Assembly: GCA_964036295.1 (NCBI GenBank)
Contig: OZ038464.1
Location: 1,058,501 to 1,122,500 of the forward strand
Source: Plumapathes pennacea
Lineage: Eukaryota > Cnidaria > Anthozoa > Antipatharia > Myriopathidae
Reading direction: 5' to 3'
DNA length: 64,000 bases
Part shown: piece by piece, positions 1 through 64,000 of the stretch
Layout of the letters: the number at the start of each line of letters is the position of its first letter
How positions within the stretch are numbered: the first letter of the stretch is position 1
The notes under the pieces: generated by a model
What the model saw: the letters and a program-made list of their open reading frames with translations, nothing else
The model's database searches: none
Told to the model about the DNA's origin: nothing
Translations under genes and position numbers: made by a program

Positions 1-1263
1 AGACCTGGCTTTGTGTTTGTTCAAGCTGTCATGAAACAGGTGAGTATTGTCTCTGAAAAAAGGATCATGACGCGTCATCAAACAGAGTTGATGTTTTTAA
101 GCTAACGGTTTGAGAAATTAAAGTTCTTCAGTAAACTGGGAGAGTAGGAATAGATAAAGGGAGAATACTTTAGGAGAATAAGATATCAACTAATTCTGTA
201 AATTATTGTTTGCGACCTGATGCTATATTCTGCTAAGCTAGACGATGCATCCGCGTTATTCCCATTTCGTTATATTCAATCGAGAGATTCCTTTTTTCTG
301 GGCTAATATCGTCAGCGCATACTTTTAAACCAAAAGATATGGATTCATTTTTGTTACCCACATCAAATGCTGTCCTAGAATGTTGTTAAAATACTTTTAG
401 GAAAATCGAAAAAAAGATCAGGAATATCCCATAAATATAACACCCTTTAGGACTTGTAAATATTTAATCGTATCCTCCACCGCCGGCTTCCACTAGTCCT
501 TTTCGTTGTGTGTCTCTCTCTTTCTTTATTTGATTTGTTAAATCTTAGTCTTGAGTAGTCAAATTTCATCTTTTGTCAAAGCAAAACAGCCCTTGTAAAA
601 TTAAAAGATTTCGTATTTTTGCAGCACAACAGTTGCTTCGACCACTGGAAAGATGGCGCGCGGATCTCTGGAGTGTTTCGCATCCAGGAAGACAGTAACA
701 ACCCTTTTGACGTGTACTGCGACTTCGGTTCCGAGTCCAGATGGGTCTGGACCCTAGTTATGTCCCAAAGCCACAAAAACAGAGCGATGACAGAGTTCAA
801 ATCAACGCCGTTTTATACAAACGCGCCGGTGAACGAAGAAAATCCGAACTGGGAGGCTTACAGACTCTCATTCGAGAAGATGAAATATCTGAAGTCCCAG
901 TCCACTCACTGGCGCGTCACCTGCAGTTTTCCCGCGCACGGCGTGGACTACACTGATTACGCGCGAGCCAAGCTCACAGAGTTCGACCCTCTGAGTTTTC
1001 GGGGAGGGAATGTTTGTAAAAAAGTCGAACACATGAATGTGCGAGGGCACAGCTGCACAGGATGTACGAGTAATTGGTGGCAGAAATCTTCTAATTATTT
1101 TCTTTGTCACGACAGCTCTTTTAACAGTTGTGAGTTTGGAAGCACCGCTGGACATGTGTCCAGTGAAGACAACTTCGGGTTTTACCGCACCACAAACCCC
1201 AAGTTCCGTTGCTCCAGCAGCGACGATTCCAGCACAAATCACTGGTTTGGAAGACGCGTGTGA
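1..1263 (+). CDS. Locus 1: PAN/Apple + fibrinogen-like secreted protein, 5'-partial
   Basis: Only the last 13 codons of exon 1 (1-39, ending VMKQ) are in the window. The donor GTGAGT starts at 40. The 585-bp intron ends in TTTTTGCAG, and exon 2 runs 625-1263 in phase 0 (212 residues, stop TGA). Exon 2 opens with HNSCFDHW, shorter than the THKSC or PHKSC opening of most siblings and shared with locus 10. The fibrinogen-like signature is present (VYCDFG, then WVWTL), but the usual ETGW reads ESRW. An extra cysteine occurs in FLCHDSS, again shared only with locus 10. The intron is of the same lineage as those of loci 4 and 10, so this locus belongs to that subfamily and its exon 1 probably starts with the MLTHRTK-type signal peptide (inference). 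No frameshift or internal stop is seen. Confidence 0.85.
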
Positions 1264-3180
1264 GGAGCCGAGGCGGCGGATATTGCTCAAGAAACTCTGT
1301 TACAGCTGAGCATTTTATTAAAAACAGAAGTTTTCAAAAAAGCAGAAACCACGAACTCCTGTAATCAACTGCAATATGCACTGTTTTAACAACACAGTCA
1401 AATGAAACCTAAGAATTTATCACTCGGCATTTGTCGCACTTTTCAGTGAAATTAAATAGTTGAAGGTTTTAAGCTTTTTTCTTTTTTCCTTTTTTCTTAA
1501 CCAGCCTACTGTATAAATTACTGTAAATATTTCACTAGTGACGTCACTGAACGTCTTTGCGTTATGTCAAAAGCGTGATATCACGGCCGATTGTAAAACT
1601 GAGGGAGTTTTCACATAGTTAATAAAAATTGCTTCAAAACTCGGTGTAAAAGCACCGGAAAACGAGTCTTTACTTACCGCTTAAAGTGAGTTTCGAGGCA
1701 ACCCGGCACCACACTGCTGTGCTCTTATCTGACGTCACGGCCTCACGACACATTGGGCATTTACCTCTTTTAACCCAAGCCCCATGGGAAAACTCGTCCC
1801 TGTGTCCACAGATAACCCAATCGATGGGGTCTCGGGCGAGTGTTTGACGTTATAAGAGTTGGAACGGGAATGTTTATACACGAATAATGCATCAAATATT
1901 GAAATAAAATGAACGAAACTTACCTAGTGTGTTTACCTGCGCATATTACAAACTCCCACGTAAAACGGAAGGATTGGCCTGCGTCACTTGAATTGCCAAG
2001 GTGACGCTCACACTTTAAGATTAAATTTTTACCAGCTCACACCCAAGCGTCTCGAGAGACACTTCGGCGCAACCATTCAGAAGAAAATGTGCGAGTGACG
2101 AATTAAAGTGATTGTGGATAAAAGCCTGTTTTCCACGCGTGGAGACCAAGTGGCAAGAGATATGCGTCAGAAGCACGAGGAAAAGGATTGTTTTATTTCT
2201 GCTCACGATTGTGTCGAGTCTGATTTCAATCTCTACATTTTTTGCCGCCAAAAGGCCGAGAGAAAAGATTTCTGTGGTTAATCCTGGGTTAGCTTAATCG
2301 ATCTTTGAACAACACGGCACGACAGATGTATTGCTTCAGCGAGCAAGATTAAACAAATAAAAATTGTAAAGGTAAACATATATCGGAGCACAAAGAACCC
2401 ACTCATTGAAAGCAAGCCAAGAACTGATGATTACGAATGCCAAATGTTTGTCTGTTCTATAAGACTGGAACCGACTCCCCAGTGTACTAAGCCCGGTCAA
2501 GTAAAATGTATTTGGCGCCCTATCTACTATATTGACGCGTACCAGTGCAGCATAGTCGAGCGTTTCGTGTGATTCTACCGGGACTTATAAATTAGAGCCC
2601 ACATAATTTTCTTTTTGCAACCTGGGGCCAATTCAATAAAGCATTTACAAGTGTATTTTACAAGTTGGACTAATTCCTCTGCATGTTAAAACAGACTTTA
2701 GTCCAATATCATGGCCAAAAACTGTTACAGTTATGCAGGTGAGACCGGTATCTGTAATGTTTTGCAGACCTTTGCTTGATCATTTAGTGATCTTTGAATA
2801 ATGGTCCAACTTGTAAAATACACGTGTAAATATTTATTGAATTGGTCCCTGCGTTTCCGATAAGGCTCCGGTCGCACTCGTAACTTTAACGACATTACTA
2901 TCGACATTTGCATCATTTGTAGCGCAAACAGCGCTTGTCACCAGACATATATGTCGGCAAGTTGCTACCAAACATTAAAGAAGCCGTCATACTGCTCTCA
3001 ATGATGAGTTATTGTCGGCTAAACTTCCTAGTGCGACCGGGTCCTAATTTACAACTCGTGCACGCAATTTTCAAGTATATTATTCATTTCTGCTCTTATT
3101 TTGGGAAGCGACTTTTCGCCAAAGGAAGCAATTTACAAAAAAGTGATCCAACTAACATTTCATATTTAATCATAATTATT

Positions 3181-3463
3181 TATTTTGACTTCGTCGGCGT
3201 TGAGAAAGTAGTGTATAATGAATCGACTAAGGGCCGATGTGTAAAAAAGAGTTTGAAGCGGACGTTTGGAGTGCTAGCCACTAGCTGGCACAAGAGTCAT
3301 TATGTTATTTCGAACTGAGAGTCAATGACCATTATCGCGATTTCGTCGCAATATGTAATTGCTCTCGAGGTTCTTTCAAGAATCAACTGTATTGCCTACA
3401 GGCTTTATGCCGTTTGAATTATTAATTCGCATAAACAAATATAACAGAGCTGCAGCGAAATAG
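3181..3463 (+). pseudogene. Decayed coding-like segment of unknown protein (copy 1 of 5)
   Basis: Reading + strand frames, pieces such as YNESTKGRCVK, NDHYRDFVAI and MPFELLIRINKYN recur in all five copies (here, 7816-8128, 18785-19090, 33964-34276, 60690-60967), but each copy has different frameshifts or stops. In four of the five the segment ends at an in-frame TAG after AAAK or a close variant. The pattern suggests a once-coding exon carried passively inside the intergenic module. I do not recognise the protein family. An alternative is that it is part of an old transposable element. Confidence 0.35.
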
Positions 3464-3707
3464 TGTAGCAAATGATGTGCAGCTATAAAAGTGCAATCAT
3501 TATAAGAATTTTGTGGCCATTGAGTTACAGTCATCAGTAACATGGCCACACAAAAGTTTTAGGCGCGGATCTAACATTAATTTCGTATGTAATTACCTCG
3601 TTGACTTGCCTCTATTTCGACACCAATCCCAGTTTAACATAAAAATGGGTTTGATTTACATGAAACTGAAAAAGTTAAAATGGAACTAAATGATTCACAC
3701 TACTGAA

Positions 3708-3710
<3 letters not shown>

Positions 3711-3747
<37 letters not shown>

Positions 3748-4080
3748 TATATAGACACGAGTGTTTTACTGGAAAATATACCGTGCGTAAAATCCATACG
3801 AAACTACATCCGGGACCCCAATGGCGTATTTTCCATATCCTCACTAGTGAGGATATCGTTGGCATCACTTCCCGCTTTTGCACGGTTGTTTGTGCAATTT
3901 CTCGTGAAACACTCGTGTCTAATATAATAAAAAGAAAATTACACGGCGGCTTGAAGATATGGATTTTATTTTCTCGTGGTAAAAACAATATTTTACTCAC
4001 TCGCGAAGCGCTCGTTCATAAAATATTGTTTTTACCACTCGAAAATAAAATTCATATCTTCAAGCCGCCGTGTAATATCC
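3711..4080. mobile_element. Two adjacent palindromic MITE-like elements inserted in module gamma
   Basis: This ~370-bp insert is absent from the equivalent positions near 19335 and 61185, where the two flanks (CACTACTGAAAAA and ATTCTTACACTTCGG) are directly joined. It begins with a (TA)n tract. One element is bounded by inverted copies of TAGACACGAGTGTTT at 3752-3766 and 3907-3921. A second lies at 3938-4076, where arms of about 60 bp starting ATTACACGGCGGCTTGAAG form a near-perfect hairpin around a CGCGAAGCG centre. Neither encodes a protein. A related but damaged copy of the second element is at about 46205-46320. Confidence 0.75.
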
Positions 4081-5160
4081 TCTATATATTCTTCCACTTC
4101 GGTACATAAATGAGGCAATGAATATGATGTATTAAACATCTGTTTACAACCAATTAACTGTCTGGAACACAAAATCAATTAAGAAGTTGATCGTCAAACA
4201 GTCAAGAAACCCCGCAAACGGTGCTAAGGTTACTTCTTAAATTAACCTGGTGTTTATCTCTCGAGTAATTAACAAAATTATACAAGTTTTAGTTTTAACT
4301 TTTAGTTTCAACATTTTCCATTAGTCAAATTTGTTTATACAGAACTCAGACTAAAAGGTATTTTACAATTATACCGATGTAAACCTAAAAATTGGTGTTA
4401 TTATTATGACTATTATTATGATTAAAGTAACGTCAAGATGGGAACACAAAAATGAGAACCATGAAAAAAAAAATTAACGACAATCAAACACCGACGGCCA
4501 GGGCTTTTTTTCCCGTCTTAGTATGGCCACGTATCGCGTTTAAAAAAAGATCACGAAATTTGATGCCAGCTCATATTTGTGTGGTGTCATATTTCATCCC
4601 TACCCTCCCTTCCCCCACCTCCCCATAACGGCCACCTCAGTACAACGGACAGTAACTCCTTTGTCCCCGGGTATCTGTTTTAGAGAGGTTCAACTGTAAC
4701 TGAAGAATATCTCGTTTGTTTTGTTTTCTGGTCTGATTAAGCATACCCAAAAAATTATTAAACAAAGAAAACAAACTATTAACTAGAAGAAAAAGTAATT
4801 ACTATCGCAAACGTTGAAAAATAAAACTACCGACCTGATATAAAAATATCAGAATGTGTGTGTATCAGAATGTGTATCCAAACACATTCGCAAACACTGC
4901 ACTCAGTGAGCACATAATAAATTTGGCCGCTATACTTACTTGTTTTATCCTTCTGTTAAAAACATCGAATCTCACTTAGAAAACAATTAGTACAATCTAT
5001 AAACATGTTTGAAAACACCGAACGTATTATTGACCAATATTTACATACAGCCAATCATGCCGCCTTCTGTAGTGCCAAATCAAATTATCATCGGCCGGAG
5101 CCACCTACAAAATTTTGAAATAACAGAGCCCATAACTTTCTAAACCCACTGTATAGAAAG

Positions 5161-5206
5161 TATAAACTGACTAACTGAGAGGCTATTTCACAACTCGTTC
5201 TTCAAC
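5161..5206 (+). promoter_or_regulatory. Putative core promoter and short 5' UTR of locus 2
   Basis: TATAAA lies at 5161-5166, 46 bp before the start codon. It is followed by a block (CTATTTCACAACTCGTTCTT) conserved directly before the ATG in loci 2, 5, 7, 12 and 14. The same TATAAA spacing occurs at locus 5. This predicts a very short 5' UTR. It is inferred from position and conservation, with no transcript evidence. Confidence 0.4.
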
Positions 5207-6496
5207 ATGTCGTACAATCGCGCAAAACTATTGGTTTTTCTCCTCCTCACCTCGTTGCCATTTTCGTTCCAACAATCTTGCGGTTTTTTCAGCGGTGTTA
5301 AGGTTCACAACTACGCGCTGCTTGGTTACAGCTTCGACTCCATCAACACAGGAGATTCGCTTTCTTGTGCTCATCGCTGTTTGTCTCACGACCTGTGCAA
5401 GTCCTACAACTACGCCCTGTCCGGAGCACAGCAAGGTTTGTGTGAACTCAACAGTGCGGGGAGGGACGCTTCAAAGCCTCTCCAGTACAGACCTGGCTTT
5501 GTGTTTGTCGGAGCAGTCCCGAAACAGGTGAGTAGCGTCTCTGAAATATGATCGAAAAAATGAAGACAAATTTCGAAATTCACTCGACCCATTTTGTCAA
5601 AAGAATGAATATTTTTAGCCTGAAGTTTTATATTTCGTTACGAACATCAAACGCCATATTATCTTGAGAGCGCTGTTAGAAAGGATTTTGAAAAATCAGC
5701 TCAGCAATATCGCAAAGTAAAATTACTACCCTTTAAGTGTTGTTAATAATTAATAGTATACTTCCATGCCTTTTCAACTAAGGGCTCTTATAGACCTTGC
5801 TTGCCTTAGAAATGACAATGAACCTTTTTCTTTTTTTTTTTTTTTTTTCAGAAAAACACCCACAAGAGTTGTTTCGACCACTGGAAAGATGGAGCGCGGA
5901 TCTCTGGAACGTTTCGCATCCAGGAAGACAGTAACAACCCTTTTGACGTGTACTGCGACTTCGGCTCAGAGACCGGTTGGGTCTGGACATTAGTCATGTC
6001 CCAAAGCCACAAAAACAGAGCGATGTCAGAGTTCAGATCAACGCCGTTTTCCACAAACTCTCCGGTGGACGCAGAAAATCCGAACTGGGAGGCTTACAGA
6101 CTCTCACTCGAGAACATGAAACATCTGAAGTCCCAGTCCACTCACTGGCGCGCCACCTGCAGTTTTCCCGCGCACGGCGTGGACTACACAGACTACGTGC
6201 GAGCCAAGTTCACAGAGTTCGACCCTCTGACTTTTCGAGGATGGAAAGTTTGTAAGAAAGTCGAACGCATGAATGTGCGAGGGCACAAGTGTACAGGATG
6301 TACGAGTGTTTGGTGGCAGAAGTCTAATATTTCTCTTCACCACGACAGCTTCAAGAACTGGTGTGAATTTGGAAGAACCACTGGATCTGTGGTCAATGAA
6401 GACAACTTCGGGTTTTACTCGATCACAAACCCCGAGTTCCGATGCTCAAGCAGCAACAGTTCCAACACAAATCACTGGTTTGGAAGACGCGCGTGA
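5207..6496 (+). CDS. Locus 2: secreted PAN/Apple + fibrinogen-like protein, complete
   Basis: Exon 1 is 5207-5527 (107 codons) and exon 2 is 5852-6496 (214 residues plus TGA), joined in phase 0 across a 324-bp intron (CAG|GTGAGT, TTTTCAG|AAA). Residues 1-21 form a signal peptide (RAKLLVFLLLTSLPFSF). Residues 25-101 form a PAN/Apple-like domain with cysteines at 25, 54, 58, 64 and 79 (pattern CAHRC, C-KSYNY, LCELN). Exon 2 starts with C114-FDHW and shows the N-terminal fibrinogen-domain signature ISGTFRI, VYCDFG (C142) and GWVWTL. The C-terminal half is divergent: CTGCTSVWWQ, then CEFG, FRCSSS and terminal NHWFGRRA. PAN and FReD modules usually bind proteins or glycans, so an extracellular recognition or matrix role is plausible but not shown. 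From memory, coral proteins named skeletal organic matrix protein 5-like have a similar outline; this needs checking. Confidence 0.9.
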
Positions 6497-8196
6497 GAAA
6501 GCTCAAAGAACTGTTTTGGAGATTTTAGTTTCAGCTAAGGCTATTTAAAACCTTGTGTAGATTTCTCGTATAAAAGAGTAGCACCAGTTTGTTTGTTGTA
6601 AATAATGGAACGATTCCCGAGGAAAGGGAAGTGGGGTTGGAGGGGGGCATTTTTATTGTTTTCCAGAGCGATCCTCTGTACCTCAATGTTTATCTTGAAG
6701 ACGTCAACACCAAGCACCACCCATATATACCCCAAACCCCCTTCCCTCCAAAAAAAAAAAAAAAAAAAAAAAAAGACAATGAAACAGTGGAGGTACTTTT
6801 AGCTGTTAGTCTAATACGGAAAATGTAAAATGATTTCTTTTTTGTTATTATTTTGACTTTGTGAACACAAGAAGAGATAAAGTGAAGCAGGTAGATCTCC
6901 ATAAAACTGTGTAAGCATCAAGTTGTGTTGTTGGTTTTGCTATATGCCAGTCTGCGCCTGCGCATATTGCAAACTCCCACCCAAAACGGGAGGATTGGCC
7001 TGCGTTACTTGAATTGCTAAGATGACGATGCGAAAATTAGCTGGGCTCACACTTTTAAGATTAAACTTTTACCAGCTCACACCCAAGTGTCTCGAGAGAC
7101 ACTTCTTCTAACCATTCAGAAGGAAGAATGTGCGAGTGACGAAATTAAAGTGATTGTGGGATTAAAGCCTGTTTTCCACGCATGGAGACCAAGTGGCAAG
7201 AGATATGCGTCAGAAGCACGAGGAAAAGGAATTTTTTATTTCTGCTCACGATTGTGTCGAGTCTGATTTCAATCTCTACATTTTTTGCCGCCAAAAGGCC
7301 GAGAGAAAAGATTTCCATAGTTAATCCTGGGTTAGTTTAATCGATCTTTGAACAACACGGCACGACAGATGTATTGCTCCAGCGAGCAAGATTTACAATT
7401 AAAATTGTAAAGGTAAACATATAGCGGAGCACAAACAACCCACTCATTCAAAGCAAGCCAAGAACTGATGATTACCAATCACAAATGTTTGTGTGTTATA
7501 TAAGACTGGAACCGGCTCCCAAGTGTACTAAGCCCGGTCAAGTAAAATGTATTTGGCGCCCTATCTACTATATTGACCCGTACCAGACAGTGCAGCATAG
7601 TCGAGCGTTTGGTGTGATTCTACCGGAACTTATAAATTAGAGCCCACATAATTTTCTTTTTGCAACCTGCGTTTCCAATAATTGACAATTCGTGCACGCA
7701 ATTTTCAAGTATATCATTTATCTTCTGTTCTTATTTTGGGAAGCGGCTTTTCGCCAAAGGAAGCAATTCACAAAAAAGTGATCTAACTGCCATTTCATAT
7801 CTATTATATATTATTTATTTTGACTTCGTCGGCGTTAAGAAAGTCGTGTATAATGAATCGACTAGGAGTCGATGTGTAAAACCCATACGCCGTAAAAAGT
7901 TTGAAGCTGACGTTATGAGTGCTTGCCACTCGTCGGCACAAGAGTCAATATGACATAAAGGTATTAATGGCTTTCGAACTGAGAGTCAAAGACCGTTATC
8001 GCGATTTCGTTGCAATATTTAATAGCTCTCAAAGGTTCTTTCAAGAATCAACTGTATTGCCTACAGGCTTTGTGCCATTTGAATTATTAATTCGCATAAA
8101 CAAATATAACAGAGCTGCAGCGAAATAGTGTAGGAAATTATGTGCAGCTATAACAGTGCAATCATTATAAGAATTTTGTGGCCATTGAGTTACAGT
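6497..8196. other. 3' flank of locus 2 and partial intergenic module gamma
   Basis: The first ~420 bp form the 3' flank, including an A-tract at 6750-6774, a conserved stretch ending CCATAAAACTGTGTAAGC and a GT-rich run, as expected around a polyadenylation site. From about 6930 the sequence is module gamma, including its decayed coding-like segment at 7816-8128. The module stops abruptly after GTTACAGTCAT at about 8196, where the Penelope-like element begins. Confidence 0.55.
7816..8128 (+). pseudogene. Decayed coding-like segment (copy 2 of 5)
   Basis: This is the same segment as at 3181-3463, ending in KYNRAAAK and a TAG. Here ACGTTTGGAG has become ACGTTATGAG, and small indels split the reading into two overlapping frames (7660-7953 and 7919-8128). 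It is almost identical to the copy at 33964-34276 because both lie in duplication alpha. Confidence 0.35.
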
Positions 8197-8197
8197 C

Positions 8198-9397
8198 ATG
8201 AAAAAAGGCGTCATGGAGTTACTAACTCTATGCTTGACTTCCACGTACTTCCAGTACAACGGAAAACACTACCGACAACTACACGGGACAGCAATGGGTT
8301 CACCGGTCTCCGTTATTGTAGCAGAAATTGTGATGCAACACATCGAAGAACGCGCCCTTGCAACCTACGAACAAACGCTGCCTATTTGGCTACGATACGT
8401 TGACGACACGTTTACTGCTGTACACAAAGACGACATTGACTCCTTCCACAAACACCTGAACGACCAAAACCCTGACATACAGTTCACTAAGGAAATCGAA
8501 GACAACGGAAAACTTCCGTTCTTAGATTGCCTCGTGAGCCACGACAACGACAGGCTACGAACAACAGTCTACAGAAAACCAACGCACACTGACAGACTAC
8601 TTGACCAGACTTCTTACAACCCTACTTCACACAAGGCTACCACGATCAAAACGCTGACGAAACGAGCGCAACTACTTTGTGACTCTCCCGACGACTTACT
8701 TAACGAGACCCGACACCTGGAACGCGTTTTCCAGAAGAACGACTACGACCCTAACTTTGTCAAACGCAACATTCACAAGAACACCGCACCCAACGAGACA
8801 ACCGACAACGAAACCACTGACGACACAACTCCATTGACCTTGGCCACACTACCGTACATCAGAGGCACCTCTGAGACGATAGCACGTATTCTACGACCCT
8901 ACAACATCCGGGTAGCCCACAAACCCATCACGACTATACGCGACTTACTGATCAACGTAAAGGACAAAGACGAACCCATCAACAGACAGGGAATAGTATA
9001 CAGAATATCTTGTACTGACTGCAAAGCCACCTACATCGGTGAAACTGGCATAAACCTGAACACGAGACTTACTGAACACAAACGAGCTACCAGAAACGGC
9101 GACATCAGAAATCACATTTCTGAACACCACCGACAGACTAAACACGACATCAACTGGGACTCTGCTGAATGCATCAGCCACAGTACCAACTACTACCAAC
9201 GACTTACACTGGAAAGCTGGTACACAAACTTAGAACGGAAACCTCTCAACAGATGCCAACAATTACCGGCACCTTACAAACGACTGATAGATGACATCAA
9301 ACGCAACCGAACGAACAATAGACTAATCAACAGGACAAAAGAACATCAACTGACATTAACAACATCAACACTACCAAGCCGACTCGACCAACCATAG
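8198..9397 (+). CDS. Penelope-like reverse transcriptase (C-terminal part) with GIY-YIG endonuclease
   Basis: The open frame of 399 residues starts inside the reverse transcriptase domain. HGTAMGSPVS lies at residues 29-38, and the catalytic box RYVDDTF is at 66-72 with both aspartates. LPFLDCLV and VYRKPTHTD follow. The C-terminal GIY-YIG nuclease shows IVYRISC (266-272), a C-x2-C pair, TYIGETG (278-284), Arg290, His294 and LTLESW with a candidate catalytic Glu339. This order is diagnostic of endonuclease-bearing Penelope-like elements, which use the nuclease and reverse transcriptase for insertion. The first ATG is not the native start, since the 5' part of the gene is absent. The frame has no internal stop, so the copy is fairly young, but it is unlikely to be autonomous. 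Confidence 0.85.
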   Translation: MKKGVMELLTLCLTSTYFQYNGKHYRQLHGTAMGSPVSVIVAEIVMQHIEERALATYEQTLPIWLRYVDDTFTAVHKDDIDSFHKHLNDQNPDIQFTKEIEDNGKLPFLDCLVSHDNDRLRTTVYRKPTHTDRLLDQTSYNPTSHKATTIKTLTKRAQLLCDSPDDLLNETRHLERVFQKNDYDPNFVKRNIHKNTAPNETTDNETTDDTTPLTLATLPYIRGTSETIARILRPYNIRVAHKPITTIRDLLINVKDKDEPINRQGIVYRISCTDCKATYIGETGINLNTRLTEHKRATRNGDIRNHISEHHRQTKHDINWDSAECISHSTNYYQRLTLESWYTNLERKPLNRCQQLPAPYKRLIDDIKRNRTNNRLINRTKEHQLTLTTSTLPSRLDQP

Positions 9398-9473
9398 GGC
9401 GACATAACGGACCAATCACTTCTACGACCAGAGACATATATACCGCCATCTGACGAATACTTTTCACTTGACT

Positions 9474-9508
9474 CTGAAGACGACTTCCGCTCAGGTAGTC
9501 GAAACGTC
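9474..9508 (+). ncRNA. Hammerhead-ribozyme-like motif in Penelope 3' region
   Basis: CTGAAGA (9474-9480) fits the core CUGANGA. It is followed by one extra C, a stem pairing GACTTCC (9482-9488) with GGTAGTC (9494-9500; one T-T mismatch, loop GCTCA), then GAAAC and GTC (9506-9508). Hammerhead motifs are reported for Penelope-like elements. The extra C and the mismatch suggest a degenerate or weak ribozyme. Confidence 0.35.
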
Positions 9509-10981
9509 AGTCACCAACAACAGTCTTTCTGGAGACTACTCTAACCCGGACGATCACAACCAACCTACTGTTCACACTCCTGGGTTCAAACCATTTGCCA
9601 TAGTACAGTAATTGCAACAAAATGTTTTATCGTTCTATTTCTATCACGAGCAGTCGAAACAAGAATAAGTTCTGACATTTAATTGACCGTCAACAACAAA
9701 GCACATATTCGTTTGACTACAGTTGTTCTCGTTTACAAAATAGAACCACGCTTAATAATATCATTATAATCTCTTTTTCTTTTCTCCACCTCTCTCCACT
9801 CGGGTAATATATTGCTGCAAGTTTAATTGATTCATAAAAATTGAGACTGCTGCAATATTCACTCGGTCGTTTTGAGTTAGTCTGCAGCGGTAAATAATTT
9901 GCTTCAAATACGTGTCTTTGGCGTATAATTTGTGAGAAAATTCTACTTAATAGGGCTTGATAACATATCACGTCAACGTATCGAGCAAAATAATTCTTAC
10001 CTTCAATTCTCCCGATTCTTAGAAGAGCCCCTCCTAATGCATCGCAAGCAGTCCTATGAAGTAAATACACAAAAACAAGTTTTCTCAGCTGCGTAAGTTG
10101 TCAAAGGAATGTAACAAACAATAAACAAGTGCTCTGCTGTACCGAGTGTCACTTCATTCCGCCATCTTGAATTTCCCACAAAGCAGCACGCGCTGGACTA
10201 GTCCCAGGTTCTGCTCCGCCAAGTGAGAAGATTGACAAAACTGCGACCATTATCCACCACTCGCGAAGGTCACAACTTAAGATTTTGTTTGACAGTCCAG
10301 GAGTTGGAAGTGAACACTGCTATTATGTATTAGAATGAACTCACTGAGCTCATAATCTAATTGTTAATTATGCACAGTCCCCTCTTGCGTCGTCCTATTA
10401 AGAAGAATTTGAAGTCGCACGCGAGAGCACGGCGACCCTGAGAACATGTCAATTTCAGATATTCACGTGCTTCTTTTGTCTTCTGATTAGTGTTATTGTT
10501 TCACCGACGTTGCCGTCGTGCTATCGCGTTTTATCTTAAAGTCTCTAACTTTGAAAATTTCTTTTCCCATTGATTCATTCCTGCAATAGTGGAGACATCA
10601 AACATTTCCGCATTGCAAATAAAGCAGTGACGAACAGAAGGACATCCGGGCAAAATCACATCTCAAATGAAGTAGACAAGAACATCCAATTCATTCATAT
10701 CTTGCTGTACTGGTTGCCATGCGGACCAGTTTTTTTCATATTAAAATTAAAATTACAACCAACACAAACAGGCGCCGCCGAGGTTTGGAGGCAACATTTG
10801 TCAACTACTTCTTTCCAATGCATTAAAAAGTCTGCCATGGTCTCGGAGGTTTTCCTCGGGATAAAGAATTTCAGGAGCGAGCCGCAAAGAAAACATCTGG
10901 GACCAAGATATAACTAAAAGATCAGTATTATAACAGACGGTTTGTATATTTTTACACGAAAGTGGCTTTGATTCCTCTTAC

Positions 10982-11129
10982 CATGCTGAACCCAATTAAT
11001 TCTGGATATCTGGTCCAATGCAGCTATCTCTCGTCCATCCACAAATCCAGCTAGGAAAGCAAAAGCCGTAACAGCAACGCGAAATAAAGTTCTCATCCAA
11101 ATTATTCCAGTGCAACGCATCCCATCCAC
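10982..11129 (-). CDS. Candidate first exon of an unidentified minus-strand secreted protein
   Basis: Reading the minus strand from 11129, the frame contains MRTLFRVAVTAFAFLAGFVD, a good signal peptide (its own ATG is at 11096), then GREIAALDQISRIN. It reaches CAGCATG followed by a consensus donor GTAAGAGG at 10981. A paralogous copy at 37120-37267 has the same frame and donor with only a few substitutions (DGREI to DGRER, INW to INR). I could not identify a phase-compatible next exon within the block, so the gene may be incomplete or the exon spurious. The family is not recognised. Confidence 0.35.
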
Positions 11130-11170
11130 TGGTGTAATAACGGCTTTGACAAGTAATTGCTGTCACCCAG

Positions 11171-11193
11171 GGGGGGGGGGGGGGGGGGGGGGG
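11171..11193. repeat. Poly-G tract
   Basis: An uninterrupted G run of about 23 bases lies upstream (in minus-strand sense) of the candidate signal-peptide exon. The paralogous run at 37311-37334 is of similar length. Such runs can form G-quadruplexes and are length-unstable. Confidence 0.8.
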
Positions 11194-12659
11194 CATGTCG
11201 GCGTGGGAACTTCCTGTCTGTGACCTTTTCTGGGGTTAATTCAGCGATAACTGTCATCTGCGGTGTTTAGCGAAGGAAGTTTTCTTTCCGTCCCTCTCCG
11301 TGACGCTTTGTTTATGTAAAGTACCGAAGCAACACGAGAAATTCTTCTGTTCACCTGGGTGTCGCTGTGGGAAGCAGAATGCGCGTTGAACTCTGAAAAT
11401 AGACAAGGATAATGAAGGCGATTTCGATTAAACAAAATAAGGAGGAAAAAAAATGGAAAACCAGCTCTAAAGAGAACTAGATAGACAATGTCGGCGTGGA
11501 GAAATATGTATAACGTGGATCGACTAACGGTCGATGTGTGAAAGCTGGACGCCGTGAAACAATTTGAAGCTAGTTTTTCTAGCGCTAGCCTTCGTCTGAG
11601 CAAACAAACTAACAAAAAAAATTAAGTAAGGGTGGGGATGCTCGTCGTACTTCTTAGGGGACAAATTGGTATCGGTTTAATACGATGCAGAAAATCAAAC
11701 GCTGGAGTTTTTGTGTTCGTCAAAATCGATCTTTTACGCCACCAGACAGCACCAGACATTTAATAATGTCATACAATTTTGTACCTTTTACTGGCGGGCC
11801 AAAAAAAAAACTCGAATTTCGTTTGATATACTCCCAGAATTATTGCTAGAAATTGAATCGAGACGTCATCACGACTCCAACAAATATATGTTAAATTGCA
11901 TTGAGAGTCACCAGTCCTACTTAGTAAACCACAGTTTAATTTTCACTCTAATTGTCGTGACACGACACGACACGACACGACACACAAAATCAGGAGAAGT
12001 GGGCACAAAAACACTGGTACGGATTAAACTTGAAAGTCTTGTATTAAGAACGAATCCACGTGGACAACAGCAAAACTTAAATTTATAATAAATCCACCAG
12101 ATAACAGCTGCAACAATTCACATCCTAAAATTGTGGCCATTGATCAATTTTTATTCAATGAACAAAATTGAGTTTAATATTTAATGATAACAACGATCAA
12201 AATCAAATTTTTCCTTTCAAGTTTAAGCAGGGAAGAGATGTTTACTCGTAACAAAACTTGTAATTAACACAATTCGTTTCATAAGTTTGTATGTCCGAGT
12301 CTTTTAATAAAAATAAGGTTGTAATTCACAACAGTCGTCTCTGTGACGCATCCTTTATCCCGGGGGAAGCAACCAAAGGAATTTTGTGCAGGGAAACTCC
12401 GCCTAGAGATTAACCACCTTACAAATAAATTCCTATCAATAACGATCAATCGATATACCTCCAGTAAAACGTGCTCCTTTTGTATAACTTTAAGGGCAAA
12501 TAATAGAAAGAGCGAAACAAAAGTATGTAGCAGTGTGCAACGCGATGCTACATGAGATGGATGGAGCAACTGACTTGTCATCCATATGTATAAAAAACTT
12601 GTCCTTTGAGCGGAGCTGGTTGAGTTCCCCAGAACAATCCATTGTAAAGACACAACATT

Positions 12660-12910
12660 CCCCCCCCCCCCCCCCCTCCCCCTCCCCCTCCCCCTCCAGG
12701 GCCATATAGCGACTTTCAAAACTCAAGAGCAGAAAATATTAAGTGGCAAAAAATATTCTAAAGGAAACAATTTTAAATGTTTTTAAGAAATATAGACCTC
12801 CTTCGGACTATTGCGACGAAGCCATTCATTTTGTTTAACAAAAGCACATAAAAGAGAAAAGACGTATAGAAAGTAGCATTAGAAGACAATCTCGTATTTC
12901 ATTGTCAATA
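12660..12910 (+). promoter_or_regulatory. C-tract and putative promoter region of locus 3
   Basis: A run of about 17 C followed by a CCCCCTC repeat lies ~240 bp before the start codon. A TATA-like CATAAAAG at 12847-12854 lies 64 bp before it. The same arrangement precedes locus 9 (C run near 38830, CATAAAAG near 39018) and the orphan exons at 15354 and 41510. A degraded version precedes locus 8. Function is inferred from this conservation only. Confidence 0.35.
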
Positions 12911-14281
12911 ATGGATTGGCGAACAAACCTTGTTTCTCTCCTACTCTTCTCGCTGCCTTTTTCGTTGCAAGATTCCTCCAGAGAAATGTGCGGTGCATCA
13001 ATGCAGGACTATGCATTGCTTGGTTACAGCTTCGCTTCCTTCAACACAGGGAATTCGTTTTCTTGTGCTCACCGATGTTTGTCTCACGACCAGTGCAAGT
13101 CCTACAACTACGCCCTGTCCGGAGCACAGCAAGGTTTGTGTGAACTCAACAGTGTGGGGAGGGACGCTTCAAAACCTCTCCAGTACAGACCTGGCTTTGT
13201 GTTTGTTCAAGCTGTCATGAAACAGGTGAGTAGTGTCTCTGAAATAGGAAAATGACGAGTCATCAAAATAGGGATGATGATATTTTTTTAAACTAAGAAT
13301 CTATTAAAGGTTTGAGAAATTAAAGTTCTTTAGCAAACTCGGAGAGTAGCAATAGGAGAAAGAGATAAATATATAAATAGGAGAATACTCATAAAAATGA
13401 TTTTATAAAATATTGTTTCCCAAATGAAGCCACAATCTGTAATCCACTCTGCAGATTTTCTAGATGTTAGGTAATTAATCATATACTTCCACGCCTCTTC
13501 CGCCAGTCCTTTACGTTGTATCTCTCTTTCTCCTTCGTATTTGATCAGTTTATTCTCAGTCTTTTTTCGTTTAATTTCATCTTTTGTCTAAGCAAAAATT
13601 TTTTTCATGAATTTTTTTTTTTTTTTTTTGCAGCAAAACCCGCACAAGAGTTGCTTCGACCACTGGAAAGATGGCGCGCGGATTTCTGGAACGCTTCGCA
13701 TCCAGGAAGACAGTAACAACCCTTTTGACGTGTACTGCGACTTCGGCTCAGAGACCGGTTGGGTCTGGACCCTAGTCATGTCCCAAAGCCACAAAAACAG
13801 AGCGATGACAGAGTTCAGATCAACGCCATTTTTCACAAACTCTCCGGTGGACGAAGAAAATCCGAACTGGGAGGCGTACAGACTCTCGCTCGAGAAGATG
13901 AAACAGCTGAAGTCCCAGTCCACTCACTGGCGCGTCACCTGCAGTTTTCCCGCGCACGGCGTGGACTACACAGATTACGTGCGAGCCAACTTCACAGAGT
14001 TCAATCTACTGACTTTTGACAAAGAGAAGGTTTGCAAGAAAGTCGAACTCATGAACGTGCGAGGGCACAGCTGCACAGGATGTACGAGTGCTTGGTGGCA
14101 GAAATCTTCTGTATGGCTTCTTCATCACGACAGCGGTTTCCACATCTGTGAATTTGGGCGCACCGCTGGACATGTGTCCAGTGAAGACAACTTCGGGTTT
14201 TACGGCTCCACAAACCCCAAGTTCCGTTGTTCCAGCAGCGACGATTCGAACACAAATCACTGGTTTGGAAGACGCGTGTGA
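12911..14281 (+). CDS. Locus 3: secreted PAN/Apple + fibrinogen-like protein (MDWRTN subfamily), complete
   Basis: Exon 1 is 12911-13225 (105 codons). I chose the ATG giving MDWRTNLVSLLLFSLPFSL, a clean signal peptide, over the upstream non-ATG frame extension. Exon 2 is 13634-14281 (215 residues), after a 408-bp intron with CAG|GTGAGT and TTTTTTGCAG. The PAN-like part differs from locus 2 at its N-terminus (SSREMCGASMQDYALLGYSF) but is nearly identical from CKSYNYALSG onward. Exon 2 opens QNPHKSCFDHW. Its variable cassettes are FDKEKVCKKVE, WWQKSSVWLLHHDSGFHICEFG and FGFYGSTNPKF. All eight common FReD-region cysteines are present. Product 320 residues, predicted secreted. Confidence 0.9.
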
Positions 14282-15353
14282 GGAGCCGAGGCGACGGAGA
14301 TCGTTCAAGAAACTCTGTTACAACTGAGCCTTTTATCAAAAACAGAAGCTTTGAAAAGAACAGATACCACGAACTCCTGCAATCAACTGCAATGTGCACT
14401 GTTAAGCACAAACCAACCCTAAGAATTCAGCCCTCAGCATTTGTCGCACCTTTCAATGAAACTTAACAGTTGAGAGTTTTAAGGTTTTTTATTTTATTTT
14501 ATTTTATTTTTATTTTTGTCGGAATCGAGACCAGCTGCGACTTTAACAGCTACATGACAAATTTTATTAACGCAACTTAACTTGAAAATTATCTATAAAC
14601 CAACTCAACTCCAGCTGCCACAATTGTACAGTTCACATCCTAAAATTGTGGTCATTGTTCACCATGGATGAGTATTATTCAACAAACAAAACTGAGTTCA
14701 ATATTTAATGATAACAATAATCCAACTAAAATTTTTCTTTTCAAGTTTGCCAATAACAAAACCTATATCAACACAATTATTTTTTTTTAATAGTGAAGAT
14801 TCAGAAAATGGTAAATCCATGGCTTTTGTAGAAACCGGGATGCCATTCATAACAGTTTTTTAAAGTACTTATACAGTTTACCGGGGGAGACAAACAAAAC
14901 ACAATTTTGTGCGGAGACTCCGACTAGAGTTTGAACCCTTTACCCTTAATGTACCATCAATAACAATCATTGTTATACCTTAAAAGTGCACATTTTAAAT
15001 ACTCGTGCTCCAGAACACATTAAAAAGGCGAATAATACAATCAACAAAAAATAATTGTGCAAGCGTACAACGCAATGTTGCTATGACATAGATGGTACAA
15101 CCACCCCTCCCCCCCCCCCCCCCCCCCCCCCCCTCTCAGGGCCATATAGAGACAATCAAAACTAAACAGCATAAAATATTAAGTAGCAAAAAAGATTCTA
15201 AGCAAACAATTTTAAAAGTATTTAAAAATTAAAGACCTCCCTCGGAGATTACCACAAAGCCATTGATCTGCCTAACAAATAAAGCTACATAAAGGAGACA
15301 AGTCGTACAGAAAGTACCACACTACAAGACAATCTCGTACTTAGCTGTCAATA
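14282..15353. other. Intergenic: 3' flank of locus 3 and type-II upstream region
   Basis: The 3' flank matches those of loci 7 and 9 (CGAGACCAGCTGCGACT, then an AT-rich stretch). A C-run of about 22 bases at 15110-15133 precedes the orphan exon at 15354 by ~220 bp. There is no other coding signal. The equivalent stretch in duplication alpha copy 2 is 40456-41509. Confidence 0.55.
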
Positions 15354-15530
15354 ATGGAGTGGCCAACAAACCTGATTTCTCTTCTACTCTTCCCGCTGCT
15401 TTTTTCGATGCATAATTCCTCCAGAGAAATGTGCGGTGCATCAATGCAGGACCACGCCTTGCTTGGCTACAGCTTCGCTTCCTTCAACACAAAGAATTCT
15501 TCTTCTTGTGCTCATCAAATATTGTCATAA
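15354..15530 (+). pseudogene. Orphan truncated exon 1 (MEWPTN type), copy 1
   Basis: The frame encodes a signal peptide (MEWPTNLISLLLFPLLFS) and the first ~30 residues of a PAN-like domain up to SSSCAHQILS, then TAA. At CATCAAATATTGTCATAAG it leaves the exon homology and joins sequence like the 5' flank of locus 6. It therefore lacks the core PAN cysteines and exon 2. It sits 83 bp upstream of the locus 4 ATG. An identical breakpoint exists in 41510-41686, so the deletion predates duplication alpha. Confidence 0.75.
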
Positions 15531-15613
15531 GTTGGACCAGTTGAGTTGCTAAAGTGACCTACTTGACGAGTTAAACAACGCAAGCAACGCTATTTCACAT
15601 CTCGTTGTTCAAC

Positions 15614-17476
15614 ATGTTGACACATCGAACAAAATTAGTTTTTCTCCTCCTCATTTCGTTGCCATTTTCGTTCCAACAATCTTGCGAGTCTTTCAGCGGC
15701 GTGGAGATACGCGACTATGCTATGCTTGGTTACAGCTTCGACTCCTCCAACAAAGGAGATTCGTATTCTTGTGCTCACCGATGTTTGTCTCACGACCAGT
15801 GTAAGTCCTACAACTACGCCCTGTCCGGAGCACAGCAAGGTTTGTGTGAACTCAACAGTGCGGGGAGGGACGCTTCAAAACCTCTCCAGTACAGACCTGG
15901 CTTTGTGTTTGTTCAAGCTGTCATGAAACAGGTGAGTAGTGTCTCTGAAAAAAGATCATGACGCGTCATCAAACAGAGTTGATGTTTTTAAACTAACGGT
16001 TTAAGAAATTAAAGTTCTTCAGTAAACTGGGAGAGTAGGAATAGATAAAGGGAGAATACTTTAGGAGAATAAGATATCAACTAATTCTGTAAATTATTGT
16101 TTGCGATCTGAAGCTATATTCTGCTAAGCTAGACGATGCATCCGCGTTATTTCCATTTCGTTATATTTACTTGAGAGAGTCCTTTTTTCTGGGCTAATAT
16201 TGTCAGCGCATACTTTTAAACCAAAAGATATGGATTCCTTTTTGTTACCCACATCAAATGCTGTCCTAGAATGTTGTTAAAATACTTTTAGGAAAATAGA
16301 AAAAAAGATCAGGAATATCTCATAAATATAACACCCTTTAGGCCTTGTAAATATTTAATCGTATCCTTCCACGCCTCTTCCACTAGTCCTTTTCGTTGTG
16401 TGTGTCTCTCTGTTCTTTATTTTATTTGTTAAATCTTAGTCTTGAGTAGTCAAATTTCATCTTTTGTCAAAGCAAAACAGCCCTACAACTACGCCCTGTC
16501 CGGAGCACAGCAAGGTTTGTGTGAACTCAACAGTGCGAGGAGGGACGCTTCAAAACCTCTCCAGTACAGACCTGGCTTTGTGTTTGTTCAAGCTGTCATG
16601 AAACGGGTGAGTAGCGTCTCTGAAATAAGACCTTCATTTTGTCAGAAGAATGAATTTTTCAACTTGAAGTTCTTGATTCCCTTTCGTTACGAACGTCAAA
16701 CGTCATCTCATATTTTAATATTTATTTTATTTCTTAAAAGAATGCCGTTAAAAAAGCAAAGCAAAGTAAAATTACTACCCTTATAGTATACTTCCAAGCC
16801 CCTTTGAAAGAACCTTACAGACCTTGGTTGCCTTTAGAAATAAGAATGACTTTTTTTTCTTTTTCAGAGAAGCACCCACAGAAGATGGAGCGCGGATCTC
16901 TGGAACGTTTCGCATCCAGGAGACAGTAACAACCCTTTTGACGTGTACTGCGACTTCGGCTCAGAGACCGGATGGGTCTGGACACTGGTCATGTCCCAGA
17001 GCCACAAAGACAGAGCGAGGATAGAGTTCAGATCAACACCATTTTTTTACAAACGCGCCGGTGAACGAAGAAAATCCAAACTGGGAGGCTTACAGACTCT
17101 CACTCAAGAAGATGAAACATCTGAAGTGCCAGTCCACTCACCGGCGCGCCACCTGCAGTTTTTCCGCACACGGCGTGGACTACACAGATTACGTGCGAGC
17201 CAAGTTCGACCCTCTGACTTTTGGAAGACAGAAAGTATGCAAGAAAGTCGAATACATGAATGTGCGAAGGCACAGCTGTACAGTGTTTGGTGGCAGATAT
17301 CTTCTAAAGAATTTCTTCGTCACGACAGCTCTTTTGCCCTTTGTCAGTTTGGAAGAACCCCTGGACATGTGTACAGTGAAGACAACTTCGGGTTATACGG
17401 CTTCACAAACCCCAACTTCCGTTGTTCCAGCAGCGACAATGCCAACACAAATCACTGGTTTGGAAGACGCGTGTGA
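15614..17476 (+). pseudogene. Locus 4: rearranged PAN/Apple + fibrinogen-like gene with compensated frameshifts
   Basis: Exon 1 (15614-15931, MLTHRTK type, 106 codons) is intact, with donor GTGAGT. At about 16481 the intron fuses to the 3' half of another exon 1 (to 16606, with its own GTGAGT donor). Exon 2 starts at 16868 after TTTTTCAG. Relative to siblings it has lost 20 bp at its 5' end, then 1 bp (frame regained at DSNNPFDVYC). It gains one T near 17047 (frame lost), loses 9 bp in frame and loses 10 bp near 17285, regaining the sibling frame at VWWQ. The frame 16868-17476 therefore stays open (202 residues), although about 80 residues are out of the family frame. The CFDHW start and several cysteines are missing. 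Splicing 15931 to 16868 would still give a full-length open product, so expression cannot be excluded, but loss of the normal fold is likely. Confidence 0.75.
16481..16606 (+). pseudogene. Partial exon 1 fragment fused into the intron of locus 4
   Basis: The fragment encodes YNYALSGAQQGLCELNSARR onward to AVMKR, the C-terminal half of the PAN-like domain, followed by GTGAGT at 16607. It begins directly after the intronic text AGCAAAACAG, which in loci 1 and 10 continues as intron (CCCTTG). The junction shares CCCT with that intron. The preceding CAG could act as a weak acceptor in phase 0, which would insert 42 codons. No independent start exists. Confidence 0.7.
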
Positions 17477-17864
17477 GTCGGCTCAAACAACTACTTTGGA
17501 GTTTTTAGTCTCAGCTAAGGCTATTCAAAGCCTTGTGTAGATTTCTCGTATAAAAGAGTACCACCAATTTGTTTGTCGTAAAGAATAGAACAATTCCCGA
17601 GAAGAGGGGAGTGGGGGGGAGCATTTTTATTGTTTTCCAGAGCGATCCTCTGTATCTCAATGTTTATCTTGGAGACGTCAACACCAAGCACCACCCCTAT
17701 ATATTTCAAACCTCCTTCCCTCTAAAAACTAAAACAATGAAACAATGCAGGTACTTTTAGCTGTTAGTCCAATGCGGAAAATGAAAAATGTAAAATGACT
17801 TCTTTTTTATATTTGGACTTTGTTTGTGAACACAAGAAGAGATAAAGTGCAGCAGGTAGATCTC

Positions 17865-17870
17865 AATAAA
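17865..17870 (+). promoter_or_regulatory. Candidate polyadenylation signal of locus 4 3' flank
   Basis: AATAAA is followed by a GT-rich stretch (GTAATGTTGTTTTG). The same site is conserved at 59740-59745 downstream of locus 13. At loci 2 and 8 the homologous text is CCATAAAAC. It lies about 390 bp after the stop codon. Confidence 0.4.
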
Positions 17871-18784
17871 ACAGTGTAAGCTTCACGTTGTAATGTTGTT
17901 TTGCTATATGCAAGTCTGCGCCTGCGCATATTACAAACTCCCACGCAAAACGGAAGGATTGGCCTGCGTCACTTGAATTGCCAAGGTGACGAAGCGAAAA
18001 CTAGCTGGGCTCACACTCTTAAGATTAAATTTTTACCAGCTCACACCCAAGCGTCTCGAGAGACACTTCGGCCCAACCATTCAGAAGAAAAATAATGTGG
18101 GAGTGACGAATTAAAGTGATTGTGTAATAAAAGCCTGTATTCCACGCGTGGAAACCAAGTGGCAAGAGATATGCGTCAGAAGCACGAGGGGAAGGAATTT
18201 TTCTAAACTTTGTGCTCACGATTGTGTCGAGTCTGATTCCAATCTCTACATTATTTGCCGCCAAAAGGCCGAGAGAAAAGATTTCTGTGGTTAATCCTGG
18301 GTTAGCTTAATCGATCTTTGAACAACACGGCACGACAGATGTATTGCTCCAGCGAGCAAGATTAAACAATTAAAATTGTAAAGGTAAACATATAGCGGAG
18401 CACAAACAACCCACTCATTCAAAGCAAGCTGAGAACTGATGATTACCAATCACAAATGTTTGTGTGTTATATAAGACTGGAACTGGCTCCCCAGTGTACT
18501 AAGCCCGGTCAAGTAGAGTATATTTGGCGCTCTATCTACTATATTGACGCGTACCAGTGCAGCATAGTCAAGCGTTTCATGTGATTCTACCGGGACTTAT
18601 AAATTATAGCCCACATAATTTTCTTTTTGCAACCTGCGTTTCCAATAATTGACAATTCGTGCACGCAATTTTCAAGCATATTATTTATCTTCTGTTCTTA
18701 TTTTGGGAAGCGGCTTTTCGCCAAAGGAAGCAATTCACAAAAAAGGGGTCTAACTGCCATTTCATATTTATTATATATTATTTA

Positions 18785-19090
18785 TTTTGACTTCGTCGGC
18801 GTTGGGAAAATCGTGTATAATGAATCGACTAGGAGTCGATGTGTAAAACCCATACGCCGTAAAAAAAATTCAAGCTGACGTTTGGAGTGCTTGCCACTCG
18901 TCGGCACAAGAGTCAATATGACAAAAAGGTATTATGGCTTTCGAACTGAGAGTCAAAGACCTGTATCGCGATTTCGTCGCAATATGTAATACCTCTCGAA
19001 GGTTCTTTCAAGAATCAACTGTATTGCCTACAGGCTTTATGCCGTTTAAATTATTAATTCGCATAAAAAAATAATAGCTGAAGCGAAACA
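18785..19090 (+). pseudogene. Decayed coding-like segment (copy 3 of 5)
   Basis: This is the same NEST...RCVK segment as at 3181, with its own indels (AAAAAAAATTC in place of AAAAAGTTTG, and ACAAAAAGG after CAATATGAC). The ending differs too (the codons before the terminal stop have changed), so it cannot encode the product seen in the other copies. Confidence 0.3.
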
Positions 19091-20431
19091 GTGTAGAAAA
19101 TGATGTGCTGCTATAACAGTGCAATCACTATAAGAATTTTGTGGCCATCGAGTTACAGTCACCAGTAACATGGCCACACAAAAGTTTTAGGCGCGGATCC
19201 AACATTAATTTCGTATGTAATTACATCGATGACTTCCTCTGTTTCGACACCAATCCCAATTTCACATAAAAATGAGTTTGACTTACATGAAACTGAAAAA
19301 GTTAAAATAGAACTAAATGATTCACACTACTGAAAAAATTTATAGATATTCTTACACTTCGGTACATAATAGAGGCAATGAATATGGTGTATTAAACATC
19401 TGTTTACAGCCAATTAACTGTCTGGAACACAAAATCAATTAAAAAGTTGATCGTCAAGCAGTTAAGAAACCACGCAAACGCTGCTAAGGTTACTTCTTAA
19501 ATTAACCTGGTGTTTATCTCTCGAGTAATTAACAAAATTATATAAGTTTTAGTTTTAACTTTTAGTTTCAACATTTTCCATCAGTCAAATTTGTTTATGC
19601 AGAACTCAGACTAAAAGGTATTTTACAATTATACTGATGTAAACCTAAAAATTGGTGTTATTATTATGACTATTATTATGATTAAAGTAACGTCAAGATG
19701 GGAACACAAAAATGAAAACCATGAAAAAAAAATTAACAACGACAATCAAACACCGACGGCCAGGGTTTTTTTCCGTCTTAGTATGGCCATGCACGTATCG
19801 CGTTTAAGAAAAGATCACGAAATTTGATGCCAGCTCATACTTGCGTGGTGTCATATTTCACCCCTACCCTCCCTTCCCCCACCTCCCCATAACGGCCGCC
19901 TCAGTACAACGGACAGTAACCTTTGTCTCTAGGTATCCGTTTTAGAGAGGTTCAACTGTAACTGAAGAATATCTCGTTTGTTTTGTTTTCTGGTCTGATT
20001 AAGCATACCCAAAAATTATTAAACAAAGAAAACAAACTATTAACTTGAAGACCAGCCAAGAAAAAGTAATTAATATAGCAAACGTTGAAAAATAAAACTA
20101 CCGACCTGATATAAAAATATCAGAATGTGTGTGTATCAGAATGTGTATCCAAACACATTCGCAAACACTGCACTCAGTGAGCACATAATAAATTTGGCCG
20201 CTATTTTTACTTGTTTTATCCTTCTGTTAAAAACATCGAATCTCACTTAGAAAACAATTAGTACAATCTATAAACGTGTTTGAAAACACCAAACGTATTA
20301 TTGACCAAAATTTACATACAGCCAATCATACCGCCTTCTGTAGTGCCAAATCAAATTATCATCGGCCGGAGTCACCAACAAAATTTTGAAATGACAGAGC
20401 CCATAACTTTCTAAACCCACTGTATAGAAAG

Positions 20432-20477
20432 TATAAACTGGCTGACTGAGAGGCTATTTCACAACTCGTTCTTCAAC
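20432..20477 (+). promoter_or_regulatory. Putative core promoter of locus 5
   Basis: TATAAA at 20432-20437 lies 46 bp before the ATG, exactly as at locus 2. At locus 14 the homologous hexamer reads TTTAAA. It is followed by the conserved CTATTTCACAACTCGTTCTT block. Confidence 0.4.
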
Positions 20478-21794
20478 ATGTCGCGCAATCGCGCAAAACT
20501 ATTGGTTTTTCTCCTCCTCACCTCGTTGCCATTTTCGTTCCAACAATCCTGCGATTTTTTCAGCGGTGTTAAGGTTCACAACTACGCGCTGCTTGGTTAC
20601 AGCTTCGACTCCATCAACACAGGAGATTCGTTTTCTTGTTCTCATCGATGTTTGTCTCACGACCAGTGTAAGTCCTACAACTACGCCCTGTCCGGAGCAC
20701 AGCAAGGTTTGTGTGAACTCAACAGTGCGGGGAGGGACGCTTCAAAACCTCTCCAGTACAGACCTGGCTTTGTGTTTGTCGGAGCGGTCCCGAAACAGGT
20801 GAGTAGCGTCTCTGAAATAAGACCGAAAAAATGAAGACAAATTCTGAAATTCACTCGACCCATTTTGTCAAAAGAATGAATATTTTCAACCTGAAGTTTT
20901 ATATTTCGTTACGAACATCAAACGCCATCTTATCTTGAGAGCGCTGTTAGAAAGGATTTTGAAAAATCAGCTCAGCAATATCGCAAAGTAAAATTACTAC
21001 CCTTTAAGTGTTGTTAATAATTAATAGTATACTTCCATGCCTTTTCAACTAAGGGCTCTTACAGACCTTGCTTGCCTTAGAAATGAGAATGAACCTTTTT
21101 TCTTTTTTTTCTTTCTTTTTTTTTTTTTTTTTTTCTTTTTTCTTTTCAGAAAAACACCCACAAGAGTTGTTTCGACCACTGGAAAGATGGAGCGCGGATC
21201 TCTGGAACGTTTCGCATCCAGGAAGACAGTAACAACCCTTTTCACGTATACTGCGACTTCGGCTCAGAGACCGAATGGGTCTGGACATTAGTCATGTCCC
21301 AAAGCCACAAAAACAGAGCGATGTCAGAGTTCAGATCAACGCCGTTTTTCACAAACTCTCCGGTGGACGCAGAAAATCTGAACTGGGAGGCTTACAGACT
21401 CTCACTCGAGAACATGAAACATCTGAAGTCCCAGTCCACTCACTGGCGCGCCACCTGCAGTTTTCCCGCGCACGGCGTGGACCACACAGATTACGTGCGA
21501 GCCAAGTTCACACAGTTCGATTTACTGATTTTTGACAAAAAGAAGGTTTGCAAGAAAGTCGAACGCATGAATGTGCGAGGCCACAGCTGCACAGGATGTA
21601 CGAGTGCTTGGTGGCAGCTATCTGATCAATCTCTTCATCACGACAGCTCTACCAACAGTTGTGGGTTTGGAAGCATCGCTGGACATGTGTCCACTGAAGA
21701 CAACTTCGGGTTTTACGGCTCCACAAACCCTCAGTTCCGTTGTTCCAGTAGCGACAATTCCAGCACAAATCACTGGTTTGGAAGACGGGTGTGA
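20478..21794 (+). CDS. Locus 5: secreted PAN/Apple + fibrinogen-like protein, complete
   Basis: Exon 1 is 20478-20798 (107 codons) and exon 2 is 21150-21794 (214 residues), with a 351-bp intron whose acceptor lies behind a T-rich tract of about 50 bases. Exon 1 is a close copy of locus 2 (MSRNRAKLLVF, then QQSCDFFSGVKVHNY). Exon 2 carries two changes at otherwise conserved signature positions: PFDVYCDFG reads PFHVYCDFG, and ETGWVW reads ETEWVW. Variable cassettes are FTQFDLLIFDKKKVCKK, WWQLSDQSLHHDSSTNSCGFG and STEDNFGFYGSTNPQF. In the CEFG motif the Glu is Gly. The frame is intact, but these substitutions may alter the fold or specificity. Confidence 0.88.
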
Positions 21795-22029
21795 GGAGCC
21801 GCGGCGACGGACATTGTTCAAGAAACTCTGTTACAGCTGAGCCTTTTATCAAAAACAGAAGCTTTGAAGAAAGCACTAAACTACGAACTCCGCAAAACAG
21901 CACTGTGGGATTATAATTCCACTATCGCACCTTTCAGTACAATAGTTGAGGGTTTGAAGTGTTTCCTGTTTGCACATGACCGCTATCACCACTAGTGAGA
22001 AGAACTCAGTGCACTTCCGAAAGTCGACG

Positions 22030-22310
22030 GTTCGCACGTTCCTGCTAAAAGAATTCCGCGGAAAGTTTACGTGCGAGTGAGGTTCGAAAATCTTGACCCT
22101 TTGAGTTCTGAGACAACACTACTTGTAAAAAAGTCTAATATATGAACGCGCGAGGTCATAACTGCACACAATGTCTGCGTGTCTGATGGGAAACGAGTCG
22201 TCACTAATCACGATAGCTCTTTCAATTGTAATTTTAGGAACTCACGTTTTGTTCTCCACAACTTCGAGTTTTTCCTCTTTTTTTTTTTTTTGGTTTGGAA
22301 GACCCATGTA
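22030..22310 (+). pseudogene. Decayed exon 2 relic downstream of locus 5
   Basis: The sequence aligns by eye with the C-terminal half of exon 2. The order of landmarks is ACGTGCGAG, then TTCGAAAATCTTGACCCT (compare TTCGACCCTCTGA), TTGTAAAAAAGTC, ATGAACGCGCGAGG, AACTGCACACAATG, ATCACGATAGCTC and GGTTTGGAAGACCC. Many substitutions and stops are present, so it is far older than the intact loci. Sister relics lie downstream of loci 10 and 12. Confidence 0.7.
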
Positions 22311-22399
22311 ACACAGAGGCGACTGGCTGAGGTCATTTTTCGTTAAAAGCTATGTTCCAGTTGGGCATTTTATTAACCACAGTTTAAGGTTTAAAACTT

Positions 22400-22607
22400 T
22401 AACCTTTTCACTCCCAAGAATAATCAAAATATTTTTTTTTAGTTCAGTCTCCCACGAGAGGTATATCATAGAGTATGAGAATTTAGCATTTGATACCTTG
22501 CTCAAAAAAGCGGCTGAATAAAACAAATTCTCTTTTCATTACTCATATATTTTCTTATTTTATGGCTGGGAGAATTTGTATTTTGAGCTTTGGAGTTAAA
22601 GGCTTAA
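22400..22607. mobile_element. MITE-like element with short terminal inverted repeats
   Basis: The left end TAACCTTTTCACTCCCAA and the right end TTTGGAGTTAAAGGCTTA are imperfect inverted repeats about 208 bp apart, with no coding capacity. Copies occur at 43918-44126 and, truncated, at about 53040-53160. A more diverged relative lies near 49100-49290. Elements starting CACTCCCAAGA are, from memory, very common in cnidarian genomes. Confidence 0.5.
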
Positions 22608-23889
22608 AGTACAAACCGATTGTGTATACTGATGTATCATAAAATGATTCACTCGTTGAAAAACATTTGAATCGATTTGCTACACTTGTCAGTAGAATGC
22701 AACAATTGAAAGGGTATAAATACTTTTAATTTTGTTGACGAATGATAAATCTGTTATGCAAAAAGCAGTTATAACCAACAAGAAAGATCACTCCTCAACC
22801 AAAGCTATGGAAAACAATATATTTATCACCTGCGCATGGGCAAATAGATCATTCGCATTAATAGTTTTTCGCTTGCATCTTCGTTTGGACTAAAATTGCA
22901 AGGCTTTGAGCTGTGCTACAAAAATAAATTTTTATGGGCATAAGCCGAGGGATGTGTCAATTCGTAAAACATGTCATTCCGGCCGCTCAACAATAACAGT
23001 ATTAATTACTAAACAGTTTTTCGGTAACAAGAGTAGCAGGTTCGTAGCACAGGCTCGAAAAAATATAAACGACTCGTAAAAATACTCCGCCGTATTTCAC
23101 TCCTTCTTGTGTGAACCCCTTTGAACCGAGCCATTTTCGTGACTACAAAATAAACCAACGTACATTGGATAGAAACACCAACACTTTATACGCTACAAAC
23201 CATCCCAAATTGAACTTGACACTCAATGACTAAACCTAACTCGAGAATAGAAAATCGCAAAAATTGGATCTTCTCCAAAACTTGTTGACTTTTTTTGCAA
23301 CATAAAACTATTTCCATTCTCGACAAATTTAACTGTTTTCCCTTTCATGGTATTCACAAGATGGGACGATAATGTTTCCATGGTAACTGGTTGGTACACA
23401 AGTTTATGGGGAACACTCTTAATAAGAACCCAATACCAATAGGCGCAAAGCTAAACGTGATTTAGAGACCACTCAAATGAAAGCTCTCAATAAGTACAAG
23501 AAAACAGCAATCAATTCCAACCCCCGAACTAAACTGTTTTATACCACTCAACTCTTAACAAACGCGGCCCTTACTTTAATAAAGTACTCTACAGTGATCA
23601 CTTACACCGGCATTTTGTTTTCGCTTATTTGCGGTAAAAAAAACTTACATTATTCTATTTACACGCTGAGCACAATTCATTTTTAGCTTTCCCACTGTGA
23701 GCATCTATTGCAACTGTTTTATCACATGGCGCCCTGAAATTACCTCTTGCGTCTCTTTGATTAATATTCGGCACAACTATTGTCAGAAGTTTGTCGCTAA
23801 TCAAAATACGAACCAGTTGAGTTGTTAAACTGAACTACTTCACGAGTTAAACAACACAAGCAACGCTATTTCACATCTCGTTGTTCAAC

Positions 23890-25210
23890 ATGTTGCCACA
23901 TCGAACAAAATTTATTTTTCTCCTTCTCACTTCGCTGCCATTTTCGCTCCAACAATCTTGCGATTTTTTCAGCGGTGTGAAGGTACAAAACTACGCGCTG
24001 CTTGGTTACAGCTTCGACTCCACTAACACAGAAGATTCGTATTCTTGTGCTCATCGATGTTTGTCTCACGACCAGTGCAAGTCCTACAACTACGCCCTGT
24101 CCGGAGCACAGCAAGGTTTGTGTGAACTCAACAGTGTGGGGAGGGACGCTTCAAAACCTCTCCAGTACAGACCTGGCTTTGTGTTTGTTCAAGCTGTCCC
24201 GAAACAAGTGAGTAGCGTCTCTGAAATAAGACCAAAGAAATAAAGAAAAATTCCGAAATTCACTCGACTCATTTTCTCAAAAGAATGAATATTTCAACCT
24301 GAAGTTCTTGATTTCCTTTATACGAACATCAAACGCCATCTTATCTTGAGAGTGCTGTTAGAAAGGCTTTTGAAAAATCAGCTCAGCAATATCGCAAAGT
24401 AAAATTACTACCCTTGAAGTGGTGTAAATAATTAATAGTATACTTCCATGCCTTTTCAACTCAGGGCTGTTACAGTCCTCCCTTGCCTTAGAAATAAGAA
24501 TGAACCTTCTTCTTTTTTTCTTTTTTCTTTCTTTTTTTTTTTTTTTTTTTTTTTTTTTTCAGAAAAACATCCACAAGAGTTGCTTCGACCACTGGAAAGA
24601 TGGAGCGCTAATTTCTGGAACGTTTCGCATCCAGGAACACAGTAACAACCCTTTTGACGTGTACTGCGACTTCGGCTCAGAGACCGGATGGGTCTGGACA
24701 TTGGTCATGTCTCAAAGCCACAAAAACAGAGCGATGTCACAGTTCAGATCAGCGCCGTTTTTTGCAAACGCGCCGGTGGACGCAGAAAATCCGAACTGGG
24801 AGGCTTACAGACTCTCACTCGAGAACATGGAACATCTGAAATCCCAGTCCACTCACTGGCGCGTCACCTGCAGTTTTTCCGCGCACGGCGTGGACTACAC
24901 AGATTACGTGCGAGCCAAGTTCACAGAGTTCGACCCTCTGACTTTTGAAGGAGTTGGAGTTTGTAAGAAAGTCGAACGCATGAATGTGCGAGGGCACAAG
25001 TGTACAGGATGTAAGAGTGCTTGGTGGCAGAAGTCTAATATGTTTCTTCACCACGACAGCTTCAAGAACTGGTGTGAATTTGGAAGCACCACTGGATCTG
25101 TGAACACTGAAGACAACTTCGGGTTTTACTCGGCCACAAACCCACAGTTCCGTTGTTCCAGCAGCGACAATTCCAACACAAATCACTGGTTTGGAAAACG
25201 CACTGTTTAA
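23890..25210 (+). CDS. Locus 6: secreted PAN/Apple + fibrinogen-like protein, complete
   Basis: Exon 1 is 23890-24207 (106 codons, MLPHRTKFIFLLLTSLPFS) and exon 2 is 24563-25210 (215 residues, stop TAA). The exon ends CAA rather than CAG before GTGAGT, which weakens the donor slightly. The signal peptide is of the locus 4/10 lineage, but the intron and the KNIHKSC start of exon 2 belong to the locus 2 lineage, so the gene is mosaic. Variable cassettes are FEGVGVCKKVE, GCKSAWWQKSNMFLHHDSFKNWCEFG and VNTEDNFGFYSATNPQF. The C-terminus is NHWFGKRTV instead of NHWFGRRV. A poly-C tract lies 18 bp after the stop. Confidence 0.9.
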
Positions 25211-28200
25211 GGTATCACCCCCTCCCCCACCCCCACCCCCCCCCCCCCCCCCCCCCCAAAAAAAAAGAAAAAAAGAAATGAAAAAAACATGCCAAACAAG
25301 TTTTAAATTTTTTACTTCACAAACGTGAAACATTCGCATGCGATATATCAAAAATGTTGTTGGAAATCAGCACATTGATTTTCAGTGGTGGTTGTCATGG
25401 ATATCTATCGAAGTTCTCCTTTTACATCTAACAGAGCAATAAAGAGTTGCTATCAAAAACAAGCTTGTGGTAGGAATTGTTTTTATAGACTTTATGAAGT
25501 CTTACAAAGCATCCTGTTGCAAAAGTTAAAGTTGCATATCAATTGTGCTGGTTATTTCTTTCATAAATGGCACTTACATCAGCACTGCATGGATTCCAGA
25601 TCACATCTGATATATACATGAAATCCCCTCAGGCCACATGGAAACGAATATTTCATGGTACCAGTGACAGACTTTATATCAATGATAAATGTTCCAAAGA
25701 ATGTACTCATTGAGAGCTTTCATTTGAGCTATGTATTATATCTTTAGGTTTCATTTGACAGTTCAGGAGTTGGAATTTTTCTATGTTGAGTTTGGCAGTG
25801 AAAAAGTTTATAATTGTTTGGGTCTTTATTTGGTGAGGGGAACACATGTTATGATAATAACAAAGGCCCCTTGTCATTTAAAAAGATTCTATTTACCAAG
25901 ATATATTCATTGCACACCTAACCTGGCACAAATAATCACCAGCAGGAGCAACAAAAAGAGCAAGCAACAAATCTATGTACTACAATGTAACAAGGGTTCA
26001 ACAACAATAATAAACTGACTTAGATTTGACAAACTGCTCATCATATAAAGTACACTAATTATTTTTATTGAATTGACCCCAGTTTAAACTCACAAATATA
26101 GCATGTTTTCTGTGTTTTGGTAAGGACATGGTACAAATTGATTTTTCCAACAATTCAAGAAGAAAATGTATCAGAGGCACGAGCATTAATAGTTCAATCA
26201 ACTTCAACTGGAGTTAAAATTGAGATCGACAGCACTCGAAATATATATTTAAATTAGCTTATAATAATTGCAACAAAATATTATATCGTTCTATATCACG
26301 AGCAGTTGAAACAAGAATAAGTTCTGACATTTAATTGACCGTCAACAAAAAAGCACATATTCGTTTGACTACAGTTGTTCTCGTTTTCAAAATAGAATCA
26401 CGCTTAAAGATTTCATTATAATCCCTTTTTCTTTTCTTCACCTCTCTCCACTCGGGCAATATATTGCTACAAGTAAATTGATTCATAAAAATTGAAACTG
26501 CTGCGATATTCACTCGTTCGTTTCGAGTTAGTCTGCAGTGGTAAATAATTTGCTCCAAATATGTGTCTTTGGCGTATAATTTGTGAGAAAATTCTACTTA
26601 ATAGGGCTTGAGAACATATCACGTCAACGTATCGAGCAAAATATTTCTTACCTTCAATTCTCCCGATTCTTAGAAGAGCCCCCCTTTATGCATCGCAAGC
26701 AGTCCTATAAAGTAAATATACAAAAACAAGTTTTCCCAGCTGCGTAAGTTGTCAAAGGAATGTAAACAAAAAATAAACAAGAGCTCTTCTGTACCAAGTG
26801 TCACTTCATTCCGCCATCTTGAATTTCCCACAAAGCAGCACGCGCTGGACTAGTCCCAGGTTCTGCTCCGCCAAGTGAGAAGATTGACAGAACTGCGACC
26901 ATTATCCGCCACTCGCGAAGGTCACCTTCAGATTTTGTTTAACAGTCCAGGAGTTGGAAGTGAACACTGCTATTATGTATTAGAATTAACTCACTGAGCT
27001 CATAATCTAATTGTTAATTATGCACAGTGCCCTCTTGCGTCATCCTATTAAGGAGAATTTGAAGTCGCACGCGAGAGCACGGCGACCCTGAGAATATGTC
27101 AATTTCAGATATTCATGTGCTTCTTTTGTCTTCTGTGATTAGTTTTATTGTTTCACCGACGTTGCCGTCGTCCTCTCGCGTCCTATCTTAAACTCCCTAT
27201 TTAGAAAAGAACTACTCTAACTTAGAAAATTACTTTTCCCATTGATTCATTCCTGCAATATGGAGACATCAAAACTTTCCGCAATGTAAATAAAGCAGTG
27301 AAGAAGAGAAGGACATCCGGGTATAATCACATATCAAATAAGAAGACAAGAACATCCGGGTCATTCACATCTTGCTGTACAGGTTGCCACACGGACTACA
27401 AAACTTTCTTTTTTCTCATATTAATATTAATATTACAACTAACATGATATGCATTATTGGAAAAAAAACAGGATCTTGACAGGCTTTTAAGTTGAGAGGT
27501 TTATGTACCCGTTTTCATAGAACCTGTTAATTATTAACATTTGAGCTTGACAGCACAACACCTGCACACCTGATCGCGTTTCCGTTCCCTTCATTAGTAT
27601 TCCTCCTTTGCAGAACTACATAAAGCTTTATGGAGAACTCAGCAGTTAAATTTTTCTTCTTAAATGGTTGTGAGAATATTTATCAAAATACTCGGGTGTC
27701 AACAGGTCAAAAGTTGAAAAATCTTCTGTCGCTCCACTACTCTTCTACGTCACTCAGCTCGAGAGTTTTTACCACTACCATATGAATTAATAAAAGCCAA
27801 AGGTAAGTAACTAAGATTAAGATGTAGTAAGATGAGTGCTCTTTGCTGGCAAAGGAGACCATTAACATGATGTAAATTGTAAACAGCGGGTTATAAACAC
27901 TCAATATTCCAAGATCTTTCTTATTTTTCAAATTTTCAGTCTTTCCATAATTCTGTGGCGCTCTACTGAAAAAACAATCTACATTATCATACTATTGGTT
28001 AAAACTTGTAACATTCTAAATATTTAATATCAATTTTAAAATGAGTAGAAATTTATATGTTGAAAGCTATACTTTTCTTTTCTTTTTGTGATGGAAGAAA
28101 GGCTAAATACAACGACTAAACAATGGTTTGAAAACATTACAACTGTGCACATCCGACCTTAATGCATGCCGCAAAATTTAAAAAGACAAACAATTCATAA

Positions 28201-28536
28201 AAAAAAAGCACTCAGAACTATTAACATTATTATCTGTAGTACTGTCGCTTACTGTTCTGTTAAACGTGAGTAAGCTAGAAGCAAATAATCGTGCGTATGC
28301 TACTAAATCCTCTTGCCTCTTTAGTAAATGCTGTGATGACGAGTCTGATTGAGGGGATCTATACACTTAAATTTCTAAACATCTTCTTACAGCCAATAGT
28401 ACTGTCAGCTGCAATGCTACATGGACATATTAATAACAGCCTCACAAGGAGGGAAGATATTCTACACGACAGCTCTGTAAAGATTCCTAACTGAGTTGAC
28501 AACAGCAGAAAGCTATTTCTCAACTCGTTCTTCAAC
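25211..28536. other. Intergenic region between loci 6 and 7 (module beta)
   Basis: It contains a poly-C tract (25228-25257), about 1 kb of AT-rich sequence without a convincing gene, the 26270-27420 section shared with the Penelope flanks (with a minus-strand AAGATGGCGG at about 26823), a candidate minus-strand terminal exon (27737-27965) and the locus 7 upstream region. A minus-strand frame at 26331-26558 is conserved at 55105-55332 but has no start codon, and I could not link it to a gene. Confidence 0.5.
27737..27965 (-). CDS. Candidate terminal exon of an unidentified minus-strand membrane protein
   Basis: On the minus strand a TTTTTTCAG acceptor is followed by an open frame beginning RAPQNYGKTENL. 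It includes two hydrophobic stretches (YNPLFTIYIMLMVSFA and YYILILVTYLWLLLIHMVVV) and ends LSDVEE-stop at 27737. The acceptor, hydrophobic pattern and acidic tail look like a real C-terminal exon. The copy at 56541-56773 has frame-disrupting indels. Upstream exons were not found with confidence, and the family is not recognised. Confidence 0.35.
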
Positions 28537-29165
28537 ATGTCGCCAAACCGCGCAAAACTAATTGTTCTCCTCCTCACCTCGTTGCCATTTTCGTTCCAAC
28601 AATCTTGCGATTTTTTCAGCGGTGTTAAGCATTGCTTGCTTACACCTTCGACTCCATCAACACAGGGAATTCGTATTCTTGTGCTCATCGATGTTTGTCT
28701 CACGACCAGTGCAAGTCCTACAACTACGCCCTGTCCGGAGCACAGCAAGGTTTGTGTGAACTCAACAGTGCGGGGAGGGACGCTTCAAAACCTCTCCAGT
28801 ACAGACCTGGCTTTGTTTTTGTCGGAGCGGTCCCGAAACAGGTGAGTAGCGTCTCTGAAATATGATCGAAGATTGAAGACAAATTTCGAAATTCAATCGA
28901 CCCATTTTGTCAAAAGAATGAATATTTTTAGCCTGAAGTTTTATATTTCGTTACGAACATCAAACGCCATCTTATCTTGAGAGCGCTGTTAGAAAGGATT
29001 TTGAAAAATCAGCTCAGCAATATCGCAAAGTAAAATTACTACCCTTTAAGTGTTGTTAATAATTAATAGTATACTTCCATGCCTTTTCAACTAAGGGCTC
29101 TTACAGACCTTGCTTGCCTTAGAAATGAGAATGAAACCTTTTTCATTTTTCTTTCTTCCTTTCTT

Positions 29166-29208
<43 letters not shown>

Positions 29209-29862
29209 CTTTTTCAGAAAAGCACCCACAAGAGTTGCTTCGACCACTGGAAAGGTGGCGCGCGGATCTCTGGAGCGTTTCGCATCCAGGAAGACAGTAA
29301 CAACCCTTTTGACGTGTACTGCGACTTCGGCTCAGAGACCGGATGGGTCTGGACATTAGTCATGTCCCAAAGCCACAAAAACAGAGCGATGACAGAGTTC
29401 AGATCAACGCTGTTTTTCACAAACGCGCCGGTGGACAAAGAAAATCCGAACTGGGAGGCTTACAGACTCTCACTCAAGAACATGGAACATCTGAAGTCCC
29501 AGTCCACTCACTGGCGCGTCACCTGCAGTTTTCCCGCGCACGGCGTGGACTACACAGATTACGTGCGAGCCAAGTTCACAGAATTCGACCCTCTGAGTTT
29601 TGAAGGAGTTGGAGTTTGTAAGAAAGTCGAACGCATGAATGTGCGAGGGCACAAGTGTACAGGATGTACGAGTGCTTGGTGGCAGAAGTCTAATATGTTT
29701 CTTCACCACGACAGCTCTTTCATTAAGTGTGAGTTTGGAAGCACCACTGGACATGTGTCTAGTGAAGACAACTTCGGGTTTTACGGCTCCACAAACCCAG
29801 CGTTCCGTTGTTCCAGCAGCGACGATTCCAGCACAAATCACTGGTTTGGAAGACGCGTATGA
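28537..29862 (+). pseudogene. Locus 7: PAN/Apple + fibrinogen-like gene with frameshifted exon 1
   Basis: Exon 1 is 28537-28841 and exon 2 is 29218-29862 (214 codons, open). Exon 1 starts normally (MSPNRAKLIVLLLTSLPFS, one residue shorter than siblings), but 13 bp are missing right after GGTGTTAAG. The length becomes 305 nt and the PAN frame is lost. The correct frame resumes only from an internal ATG-less position around 28632. Read through the splice, the shifted frame hits a TAA early in exon 2. Exon 2 itself looks fully functional: KSTHKSCFDHWKGG, FEGVGVCKKVE, WWQKSNMFLHHDSSFIKCEFG. The acceptor is preceded by about 40 consecutive T. Recent inactivation is likely; exon 2 may still act as a conversion donor. 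Confidence 0.8.
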
Positions 29863-31277
29863 GGAGCTAAGGCGACGGACATTGTTCAAGAAACTCTGTT
29901 ACAACTGAGCCTTTTATCAAAAACAGAAGCTTTGAAAAGAGCAGAAACCACGAACTGCTGCAAGCAACTGCAGTGTGCACTGTTAAACACAAATGAACCC
30001 TAAGAATTTATCACTTGGCATCTGTCGCACCTTTCAGTGAAATTTAATAGTTGAGGGTTTTAAGATTTGTTCTTTTTTCACGGAGTCGAGACCAGCTGCG
30101 ACTCAAACAGCTACAAGACAAATTCCAATAAAAAGAGGTTATTATACGGGAAGGAGTGAAATATGGCGGAGTATTTTCACGAGTCGGTTTTATTTTTTCG
30201 AGCCTGCTTCAGGCGAGAATAATAGAACTGACAAGTAAAAATACAGCCGTATTGCACGACTTTTCGTGTAATAAATTATTTATTATACGACAAACGAAGC
30301 AGGGTAAACGATCTCGCCGCGCGCAAAATGGAACAAAAAATGACGCGTTCCTAAGCTATGCTTGCGAAAATTAATCACGTATTAAGCTAATAAACCAGTT
30401 GATCTGGTTCCTGACGAGTGCAATACGCTCCCATCTTTGCACTCGTTTTGGCCCGTATTTGCACTCGAAAAATGTGAAGTCGTGTAATAATGCAACTTAA
30501 AACTTGAAAGTAATCTTTAAATCAACTGGACTCCAGCTGTCACATTCTGTACAGTTCACATCCTAAATGTGTGGTCATTGTTCACTATGGTAAGTCTTAA
30601 TCAACAAACAAAACTGAGTTCAATATTTAATGATAACAATAATACAACTAAAATTTTCCTTTCGAGTTTGCTAATAACGAAACCTATATCAACACAATTC
30701 AATCTATTAATGGTGAAGATTCAGAAATTGGTAAATACATGGCTTATAGAAACAGGGATACCAATCATAACAGTTGTCTAATTGAAGTACTTCTACAGTT
30801 TTCTGGGGGAGACAAACAAGGAAAGTTTGCTGCGGAGACTCTGACTAGAGTTTGAACCCTTTACCCTTAATTTATACTATCAATAACAATCATTGTTATA
30901 CCTGCAATAAAAGTGCACCATTTAAATACTCGTGCTCAAGAACACATTAAAAAGCGAATAATATAATCAGCAAAAATATATATTGTGCAACAATATACAA
31001 CAAAATGCTGCTAAGAAAAAGATAGTACAGGTCCCCACCCCCTCCCCTCCGAGGATCATACAGCGACAATCAAAACTAAACAGCATTAAATATTAAGTAG
31101 CAAAAAAAAATTCTAAGGAATCAATTTTAAAAGTTTTTAATAATTACAGACATATTTCGGAAATTACCACGAAGCCATTGATATGCCCAACAAATGAAGC
31201 TACATAAAGGAGACATGTCGTACAAAAAATAGAACACTACAAGACAATCTTGTACTTATAAAAAATAACTGTTAACA
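29863..31277. other. Intergenic between loci 7 and 8
   Basis: A 3' flank of the locus 3/9 type is interrupted by a palindromic-ended element (30137-30490). Type-II upstream sequence follows, with a degraded C-rich stretch (CCCCACCCCCTCCCCTCC near 31035) about 240 bp before locus 8. No coding signal is seen. Confidence 0.55.
30137..30490. mobile_element. MITE-like element (about 350 bp), copy 1
   Basis: It begins GGTTATTATACGGGAAGGAG and ends AAGTCGTGTAATAA, so TTATTA(C/T)ACG and CGTGTAATAA form short inverted ends. Its middle has palindromic CGTGTAATAAATTATTTATT. The homologous flanks of loci 3 and 9 lack it, with AATTTTATTAACGCAAC or a close variant at the empty site. A second copy is at 46661-47012. 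Reverse-oriented fragments lie at 23053-23116 and 44651-44716. Confidence 0.65.
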
Positions 31278-32649
31278 ATGGACTGGCGAACAAACCTTGT
31301 TTCTCTCCTACTCTTCTCGCTGCCTTTTTCGTTGCAAGATTCCTCCAGAGAAATGTGCGGTGCATCAATGCAGGACTATGCGTTGCTTCGTTACAGCTTC
31401 GCTTCCTTCAACACAGGGAATTCGTTTTCTTGCGCTCATCGATGTTTGTCTCATGACCAGTGCAAGTCCTACAACTACGCCCTGTCCGGAGCACAGCAAG
31501 GTTTGTGTGAACTCAACAGTGCGGGGAGGGACGCTTCAAAACCTCTCCAGTACAGACCTGGCTTTGTGTTTGTTCAAGCTGTCATGAAACGGGTGAGTAG
31601 CGTCTCTGAAATAAGATACGAGTCATCAAAGCAGGGATGATGATATTTTTTAAACTAAGAATCTATTAAAGGTTAGAGAAATTAAAGTTCTTTAGCAAAC
31701 TCGGAGAGTAGCAATAGGAGAAAGAGATAAATATATAAATAGGAGAATACTCGGTAAAAATGATTTTATAAAATATTGTTTCCCAAATAAAGCCACAATC
31801 TGTAATCCACTCTGCAGTTTTTCTAGATGTTAGATAATTAATCATATACTTCCACTCCTCTTCCATCAGTCCTTTATGTTGTATCTCTTTTTCTCCTTCA
31901 TATTTGATCAGTATATTCTCAGTCTTTTTTCGTTTAATTTCATCTTTTGTCTAAGCAAAACAGCCCTTGCTTACTATAAAATTAAAAAAAAATTTTTTTT
32001 GCAGCAAAAACCGCACAAGAGTTGCTTCGACCATTGGAAAGATGGCGCGCGGATTTCTAGACCGTATCGCATCCAGGAAGACAGTAACAACCCTTTTGAC
32101 GTGTACTGCGACTTCGGCTCCGAGTCCGGTTGGGTCTGGACCCTAGTCACGTCCCAAAGCCACAAAAACAGAGCGATGACAGAGTTCAGATCGACGCCGT
32201 TTCTCACAAACGCGCCGGTGGACGAAAAAAATCCGAACTGGGAGGCGTACAGACTCTCGCTCGAGAAGATGAAACAGCTGAAGTCCCAGTCCACTCACTG
32301 GCGCATCACCTGCAGTTTTCCCGCGCACGGCGTGGACTACACAGATTACGTGCGAGCGAATTTCATAGAGTTCGACCCTCTGACTTTTCGAGGATGGAAA
32401 GTTTGTAAGAAAGTCGAACGCATGAATGTGCGAGGGCACAGCTGCACAGGATGTACGAGTGTTTGGTGGCAGAATTCTAATGTGTTTCTTCACCACGACA
32501 GCTTCAAGAACTTGTGTGAATTTGGAAACAGCACTGGATCTGTGAATGCTGAAGAAAACTTCGGGTTTTACTCGACCACAAATCCCGAGTTCCGATGCTC
32601 AAGCAGCAACAGTTCCAGCACAAATCACTGGTTTGGAAGACGCGCGTGA
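31278..32649 (+). CDS. Locus 8: secreted PAN/Apple + fibrinogen-like protein, chimeric, complete
   Basis: Exon 1 is 31278-31592 (105 codons, MDWRTNLVSLLLFSLPFSL) and exon 2 is 32005-32649 (214 residues). Exon 1 ends CGG, giving VMKR, before GTGAGT. Exon 1, the intron and the 5' part of exon 2 (QKPHKSCFDHW) are of the locus 3/9 type. The 3' part (FRGWKVCKKVERMN, SVWWQNSN, HHDSFKNLCEFG, FRCSSSNSS, NHWFGRRA) matches locus 2, as does everything downstream. The switch coincides with the start of duplication alpha. Unusual residues are LLRYSF for LLGYSF in the PAN-like part, and ISRPYRI for ISGTFRI in the FReD-like signature. The frame is intact. Confidence 0.9.
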
Positions 32650-34344
32650 GAAAGCTCAAACAACGGTTTTGGAGATTTTAGTTTCAGCTAAGGCTATTTA
32701 AAACCTTGTGTAGATTTCTCGTGTAAAAGAGTAGCACCAATTTGTTTGTTGTAAATAATGGAACGATTCCCGAGGAAAGGGAAGTGGGGTTGGAGGGGGG
32801 CATTTTTATTGTTTTCCAGAGCGATCCTCTGTATCTCAATGTTTATCTTGGAGACATCAACACCAAGCACCACCCCTATATATTCCAAACCTCCTTCCCT
32901 CAAAAAAAAAAAAAAAAAAATAGACAATGAAACAGTGCAGGTACTTTTAGCTGTTAGTCTAATACGGAAAATGTAAAATGATTTCTTTTTTGTTATTATT
33001 TTGACTTTGTGAACACAAGAAGAGATAAAGTGAAGCGGGTAGATCTCCATAAAACTGTGTAAGCATCAAGTTGTGTTGTTGGTTTTGCTATATGCCAGTC
33101 TGCGCCTGCGCATATTGCAAACTCCCACCCAAAACGGGAGGATTGGCCTGCGTTACTTGAATTGCTAAGATGACGATGTGAAAATTAGCTGGGCTCACAC
33201 TTTTAAGATTAAACTTTTACCAGCTCACACTCAAGTGTCTCGAGAGACACTTCTTCCAGCCATTCAGAAGGAAGAATGTGCGAGTGACGAAATTAAAGTG
33301 ATTGTGGGATTAAAGCCTGTTTTCCACGCATGGAGACCAAGTGGCAAGAGATATGCGTCAGAAGCACGAGGAAAAGGAATTTTTTATTTCTGCTCACGAT
33401 TGTGTCGAGTCTGATTTCAATCTCTACATTTTTTGCCGCCAAAAGGCCGAGAGAAAAGATTTCCGTAGTTAATCCTGGGTTAGTTTAATCGATCTTTGAA
33501 CAACACGGCACGACAGATGTATTGCTCCAGCGAGCAAGATTTACAATTAAAATTGTAAAGGTAAACATATAGCGGAGCACAAAGAACCCACTCATTCAAA
33601 GCAAGCCAAGAACTGATGATTACCAATCACAAATGTTTGTGTGTTATATAAGACTGGAACCGGCTCCCAAGTGTACTAAGCCCGGTCAAGTAAAATGTAT
33701 TTGGCGCCCTATCTACTATATTGACCCGTACCAGACAGTGCAGCATAGTCGAGCGTTTAGTGTGATTCTACCGGAACTTATAAATTAGAGCCCACATAAT
33801 TTTCTTTTTGCAACCTGCGTTTCCAATAATTGACAATTCGTGCACGCAATTTTCAAGTATATTATTTATCTTCTGTTCTTATTTTGGGAAGCGGCTTTTC
33901 GCCAAAGGAAGCAATTCACAAAAAAGTGATCTAACTGCCATTTCATATCTATTATATATTATTTATTTTGACTTCGTCGGCGTTAAGAAAGTCGTGTATA
34001 ATGAATCGACTAGGAGTCGATGTGTAAAACCCATACGCCGTAAAAAGTTTGAAGCTGACGTTATGAGTGCTTGCCACTCGTCGGCACAAGAGTCAATATG
34101 ACATAAAGGTATTAATGGCTTTCGAACTGAGAGTCAAAGACCGTTATCGCGATTTCGTTGCAATATTTAATAGCTCTCAAAGGTTCTTTCAAGAATCAAC
34201 TGTATTGCCTACAGGCTTTGTGCCGTTTGAATTATTAATTCGCATAAACAAATATAACAGAGCTGCAGCGAAATAGTGCAGGAAATTATGTGCAGCTATA
34301 ACAGTGCAATCATTATAAGAATTTTGTGGCCATTGAGTTACAGT
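32650..34344. other. 3' flank of locus 8 and partial module gamma
   Basis: It is nearly identical to 6497-8196, including the A-tract (32900-32919), the decayed coding-like segment (33964-34276) and the abrupt join to the Penelope element after GTTACAGTCAT. Confidence 0.6.
33964..34276 (+). pseudogene. Decayed coding-like segment (copy 4 of 5)
   Basis: Almost base-for-base the same as 7816-8128, with the same disrupting ACGTTATGAG change, as expected from duplication alpha. Confidence 0.35.
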
Positions 34345-34345
34345 C

Positions 34346-35526
34346 ATGACAAAAGACGTCATGGAGTTACTAACTCTATGCTTGACTTCCACGTACTTCC
34401 AGTACAACGGAAAACACTACCGACAACTACACGGGACAGCATTATTGTAGCAGAAATTGTGATGCAACACATCGAAGAACGCGCCCTTGCAACCTACGAA
34501 CAAACGCTGCCTATTTGGCTACGATACGTTGACGACACGTTTACTGCTGTACACAAAGACGACATTGAATCCTTCCACAAACACCTGAACGACCAAAACC
34601 CTGACATACAGTTCACTAAGGAAATCGAAGACAACGGAAAACTTCCGTTCTTAGATTGCCTCGTGAGCCACGACAACGACAGGCTACGAACAACAGTCTA
34701 CAGAAAACCAACGCACACTGACAGACTACTTGACCAGACTTCTTACAACCCTACTTCACACAAGGCTACAACAATCAAAACGCTGACGAAACGAGCGCAA
34801 CTACTTTGTGACTCTCCCGACGACTTACTTAACGAGACCCGACACCTGGAACGCGCTTTCCAGAAGAACGACTACGACCCTAACTTTGTCAAACGCAACA
34901 TTCACAAGAACACCGCACCCAACGAGACTACCGACAACGAAACCACTGACGACACAACTCCATTGACCTTGGCCACACTACCGTACATCAGAGGCACCTC
35001 TGAGACGATAGCACGTATTCTACGACCCTACAACATCCGGGTAGCCCACAAACCCATCACGACTCTACGCGACTTACTGACCAACGTAAAGGACAAAGAC
35101 GAACCCATCAACAGACAGGGAACAGTATACAGAATATCTTGTACTGACTGCAAAGCCACCTACATCGGTGAAACTGGTAGAAACCTGAACACGAGACTTA
35201 CTGAACACAAACGAGCTACCAGAAACGGCGACATCAGAAATCACATTCCTGAACACCACCGACAGACTAAACACGACATCAACTGGGACTCTGCTGAATG
35301 CATCAGCCACAGTACCAACTACTACCAACGACTTACACTGGAAAGCTGGTACACAAACTTAGAACGGAAATCTCTCAACAGATGCCAACAATTACCGGCA
35401 CCTTACAAACGACTGATAGATGACATCAAACGCAACCGAACGAACAATAGACTAATCAACAGGACAAAAGAACATCAACTGATATCAACAACATCAACAC
35501 TACCAAGCCGACTCGACCAACCATAG
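34346..35526 (+). pseudogene. Penelope-like reverse transcriptase / GIY-YIG, copy 2, frameshifted
   Basis: It is homologous to 8198-9397 but lacks 19 bp after GGGACAGCA. This removes the MGSPVS motif of the reverse transcriptase and shifts the frame. The downstream frame is open from about 34440 to 35526 and keeps RYVDDTF, LPFLDCLV, VYRKPTHTD and the GIY-YIG motifs (VYRISC, TYIGETG, LTLESW). An upstream open frame in another phase (from 34276) joins this one only because of the deletion. The copy cannot make a complete polymerase. Confidence 0.85.
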
Positions 35527-35602
35527 GCCGACATAACGGACCAATCACTTCTACGACCAGAGACATATATACCGCCATCTGACGAATACTTTTCACTTGA
35601 CT

Positions 35603-35637
35603 CTGAAGACGACTTCCGCTCAGGTAGTCGAAACGAC
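35603..35637 (+). ncRNA. Hammerhead-like motif, copy 2, altered cleavage triplet
   Basis: CTGAAGA, the GACTTCC/GGTAGTC stem and GAAAC are retained, but the following GTC of copy 1 is GAC here. If the motif is a ribozyme, this would be expected to impair cleavage. Confidence 0.25.
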
Positions 35638-35740
35638 AGTCACCAACAACAGTCTTTCTGGAGACTACTCTAACCTGGACGATCACAACCAACCTACTGT
35701 TCACACTTCTGGGTTCAAACCATTTGCCATAATACAGTAA

Positions 35741-38700
35741 TTGCAACAAAATGTTTTATCGTTCTATTTCTATCACGAGCAGTCGAAACAAGAATAAGTT
35801 CTGACATTTAATTGACCGTCAACAACAAAGCACATATTCGTTTGACTACAATTGTTCTCGTTTACAAAATAGAACCACGCTTAATAATATCATTATAATC
35901 CCTTTTTCTTTTCTCCACCTCTCTCTACTCGGGTAATATATTGCTGCAAGTTAATTGATTCATAAAAATTGAGACTGCTGCAATATTCACTCGGTCGTTT
36001 CGAGTTAGTCTGCAGCGGTAAATAATTTGCTTCAAATACGTGTCTTTGGCGTATAATTTGTGAGAAAATTCTACTTAATAGGGCTTGAGAACATATCACG
36101 TCAACGTATCGAGCAAAATAATTCTTACCTTCAATTCTCCCGATTCTTAGAAGAGCCCCTCCTAATGCATCGCAAGCAGTCCTATGAAGTAAATACACAA
36201 AAACAAGTTTTCTCAACTGCGTAAGTTGTCAAAGGAATGTAACAAGCAATAAACAAGTGCTCTGCTGTACCGAGTGTCACTTCATTCCGCCATCTTGAAT
36301 TTCCCACGAAGCAGCACGCGCTGGACTAGTCCCAGGTTCTGCTCCGCCAAGTGAGAAGATTGACAGAACTGCGACCATTATCCGCCACTCGCGAAGGTCA
36401 CACCTTCAGATTTTGTTTAGCAGTCCAGGAGTTGGAAGTGAACACTGCTATTATGTATTAGAATGAGCTCACTGAGCTCATAATCTAATTGTTAATTATG
36501 CACAGTGCCCTCTTGCGTCATCCTATTAAGAAGAATTTGAAGTCGCACGCGAGAGCACGGCGATCCTGAGAACATGTCAATTTCAGATATTCACGTGCTA
36601 CTTTTGTCTTCTGATTAGTTTTATTGTTTCACCGACGTTGCCGTCGTGCTCTCGCGTTTTATCTTAAAGTCTCTAACCTTGAAAATTTCTTTTCCCATTG
36701 ATTCATTCCTGCAATAGTGGAGACATCAAACATTTCCGCATTGCAAATAAAGCAGTGACGAACAGAAGGACATCCGGGTATAATCACATCTCAAATGAAG
36801 TAGACAAGAACATCCGATTCATTCATATCTTGCTGTACTGGTTGCCATGCGGACCACAAAGCTGTTTTTTTTCATATTAAAATTAAAATTACAACCAACA
36901 CAAACAGGCGCCGCCGAGGTTTGGAGGCAACATTTTGTCAACTATTTTCTTTCCAATGTATTAAAAAGTCTGCCATGGTCTCGGAGGTTTTCTTCGGGAT
37001 AAAGAATTTCAGGAGCGAGCCGCAAAGAAAACATCTGGGACCAAGATATAACTAAAAGATCAGTATTATAACAGACGGTTTGTATATTTTTACACGAAAG
37101 TAGCTTTGATTCCTCTTACCATGCTGAACTCGATTAATTCTGGATATCTGATCCAATGCAGCTCTCTCTCGTCCATCCACAAATCCAGCTAGGAAAGCAA
37201 AAGCCGTAACAGCAACGCGAAATAAAGTTCTCATCCAAATTATTCCAGTGCAACGCATCCCATCCACTGGTGTAATAACGGCTTTGACAAGTAATTGCTG
37301 TCACCGGGAGGGGGGGGGGGGGGGGGGGGGGGGGCATGTCGGCGTGGGAACTTCCTGTCTGTGACCTTTTCTGGGGTTAATTCAGCGATAACTGTCATCT
37401 GCGGTGTTTAGCGAAGGAAGTTTTCTTTCCGTCCCTCTCCGTGACGCTTTGTTTATGTAAAGTACCGAAGCAACACGAGAAATTCTTCTGTTCACCTGGG
37501 TGTCGCTGTAGGAAGCAGAATGCGCGTTGAACTCTGAAAATAGACAAGGATAATGAAGGCGATTTCGATTAAACAAAATAAGGAGGAAAAAAAAGGAAAA
37601 CCAGCTCTAAAGAGAACTAGATAGACAATGTCGGCGTGGAGAAATATGTATAACGTGGATCGACTAACGGTCGATGTGTGAAAGCTGGACGCCGTGAAAC
37701 AATTTGAAGTTAATTTTTCTAGCGCTAGCCTTCGTCTGAGCAAACAAACAAACAAACAAAAATTAAGTAAGGGTGGGGATGTTCGTCGTACTTCGTACTT
37801 CTTATGGGGCAAATTGGTACCGGCTTAATACGATGCAGAAAATCAAACGCTGGAGTTTTTGTGTTCGTCAAAATGGATCACCAGACAGCACCAGACATTT
37901 AATAATGTCATACAATTTTGTGCCTTTTACTGGCGGACCAAAACTCGAATTTCCTTTGATATACTCCCAGAATTATTGCTAGAAATTGAATCGAGACGTC
38001 ATCACGACTCCAACAAATATATGTTAAATTGCATTGAGAGTCACCAGTCCTACTTAGTAAACCAGTTTAATTTTCACTCTCATTGTCGTGACACGACACG
38101 ACACACAAAATCAGGAGAAGTGGGCACAAAAACACTGGTACAGATTAAACTTGAAAGTCTTGTATTAAGAACGAATCCACGTGGACAATAGCGAAACTGA
38201 AATTTATAATAAATCCACCAGATAACAGCTGCAACAATTCACATCCTAAAATTGTGGTCATTTGATCAACTTTTATTCAATGAACAAAATTGAGTTTAAT
38301 ATTTAATGATAACAACGATCAAAATCAAATTTTCCTTTCAAGTTTAAGCAGGGAAGAGATGTTTTCTCGTAACAAAACTTGTAATTAACACAATTCGTTT
38401 CATAAGTTTGTATGTCCGAGTCTTTTAATAAAAATAAGGTTGTAATTCACAACAGTCGTCTCTGTGACGCATCCTTTATCCCGGGGGAAGCAGCCAAAGG
38501 AATTTTGTGCAGGGAAACTCCGCCTAGAGATTAACCACCTTACAAATAAATTCCCATCAATAACGATCAATCGATATACCTCCAGTAAAACGTGCTCCTT
38601 TTGTACTTTAAGGGCAAATAATAGAAAGAGCGAAACAAAAGTATGTAACAGTGTGCAACGCGATGCTACATGAGATGGATGGAACAAATGACTTGTCATC

Positions 38701-39081
38701 CATATGTATAAAAACGTGTCCCACCAGACACAGGAGCAGATACCAATCAAAAATAGCTTATGCCTGACTTCATTTGAGCGGAGCTGGTTGAGTACCCCAG
38801 AACAATCCATTGTAAAGATACAACATTCCCCCCCCCCCCCCCCCCTTCCCCTCCCCCTCCCCCTCTCCAGGGCCATATAGCGACGTTCAAAACTAAAGAG
38901 CAGAAGATATTAAGTGGCAAAAAATATTCTAAAGGAAACAATTTTAAATGTTTTTAAGAAATATAGACCTCCTCCGGACTATTACGACGAAGCCATTCAT
39001 TTTGTTTAACAAAAACACATAAAAGAGAAAAGACGTATAGAAAGTAGCACTACAAGACAATCTCGTATTTCATTGTCAATA
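35741..39081. other. Intergenic region upstream of locus 9
   Basis: It is the counterpart of 9611-12910: a module-beta-like section (minus-strand AAGATGGCGG at about 36300), the candidate minus-strand exon (37120-37267), a poly-G tract (37311-37334), a shorter CGACA microsatellite (about 38089-38103) and a C-run near 38828-38846. A ~60-bp stretch around 38705-38770 is specific to this copy. No confident + strand gene is seen. Confidence 0.5.
37120..37267 (-). CDS. Candidate minus-strand signal-peptide exon, copy 2
   Basis: Paralogue of 10982-11129. The start codon of MRTLFRVAVTAFAFLAGFVD is at 37234 and the donor GTAAGAGG follows CATG. Frame and splice site are kept despite several substitutions, which weakly supports coding. 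Confidence 0.35.
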
Positions 39082-40455
39082 ATGGAATGGCGAACAAACC
39101 TTGTTTCTCTCCTACTCTTCTCGCTGCCTTTTTCGTTGCAAGATTCCTCCAAAGAAATGTGCGGTGCATCAATGCAGGACTATGCGTTGCTTGGTTACAG
39201 CTTCGCTTCCTTCAACACGGGGAATTCGTTTTCTTGCGCTCATCGATGTTTGTCTCATGACCAGTGCAAGTCTTACAACTACGCCCTGTCCGGAGCACAG
39301 CAAGGTTTGTGTGAACTCAACAGTGCGGGGAGGGACGCTTCAAAACCTCTCCAGTACAGACCTGGCTTTGTGTTTGTTCAAGCTGTCATGAAACAGGTGA
39401 GTAGCATCCCTAAAAAAGAAAATTGACGTGTCATCAAAACAAGGATGATATTTGGTTTGAGAAATTACAGCTCCTCAGCAAACTCGGAGAGTAGCAATAG
39501 GAGAAAGAGATGAATATATAAATGTATAATGTATAAATAGGAGAATACTCGGTAAAAATGATTCTATAAAATGTTTGCTAAATGAAGCCACAATCTGTAA
39601 TCCACTCTGCAGTTTTTCTAGATGTTAGATAATTAATCATATACTTCCACGCCCCTTCCACCAGTCCTTTACGTTGTATCTCTCTTTCTCCTTCGTATTT
39701 AATCAGTTTATTCTCAGTCTTTTTTCGTCTAATTTCACTATTTGTCTATGCAAAACAGCCCTTCCTTGCTATAAAATTAAAATAACATTTTGTATTTTGT
39801 TTTGCAGCAAAACTCGCACAAGAGTTGCTTCGACCACTGGAAAAATGGCGCGCGGATTTCTGGAACGTTTCGCATCCAGGAGGACAGTAACAACCCTTTT
39901 GACGTGTACTGCGACTTCGGCTCAGAGACCGGATGGGTCTGGACCCTAGTCATGTCCCAAAGCCACAAAACCAGAGATATGACAGAGTTCAGATCAACGC
40001 CATTTTTTACAAACGCGCCGGTGAACGAAGAAAATCTGAACTGGGAGGCTTACAGACTCTCGCTCGAGAAGATGAAACATCTGAAGTCCCAGTCCACTCA
40101 CTGGCGCGTCACCTGCAGTTTTCCCGCGCACGGCGTGGACTACACAGATTACGTGCGAGCGAACTTCACAGAGTTCGACCCTCTGACTTTGGACGGATAT
40201 GAAGTTTGTAAGAAAGTCGAATACATGAATGTGCGAGGCCACAGCTGCAGAGGATGTACGAGTGCTTGGTGGCAGGTACCTTCTGCATATTTTCTTCATC
40301 ACGACAGCTCTTATAACAGTTGTGAGTTTGGAAGCACCGATGGACATGTGTCCAGTGAAGACAACTTCGGGGTGTACGGCCTTATAAACCCTCAATTCCG
40401 TTGTTCCAGCAACGACGATTCCAGCACGAATCACTGGTTTGGAAGACGCGTGTGA
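39082..40455 (+). CDS. Locus 9: secreted PAN/Apple + fibrinogen-like protein (MEWRTN subfamily), complete
   Basis: Exon 1 is 39082-39396 (105 codons) and exon 2 is 39808-40455 (215 residues), with a 411-bp intron. It is the positional partner of locus 3 in duplication alpha, but exon 2 differs in its cassettes: LDGYEVCKKVEYMN, HSCRGCTSAWWQVPSAYFLHHDSSYNSCEFG, GHVSSEDNFGVYGLINPQF and SSNDDSS. Loci 3 and 9 therefore diverged much more in these cassettes than in flanking DNA. Other changes are WKNGARI for WKDGARI and KTRDMTEF for KNRAMTEF. The frame is intact. Confidence 0.9.
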
Positions 40456-41509
40456 GGAGCCGAGGCGACGGATATCGTTCAAGAAACTCTGTTACAACTG
40501 AGCATTTTATCAAAAACAGAAGCTTGAAAAGAACAGAACCACGAACTCCTGCAATCAACTGCAATGTGCACTGTTAAGCACAAATGAACCCTTATGATTC
40601 AGCACTCAGCGTTTGTCGCACTTTTCAATGAAATTAAATAGTTGAAGGTTTTAAGCTTTTTTCTTTTTTTTTTTGTCTGAATCGAGACCAGCTGCGACTC
40701 TAACAGCTACATGACCAATTTCATTAATGCAACTTAAGTTGAAAGTCATCTATAAATCAACTAGACTCCAGCTGCCACAATCTGTACAGTTCACATCCTA
40801 AAATTGTGGTCATTGTTCACCATGGAAAAGTTTCATCAACAAACATAACTGAGTTCACTATTTAATGATGACAATAATTCAACAAAAATTTTTATTTTCG
40901 AGTTTGGTATTAACGAAACTTATATCAACAAAATTCATTTTTTTAATGGTGAAGTTCAGAAATTGGCAAATTCATGGCTCTTGTAAAAAACAGGGATGCT
41001 ATTCATAACAGCGGTCTGATTGAAGTACTTGTACAGTTTCCCGGGGGGGGGGGGGGAGACAAACAAAGAAAGTTTGTGCGGGGACTCTGGCTAGATTTTG
41101 AACTCTTAATTCATTACCCTTAATTCACCATCAATAACAATTATTGTTATACCTCCAGTAAAAGTGCACATTTTAAATACTCGTGCTCCAGAACACTTTA
41201 AAAGGCGAATAATACAATCAACAAAAAATAATTGTGCAAGTGTACAACGCAATGTTGCTATGAGATAGATGGTACAAGCACCCCCCCCCCCCCAGAACCA
41301 TATAGAGACAATCAAAATTAAACAGCATTAAATATTAAGTAGCATAAAAGATTCTAAGCAAACAATTTTAAAAGTATTTAAAAATTAAAGACCTCCCTCG
41401 GAGATTACCACAAAGCCATTGATCTGCCTAACAAATAAAGCTACATAAAGGAGACAAGTCGTACAGAAAGTACCACACTACAAGACAATCTCGTACTTAG
41501 CTGTCAATA
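40456..41509. other. Intergenic between locus 9 and orphan exon
   Basis: The counterpart of 14282-15353. It contains a G-run (about 41042-41055) and a C-run (41281-41294) about 220 bp before the orphan exon 1. No coding signal is seen. Confidence 0.55.
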
Positions 41510-41686
41510 ATGGAGTGGCCAACAAACCTGATTTCTCTTCTACTCTTCCCGCTGCCTTTTTCGATGCAAGATTCCTCCAGAGAAATGTGCGGTGCGTCAA
41601 TGCAGGACCACGCCTTGCTCGGCTACAGCTTCGCTTCCTTCAACACAAAGAACTTGTTTTCTTGTGCTCATCAAATATTGTCATAA
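41510..41686 (+). pseudogene. Orphan truncated exon 1 (MEWPTN type), copy 2
   Basis: It is 59 codons including TAA, with the same break at CATCAAATATTGTCATAAG as copy 1 at 15354. The signal peptide (SLLLFPLPFSMQ) is intact, but the PAN core is absent. It ends 83 bp before the locus 10 ATG. Confidence 0.75.
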
Positions 41687-41769
41687 GTTGGACCAGTTGA
41701 GTTGCTAAAGTGACCTACTTGACGAGTTAAACAACGCAAGCAACGCTATTTCACATCTCGTTGTTCAAC

Positions 41770-43307
41770 ATGTTGACACGTCGAACAAAATTCGTTTTTC
41801 TCCTCCTCATTTCGTTGCCATTTTCGTTCCAACAATCTTGCGAGTCTTTCAGCGGCGTGGAGATACGAGACTACGCATTGCTTGGTTACAGCTTCGACTC
41901 CTCCAACACAGGAGATTCGTATTCTTGTGCTCATCGATGTTTGTCTCACGACCAGTGTAAGTCCTACAACTACGCCCTGTCCGGAGCACAGCAAGGTTTG
42001 TGTGAACTCAACAGTGCGGGGAGGGACGCTTCAAAACCTCTCCAGTACAGACGTGGCTTTGTATTTGTTCAAGCTGTCATGAAACAGGTTAGTAGTGTCT
42101 CTGAAAAAACATCATGACGCGTCATCAAACAGAGTTGATGTTTTTAAACTAACGGTTTCTTCAGTAAACTGGGAGAGTAGGAATAATAGAAACAGGGATA
42201 ATAGGAGAATAAGACATCAACTAAATCTGTAAATTATTGTTTGCCACTGAAGATATATTCTGCTAAACTAGACGATGCATCCCGCGTTATTCCCATTTCG
42301 TGATATTCACTTGAGAGAGTCTTTTTTTCTTGGCTAATTTTGTCAGCACATACTTTTAAACCAAAAGATATGGATTCATTTTTGTTACCCACATCAAATG
42401 CTGTCCTAGAATGTTGTTAAAATACTTTTAGGAAAATCGAAAAAAAAAGATCAGGAATATCTCATAAATATAACACCCTTTAGGCCTTGTAAATATTTAA
42501 TCGTATCCTCCACCGCCTCTTCCACTAGTCCTTTTCGTTGTGTGTCTCTCTCTGTTCTTTATTTGATTTGTTAAGTCTTAGTCTTGAGTAGTCAAATTTC
42601 ATCTTTTGTCAAAGCAAAACAGCCCTTGCTTGCCGTAAAATTAAAAGTAAGATTTCGTATTTTTGCAGCACAACAGTTGCTTCGACCACTGGAAAGATGG
42701 CGCGCGGATCTCTGGAATGTTTCGCATCCACGAAGACAGCAACAACCCTTTTGACGTGTACTGCGACTTTGGTTCTGAGTTCGGGTGGGTTTGGACCCTA
42801 GTTATGTCCCAAAGCCACAAAAACAGAGCTATGCCAGAGTTCAAAATAACGCCGTTTTATACAAACGCGCCAGTGAACGAAGAAAATCCGAACTGGGAGG
42901 CTTACAGACTCTCACTCGAGAAGATGAAATATCTGAAGTCTCAGTCCACTCACTGGCGCATCACCTGCAGTTTTCCCGCGCACGGCGTGGACTACACAGA
43001 TTACGTGCGAGCCAAGTTCACAGAGTTCGACCCTCTGAGTTTTCGGGGAGGGAATGTTTGTAAGAAAGTCGAACACATGAATGTGCGAGGGCACAGCTGC
43101 ACAGGATGTACGAGTGCTTGGTGGCAGAAATCTTCTGAATATTTTCTTTGTCACGACAGCTCTTATAACAGTTGTGAGTTTGGAAGCACCGCTGGACATG
43201 TGTCCAGTGAAGACAACTTCGGGTTTTACCACAACACAAACCCCAAGTTCCGTTGCTCCAGCAGCGACGATTCCAGCACAAATCACTGGTTTGGAAGACG
43301 CGTGTGA
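41770..43307 (+). CDS. Locus 10: secreted PAN/Apple + fibrinogen-like protein, complete
   Basis: Exon 1 is 41770-42087 (106 codons, MLTRRTKFVFLLLISLPFS) and exon 2 is 42669-43307 (212 residues), with a 581-bp intron. The donor is GTTAGT, unlike GTGAGT elsewhere in the family. In the PAN-like part the conserved YRPGF reads YRRGF. Exon 2 opens HNSCFDHW like locus 1 and shares its FRGGNVCKKVEHMN cassette and the extra cysteine in YFLCHDSS. It ends in FGFYHNTNPKF and NHWFGRRV. As the partner of locus 4 in duplication alpha it shows what locus 4 looked like before rearrangement. Confidence 0.9.
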
Positions 43308-43544
43308 GGAGCCGAGGCGACGGAGATCCGTCAAGAAAGCCTGTTACAGCTATGTCTTTTATCAGAAACAGAAGCTTAGTTTGAAGAAAGCACTAAACTA
43401 CGAATTCCGCAAAACAACACTGTGGGATTATAATTCCACTATCGCACCTTTCAGTATAATAGTTGAGGGTTTGAGGTGTTTCCTGTTTGCACATGACCGC
43501 TATCACTACTAGTGAGAACCTCAGTGCACTTCCGAAAGTCGACG

Positions 43545-43830
43545 GTTCGCATGTTCCTGCTAAAAGAATTCCGCGGAAAGTTTACGTGTGAGTAAGGTTC
43601 GAAAATCTTGACCCTTTGAGTTCTGAGACAACACTACTTGTAAAAAAGTCTAATATATGAACGCGAGAGGTCATAACTGCACACAATGTCTGCGTGTCTG
43701 ATGGGAAACGAGTCGTCACTAATCACGATAGCTCTTTCAACTGTAATTTTAGGAACTCACGTTTTGTTCTCCACAACTTCGAGTTTTTCCTCTTTTTTTT
43801 TTTTTTTTTGGTTTGGAAGACCCATGTAAC
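43545..43830 (+). pseudogene. Decayed exon 2 relic downstream of locus 10
   Basis: Nearly identical to the relic at 22030-22310, with the same stops and the same long T insertion before GGTTTGGAAGACCC. It was duplicated after it had decayed. Confidence 0.7.
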
Positions 43831-43917
43831 ACAGAGGCGACTGTCTGAGGCCATTTTTTGTTAAGAGCTATGTCACAGTTGGGCATTTTATTAACCACAG
43901 TTTAAGGTTTAAAACTT

Positions 43918-44126
43918 TAACCTTTTCACTACCAAGAATAATCAAATTATTTTTTTTTTAGTTCAGTCTCCCACGAGAGGTATATCATAAAGTATGAGAA
44001 TTTAGCATTTGATACCTTGCTCAAAAAAGCAGCTGAATAAAACAAATTCTCTTTTCATTACTCATATATTTTCTTATTTTATGATTGGAAGAATTTGTGT
44101 TTTGAGCTTTGGAGTTAGAGGCTTAA
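43918..44126. mobile_element. MITE-like element, copy 2
   Basis: Same inverted ends as 22400-22607 (TAACCTTTTCACTACCAA and GGAGTTAGAGGCTTA) with scattered substitutions. It sits at the homologous place, so it was copied with the module. Confidence 0.45.
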
Positions 44127-44294
44127 AGTACAAATCGATTGTGTATACTGATGTATCATAAAATGATTCACTCGTTGAAAAACATTTGAATCGATTTGCT
44201 GCACTTGTTAAAGTACAAATCAATTGTGTATACTGATGTATTATAAAATGATTCACTCGTTGAAAAACTTTTGAATCAATTTGCTGCACTTGTC
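44125..44294. repeat. 85-bp tandem duplication
   Basis: Two adjacent units begin AAAGTACAAATC at 44125 and 44210 and differ by a few substitutions. The homologous site near 22610 has a single unit, so this is a local duplication in the locus 10 flank. Confidence 0.8.
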
Positions 44295-46660
44295 AGTAGA
44301 ATGCAACAGTTGAAAGGGTATAAATACTTTTAATTTTGTCGACGAATGATAAATTTGTTATGCAAAAAGCAGTTATAGCCAACAAGAGAGATCACTCCTC
44401 AACCAAAGCTATGGAAAACAATATATTTATCACCTGCACATGCGCAAAGAGATCGTTCGCATTAATAGTTTTTCGCTTGCATCTTCGTTTGGACTAAAAT
44501 TGCAAGGCTTTGAGCTGTGCTACAAAAATAGATTTTTATGGGCATAAGCCGAGGGATGTGTCAATTCGTAAAACATGTCATTCCGGCCGCTCAACAATAA
44601 CAGTATTAATTACTAAACAGTTTTTCGGTAACAAGAGTAGCAGGTTCGTAGCACAGGCTCGAAAAAATATAAACGACTCGTAAAAATACTCCGCCTTAAT
44701 GCACTCTTTCTTGTGTGAACCCCTTTGAACCGAGCCATTTTCGTGACTACAAAATAAACCAACGTACATTGGATAGAAAAACCCACACTTTATACACTAC
44801 AAACCATCCCAAATTGAACTTGACACTCAATGACTAAACCTAACTCGAGAATAGAAAATCGCAAAAATTGGATCTTCTCCAAAACTTGTTGACTTTTTTG
44901 CAACATAAAACTATTTCGCCATTCTCGACAAATTCAACTGTTTTCCCTTTCATGGTATTCACAAGAGGGGACGATAGTGTTTCCATGGTAACTGGTTGGT
45001 ACACTAATTTATGGGGAACACACTCTTAATAAGAGCCCAATACCATTAGAAAGCTCTTCTGATAAAACTAATGCCGATAAAACTGAACTGTTGTTCCCTT
45101 TTATTGGCCTAGAAACTATCGGAAACCATTTCGAGCAACCTTAAAAGGCTGGGAGAATCAAAATCCCTTGCGCGCCTACCATTTTCAGGGACCCGCAAAA
45201 CCGAAAGCAATTTGTTGAAAAATCCATTTCCATCTCACTCACTTTGGAAGATTGGTTTCATTTGCACCGTGCCATAAGTTTATTGTGTACTCACATGTTT
45301 CATTCGAGTCGGAAACCGAAACCACCCTTCAGTTTTTCACACATTTCAGTGATACGTGTTTTAACCAACCAATAGTGGCAGCAAATGATTATGTATCTAG
45401 TTGTCTAGTTAATAATTTAATTCGTTTTAGTAAACACCAGGTTTATTTTTAATTGGTTTGAAAAAATATATACCAAAAGAAGCCACCGCCATTTCCTTGC
45501 TTGCGTGAACAATCGGGTTTTGCTTATTAATTTCCTGATTGTCCACAAATACTGTGGCCAAACGTGTTTAAACCAATCAAAAACCGTAGCAAATGCAGCA
45601 ATCACACGGTTTGAACAGTCACTCGGAAGCGGCTCTTCAAATGGGAAGGAGCCAGTGTTGATTATTCTCAGACACAAATCAAACTATTTTATCACGTAGC
45701 AAAAGTCATTAAACAACTCAGTTCCCAAGGCAAGTAGTTTAAAAACATTCTTAATTTTATATGATAATTCCCAGAGTTCTTTATCATTTCTCACAACCAT
45801 TGTATCTTCCTGACAGTTATTGTCACACGCAACAGGAGCTAAATTATTAAAGGAGATAAACTAATTACAAATCTGGTGGCTTTTCGTATCATTATATGCC
45901 TCGCTCCCCTCATTCTACAGCCTGGGTGAATATTAAACCAGCAAAATATGTCGTATTCAGTTTTCAGAGTAGCGCAAACCTTACTTTATCACACTTGTGT
46001 TATTATCAATAATGAATTAATCATTTTAAGGAGATAAACTAATTTAAAAATCTGGTGGCTTTTCGTATCGTTTTTATCCCTTGCTTCCCTCAATTTCCAA
46101 TCTGAGTAAAAATTGAACCAGCAAAATGTGTTGTTGCAAATTCAGTTTTCAGTAGAATAACTTGAACGTCACTTTACCACACTTGTGCTATTAACTACAC
46201 ATATAGAGGATATTACACGGCGGCGCGAAGATATGAATTTTATTTTCGAGTGGTAAAAACAATATTTTACGAAGGAGCGCTTCGTTTCTATATAATAAAA
46301 TGAATTATTCCACGGCCGCCACTTCATATCATCACCCAATGCTATATTTAACCTTCTGGGTTCTTCAGTAGCTTTTGTCCGATTAACACGAAGTTCACAG
46401 GTCTGCTAACCATCGCTCAATAAGACTCCCTATTTTTAACCCGTTCACTACCAAAAATGATTTGGAGACCACTCGAATAAAAGCTCTCAATAAGTACAAG
46501 AAAACAGCATCCAATTCCAACCCCCGAACTAAACTGTTTTATACCACTCAACTCTCAACTCTTAACAAACCCGGTGCTTACTATAATAAAGTACTCTACA
46601 GTGATCACTTACACCAGCATTTTGTTCTCGCTTATTTGCGGTAAAAAAAGGTTACAACGA

Positions 46661-47012
46661 GGTTATTACACGGGAAGGAGTGCAATACGGCGGAGTATTT
46701 TTACGAGTCGGTTTTATTTTTTCGAGCCTGCTTCAGGCGAGAAAAAATAAAACTGACGAGTAAAAATACAGCCGTATTGCACGACTTTTCGTGTAATAAA
46801 TTGTTTATTACACGACAAACGAAGCAGGGCAAACATTCTCGCCGCGCGCAAAATGGAACAAAAAAATGACGCGATCGTAAACTTTGCTTGCGAAAACTGA
46901 TCACGTAAGCTAATAAACCAGTTGATCTGGTTCCTGACGAGTGCAATACGCTCCCATTTTTGCACTCGTATTGGCCCGTATTTGCACTCGAAAATGTGAA
47001 GTCGTGTAATAA
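46661..47012. mobile_element. MITE-like element (about 350 bp), copy 2
   Basis: It matches 30137-30490 throughout. At the homologous site upstream of locus 6 (about 23640-23660) the flanks GCGGTAAAAAAA and TTTACACGCTGAGCACAA are nearly adjacent, giving a clear empty site. Confidence 0.7.
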
Positions 47013-47252
47013 ATTATTTTATTTACACGCTGAGCACAATTCATTTTTAGCTTTCACACTGTGAGCATCTATTGCAACTGTCGTATCACATGGCGCCGGG
47101 AAATTACCGTTGCGTCTCTTTAATTAATATCCGGCACAAATATTATCATAAGTTTGTATCTAGTCACAACACAGACCAGTTGAGTTGTTAAACTGAACTA
47201 CTTCACGAGTTAAACAACACAAGCAAAGTTATTTCACATCTCGTTGTTCAAC

Positions 47253-48552
47253 ATGTTGCCACATCGAACAAAATTAGTTTTTCTCCTTCTCACTTCGCTG
47301 CCATTTTCGCTCCAACAATCTTGCGATTTTTTCAGCGGTGTGAAGGTACACAACTACGCGCTGCTTGGTTACAGCTTCGACTCCACTAACACAGGAGATT
47401 CGTTTTCTTGTGGTCATCGATGTTTGTCTCACGACCAGTGCAAGTCCTACAACTACGCCCTGTCCGGAGCACAGCAAGGTTTGTGTGAACTCAACAGTGC
47501 GGGGAGGGACGCTTCAAAACCTCTCCACTACAGACCTGGCTTTGTGTTTGTCGGAGCGGTCCCGAAACAGGTGAGTAGCGTCTCTGAAATAAGACCAAAA
47601 AAATGAAAAAAATTCCGAAATTCACTCGACTCATTTTGTCAAAAGAATATTTACAACCTGAAGTTCTTGATTTCGTTACGAACATCAAACGCCATCTTAT
47701 CTTGAGAGTGCTGAACGGCTTTTAAAAATTCAGCTCAGCAATATCGCAAAGTACTACCCTTGAAGTATTTTAAATAATTAATAGTATACTTCCAAGCCTT
47801 TTCAAAGGGCTCTTACAAACCTTGCTTACCTTTAGAAATGAGAATGAAACTTCCTTTTTTTTTGTTTTTTGTTTTTTGTTTTTTTGTTTTTTTGTTTTTT
47901 TTTTTTTTAGAAAAACACCCACAAGAGTTGCTTCAACCACTGGAAAGATGGAGCGCGGATCTCTGGAACGTTTCGCATCCAGGAAGACAGTAACAACCCT
48001 TTTGACGTGTACTGCGACTTCGGCTCCGAATCCGGATGGGTCTGGACATTGGTCATGTCCCAAAGCCACAAAAACAGAGCGATGTCAGAGTTCAGATCAG
48101 CGCCGTTTTTTGCAAACGCGCCGGTGGACGCAGAAAATCTGAACTGGGAGGCTTACAGACTCTCACTCGAGAACATGGAACATCTGAAGTCCCAGTCCAC
48201 TCACTGGCGCGTCACCTGCAGTTTTCCCGCGCACGGCGTGGACTACACAGATTACGTGCGAGCCAAGTTCACAGAATTCGATCCTCTCACTTTTATGGGA
48301 GAAAACTCTTGCAAGAAAGTTGAATATATAAATGTGCGAGGCCACAACTGTTCTAGATGTACGAGCAATTGGTGGCAGATACCAGAGCTTCTTCATCACG
48401 ACAGCTCTTATAACAGTTGTGAGTTTGGAAGAACCCCTGGACATGTGTCAGGTGAAGACAACTTCGGGGCGTACATAAGCACAAACCCCGCGTTCCGATG
48501 CTCCAGCAGCGACAATTCCAGCACAAATCACTGGTTTGGAAGACGCGTCTGA
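47253..48552 (+). CDS. Locus 11: secreted PAN/Apple + fibrinogen-like protein, complete
   Basis: Exon 1 is 47253-47570 (106 codons, MLPHRTKLVF) and exon 2 is 47911-48552 (213 residues), with a 340-bp intron. The acceptor is TTTTTTTTAG behind a T-tract broken by single Gs, unlike the CAG acceptors of siblings. Exon 2 starts with CFNHW instead of CFDHW. Its cassettes are the most distinct in the array: FMGENSCKKVEYIN, HNCSRCTSNWWQIPELLHHDSS (two residues shorter), RTPGHVSGEDNFGAYISTNPAF. In the PAN-like part SCAHRC reads SCGHRC and LQYRPGF reads LHYRPGF. The frame is open throughout. Confidence 0.88.
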
Positions 48553-51122
48553 GCAGCTGAGGCGACGGACATTGAGTCAAAAGACTCTGTTACAGCTAAA
48601 CCTTTTTATCAAAAACAATCTTAAAAAGAATGCAGAAACCACGAACGCAAGTTAACAGCATTGTGCACATTTATTTGTTATTTATATTATAAAATGAAAT
48701 CTGAGGATAATAATTCCATTTATCGCACCTTTCAGTATAATAGTTGAGGCGTTGCTAGCACACGGCGTGGACTACACAGAGTACGTGCAAGTCCAGTTCA
48801 CAGAATTCAACCTTCAACCTTCTGATTTTTCAGTTATGTAGAAACCAATTTAAACGTGTTATGAAATTAAAAGATGAAAAAGCCCAAAGCCAAATTTTAG
48901 TCCGATAAACCACTTTCATAAACATGCGCAGTTCGCGAGGCTCAGGCATTTTGGCGGGAAAAGAGGAGAACTTCTTCTTTTATCACAGTGCAATTAGGGT
49001 AGAAACAAAACCAAGCTTAGCAAATAAATTACGTAGCAGACACTCAATTATACAAGAAGTAAAAAGTACCGTTATCTTTTTGTTACTGAGCACAGAAAAT
49101 CTCAAGAGTGATCAACATCAATTTTCTCCTTCAGTTTCTAACCAGAGATATATCATGGACAGTGTGGAGAGCTTGGCCTTTGATAGTTTGCTCAGATGAA
49201 AGGTGGTCTAAGTATCAATTCTCACTACATCAATCATACAGTTTCATCTTGAAAGGCTGGGAGATTCTGCATTTTGAGCTTGGCAATGCACCACAGTCCC
49301 TTGCGCGCCAAAGACCTCGACCCGTCATTTTCAGGGTCCCGCAAAATCGAAAGCAATAGGAAGTCAATTTCCATCTGACTCATTTGGAAGAAAATTGGTT
49401 TTATTTGCACCGTGCTGTGAACCTATTGTGTCATCCTATGTTTCATTCGAGTTGGAAACCGAAGCCAGCCTTCAATTTATCACACATTTACGGACACAAA
49501 AGTAAAATGAAATCCAATAAATCGTACCAAGGTATAACAAGTAATTTATCAAGAGAGAAGTGATCCCATCTCGCACTGGGAATACGTGTTTTAGCCAACC
49601 CATGGTGGCAGCGAATGATTATGGTATCTAGTTGTCTGGTTAATAATTAATCAGCTTAAGTAAACAACAGCTATATACTTGATTGGTTTCAAGAAATTGT
49701 ACATATATACCGAGAAAGAAGTCACTGCCATTTCCTTACATGTGTGAACAGATCGCAATTGGGTTTTGCTTATTAAATTCCTGATTGTCCACGAATACTG
49801 CCTATGTTTGAACCAATCAAAAACCGTACTAAATGCATCAATCACACAACTTTTAACAGTCGTTTGAAAGCGGCTCTTCAAATGGGAAGGAGCTAGTGTT
49901 GATTATTCTCAGACACAAAACGGACTGTTTTATCACAAAACAAGAGTCAACAACAAGAATCCCAAAAAGTTTGAAAATATCCCCAGTTTTATGTTCTAAT
50001 TCTCAGCAAAAGCTCTTCATCGTTTATCAAACCCATTGTATCTTCCTGAACAGTGCTATCACAAGCAACGGAGACTAAATAAATTATTAAAGGAGGTAAA
50101 CTAATTAAAAATCCGGTGGCTTTTTAGTATCATTATATGCCTTGCGTCCCTTATACTCCAGCCTGGGTAAAAATTGAACCAAAAAAATGTGTCGTATTCA
50201 GTTTTCAGAGTAGCACGAACCTTACTTTATCACACTTGTGTTATTATCAATAATGAATTAATCATTTTAAGGAGATAAACTAATTAAATTTCCGATGGCT
50301 TTCGTATCGTTATATCCGCGACCCTTGCTTCCCTCAGCCTCCTGCCTGGGTAAAAATTGAACCAGCAAAATGTGTTGTTGCAAATTCAGTTTTCAGTGGA
50401 ATAACTTGAACCTCAGTTTATCATACTTGTGTAGAATGAATTGTTTCACGGCCGTCACTCTGTATTATCACCCAACGCTTTATTTACTATAAAATAAATT
50501 TGAAATTTCTAATCTGGGTTTCTCATTTGCTTTTGTATTTTGCATAACTGTGTCACGAACACGTTGCAAACGAGGACTTCAAATTCAGAGGCCTGCAAAC
50601 CAACGCTCAAATAGACTCCCTATGTTTTTGAGCCCCTCCATTGCCAAAAGCGAATTAGAATTAAATGTGAGACCACTCGAATGAAAGTTCTGAATAAGCA
50701 CAAAAGAACAGTATTCAATTCACTCAGTTTTTAACAAATTCGGCGCTTTTTACATAAACTGTTCTACCATTGTAAGTATCTGTTGTAACTCTTGTATCTC
50801 GCGACGTTCTAAAATTATCTCTCGCGTCTCTTTAATTAATATTGCCATAGGTTTGCGGCATATTTGCGATATCGACAAAACGTTTGTAATTATTTTATTT
50901 CCACACGCTGAGCATAATTAGTTTTGCTTTCTTACTGTGAGCATCTATTGCAACTCTCGCATCACGTGACGTCCTGAATATTATCTCTTGCGTCTCTTTA
51001 ATTAATATCCGGCACAAATATTGTCATAAGTTTGTGTCAAAACTCGGACCCAGTTGAGTTGCAATAGTTGACGAGTTAACCAACACAGTCAAGCAAAGTT
51101 ATTTCACAGTTCGTTCTTCAAC
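48553..51122. other. Intergenic between loci 11 and 12
   Basis: It contains a short exon 2 fragment (48757-48833), diverged MITE-like sequence (about 49100-49290), and the module shared with 45050-46200, including two related units starting GGAG(A/G)TAAACTAATTAAA (about 50093 and 50271). The upstream region of locus 12 starts after about 50930. No gene is recognised. Confidence 0.5.
48757..48833 (+). pseudogene. Short exon 2 fragment
   Basis: CACACGGCGTGGACTACACA, then GTACGTGCAAG and CAGTTCACAGAATTCAA, reproduce about 60 bp of the middle of exon 2 (HGVDYTDYVRAKFTEF). Both ends break off into unrelated sequence. It has no coding capacity. Confidence 0.7.
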
Positions 51123-51771
51123 ATGTCGCCAAACCGCGCAAAATTACTTTATCTCCTCCTTATTTCGTTGCCATTTTCGCTCCAACAATCTTGCGAGTCT
51201 TTCGGCGGTGTGGAGGTACAAGACTACGCTATGCTTGGTTACAGCTTCGACTCAACCAACACAGAAGATTCGTATTCTTGTGCTCATCGATGTTTGTCTC
51301 ACGACCAGTGCAAGTCCTACAACTACGCCCTATCCGGAGCACAGCAAGGTTTGTGTGAACTCAACAGTGCGGAAAGGGACGCTTCTAAACCTCTCCAGTA
51401 CAGACCTGGCTTTGTGTTTGTCGGAGATGTCATGAAACAGGTGAGTAGCGTCTTTGAAATAAGACCGAAAAAATGAAGACAAATTCTGAAATTCACTCGA
51501 CCCATTTTGTCAAAAGAATGAATATTTTCAACCTGAAGTTTTATATTTCGTTACGAACATCAAACGCCATTTTATCTTAAGAGCGCTGTTAGAAAGGATT
51601 TTGAAAAATCAGCTCAGCAATATCGCAAAGTAAAATTACTACCCTTTAAGTGTTGTTAATAATTAATAGTATACTTCCATGCCTTTTCAAATAAGGGCTC
51701 TTACAGACCTTGCTTCCCTTAGAAATGAGAATGAAACCTTTTTCTTTTTTCTTTCTTTCTTTCTTTCTTTT

Positions 51772-51802
<31 letters not shown>

Positions 51803-52456
51803 CTTTTTCAGAAAAGCACCCACAAGAGTTGCTTCGACCACTGGAAAGGTGGCGCGCGGATCTCTGGAACGTTTCGCATCCAGGAAGACAGTAACAACCC
51901 TTTTGACGTGTACTGCGACTTCGGCTCAGAGACCGGATGGGTCTGGACCCTAGTCATGTCCCAAAGCCACAAAAACAGAGCGATGACAGAGTTCAGATCA
52001 ACGCTGTTTTTCACAAACGCGCCGGTGGACAAAGAAAATCCGAACTGGGAGGCTTACAGACTCTCACTCAAGAACATGGAACATCTGAAGTCCCAGTCCA
52101 CTCACTGGCGCGTCACCTGCAGTTTTTCCGCGCACGGTGTGGACTACACAGATTACGTGCGAGCCAAGTTCACAGAATTCGACCCTCTGAGTTTTGAAGG
52201 AGTTGGAGTTTGTAAGAAAGTCGAACGCATGAATATGCGAGGGCACAAGTGTACAGGATGTACGAGTGCTTGGTGGCAGAAGTCTAATATGTTTCTTCAC
52301 CACGACAGCTCTTATAACAGTTGTGAGTTTGGTATCACCGCTGGACATGTGTCCAGTGAAGACAACTTCGGGTTTTACCGCAACACAAACCCCAAGTTCC
52401 GTTGTTCCAACAGCGACGATTCCAGCACAAATCACTGGTTTGGAAGACGCGTGTGA
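51123..52456 (+). CDS. Locus 12: secreted PAN/Apple + fibrinogen-like protein, complete
   Basis: Exon 1 is 51123-51440 (106 codons, MSPNRAKLLYLLLISLPFS) and exon 2 is 51812-52456 (214 residues), with a 371-bp intron and a long T-tract acceptor. The 5' part of exon 2 (KSTHKSCFDHWKGG, FEGVGVCKKVERMN, WWQKSNMFLHHDSS) is nearly identical to locus 7. The end (SSYNSCEFGITAGHVSSEDNFGFYRNTNPKF) is like locus 10, and so is the 3' flank. It is thus a recombinant of those types. In the PAN-like part the usual GRDASKP reads ERDASKP. Confidence 0.9.
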
Positions 52457-52691
52457 GGAGCCGAGGCGACGGAGATCCGTCAACAAAAGCCTGTTACAGC
52501 TGTGTCTTTTATCAGAAACAGAAGCTTTGAAGAAAGCACTAAACTACGAATTCCGCAAAACAGCACTGTGGGATTATAATTCCACTATCGCACCTTTCAG
52601 TATAATAGTTGAGGGTTTGAGGTGTTTCCTGTTTGCACATGACCGCTATCACTACTAGTGAGGACAACTCAGTGCACTTCCGAAAGTCGAC

Positions 52692-52963
52692 GGTTCGCAT
52701 GTTCCTGCTAAAAGAATTCCGCGGAAAGTTTACGTGCGAGTCAGGTTCGAAAATCTTGACCCTTTGATTTCTGAGACAACACTACTTGTAAAAAAGTCTA
52801 ATATATGAACGCGCGAGGTCATAACTGCATACAATGTCTGGGTGTCTGATGGGAAACGAGTCGTCACTAATCACGATAGCTCTTTCAATTGTAATTTTAG
52901 GAACCCACGGTTTGTTCTCCACCGCTTCGAGTTTTTTTTTTTTTGGTTTGGAAGACCCATGTA
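52692..52963 (+). pseudogene. Decayed exon 2 relic downstream of locus 12
   Basis: The third copy of the relic at 22030 and 43545. It is slightly shorter near the end (fewer T before GGTTTGGAAGACCC). Confidence 0.7.
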
Positions 52964-53371
52964 AGACACAGGCCATTTTTTGTTAAACGCTATGTTACAG
53001 TTGGGCATTTTGTTAACAACAGTCTAAGCTTTAAAACATTAACCTTTTCACTCCCAACAATGATCAACTTCAATTTTCTTTAGTTCTGTCTCCCACCAGA
53101 GGTCTATCATAAAGTATGAGAATTTAGCATTTGATACCTTGCTCAAATGACAGCTAAATAAAGATCGCAATTGGGTTTTGCTTATTAAATTCCTATTATC
53201 CACGAATACTGCCTATGTTTGAACCAATCAAAAACCGTAGTAAATGCACCAATCACATAATTTTTTAACCGTCGTTTGAAAGCGGCTCTTCAAATGGGAA
53301 GGAGCTAGTGTTGATTATTCCTCATACACAAAACTGACTGTTTTATCACAAAACAAGAGTCAACAACAAGG

Positions 53372-53607
53372 ATCCCATGAATGTTCGAGGGCACAGGTGT
53401 ACAGGATGTACGTGCGCTTGGTGGCAGAAGTCTCATGTGTTCCTTCACCACGACAGCTTCGAGAACGGGTGTGAATTTGGAAGCACCACTGGATCTGTGA
53501 ACACTGAAGACAACTTTGGGTTTTACTCGGCCACAAACACAAAGTTCCGTTGTTCCAGCAGCGACAATTCCAACACAAATCACTGGTTTGGAAAACGCAC
53601 TCTTTAA
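53372..53607 (+). pseudogene. 3' fragment of exon 2, open but lacking its 5' part
   Basis: The frame from 53377 encodes MNVRGHRCTGCTCAWWQKSH, then HHDSFENGCEFG, FGFYSATNTKF and NHWFGKRTL-stop. It corresponds to the last third of locus 6 exon 2 and has no mutations that break the frame. Upstream it joins a dispersed repeat at AACAAGGATCCC. No acceptor, PAN exon or signal peptide precedes it nearby, so it is a fragment left by the beta duplication breakpoint. Confidence 0.8.
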
Positions 53608-54366
53608 GGTATCACCCCCTCCCCTACCCCCCACCTCACTCTCCACCCCCACCCCCCCCCCCCCCCCTCAAAAAAAACATATGCCAAACAAGTTTTAAAT
53701 TTTTTACTTGACAAAAGTGAAATATTCGCATGCAATATATTAAAAATTTTGTTGGAAATCAGCACATTGATTCTCAGTGGTGGTTGTCATGGATATCTAT
53801 CGAAGTTCTCCTTTTACATCTAACAGAGCAATGAAGAGTTGCTATCAAAAACAAGCTTGTGGTAGGAATTGTTTTTATAGACTTTATGAAGTCTTACAAA
53901 ACATCCTGTTGCAAATGTTAAAGTTGCATTTCAATTGTGCTGGTTATTTCTTCCATACATGGCACTAATATATTGCCAAGGCATGGATTCCAGATCATAT
54001 CTAATATATACATGGCATCCTCTCAGGCCGCATGGAAACGAATATTGCATGGTACCAGTGACAGACTTTATATCAATGATGAATGTTCCAAAGAATGTAC
54101 TCATTGAGAGCTTTCATTTGAGCTAGGGTTTATATCTTTACGTTTCATTTGACAGTTCAGGAGCTGGAATTTTTCTATGTTGAGTTTGGCAGTGAAAAAG
54201 TTAAATAATTGTTTGGGTCTTTATTTGGTGAGGGGAACACATGTTATGATAATAACAAAAACCCCTTGTCATTTAAAAAGATTCTATTTACCAAGATATA
54301 TTCATTGCACAGCTAACCTGGCACAAATAATCACCAGCATGAGCAACAAAAAGAGCAAGCAACAAA

Positions 54367-54775
54367 TCCTGGGAGGGGGGTACTCAAAATTTTGGGTGGG
54401 AGTGTGCCACCTGGGACTGAAAACCCTTACCCTATTTCAGACAAAAATGTGTGATTTTAGACCCTACTTCAGGACAAAATTTGTGACTTAAGACCCTATT
54501 TCACACCAAAATATGCAATTTTTGACGATTTTCAAACCAAAATTTGCAATCTTCGACCCTGTCTCACACCAAAAATTGTGAATATGACCATACAGATCAA
54601 ATATTAAATTCTCCTACCCTATTGAAAATGATACCCTTTGGGGATGCTCATATCTATATGAAGTATATATGGGAGTACACTGCCCCCCCCCCCCCCCCCC
54701 CCCCCCTCCCATCAGGCCTGCCACAGAAAATTGCCAGTTAGAGCAACAAAAAGAGCAAGCAAGCAACAAATATAT
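54367..54775. mobile_element. Insert of unknown type flanked by direct repeats
   Basis: Relative to 25945-25980, about 400 bp are inserted between two copies of AGCAACAAAAAGAGCAAGCA. The insert starts GGGAGGGGGGTACTC and ends near GGGAGTACACTGCCCCCCC, so its ends are weakly inverted. Its interior repeats variants of GACCCTATTTCACACCAAAA every ~45 bp. No protein is encoded. Confidence 0.5.
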
Positions 54776-56540
54776 GTACTACAATGTAACAAGGGTTCAA
54801 CAGCACTAGTAAACTGACTTAGATTTGACAAACTGCTCATCTTGTAAAGTACACTAATTGTTTTATTATAGCATGTTTTCTGTGTTTTGGTAGGGCCATG
54901 GTACAAATTGATTTTTCCAACAATTCAAGAAGAAAATGTATCAGAGGCATGAGCATTAACAGTTCAATCTACTTCAACTAGAGTTCCAATTCAGATTGAA
55001 AGCACTTGAAATATAGATTTAAATTAGCTTATAACAATTGCAACAAAATATCTTATCGTTTTATTACTATCACGAGCAGTCGAAACAAGAATAGGTTCTG
55101 ACATTTAATTGACCGTCAACAACAAAGCACATACTCGTTTGACTACAGTTGTTCTCGTTTTTAAAATAGAATCACGCTTAAAGATTTCATTATAATCCCT
55201 TTTTCTTTTCTCCACCTCTCTCCACTCGGGCAATATATTGCTACAAGTTAATTGATTCATAAAAATTGAAACTGCTGCGATATTCACTCGTTCGTTACGA
55301 GTTAGTCTGCAGTGGTAAATAATTTGCTGCAAATTCGTGTCTTTGGCGTATAATTTGTGAGAAAATTCTACTTTATACTGCTTGAGAACATGTCACGTCA
55401 ACGCATCGAGCAAAATAATTCTTACCTTCAATTCTCCCGATTCTTAGAAGAGCCTCCTAATGCATCGCAAGCAGTCCTATAACGTAAATACACAAAACAA
55501 GTTTCCCCAGCTGCGTAAATTATCAAACGATTCATTGTAAACAAACAATAAACAAGAGCTCTGCTGTACCGAGTGTCACTTCATTCCGCCATCTTGAATT
55601 TCCCACAAAGGAGCACGCGCTGGGCTAGTCCCAGGTTCTACTCGGCCAAGTGAGAAGATTGACAGAACTGCGACCATTATCCGTCACTCGCGAAGGTCAC
55701 CTTCAGATTTTGTTTAACAGTCCAGGAGTTGGAAGTGAACACTGCTATTATGTATTAGAATTAACTCACTGAGCTCATAATCTAATATTGTTAATTTATG
55801 CACAGTCCCCTCTTGCGTCATCCTATTAAGAAGAATTTGAAGTCGCACGCGAGAGCACGGCGACCCTGAGAACATGTCAATTTCAGATATTCACGTGCTA
55901 CTTTTGTCTTCTGTGATTAGTTTTATTGTTTCACCGACGTTGCCGTCGTCCTCTCTTAAAGTCCCTATTGACAAAAGAACTACTCTAACTTAGAAAATTA
56001 CTTTTCCCATTGATTCATTCCTGCAATATGGAGACATCAAAACTTTCCGCAATGCAAAGAAAGCAGTGAAGAAGAGAAGGACATCCGGGTACAATCACAT
56101 CTCAAATGAAGAAGACAAGAACATCCGAGTCATTCACATCTTGCTGTACTGGTTGCCAAGCGGACCACAAAGTTTTTTTCTTTTTTTTTTTTTTTTTTTT
56201 TTCATATTAATATTAATATTACAACCAACATGATATACATTATTGGGAAAAAAACAGGATCTTGACTGGCTTTTAAGTTGAGAGGTTTATGCACACGTTT
56301 TCATAGAACCTGTTAATTATTAACACTTGAGCTTGCAAACACATCACCTGAACACCTGATCGCGTTTTCTTGGTTTTCAAGTAATAGCCTACCCTTCATT
56401 AGTATTCCTCCTTTGCAGAACTACATAATGCTTTATGGAGAACTCAGCATTTAAATTTTCTTCTTAAGTGGTTGTGAGAATATTTATCAAAATACTCGGG
56501 TGTGAACAGGTCAGTCAAAAGTTGGAAAATCTTCGCCCCA

Positions 56541-56773
56541 CTACTCTTCCACATCACTCAGCTCGATAGTTTTACCACTACCTTATGAATTAATAAAAGC
56601 CAAAGGTAAGTGACTAAGATTAAGATGTAGTAAGATCGATGAATGCTTTTTTTCTGGCAAAGGAGACCATTAACATGATGTAAATTGTAAACAGCGGGTT
56701 ATAAACACTCAATATTCCAAGATCTTTCTTATTTTTCAAATTTTCAGTCTTTCCATAATTCTGTGGCGCTCTA
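56541..56773 (-). pseudogene. Decayed copy of the minus-strand membrane exon
   Basis: Paralogue of 27737-27965. One T is missing in the GTTTTTACC stretch, and the GATGAGTGCTCTTTGC segment is replaced by a longer, different one, so the frame is broken. The CAG acceptor is still present. Confidence 0.35.
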
Positions 56774-57324
56774 CTGAAAAAAAAATCTACATTATCATAC
56801 TATTGGTTAAAACTTGTAACATTCTAAATATTTAATATCAATTTTAAAATGAGTAGAAATTTATATATATGTTGGTCTTGTTCAAAACTATACTTTCTTT
56901 TGTCTTATTAAGGTACGTTTTGTGATGACAGAATGTTTTGAAACATTACAACTGTGCACATCCGACCTTAATGCATGCCGGAAATTTAAAAAGACAAGCA
57001 ATTTATAAAAAAGCACTCAGAACCATTAACATTATTATCTGTAGTACTTTCGCTTATTGTTCTGTTAAACGTGAATAAGCTACTAGCAAGTAATCTTGCG
57101 TATTATACTAAATCCTCTGCTGTGAGGACGAGTCTGATTGAGTGGATCTATACACTTAAATTTCTAAACATCTTCTTACAGCCAATAATACTGTCAGCTG
57201 CAATGCTACATAGACATAGAAAGCATATAAAGGGAGGGAAGAAGTATTCTACACGACAGCTCTGTAAAGAGTATCAACTGACTTGACAACATCAGCATAG
57301 TTTTTTAACATCTCGTTCTTCAAC

Positions 57325-59127
57325 ATGTCGCCAAACCGAGCAAAATTTGTTTTCCTCCTCCTCATCTCGTTGCCATTTTCGCTCCAGCAATCTTGCGAAT
57401 CTTTCAGCGGTCTGAAGGTGCACGACTACGCGCTGCTTGGCTACAGTTTCGACTCAACCAACACAGAAGATTCGTATTCTTGTGCTCATCGATGTTTGTA
57501 TCACGACCAGTGCAAGTCCTACAACTACGCCCTGTCCGGAGCACAGCAAGGTTTGTGTGAACTCAACAGTGCGGGGAGGGACGCTTTAAAACCTCTCCAG
57601 TACAGACCTGGCTTTGTGTTTGTTCAAGTTGTCATGAAACAGGTGAGTCGTGAATTGTGGTCGGAATATAATGCCGTTTTAGCCAAATTTAGTCGCATTT
57701 CTATATGAATACAATGACAATATTTGGAGAAGATATAAAATTTGAGTCAGAGATTTTCTGTTTAAATTTCTGCTTGTAGAAAGTAGATTTCATGGGTGTT
57801 TTCTTTTATCCGTAAATAATTAATGATAGTCTTCCCTTTTCTGATTCTGTTGCATTTCCGTGAAACGTTTCTACTTTTAGTTCTCCTTTCTGCTCTGTAT
57901 TCTCAGAAAATGCCCTGCCAGTCAAGTGAACCAACACCCTCTGAGATAATTGTTCAGGAGACGCCGACCAAGACAATTTCTGAGGCATCGCCATCCAACA
58001 TAATTTCTCAGACAACACCACCCAACACTGAGCCCTCTCAGACAGTTCTTCACCACAAATCGACCAAGACAATTCCTGAGGCATCGCCATCCAACACAAT
58101 TCCTCAGACAACACCACCCAACACTGAGCCCTCCCAGACAATTCTTCACCACAAATCGACCAAGACAATTCCTGAGGCATCGCCATCCAACACAATTCCT
58201 CAGACAACACCACCCAACACTGAGCCCTCCCAGACAATTCTTCACCACAAATCAACCAAGACAATTCCTGTGGCATCGCCATCCAACACAATTCCTCAGA
58301 CAACACCACCCAACACTGAGCCCTCTCAGACAATTCTTCACCACAAATCGACCAAGACAATTCCTGAGGCATCGCCATCCAACACAATTCCTCAGACAAC
58401 ACCACCCAACACTGAGCCCTCTCAGACAATTCTTCACCACAAATCGACCAAGACAATTCCTGTGGCATCGCCATCCAACACAATTCCTCAGACAACACCA
58501 CCCAACACTGAGCCCTCTCAGACAATTCTTCACCACAAATCGACCAAGACAATTCCTGTGGCATCGCCATCCAACACAATTCCTCAGACAACACCACCCA
58601 ACACTGAGCCCTCTCAGACAGTTCTTCACCACAAATCGACCAAGACAATTCCTGAGGCATCGCCATCCAACACAATTCCTCAGACAACACCACCCAACAC
58701 TGAGCCCTCTCAGACAATTCTTCACGACAAATCGACCAAGACAATTCCTGAGGCATCGCCATCCAACACAATTCCTCAGACAACACCACCCAACACTGAG
58801 CCCTCTCAGACAATTCTTCACGACAAATCAACCAAGACAATTCCTGAGGCATCGCCATCCAACACAACTCCTCAGACAACACCACCCAACACTGAGCCCT
58901 CTCAGACAATTCTTCACGACAAACCGACCAAGACAATTCCTGAGACATCGCCATCCAACACAACTCCTCAGACAACACCACACAACACTGAGCCCTCTCA
59001 GACAATTCTTCAGAAGGCCTCGTCTACCACTCTTCGTCAACTAACGCCATCCAGAACCGTCTTTCCAGCCACGTCATCCTTGACCATTTCTCCTGTGGCT
59101 TCATTCAGCAGTTCATTCGATCACTGA
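57325..59127 (+). CDS. Locus 13: PAN/Apple + mucin-like Thr/Pro/Ser repeat protein
   Basis: Exon 1 (57325-57642, 106 codons, MSPNRAKFVFLLLISLPFS) is a normal family exon with two unusual residues (CLYHDQC, DALKPLQ). The donor is GTGAGT, but the intron (264 bp) is unlike any other in the array. The next exon starts at 57907 after TATTCTCAG, in phase 0 (KMPCQSSEPTPSE). It encodes 11 tandem copies of a 32-residue unit (96 bp; 57964-59019) of the form STKTIPEASPSNTIPQTTPP plus NTEPSQTILHHK. A tail (SSTTLRQLTPSRTVF...) ends in SSFDH-TGA at 59127. The predicted protein of 512 residues is secreted, with one PAN-like domain and a region rich in potential O-glycosylation sites. The repeat exon replaces the FReD-like exon; the stop falls where family members have FDHW. 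Confidence 0.8.
57964..59019 (+). repeat. 96-bp tandem repeat (11 units) inside locus 13
   Basis: Eleven in-frame units differ at few positions: E or V after TIP, HHK or HDK at the end, I or T before PQTT. The first and last units are the most diverged, the usual pattern for repeats expanded by unequal exchange. The unit length is a multiple of three, so copy-number change keeps the frame. Confidence 0.95.
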
Positions 59128-59391
59128 AAAGATGGTGCAAGAAGTTCTAGAAATTTTAGCATCCACGCGGAAAGCAACAAGTCCTTTGACGTGCACTGCG
59201 ACTTTGGTTCCGAGAGGAACCTTCAGAGTTCAGAAGAACGCCATTTTATACAAACGAACCGGTGAGCGAAGAAAATCCGAGCTGGAGGCTTACAGGTTCT
59301 CACTCGAGAACATGAAACATCTGAAGTCCCAGTCCACTCACTGGCGCGTCACCTGCAGTTTTCCCGCGCAAGGCGTGGACTACACAGATTA
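59113..59391 (+). pseudogene. Exon 2 (FReD-like) relic fused to the repeat exon of locus 13
   Basis: After AGTTCATTCGATCACTGA, which corresponds to SCFDHW with Trp changed to a stop, the text continues KDGARSS, SNKSFDVHCDFGSE, then jumps across a deletion to LEAYRFSLENMKHLKSQSTH and VTCSFPAQGVDYTD. A frameshift separates the two parts. At about 59390 it joins another repeat-unit fragment through the shared text AGACAACACC. Confidence 0.75.
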
Positions 59392-59505
59392 GACAACACC
59401 ACCCAACACTGAACCCTCTCAGACAATTCTTCACGAGAAATCGACCAAGATAATTCCTGAGGCATCGCGATCCAACACAATTCCTCAGACAACACCATTT
59501 GCATT
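59390..59505 (+). repeat. Isolated copy of the 96-bp repeat unit
   Basis: AGACAACACCACCCAACACT through GACAACACCATTT matches slightly more than one unit of the locus 13 array. It is separated from that array by the exon 2 relic and directly followed by gene-flank sequence, so it marks a rearrangement breakpoint. Confidence 0.85.
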
Positions 59506-59739
59506 TTTATTATTTTCAAAAGCGATCCTCTGTATCTCAATATTTATTCAAGAGACGTAAACACCATGCACCACCCCTATATATCCCAAACACCCTTCCC
59601 TCCAAAAACAAAAAAACAATGAAACAATGCAGCCACTTTCAGCTGTTAGTTTAATACGGAAAATGTAAAATGATTTCTTTTTTATAGTTTGATTTTGTTT
59701 GTGAACACAAGAATAGAAAAAGTGCAGCAGGTAGATCTC

Positions 59740-59745
59740 AATAAA
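59740..59745 (+). promoter_or_regulatory. Candidate polyadenylation signal of locus 13
   Basis: AATAAA is followed by GTAATGTTGGTTTTG, matching the site at 17865. It lies about 610 bp after the locus 13 stop. Confidence 0.4.
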
Positions 59746-60378
59746 ACTGTGTAAGCATCAAGTTGTAATGTTGGTTTTGCTATATGCCAGTCTGCGCCTG
59801 CGCATATTACAAACTCCGCGCAAAACGGGAGGATTGGCTTGCGTCACTTGAGTTGCCAACGTGACGAAGCGAAAACCAGCTGGGCTCACACTTTAAAATA
59901 TTAATTTTTTACCAAGTCACACCCAAGTGTCTCGAGAAACATTTCTCCCAACCATTCAGAAAAAGAAGTGCGAGTGACGAATTAAAGTGATTGTTGGATT
60001 AAAGCCTGTTTTCCACGCGTGGAGACCAAGCGGCCAGAGATATGCGTCAAAAGCACTAGGAAGAGGAATTTTTCTAAAAATTGTGCTCACGATTGTGTCG
60101 AGTCTGATTCCAATATTTACATATTTTGCCGCCAAAAGGCCGATAGAAAAGATTTCCGTGCATGGTTAATGCTGTGTTAGCTTAATCGATCTTTCAACAA
60201 CGCGGCACGACAGATGTATTGCTCCAGGAAGCAAAATTGTAAAGGTAAACACAAAGCGGAGCACAAACAACCCACCCACCCATTCAAAACAAGGCAAGAA
60301 CTCATAATTACCAATCACAAATGTTTGTGTGTTAAATAAGACTGGGACCGGCTCCCCAGTGTACTAAGCCCGGTCAAG

Positions 60379-60420
60379 ATAGATAGATAGATAGTTTATT
60401 AAGGATAATTTTCTGAGGTA
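60379..60420. repeat. Short (GATA)n-containing insertion
   Basis: Four to five GATA units followed by TTTATTAAGGATAATTTTC lie between CCCGGTCAAG and the TAGAGTATA sequence that are adjacent in the copy near 18510. It may be the 3' end of a retroposed element. Confidence 0.6.
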
Positions 60421-60689
60421 GAGTATAATTGGCGCGCAATCTACTATATTTAGGCGTACCAGTGCGCATAGTCGAGCGTTTCGTGTGATTCTACTGGGAC
60501 TTGTAAATTAGAGCCCACATAATTTTCTTTTTACAACCTGCGTTTCCAATAATTGACAATTCGTGCACACAGTTTTCAAGTATATTATCTATTTTCTGTT
60601 CTTAATTTGGGAAGCGATTTTTCGCCAAAGGAAGCAATTTACAAAAAAGTGATCCAACTACCATTTCATATTTATTAATTTATTATTTA

Positions 60690-60967
60690 TTTTGACTTTG
60701 CATAATGAATCGACTAAGGGCCGATGTGTAAAAGCCAGACGCCGTGTAAAAGAGTTTGAAGATGACGTTTGGAGTGCTAACCACTCGCTGGCACAAGAGT
60801 CATTATGTCATTTCAAACTGAGAGTCAATGACCATTATCGCAATTTCGTCGCAATATTTAACAGCTCTCGAAGGCTCTTTTAAGAATAAACTGTATTGCC
60901 TACAGGCTTTATGCCATTTGAATTATTAATTCGCATAAAAAAAATATAACAGAGGTGCAGAGAAATA
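60690..60967 (+). pseudogene. Decayed coding-like segment (copy 5 of 5)
   Basis: This copy has the longest uninterrupted frame over the middle part (NESTKGRCVKARRRVKEF, then SANHSLAQESLCHF and NDHYRNFVAIFNSSRR), before a TAA. It supports the idea that the segment was once coding. Confidence 0.35.
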
Positions 60968-62277
60968 GTATAGAAAATTATGTGCAGCTATAACAGTGCA
61001 ATCATTATAAGAATTTTGTGGCCATTGAGTTACAGACACCACTGAGTAACATAGCCACACAAAAGTTTTAGGTGCGGATCCAACATTAATTTTGTATGTA
61101 ATTACCTCAATGACTTCCTCTGTTTCGATTTACATGAAACTGAAAAAGTTAAAATAGAACTAAATGATTCACACTACTGAAAAACTTTATATATATTCTT
61201 ACACTTCGGTACATAAATGAGGCAATGAATATGATGTATTAAACATCTGTTTACAGCCAAATAACTATCTGGAACACAAAATCAATTGATCGTCAAGCAG
61301 TCAAGAAACCACCGAAACGTTGCTATGGTTACTTCTTAAATTAACCTGATGTTTATCTCTCGAGTAATCTCAAGTTTTAGTTTTAACTTTTAGTTTCAAC
61401 ATTTTCCATTAGTCAAATTTGTTTATGCAGAACTCAGACTAAAAGGTATTTTACAATTATACTGATGTAAACCTAAAAATTGGTGTTATTATTATGACTG
61501 TTATTATGATTAAAGTAATGTCAAGATGGGAACACAAAACCGAAAGCCATGCAAAAAAAAAATTAACAACGACAATCAAACACCGACGGCCAGGGTATTT
61601 TTTCCGTCTTAGTATGGCCACGTATCGCCTTTAGGAAAAGATCACGAAATTTGATGCCAGCTCATACTTGCGTGGTGTCATATTTCACCCCTACCCTCTC
61701 TTCCCCCACCTCCCCATAACGTCTGCCTCAGTACAACGGAGAGTAAGCTTTGTCTCTAGGTATCCGTTTTAGAGAGGTTCGACTGTAACTGAACAATATC
61801 TCGTGTGTTTTGTTTTCTGAGTGATTAAGCTTAGACTCATTAAACAAAGAATACAAACTATTAACTCGAAGACCAGCCAAGAAAAATAATTACTATCGCA
61901 AACGTTGAAAAATAAAACTATCAACCTGATATAAAAAATATCAGAAATGTCTATCCAAACACATTTGCAAACACTGCACTCAGTGAGCACATAATAAATT
62001 TGGCCGCTATATTTACTTGTTTTATCCTTCTGTTAAAAACATCGGATCTCACTTAGAAAACAATTAGTACAATCTATAAACGTGTTTGAAAACACCAAAC
62101 GTATTATTGACCAATACTTATATACAGCCAATCATACCGCCTTCTGTAGTGCCAAATTAAATTATTATCGGAGCCACCCACAAATTTTCAAATGACAGAG
62201 CCCATAACTTTCTAAAGTCAGTTATAGAAAGTTTAAACTGACTAACTGAGAGGCTACTTCACAACTCGTTCCTCAAC

Positions 62278-62622
62278 ATGTCGCCAAACCGAGCAAAACT
62301 ATTGGTTTTTCTCCTCCTCACCTCTTTGCCATTTTCGCTCCAACAAGCTTGCGAGTCTTTCAGCGGTCTGAAGGTACACGACTACGCGTTGCTTGGCTAC
62401 AGTTTCGACTCTACCAACACAGAAGATTCGTTTTCTTGTGCTCAACGATGTTTGTCTCACGACCAGTGTAAGTCCTACAACTACGCCCTGTCCGGAGCAC
62501 AGCAAGGTTTGTGTGAACTCAACAGTGTGGGGAGGGACGCTTCAAAACCTCTCCAGTACAGACCTGGCTTTAACACGTTTCAAAACGAAGTGGCATATTT
62601 CAAAATGGGTAATTTTTGGTAA
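62278..62622 (+). pseudogene. Locus 14: truncated PAN/Apple exon without fibrinogen-like exon
   Basis: The start (MSPNRAKLLVFLLLTSLPFS) and the PAN-like domain up to LQYRPGF are intact, with SCAQRC for SCAHRC and QQACESF for QQSCESF. After CCTGGCTTT at about 62572 the family sequence stops and unrelated sequence adds NTFQNEVAYFKMGNFW before TAA. The normal donor and exon 2 are absent from the rest of the window. The frame is open for 114 residues with a signal peptide, so a secreted single-domain protein is conceivable. A truncated gene at the array edge is the simpler reading. Confidence 0.8.
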
Positions 62623-64000
62623 AATTTCCATTATAATGCTTATTTTTGCCATGAATCTCAAATCTTGGTATTGACCAAGTAAAAATCTCACAAATCAAGT
62701 GATTTCTGCTGAAAATTGGACAGTCGTAATAACTTATTGTAAATAAGGGGCAATTGATACTGTTTTTACTGGTCAAAAAATGAAAATGGTAATGTTCTCC
62801 ATTTTTATCATATATTTACCATTCTGGACCCTGACACAGTAATAATTACAACAGTTATTGCTGTGACCAAATTAACCTCACTTGGTCACAGTAATTGTTG
62901 TGACCAAATGAACCTCAAGTTGGTCACAGTAATTGTTGTGACCAAATGAACATCAAGTTGTCACAGTAATATTGTTGTGACCAAATGAACCTCAAGTTGG
63001 TCACAGTAATTGTTGTGACCAAATGAACCTCAAGTTGGTCACAGTAATTGTTGTGACCAAATGAACCTCAAGCTGGTCACAGTAATTGTTGTGACCAAAT
63101 GAACCTCACGTGGTCACAGTAATTGTTGTCACCAAATGAACTTCAAGTTGACCAAATTACATAACAAACGCGTTCCAAAACACTTTGTCAAGTATTTTTT
63201 ATTCTGCTGCATTAAGGGTAAAACGGTTCAGGCTTTGGGAACTTTTGAACGTTATGCTAAATTAACCTATTTTGACCTAGCTAGTACAGCACCCAAGTTA
63301 CCCTGTTCTGATTTGGCAAAATCCAGCAACTGTAACAGAGACAGCAACAGTGGAAATACATGAAACAGAAGGGACACATTGACTGATAACACGTCGAACG
63401 TCGTTTCCAACCTACAAAACGATTATAACGAACTATCAAAACTAAATATACTTTACATTCCTTCTTCTCAACGTATGTCGAGTCGCAATTGACATGTTTC
63501 CGTTCGACGACAACTCCATTTCTCTGTCCATTTGTCCTATGTCGGTCGAAAGAGGTGCATTACAGTACATAACAGTCACAGAGATATGCTGTGATACAAT
63601 CTTTCTTTGGCTACGATCACCCGATCATCAAAATACGTTGGCTGTGGCAAAGTTCCGACTTAATCATTTTGAAAACGAGGAGACGTTTGCTTTGTGAACT
63701 GGTTTATATCTAAAACTGTCACAAGATCTTGCGGTATTCTTTTAAGTCGGCGGCTTCCGGCCCTTTTGTTCTTTTCTTTTTTATTGCCTCAGACGCTCCA
63801 AGATTTGCAGCAGCAAAGATCATTTTTGGCCCATTGTTTTCACTCCTTTGATATTCGTTCATTTCGTTTTCTGAGAGACAGCGCCTTATAACTAATTTCT
63901 GTGCAAAGGTTGACCCCACGCCGCCTCGATTAGCGGGCACTTCTGTCACTTTTGACCCCTCGCTGAGGCCTCGCTGAGGCCGTCTGCTAACTTTTAAATT
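62623..64000. other. Region beyond the array
   Basis: After the truncated locus 14 no family exon or shared module is seen. It contains a 38-bp satellite (62832-63160) and then about 840 bp with small unassigned frames, such as 63494-63697 on + (MFPFDDNSIS...) and 63719-63949 on -. None shows a motif I recognise or clear splice signals. Confidence 0.5.
62832..63160. repeat. 38-bp satellite with internal inverted repeat
   Basis: About eight units of the form GGTCACAGTAATTGTTGTGA-CCAAATGAACCTCAAGTT lie in tandem; the first and last are degenerate. Each unit contains GGTCACA and TGTGACC as a 7-bp inverted repeat spaced by 8 bp, so single strands could form a row of hairpins. Confidence 0.9.

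Follow-up and report, generated by a model that had tools for sequence, protein, structure and literature searches.

A tandem array of PAN and partly fibrinogen-like genes with exchanged, variable exon 2 cassettes in Plumapathes pennacea

A window of 64 kb (the whole stretch of DNA analysed, contig OZ038464.1, positions 1,058,501 to 1,122,500) from the antipatharian Plumapathes pennacea holds a row of related genes that vary at a few short sites in their second exon. How did these differences arise, and what might such a family do?

Organization of the array

Exon 1 and/or exon 2 of the family was found at 14 loci (T1–T14), all on the + strand and sharing a two-exon plan, as an earlier note had described, although four of the 14 are broken. 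Exon 1 encodes a signal-peptide-like start and a PAN domain, exon 2 about 212 aa, and the predicted proteins are about 320 aa long. In intact copies, exon 1 closes at the donor AAAC(A/G)(A/G)^GT(G/T)AG (^, exon boundary), (C/T)AG precedes exon 2, and the intron is in phase 0. Both exons are intact at ten of the 14 loci, T1 being counted among these as the start of its exon 1 lies 276 bases left of the window. The broken loci are T4 (exon 2 frameshifted), T7 (exon 1 frameshifted, exon 2 open), T13 (broken in exon 2) and T14 (exon 1 alone). The features, in window coordinates, are as follows.

1..39, +, T1 exon 1, 3′ end (exon start at contig position 1058225, outside the window)
625..1263, +, T1 exon 2 including stop; FReD-like N-terminus and variable C-terminal region
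5207..5527, +, T2 exon 1, signal-peptide-like start and PAN
5852..6496, +, T2 exon 2
12911..13225, +, T3 exon 1
13634..14281, +, T3 exon 2
15614..15931, +, T4 exon 1; gene broken downstream
16484..16633, +, partial second exon 1 copy within T4
16868..17476, +, T4 exon 2, with a frameshift; matches to the family in both of two frames
20478..20798, +, T5 exon 1; PAN_1 E=3.8e-7
21150..21794, +, T5 exon 2
23890..24207, +, T6 exon 1
24563..25210, +, T6 exon 2
28537..28841, +, T7 exon 1, frameshifted
29218..29862, +, T7 exon 2, open
31278..31592, +, T8 exon 1
32005..32649, +, T8 exon 2
39082..39396, +, T9 exon 1
39808..40455, +, T9 exon 2
41770..42087, +, T10 exon 1
42669..43307, +, T10 exon 2; residue numbers refer to this copy
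43044..43055, +, T10 cassette HV1, residues 126-129, RGGN
43128..43145, +, T10 cassette HV2, residues 154-159, after WWQ
43161..43172, +, T10 cassette HV3, residues 165-168, SYNS
43185..43193, +, T10 cassette HV4, residues 173-175
43230..43247, +, T10 cassette HV5, residues 188-193, HNTNPK
47253..47570, +, T11 exon 1
47911..48552, +, T11 exon 2
51123..51440, +, T12 exon 1
51812..52456, +, T12 exon 2; resembles T7 up to codon ~164 and T10 beyond it
53377..53598, +, exon 2 fragment
57325..57642, +, T13 exon 1
57820..59124, +, T13 Thr/Pro-rich repeat ORF continuing into the broken exon 2
59110..59389, +, T13 degenerate exon 2 fragment
62278..62571, +, T14 exon 1, truncated; donor pattern looked for and not found
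5840..16484, +, segmental duplication copy A; alignment starts 12 bases before T2 exon 2
31993..42626, +, segmental duplication copy B; alignment starts 12 bases before T8 exon 2

Twelve copies of exon 2 are open, 11 in the window (T7 among them, and kept in the exon-2 analyses) and one, T15, just outside it. T15 was set aside from the open-copy listing, variable-column clustering, flank partners, pairwise distances, the MAFFT alignment of the duplication, the comparison of cassette with downstream identity and the back-half synonymous comparison. T4 exon 2 and the fragments entered no exon-2 codon count, T13 and T14, which lack a usable exon 2, entered no distance count, and T1 was left out of the flank-partner comparison. 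Exon-1 distances took in T2, T3, T4, T5, T6 and T8–T12, with T1 and T7 excluded.

Domain identity of the two exons

The PAN/apple domain (PF00024) is present in exon 1; PAN_1 scores 30.3 bits in T5 vs a Pfam cut-off of 21.4. No immunoglobulin domain was found in Pfam scans of T5 exon 1 and the joined T5/T12 protein. The fibrinogen-like label that exon 2 had been given stands for its first ~45 residues only, which carry the N-terminal FReD segment pattern C..G...SG.Y.I....F.VYCD...WT, and does not extend to a complete FReD domain. Compared by hhalign with eight canonical FReDs of the same genome, the exon-2 family alignment matched over 44 columns (probability 95%, E 3.3e-8); the match ended at column 46, and the GAWWY..C...NLNG block of the eight canonical domains was, by eye, absent from the family alignment. 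PF00147 was matched by 13 of 22 relatives (best 1.1e-6), while T10 exon 2 itself gave no Pfam match at E<=1. A profile search of PDB sequences gave 59 matches, 43 of which did not go beyond profile position 50; the most extended reached position 90 of 208. For the remaining ~165 residues, in which the cassettes lie, neither Pfam nor PDB sequences gave a credible match. A complete FReD domain was therefore rejected for exon 2, whose C-terminal three quarters lack a credible fibrinogen match by hhalign, Pfam or PDB sequences.

Eight cysteines are kept in exon 2. AlphaFold2 predictions for the 11 window copies had a mean pLDDT of 30.6. Among 15 distant relatives, 17 of the 19 cassette residues defined below lie no more than two residues from an indel, which was matched by 1% of circular shifts. 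A search for relatives in viral contigs yielded 24 pattern matches and one in prokaryote genomes 9, none of them a relative.

Exchange and divergence of the cassettes

The cassette set consists of 19 codons, namely the four short exon-2 sites singled out in the earlier note plus columns 176 and 178. Those four sites are indeed among the most variable windows, and across the 11 open window copies variable columns are clustered (lag-autocorrelation p=0.0009; densest 7-column window by itself, p=0.054). Columns 176-178 and 182-183 are additionally variable. Cassettes recur in differing combinations, as had been proposed: all 12 open copies have a distinct one, EGVG being paired variously with FKNW, SFIK and SYNS, and SYNS with DGYE, RGGN, MGEN and EGVG.

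The T12 copy, previously read as a T7 front joined to a T10 back, bears out that reading. A single switch between nt 492 and 506 (codon ~164) fits 67 of 72 informative sites (p=0.0002), with 98.7-99.1% identity to T7 before it and 96.7% to T10 after it. One-switch mosaics were significant in five of six trios, which were chosen from the identity table; a T7/T2 switch in T6 was not (p=0.053). Switches fall just before or between cassettes: in four mosaics they are placed at codons ~114-124, in the conserved central part of exon 2, and in one at codon ~164, separating cassette 2 from cassette 3. Front- and back-half trees of exon 2 reject each other (AU 4.8e-5 and 4.8e-54), and PHI was significant for the whole exon (p=0.0002) and its back half (0.0002-0.0004), not for its front half (p=0.11).

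Flanking DNA gives a similar picture. T2 is partnered by T5 upstream and T8 downstream, T5 by T2 upstream and T10 downstream, T8 by T4/T10 upstream and T2 downstream, and T12 by T11 upstream and T5/T10 downstream. Between classes A and B the introns cannot be aligned (z 1.0-2.1 in 4 pairs), yet exon 2 codons 4-125 differ between these classes by a dS of 0.15-0.22. The two copies of the 10.7-kb segmental duplication are 93.5% identical by blastn and in 95.9% of ungapped MAFFT columns. Block duplication and exchange between copies thus join different exon-2 fronts to different backs. The suggestion that gene conversion spreads the variation is upheld as regards exchange between copies, which the AU and PHI tests and the mosaics support, but not as a matter of short tracts only, given the 10.7-kb duplication and half-gene swaps that carry their flanks. 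Short-tract conversion as the sole mechanism was not adopted, since the flanks move with the halves and a GENECONV-like scan found none of 66 pairs significant after Bonferroni correction (best 0.066).

The cassettes have also diverged in excess of their surroundings. In the five copy pairs with homologous downstream DNA, cassette identity is 0.53-0.85 vs 0.91-0.98 downstream, and lower in all five (Fisher 4e-5 to 2e-14). By NG86, omega is 1.42 for the 19 cassette codons, a figure biased upward as the set was picked for its variability and with a bootstrap interval (0.97-2.10) that includes 1, vs 0.33 for the rest of exon 2. The cassettes, for which the earlier note had asked about dN/dS, are accordingly not well below 1; HV3 by itself has an omega of 0.70. 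In a codon analysis by front and back partitions, of which the back half itself shows recombination (PHI), P(beta>alpha) exceeded 0.9 at 8 of 213 codons among 12 copies (null simulations 0-3, 25 runs) and at 10 of 212 among 16 sequences (null 0-3, 20 runs). With fitted kappa, seven codons exceed 0.9, three of them cassette codons. Purifying selection was confident at 34 of 213 codons.

Cassette codons differ more than linked non-coding DNA and show an excess of amino-acid changes; in all five pairs their non-synonymous distance is above the synonymous distance of the back half. The synonymous distance of the interleaved back codons is itself larger than the distance in linked non-coding DNA, by a factor of 1.8-3.5 in all five pairs (3 to 8.5 changes each). 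Because it is raised too, imported old sequence accounts for part of the cassette divergence, and point mutation under selection was not adopted as the sole cause. Diversifying selection looks likely to account for the remainder. The linked non-coding DNA control is simple and can be repeated by others.

Candidate functions

A few hypervariable stretches, swapped and fast-changing, are what would be expected of proteins recognising something variable. We put at roughly even chances the reading, drawn from sequence, that this germline tandem array of secreted PAN and FReD-like proteins acts as a diversified binding repertoire. Block duplication and exchange inside exon 2 supply the differing combinations of fronts and backs; the cassettes would be ligand-contacting loops on a conserved disulphide scaffold; the PAN domain and signal peptide would make a soluble adhesive molecule; and every copy could bind a different partner, be it a microbe, a symbiont, or a self or gamete surface. 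If the cassettes are binding loops, the locus would bring together, in a small natural collection, roughly a dozen scaffolds that are almost identical but bear different loops, well suited to testing how varied recognition proteins are made in animals that lack antibodies. A bolder version, which we consider unlikely, is germline recognition on a scaffold for which hypervariability had not been described: an N-terminal segment of fibrinogen type followed by a separate ~165-aa cysteine-stabilised domain, five interchangeable loop cassettes and recombination within one exon, possibly serving self/non-self or egg-sperm recognition.

The family, which may be that of USOMP-5, could instead belong to the egg, yolk or skeletal-matrix proteins of the USOMP-5 and coral egg-protein group, a possibility that we rate as somewhat unlikely. 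Its members would be bulk matrix or storage proteins produced at high dose, varying through recombination and weak loop constraint or through gamete-coat evolution. The published accounts, as far as used here, tie USOMP-5 to coral egg proteins (PMC4890752, PMC7579821) and describe sponge USOMP-5 homologues with fibrinogen-related subdomains that partly overlap the conserved region (PMC6824150); these subdomains fit exon 2 because its first ~45 residues alone are fibrinogen-like. USOMP-5 is described as having 256 aa and a signal peptide (PMC4043741), vs ~320 aa here, the comparison being by description. The two are alike in the signal peptide, the partial fibrinogen-related subdomain of homologues and a local conserved region, whereas the PAN exon and the hypervariable cassettes present here go unmentioned for USOMP-5 in the parts of these accounts compared (PMC4043741, PMC4890752, PMC7579821, PMC6824150). 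If storage were the sole role, cassette change above that of linked non-coding DNA would not be predicted. The data would be equally compatible with a role in the gamete coat and with one in immunity. Should the possible link to USOMP-5 be true, a skeleton and egg protein family would be recast as a fast-evolving recognition family.

Plain birth-and-death of a tandem family, by unequal crossing-over and relaxed loop constraint with no selection for diversity, is in keeping with the four broken loci, the 10.7-kb duplication and the raised back-half synonymous distance. We nevertheless hold it to be distinctly unlikely, as relaxed loops diverge at most neutrally, whereas cassette non-synonymous distance surpasses back-half synonymous distance, and cassette identity falls below downstream identity, in every pair, and the codons above 0.9 outnumber those in all 45 null simulations. 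A cnidocyte (stinging-cell) role, with expanded FReD-type proteins serving as capsule components or secreted effectors, is very improbable, although an anemone matrisome study reports several FREPs from an expanded family in the mature cnidocyte profile (PMC12549020).

For the binding repertoire, several known systems invite comparison. Snail FREPs combine a complete fibrinogen domain with the immunoglobulin domain that defines them, whereas the present proteins have PAN, no immunoglobulin domain found, and ~45 residues of fibrinogen type only. Exon 2 not being a complete FReD, the FREP comparison is therefore one of working principle, not of membership. BgFREPs are alike in being secreted, in having a fibrinogen-type segment and in a copy diversity that the source, in the part used, ascribes to gene conversion and point mutation (PMC12074976). 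Intelectins (X-type lectins) likewise have a fibrinogen-type N-terminus followed by a different region; the PDB sequence search matched XEEL (E 0.0016) and a serum lectin (E 0.0011) at profile positions 1-50 and, weakly, intelectin-1 (E 0.079) at positions 1-48, but they have no match to the rest of exon 2. Coral tachylectin-2 (Oculina) offers a parallel as a lectin of an anthozoan in which exposed sites are under positive selection (PMC2880987), but it is a beta-propeller lectin studied for allelic variation of a single gene, in contrast to the PAN/FReD-like tandem array.

Layout of the tandem cluster and its relatives

The window corresponds to G000:C3:1058501-1122500 (contig C3) in an assembly of 290 Mb and 24 contigs, and its copies are named T1–T14 in window order. 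In intact copies exon 1 begins, as judged by eye, like a signal peptide and carries a PAN domain; a phase-0 intron and an exon 2 of 212–215 aa follow. In T5, the copy tested, exon 1 matches PAN_1 at 30.3 bits against a Pfam cut-off of 21.4. The cluster runs on rightward past the window, with fragments and two further copies in loci L039 and L040 of the genome search, and ends at about C3:1136080:

T15, L039 5435-6079: exon 2 intact
T16, L040 2071-2967: Thr/Pro-rich spacer in frame ahead of exon 2

The left neighbour is an astacin-like gene and the right neighbour a RING-like ORF, its RING match lying under the Pfam cut-off. The genome search yielded 85 family matches out of 141 candidates, the cluster included, both being lower bounds. 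Close dispersed copies (78–82% identity) are found on contigs C9 and C2, more distant ones are spread over several contigs, and PAN-like exons are found at several of these sites. Canonical exons of the fibrinogen C-terminal domain (FReD) with PAN-like exons nearby occur at G000:C2:7.27-7.33 Mb, which suggests that the PAN+FReD pairing extends beyond the tandem-cluster family. In many distant relatives (L033-L036, L042-L055) an EGF-like segment, recognized by eye, lies immediately ahead of the FReD-like domain; a 40-aa piece of L033, taken irrespective of frame, gave no Pfam match.

A 96-bp minisatellite at 57965-59012 (10.9 copies) encodes a mucin-like spacer rich in Thr and Pro. L040, L016, L020 and L024 have spacers of this type that are shorter and read in frame into exon 2, and one subfamily thus consists of PAN, a mucin-like stalk and a FReD-like domain. 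Another minisatellite (38 bp, 7.9 copies) lies at 62851-63150. The ORF at 8189-9394, which we take to be a Penelope-like element, has a second copy within 31993-42626 and matches GIY-YIG over the Pfam cut-off and reverse transcriptase under it; it rides inside a 10.7-kb duplicated block, with copies 98.7% identical. Relics at 15372-15527, 41528-41683, 22068-22235, 43583-43750 and 52731-52898, adjoining T4, T10, T5 and T12, are old exon-1-like (48–52% identity) and exon-2-like pieces.

Affinities of exon 2

The description of exon 2 as fibrinogen-like in an earlier note holds for its beginning. Only 44 columns, the first of the exon, can be aligned with eight canonical FReDs from the same genome (probability 95%, E 3.3e-8). 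A PDB sequence profile search gave 59 matches at E<=1 (fibrinogen, angiopoietin, tenascin, ficolin, intelectin), which begin at profile position 1-2; 43 of them end by position 50, and the longest reaches position 90 of 208. PF00147 is matched weakly by 13 of 22 family members, and T10 exon 2 has no PF00147 match at E<=1. For the remaining ~165 residues, in which the cassettes sit, the description fails, with no credible match in Pfam or among PDB sequences. The commonest other weak Pfam match is Hisat_C (3/22 members, best E 0.035).

Cysteines 4, 32, 100, 147, 169 and 196 (numbered after T10) are conserved in all 22 members. Cysteines 131 and 144 are conserved in 21, the same single member lacking both, and this joint loss suggests a 131-144 disulphide. 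At residue 161, T10 (43149-43151) has Cys and the other 21 aligned members have His; T1 (1105-1107) likewise has Cys. This extra, possibly unpaired cysteine could permit dimers.

Cassette variation and selection

Variation in exon 2 is concentrated in five short cassettes (HV1-HV5, 19 codons), made up of the four sites of the earlier note plus columns 176 and 178; the note's observation holds, and the support goes beyond what that reading could show. Among 12 open tandem copies (11 of the window plus T15), the cassettes take 8, 10, 8, 9 and 12 distinct forms, respectively, in 12 distinct combinations. In the 11 window copies variability is clustered along the exon (autocorrelation p=0.0009; densest variable window p=0.054). 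In 15 distant relatives, too, the variable residues are those of the cassettes (entropy 2.51 vs 1.49, p=2.9e-6); 17 of 19 lie <=2 residues from an indel in that set, a figure matched by 1% of circular shifts. Such a pattern would be expected of loops.

The earlier note had set a cassette dN/dS well below 1 against its recognition reading. Pooled NG86 omega is 1.42 (0.97-2.10) in the cassettes, with HV3 by itself at 0.70, against 0.31 in the front half and 0.36 in the back half without cassettes. In an in-house FUBAR-like analysis, with separate trees for front and back and alignment columns as sites, 7/213 codons reach P>0.9 in 12 copies under the fitted kappa (3/19 cassette vs 4/194 other codons), and 8/213 under kappa 2.5, including cassette codons 162, 178, 191 and 192. 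With 16 sequences the count is 10/212: cassette codons 131, 159, 171, 191 and 192, back-half codons 127, 183 and 189, and front codons 20 and 59. Null simulations (beta<=alpha) gave 0-3 codons in 25 runs for the 12 copies and 0-3 in 20 runs for the 16 sequences.

A recognition role for the proteins is our best guess. No description of a hypervariable PAN/FReD-like cluster was found among the matches listed from the open-licence literature, by title and start of abstract. The family may be linked to USOMP-5. In published work, USOMP-5-like proteins and coral egg proteins share a segment (PMC4890752), the Euphyllia egg protein is annotated as USOMP-5 (PMC7579821), fibrinogen-related subdomains are present in sponge homologues (PMC6824150), and FREP diversity is attributed to gene conversion (PMC12074976).

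Exchange between copies and linked non-coding DNA

PHI over exon 2 gives p=0.0002, the minimum reachable with 5000 permutations (front 0.11; back 0.0002-0.0004). By the AU test, the front data reject the tree of the back half (4.8e-5), and the back data that of the front half (4.8e-54). Six trios, chosen after inspection of the identity table, were fitted as single-switch mosaics; five switches are significant (codons 114, 114, 121, 124 and 164), among them the locus 7 front and locus 10 back that the earlier note had read in locus 12.

Single-switch mosaics of exon 2 (copy = front/back; codon; sites; p)
T12 = T7/T10; 164; 67/72; <=0.0004
T2 = T5/T8; 121; 79/98; <=0.0004
T8 = T3/T2; 114; 66/82; <=0.0004
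T6 = T11/T2; 114; 60/80; <=0.0004
T5 = T2/T3; 124; 57/82; <=0.0004
T6 = T7/T2; 162; 38/62; 0.053

Exchange stands in the proposal that gene conversion spread the variation; short-tract conversion as the sole route is countered by a GENECONV-like scan (0/66 pairs significant after correction), by exon-2 halves that travel with their flanks, and by block duplication. T2 and T5 are 92–98% identical from 2 kb upstream through the exon 2 front, and T2 and T8 93–98% from the exon 2 back to 2 kb downstream. Self-comparison of the window pairs 5840-16484 with 31993-42626, the alignment starting at exon 2 of T2/T8. Introns fall into classes A, B and C: those of A cannot be aligned with those of B (z 1.0-2.1, four pairs), and C still resembles each of them to some extent (one pair each; z 9.3 with A and 11.3 with B). 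Between classes A and B, exon 1 has a dS of 0.76 over its 5' half and 0.14 over its 3' half, and the exon 2 front has 0.15-0.22; these low values beside unalignable introns indicate that exon parts were homogenized and introns were not. The mechanism is exchange together with diversification.

All pairs of the 11 window copies were screened for homology that extends over >=400 bp immediately downstream. Five qualified, three of them drawn from T5, T10 and T12 and hence not independent, and cassette identity is the lower value in 5/5 (Fisher 4e-5 to 2e-14).

Identity of cassettes and of linked downstream DNA (pair; cassette; downstream)
T2/T8; 0.85; 0.98
T3/T9; 0.53; 0.91
T5/T10; 0.59; 0.96
T5/T12; 0.54; 0.93
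T10/T12; 0.70; 0.95

In 1/5 pairs, back codons outside the cassettes are significantly different from the downstream DNA. For T3/T9, within the duplicated block, cassette identity is 0.526 vs 0.963 in two intergenic stretches of the block; nearby DNA is also more diverged (intron 0.881, downstream 0.915), as are non-cassette back codons (0.921, p=0.005 against the intergenic stretches). Synonymous distance in non-cassette back codons is 1.8-3.5x the downstream distance in 5/5 pairs, pointing to older sequence brought in by recombination and counting against a purely selective reading. Cassette non-synonymous distance exceeds non-cassette back synonymous distance in 5/5 pairs (0.17-0.49 vs 0.07-0.20), and the few synonymous sites inside cassettes are sometimes equally diverged (T10/T12: 0.32 vs 0.29).
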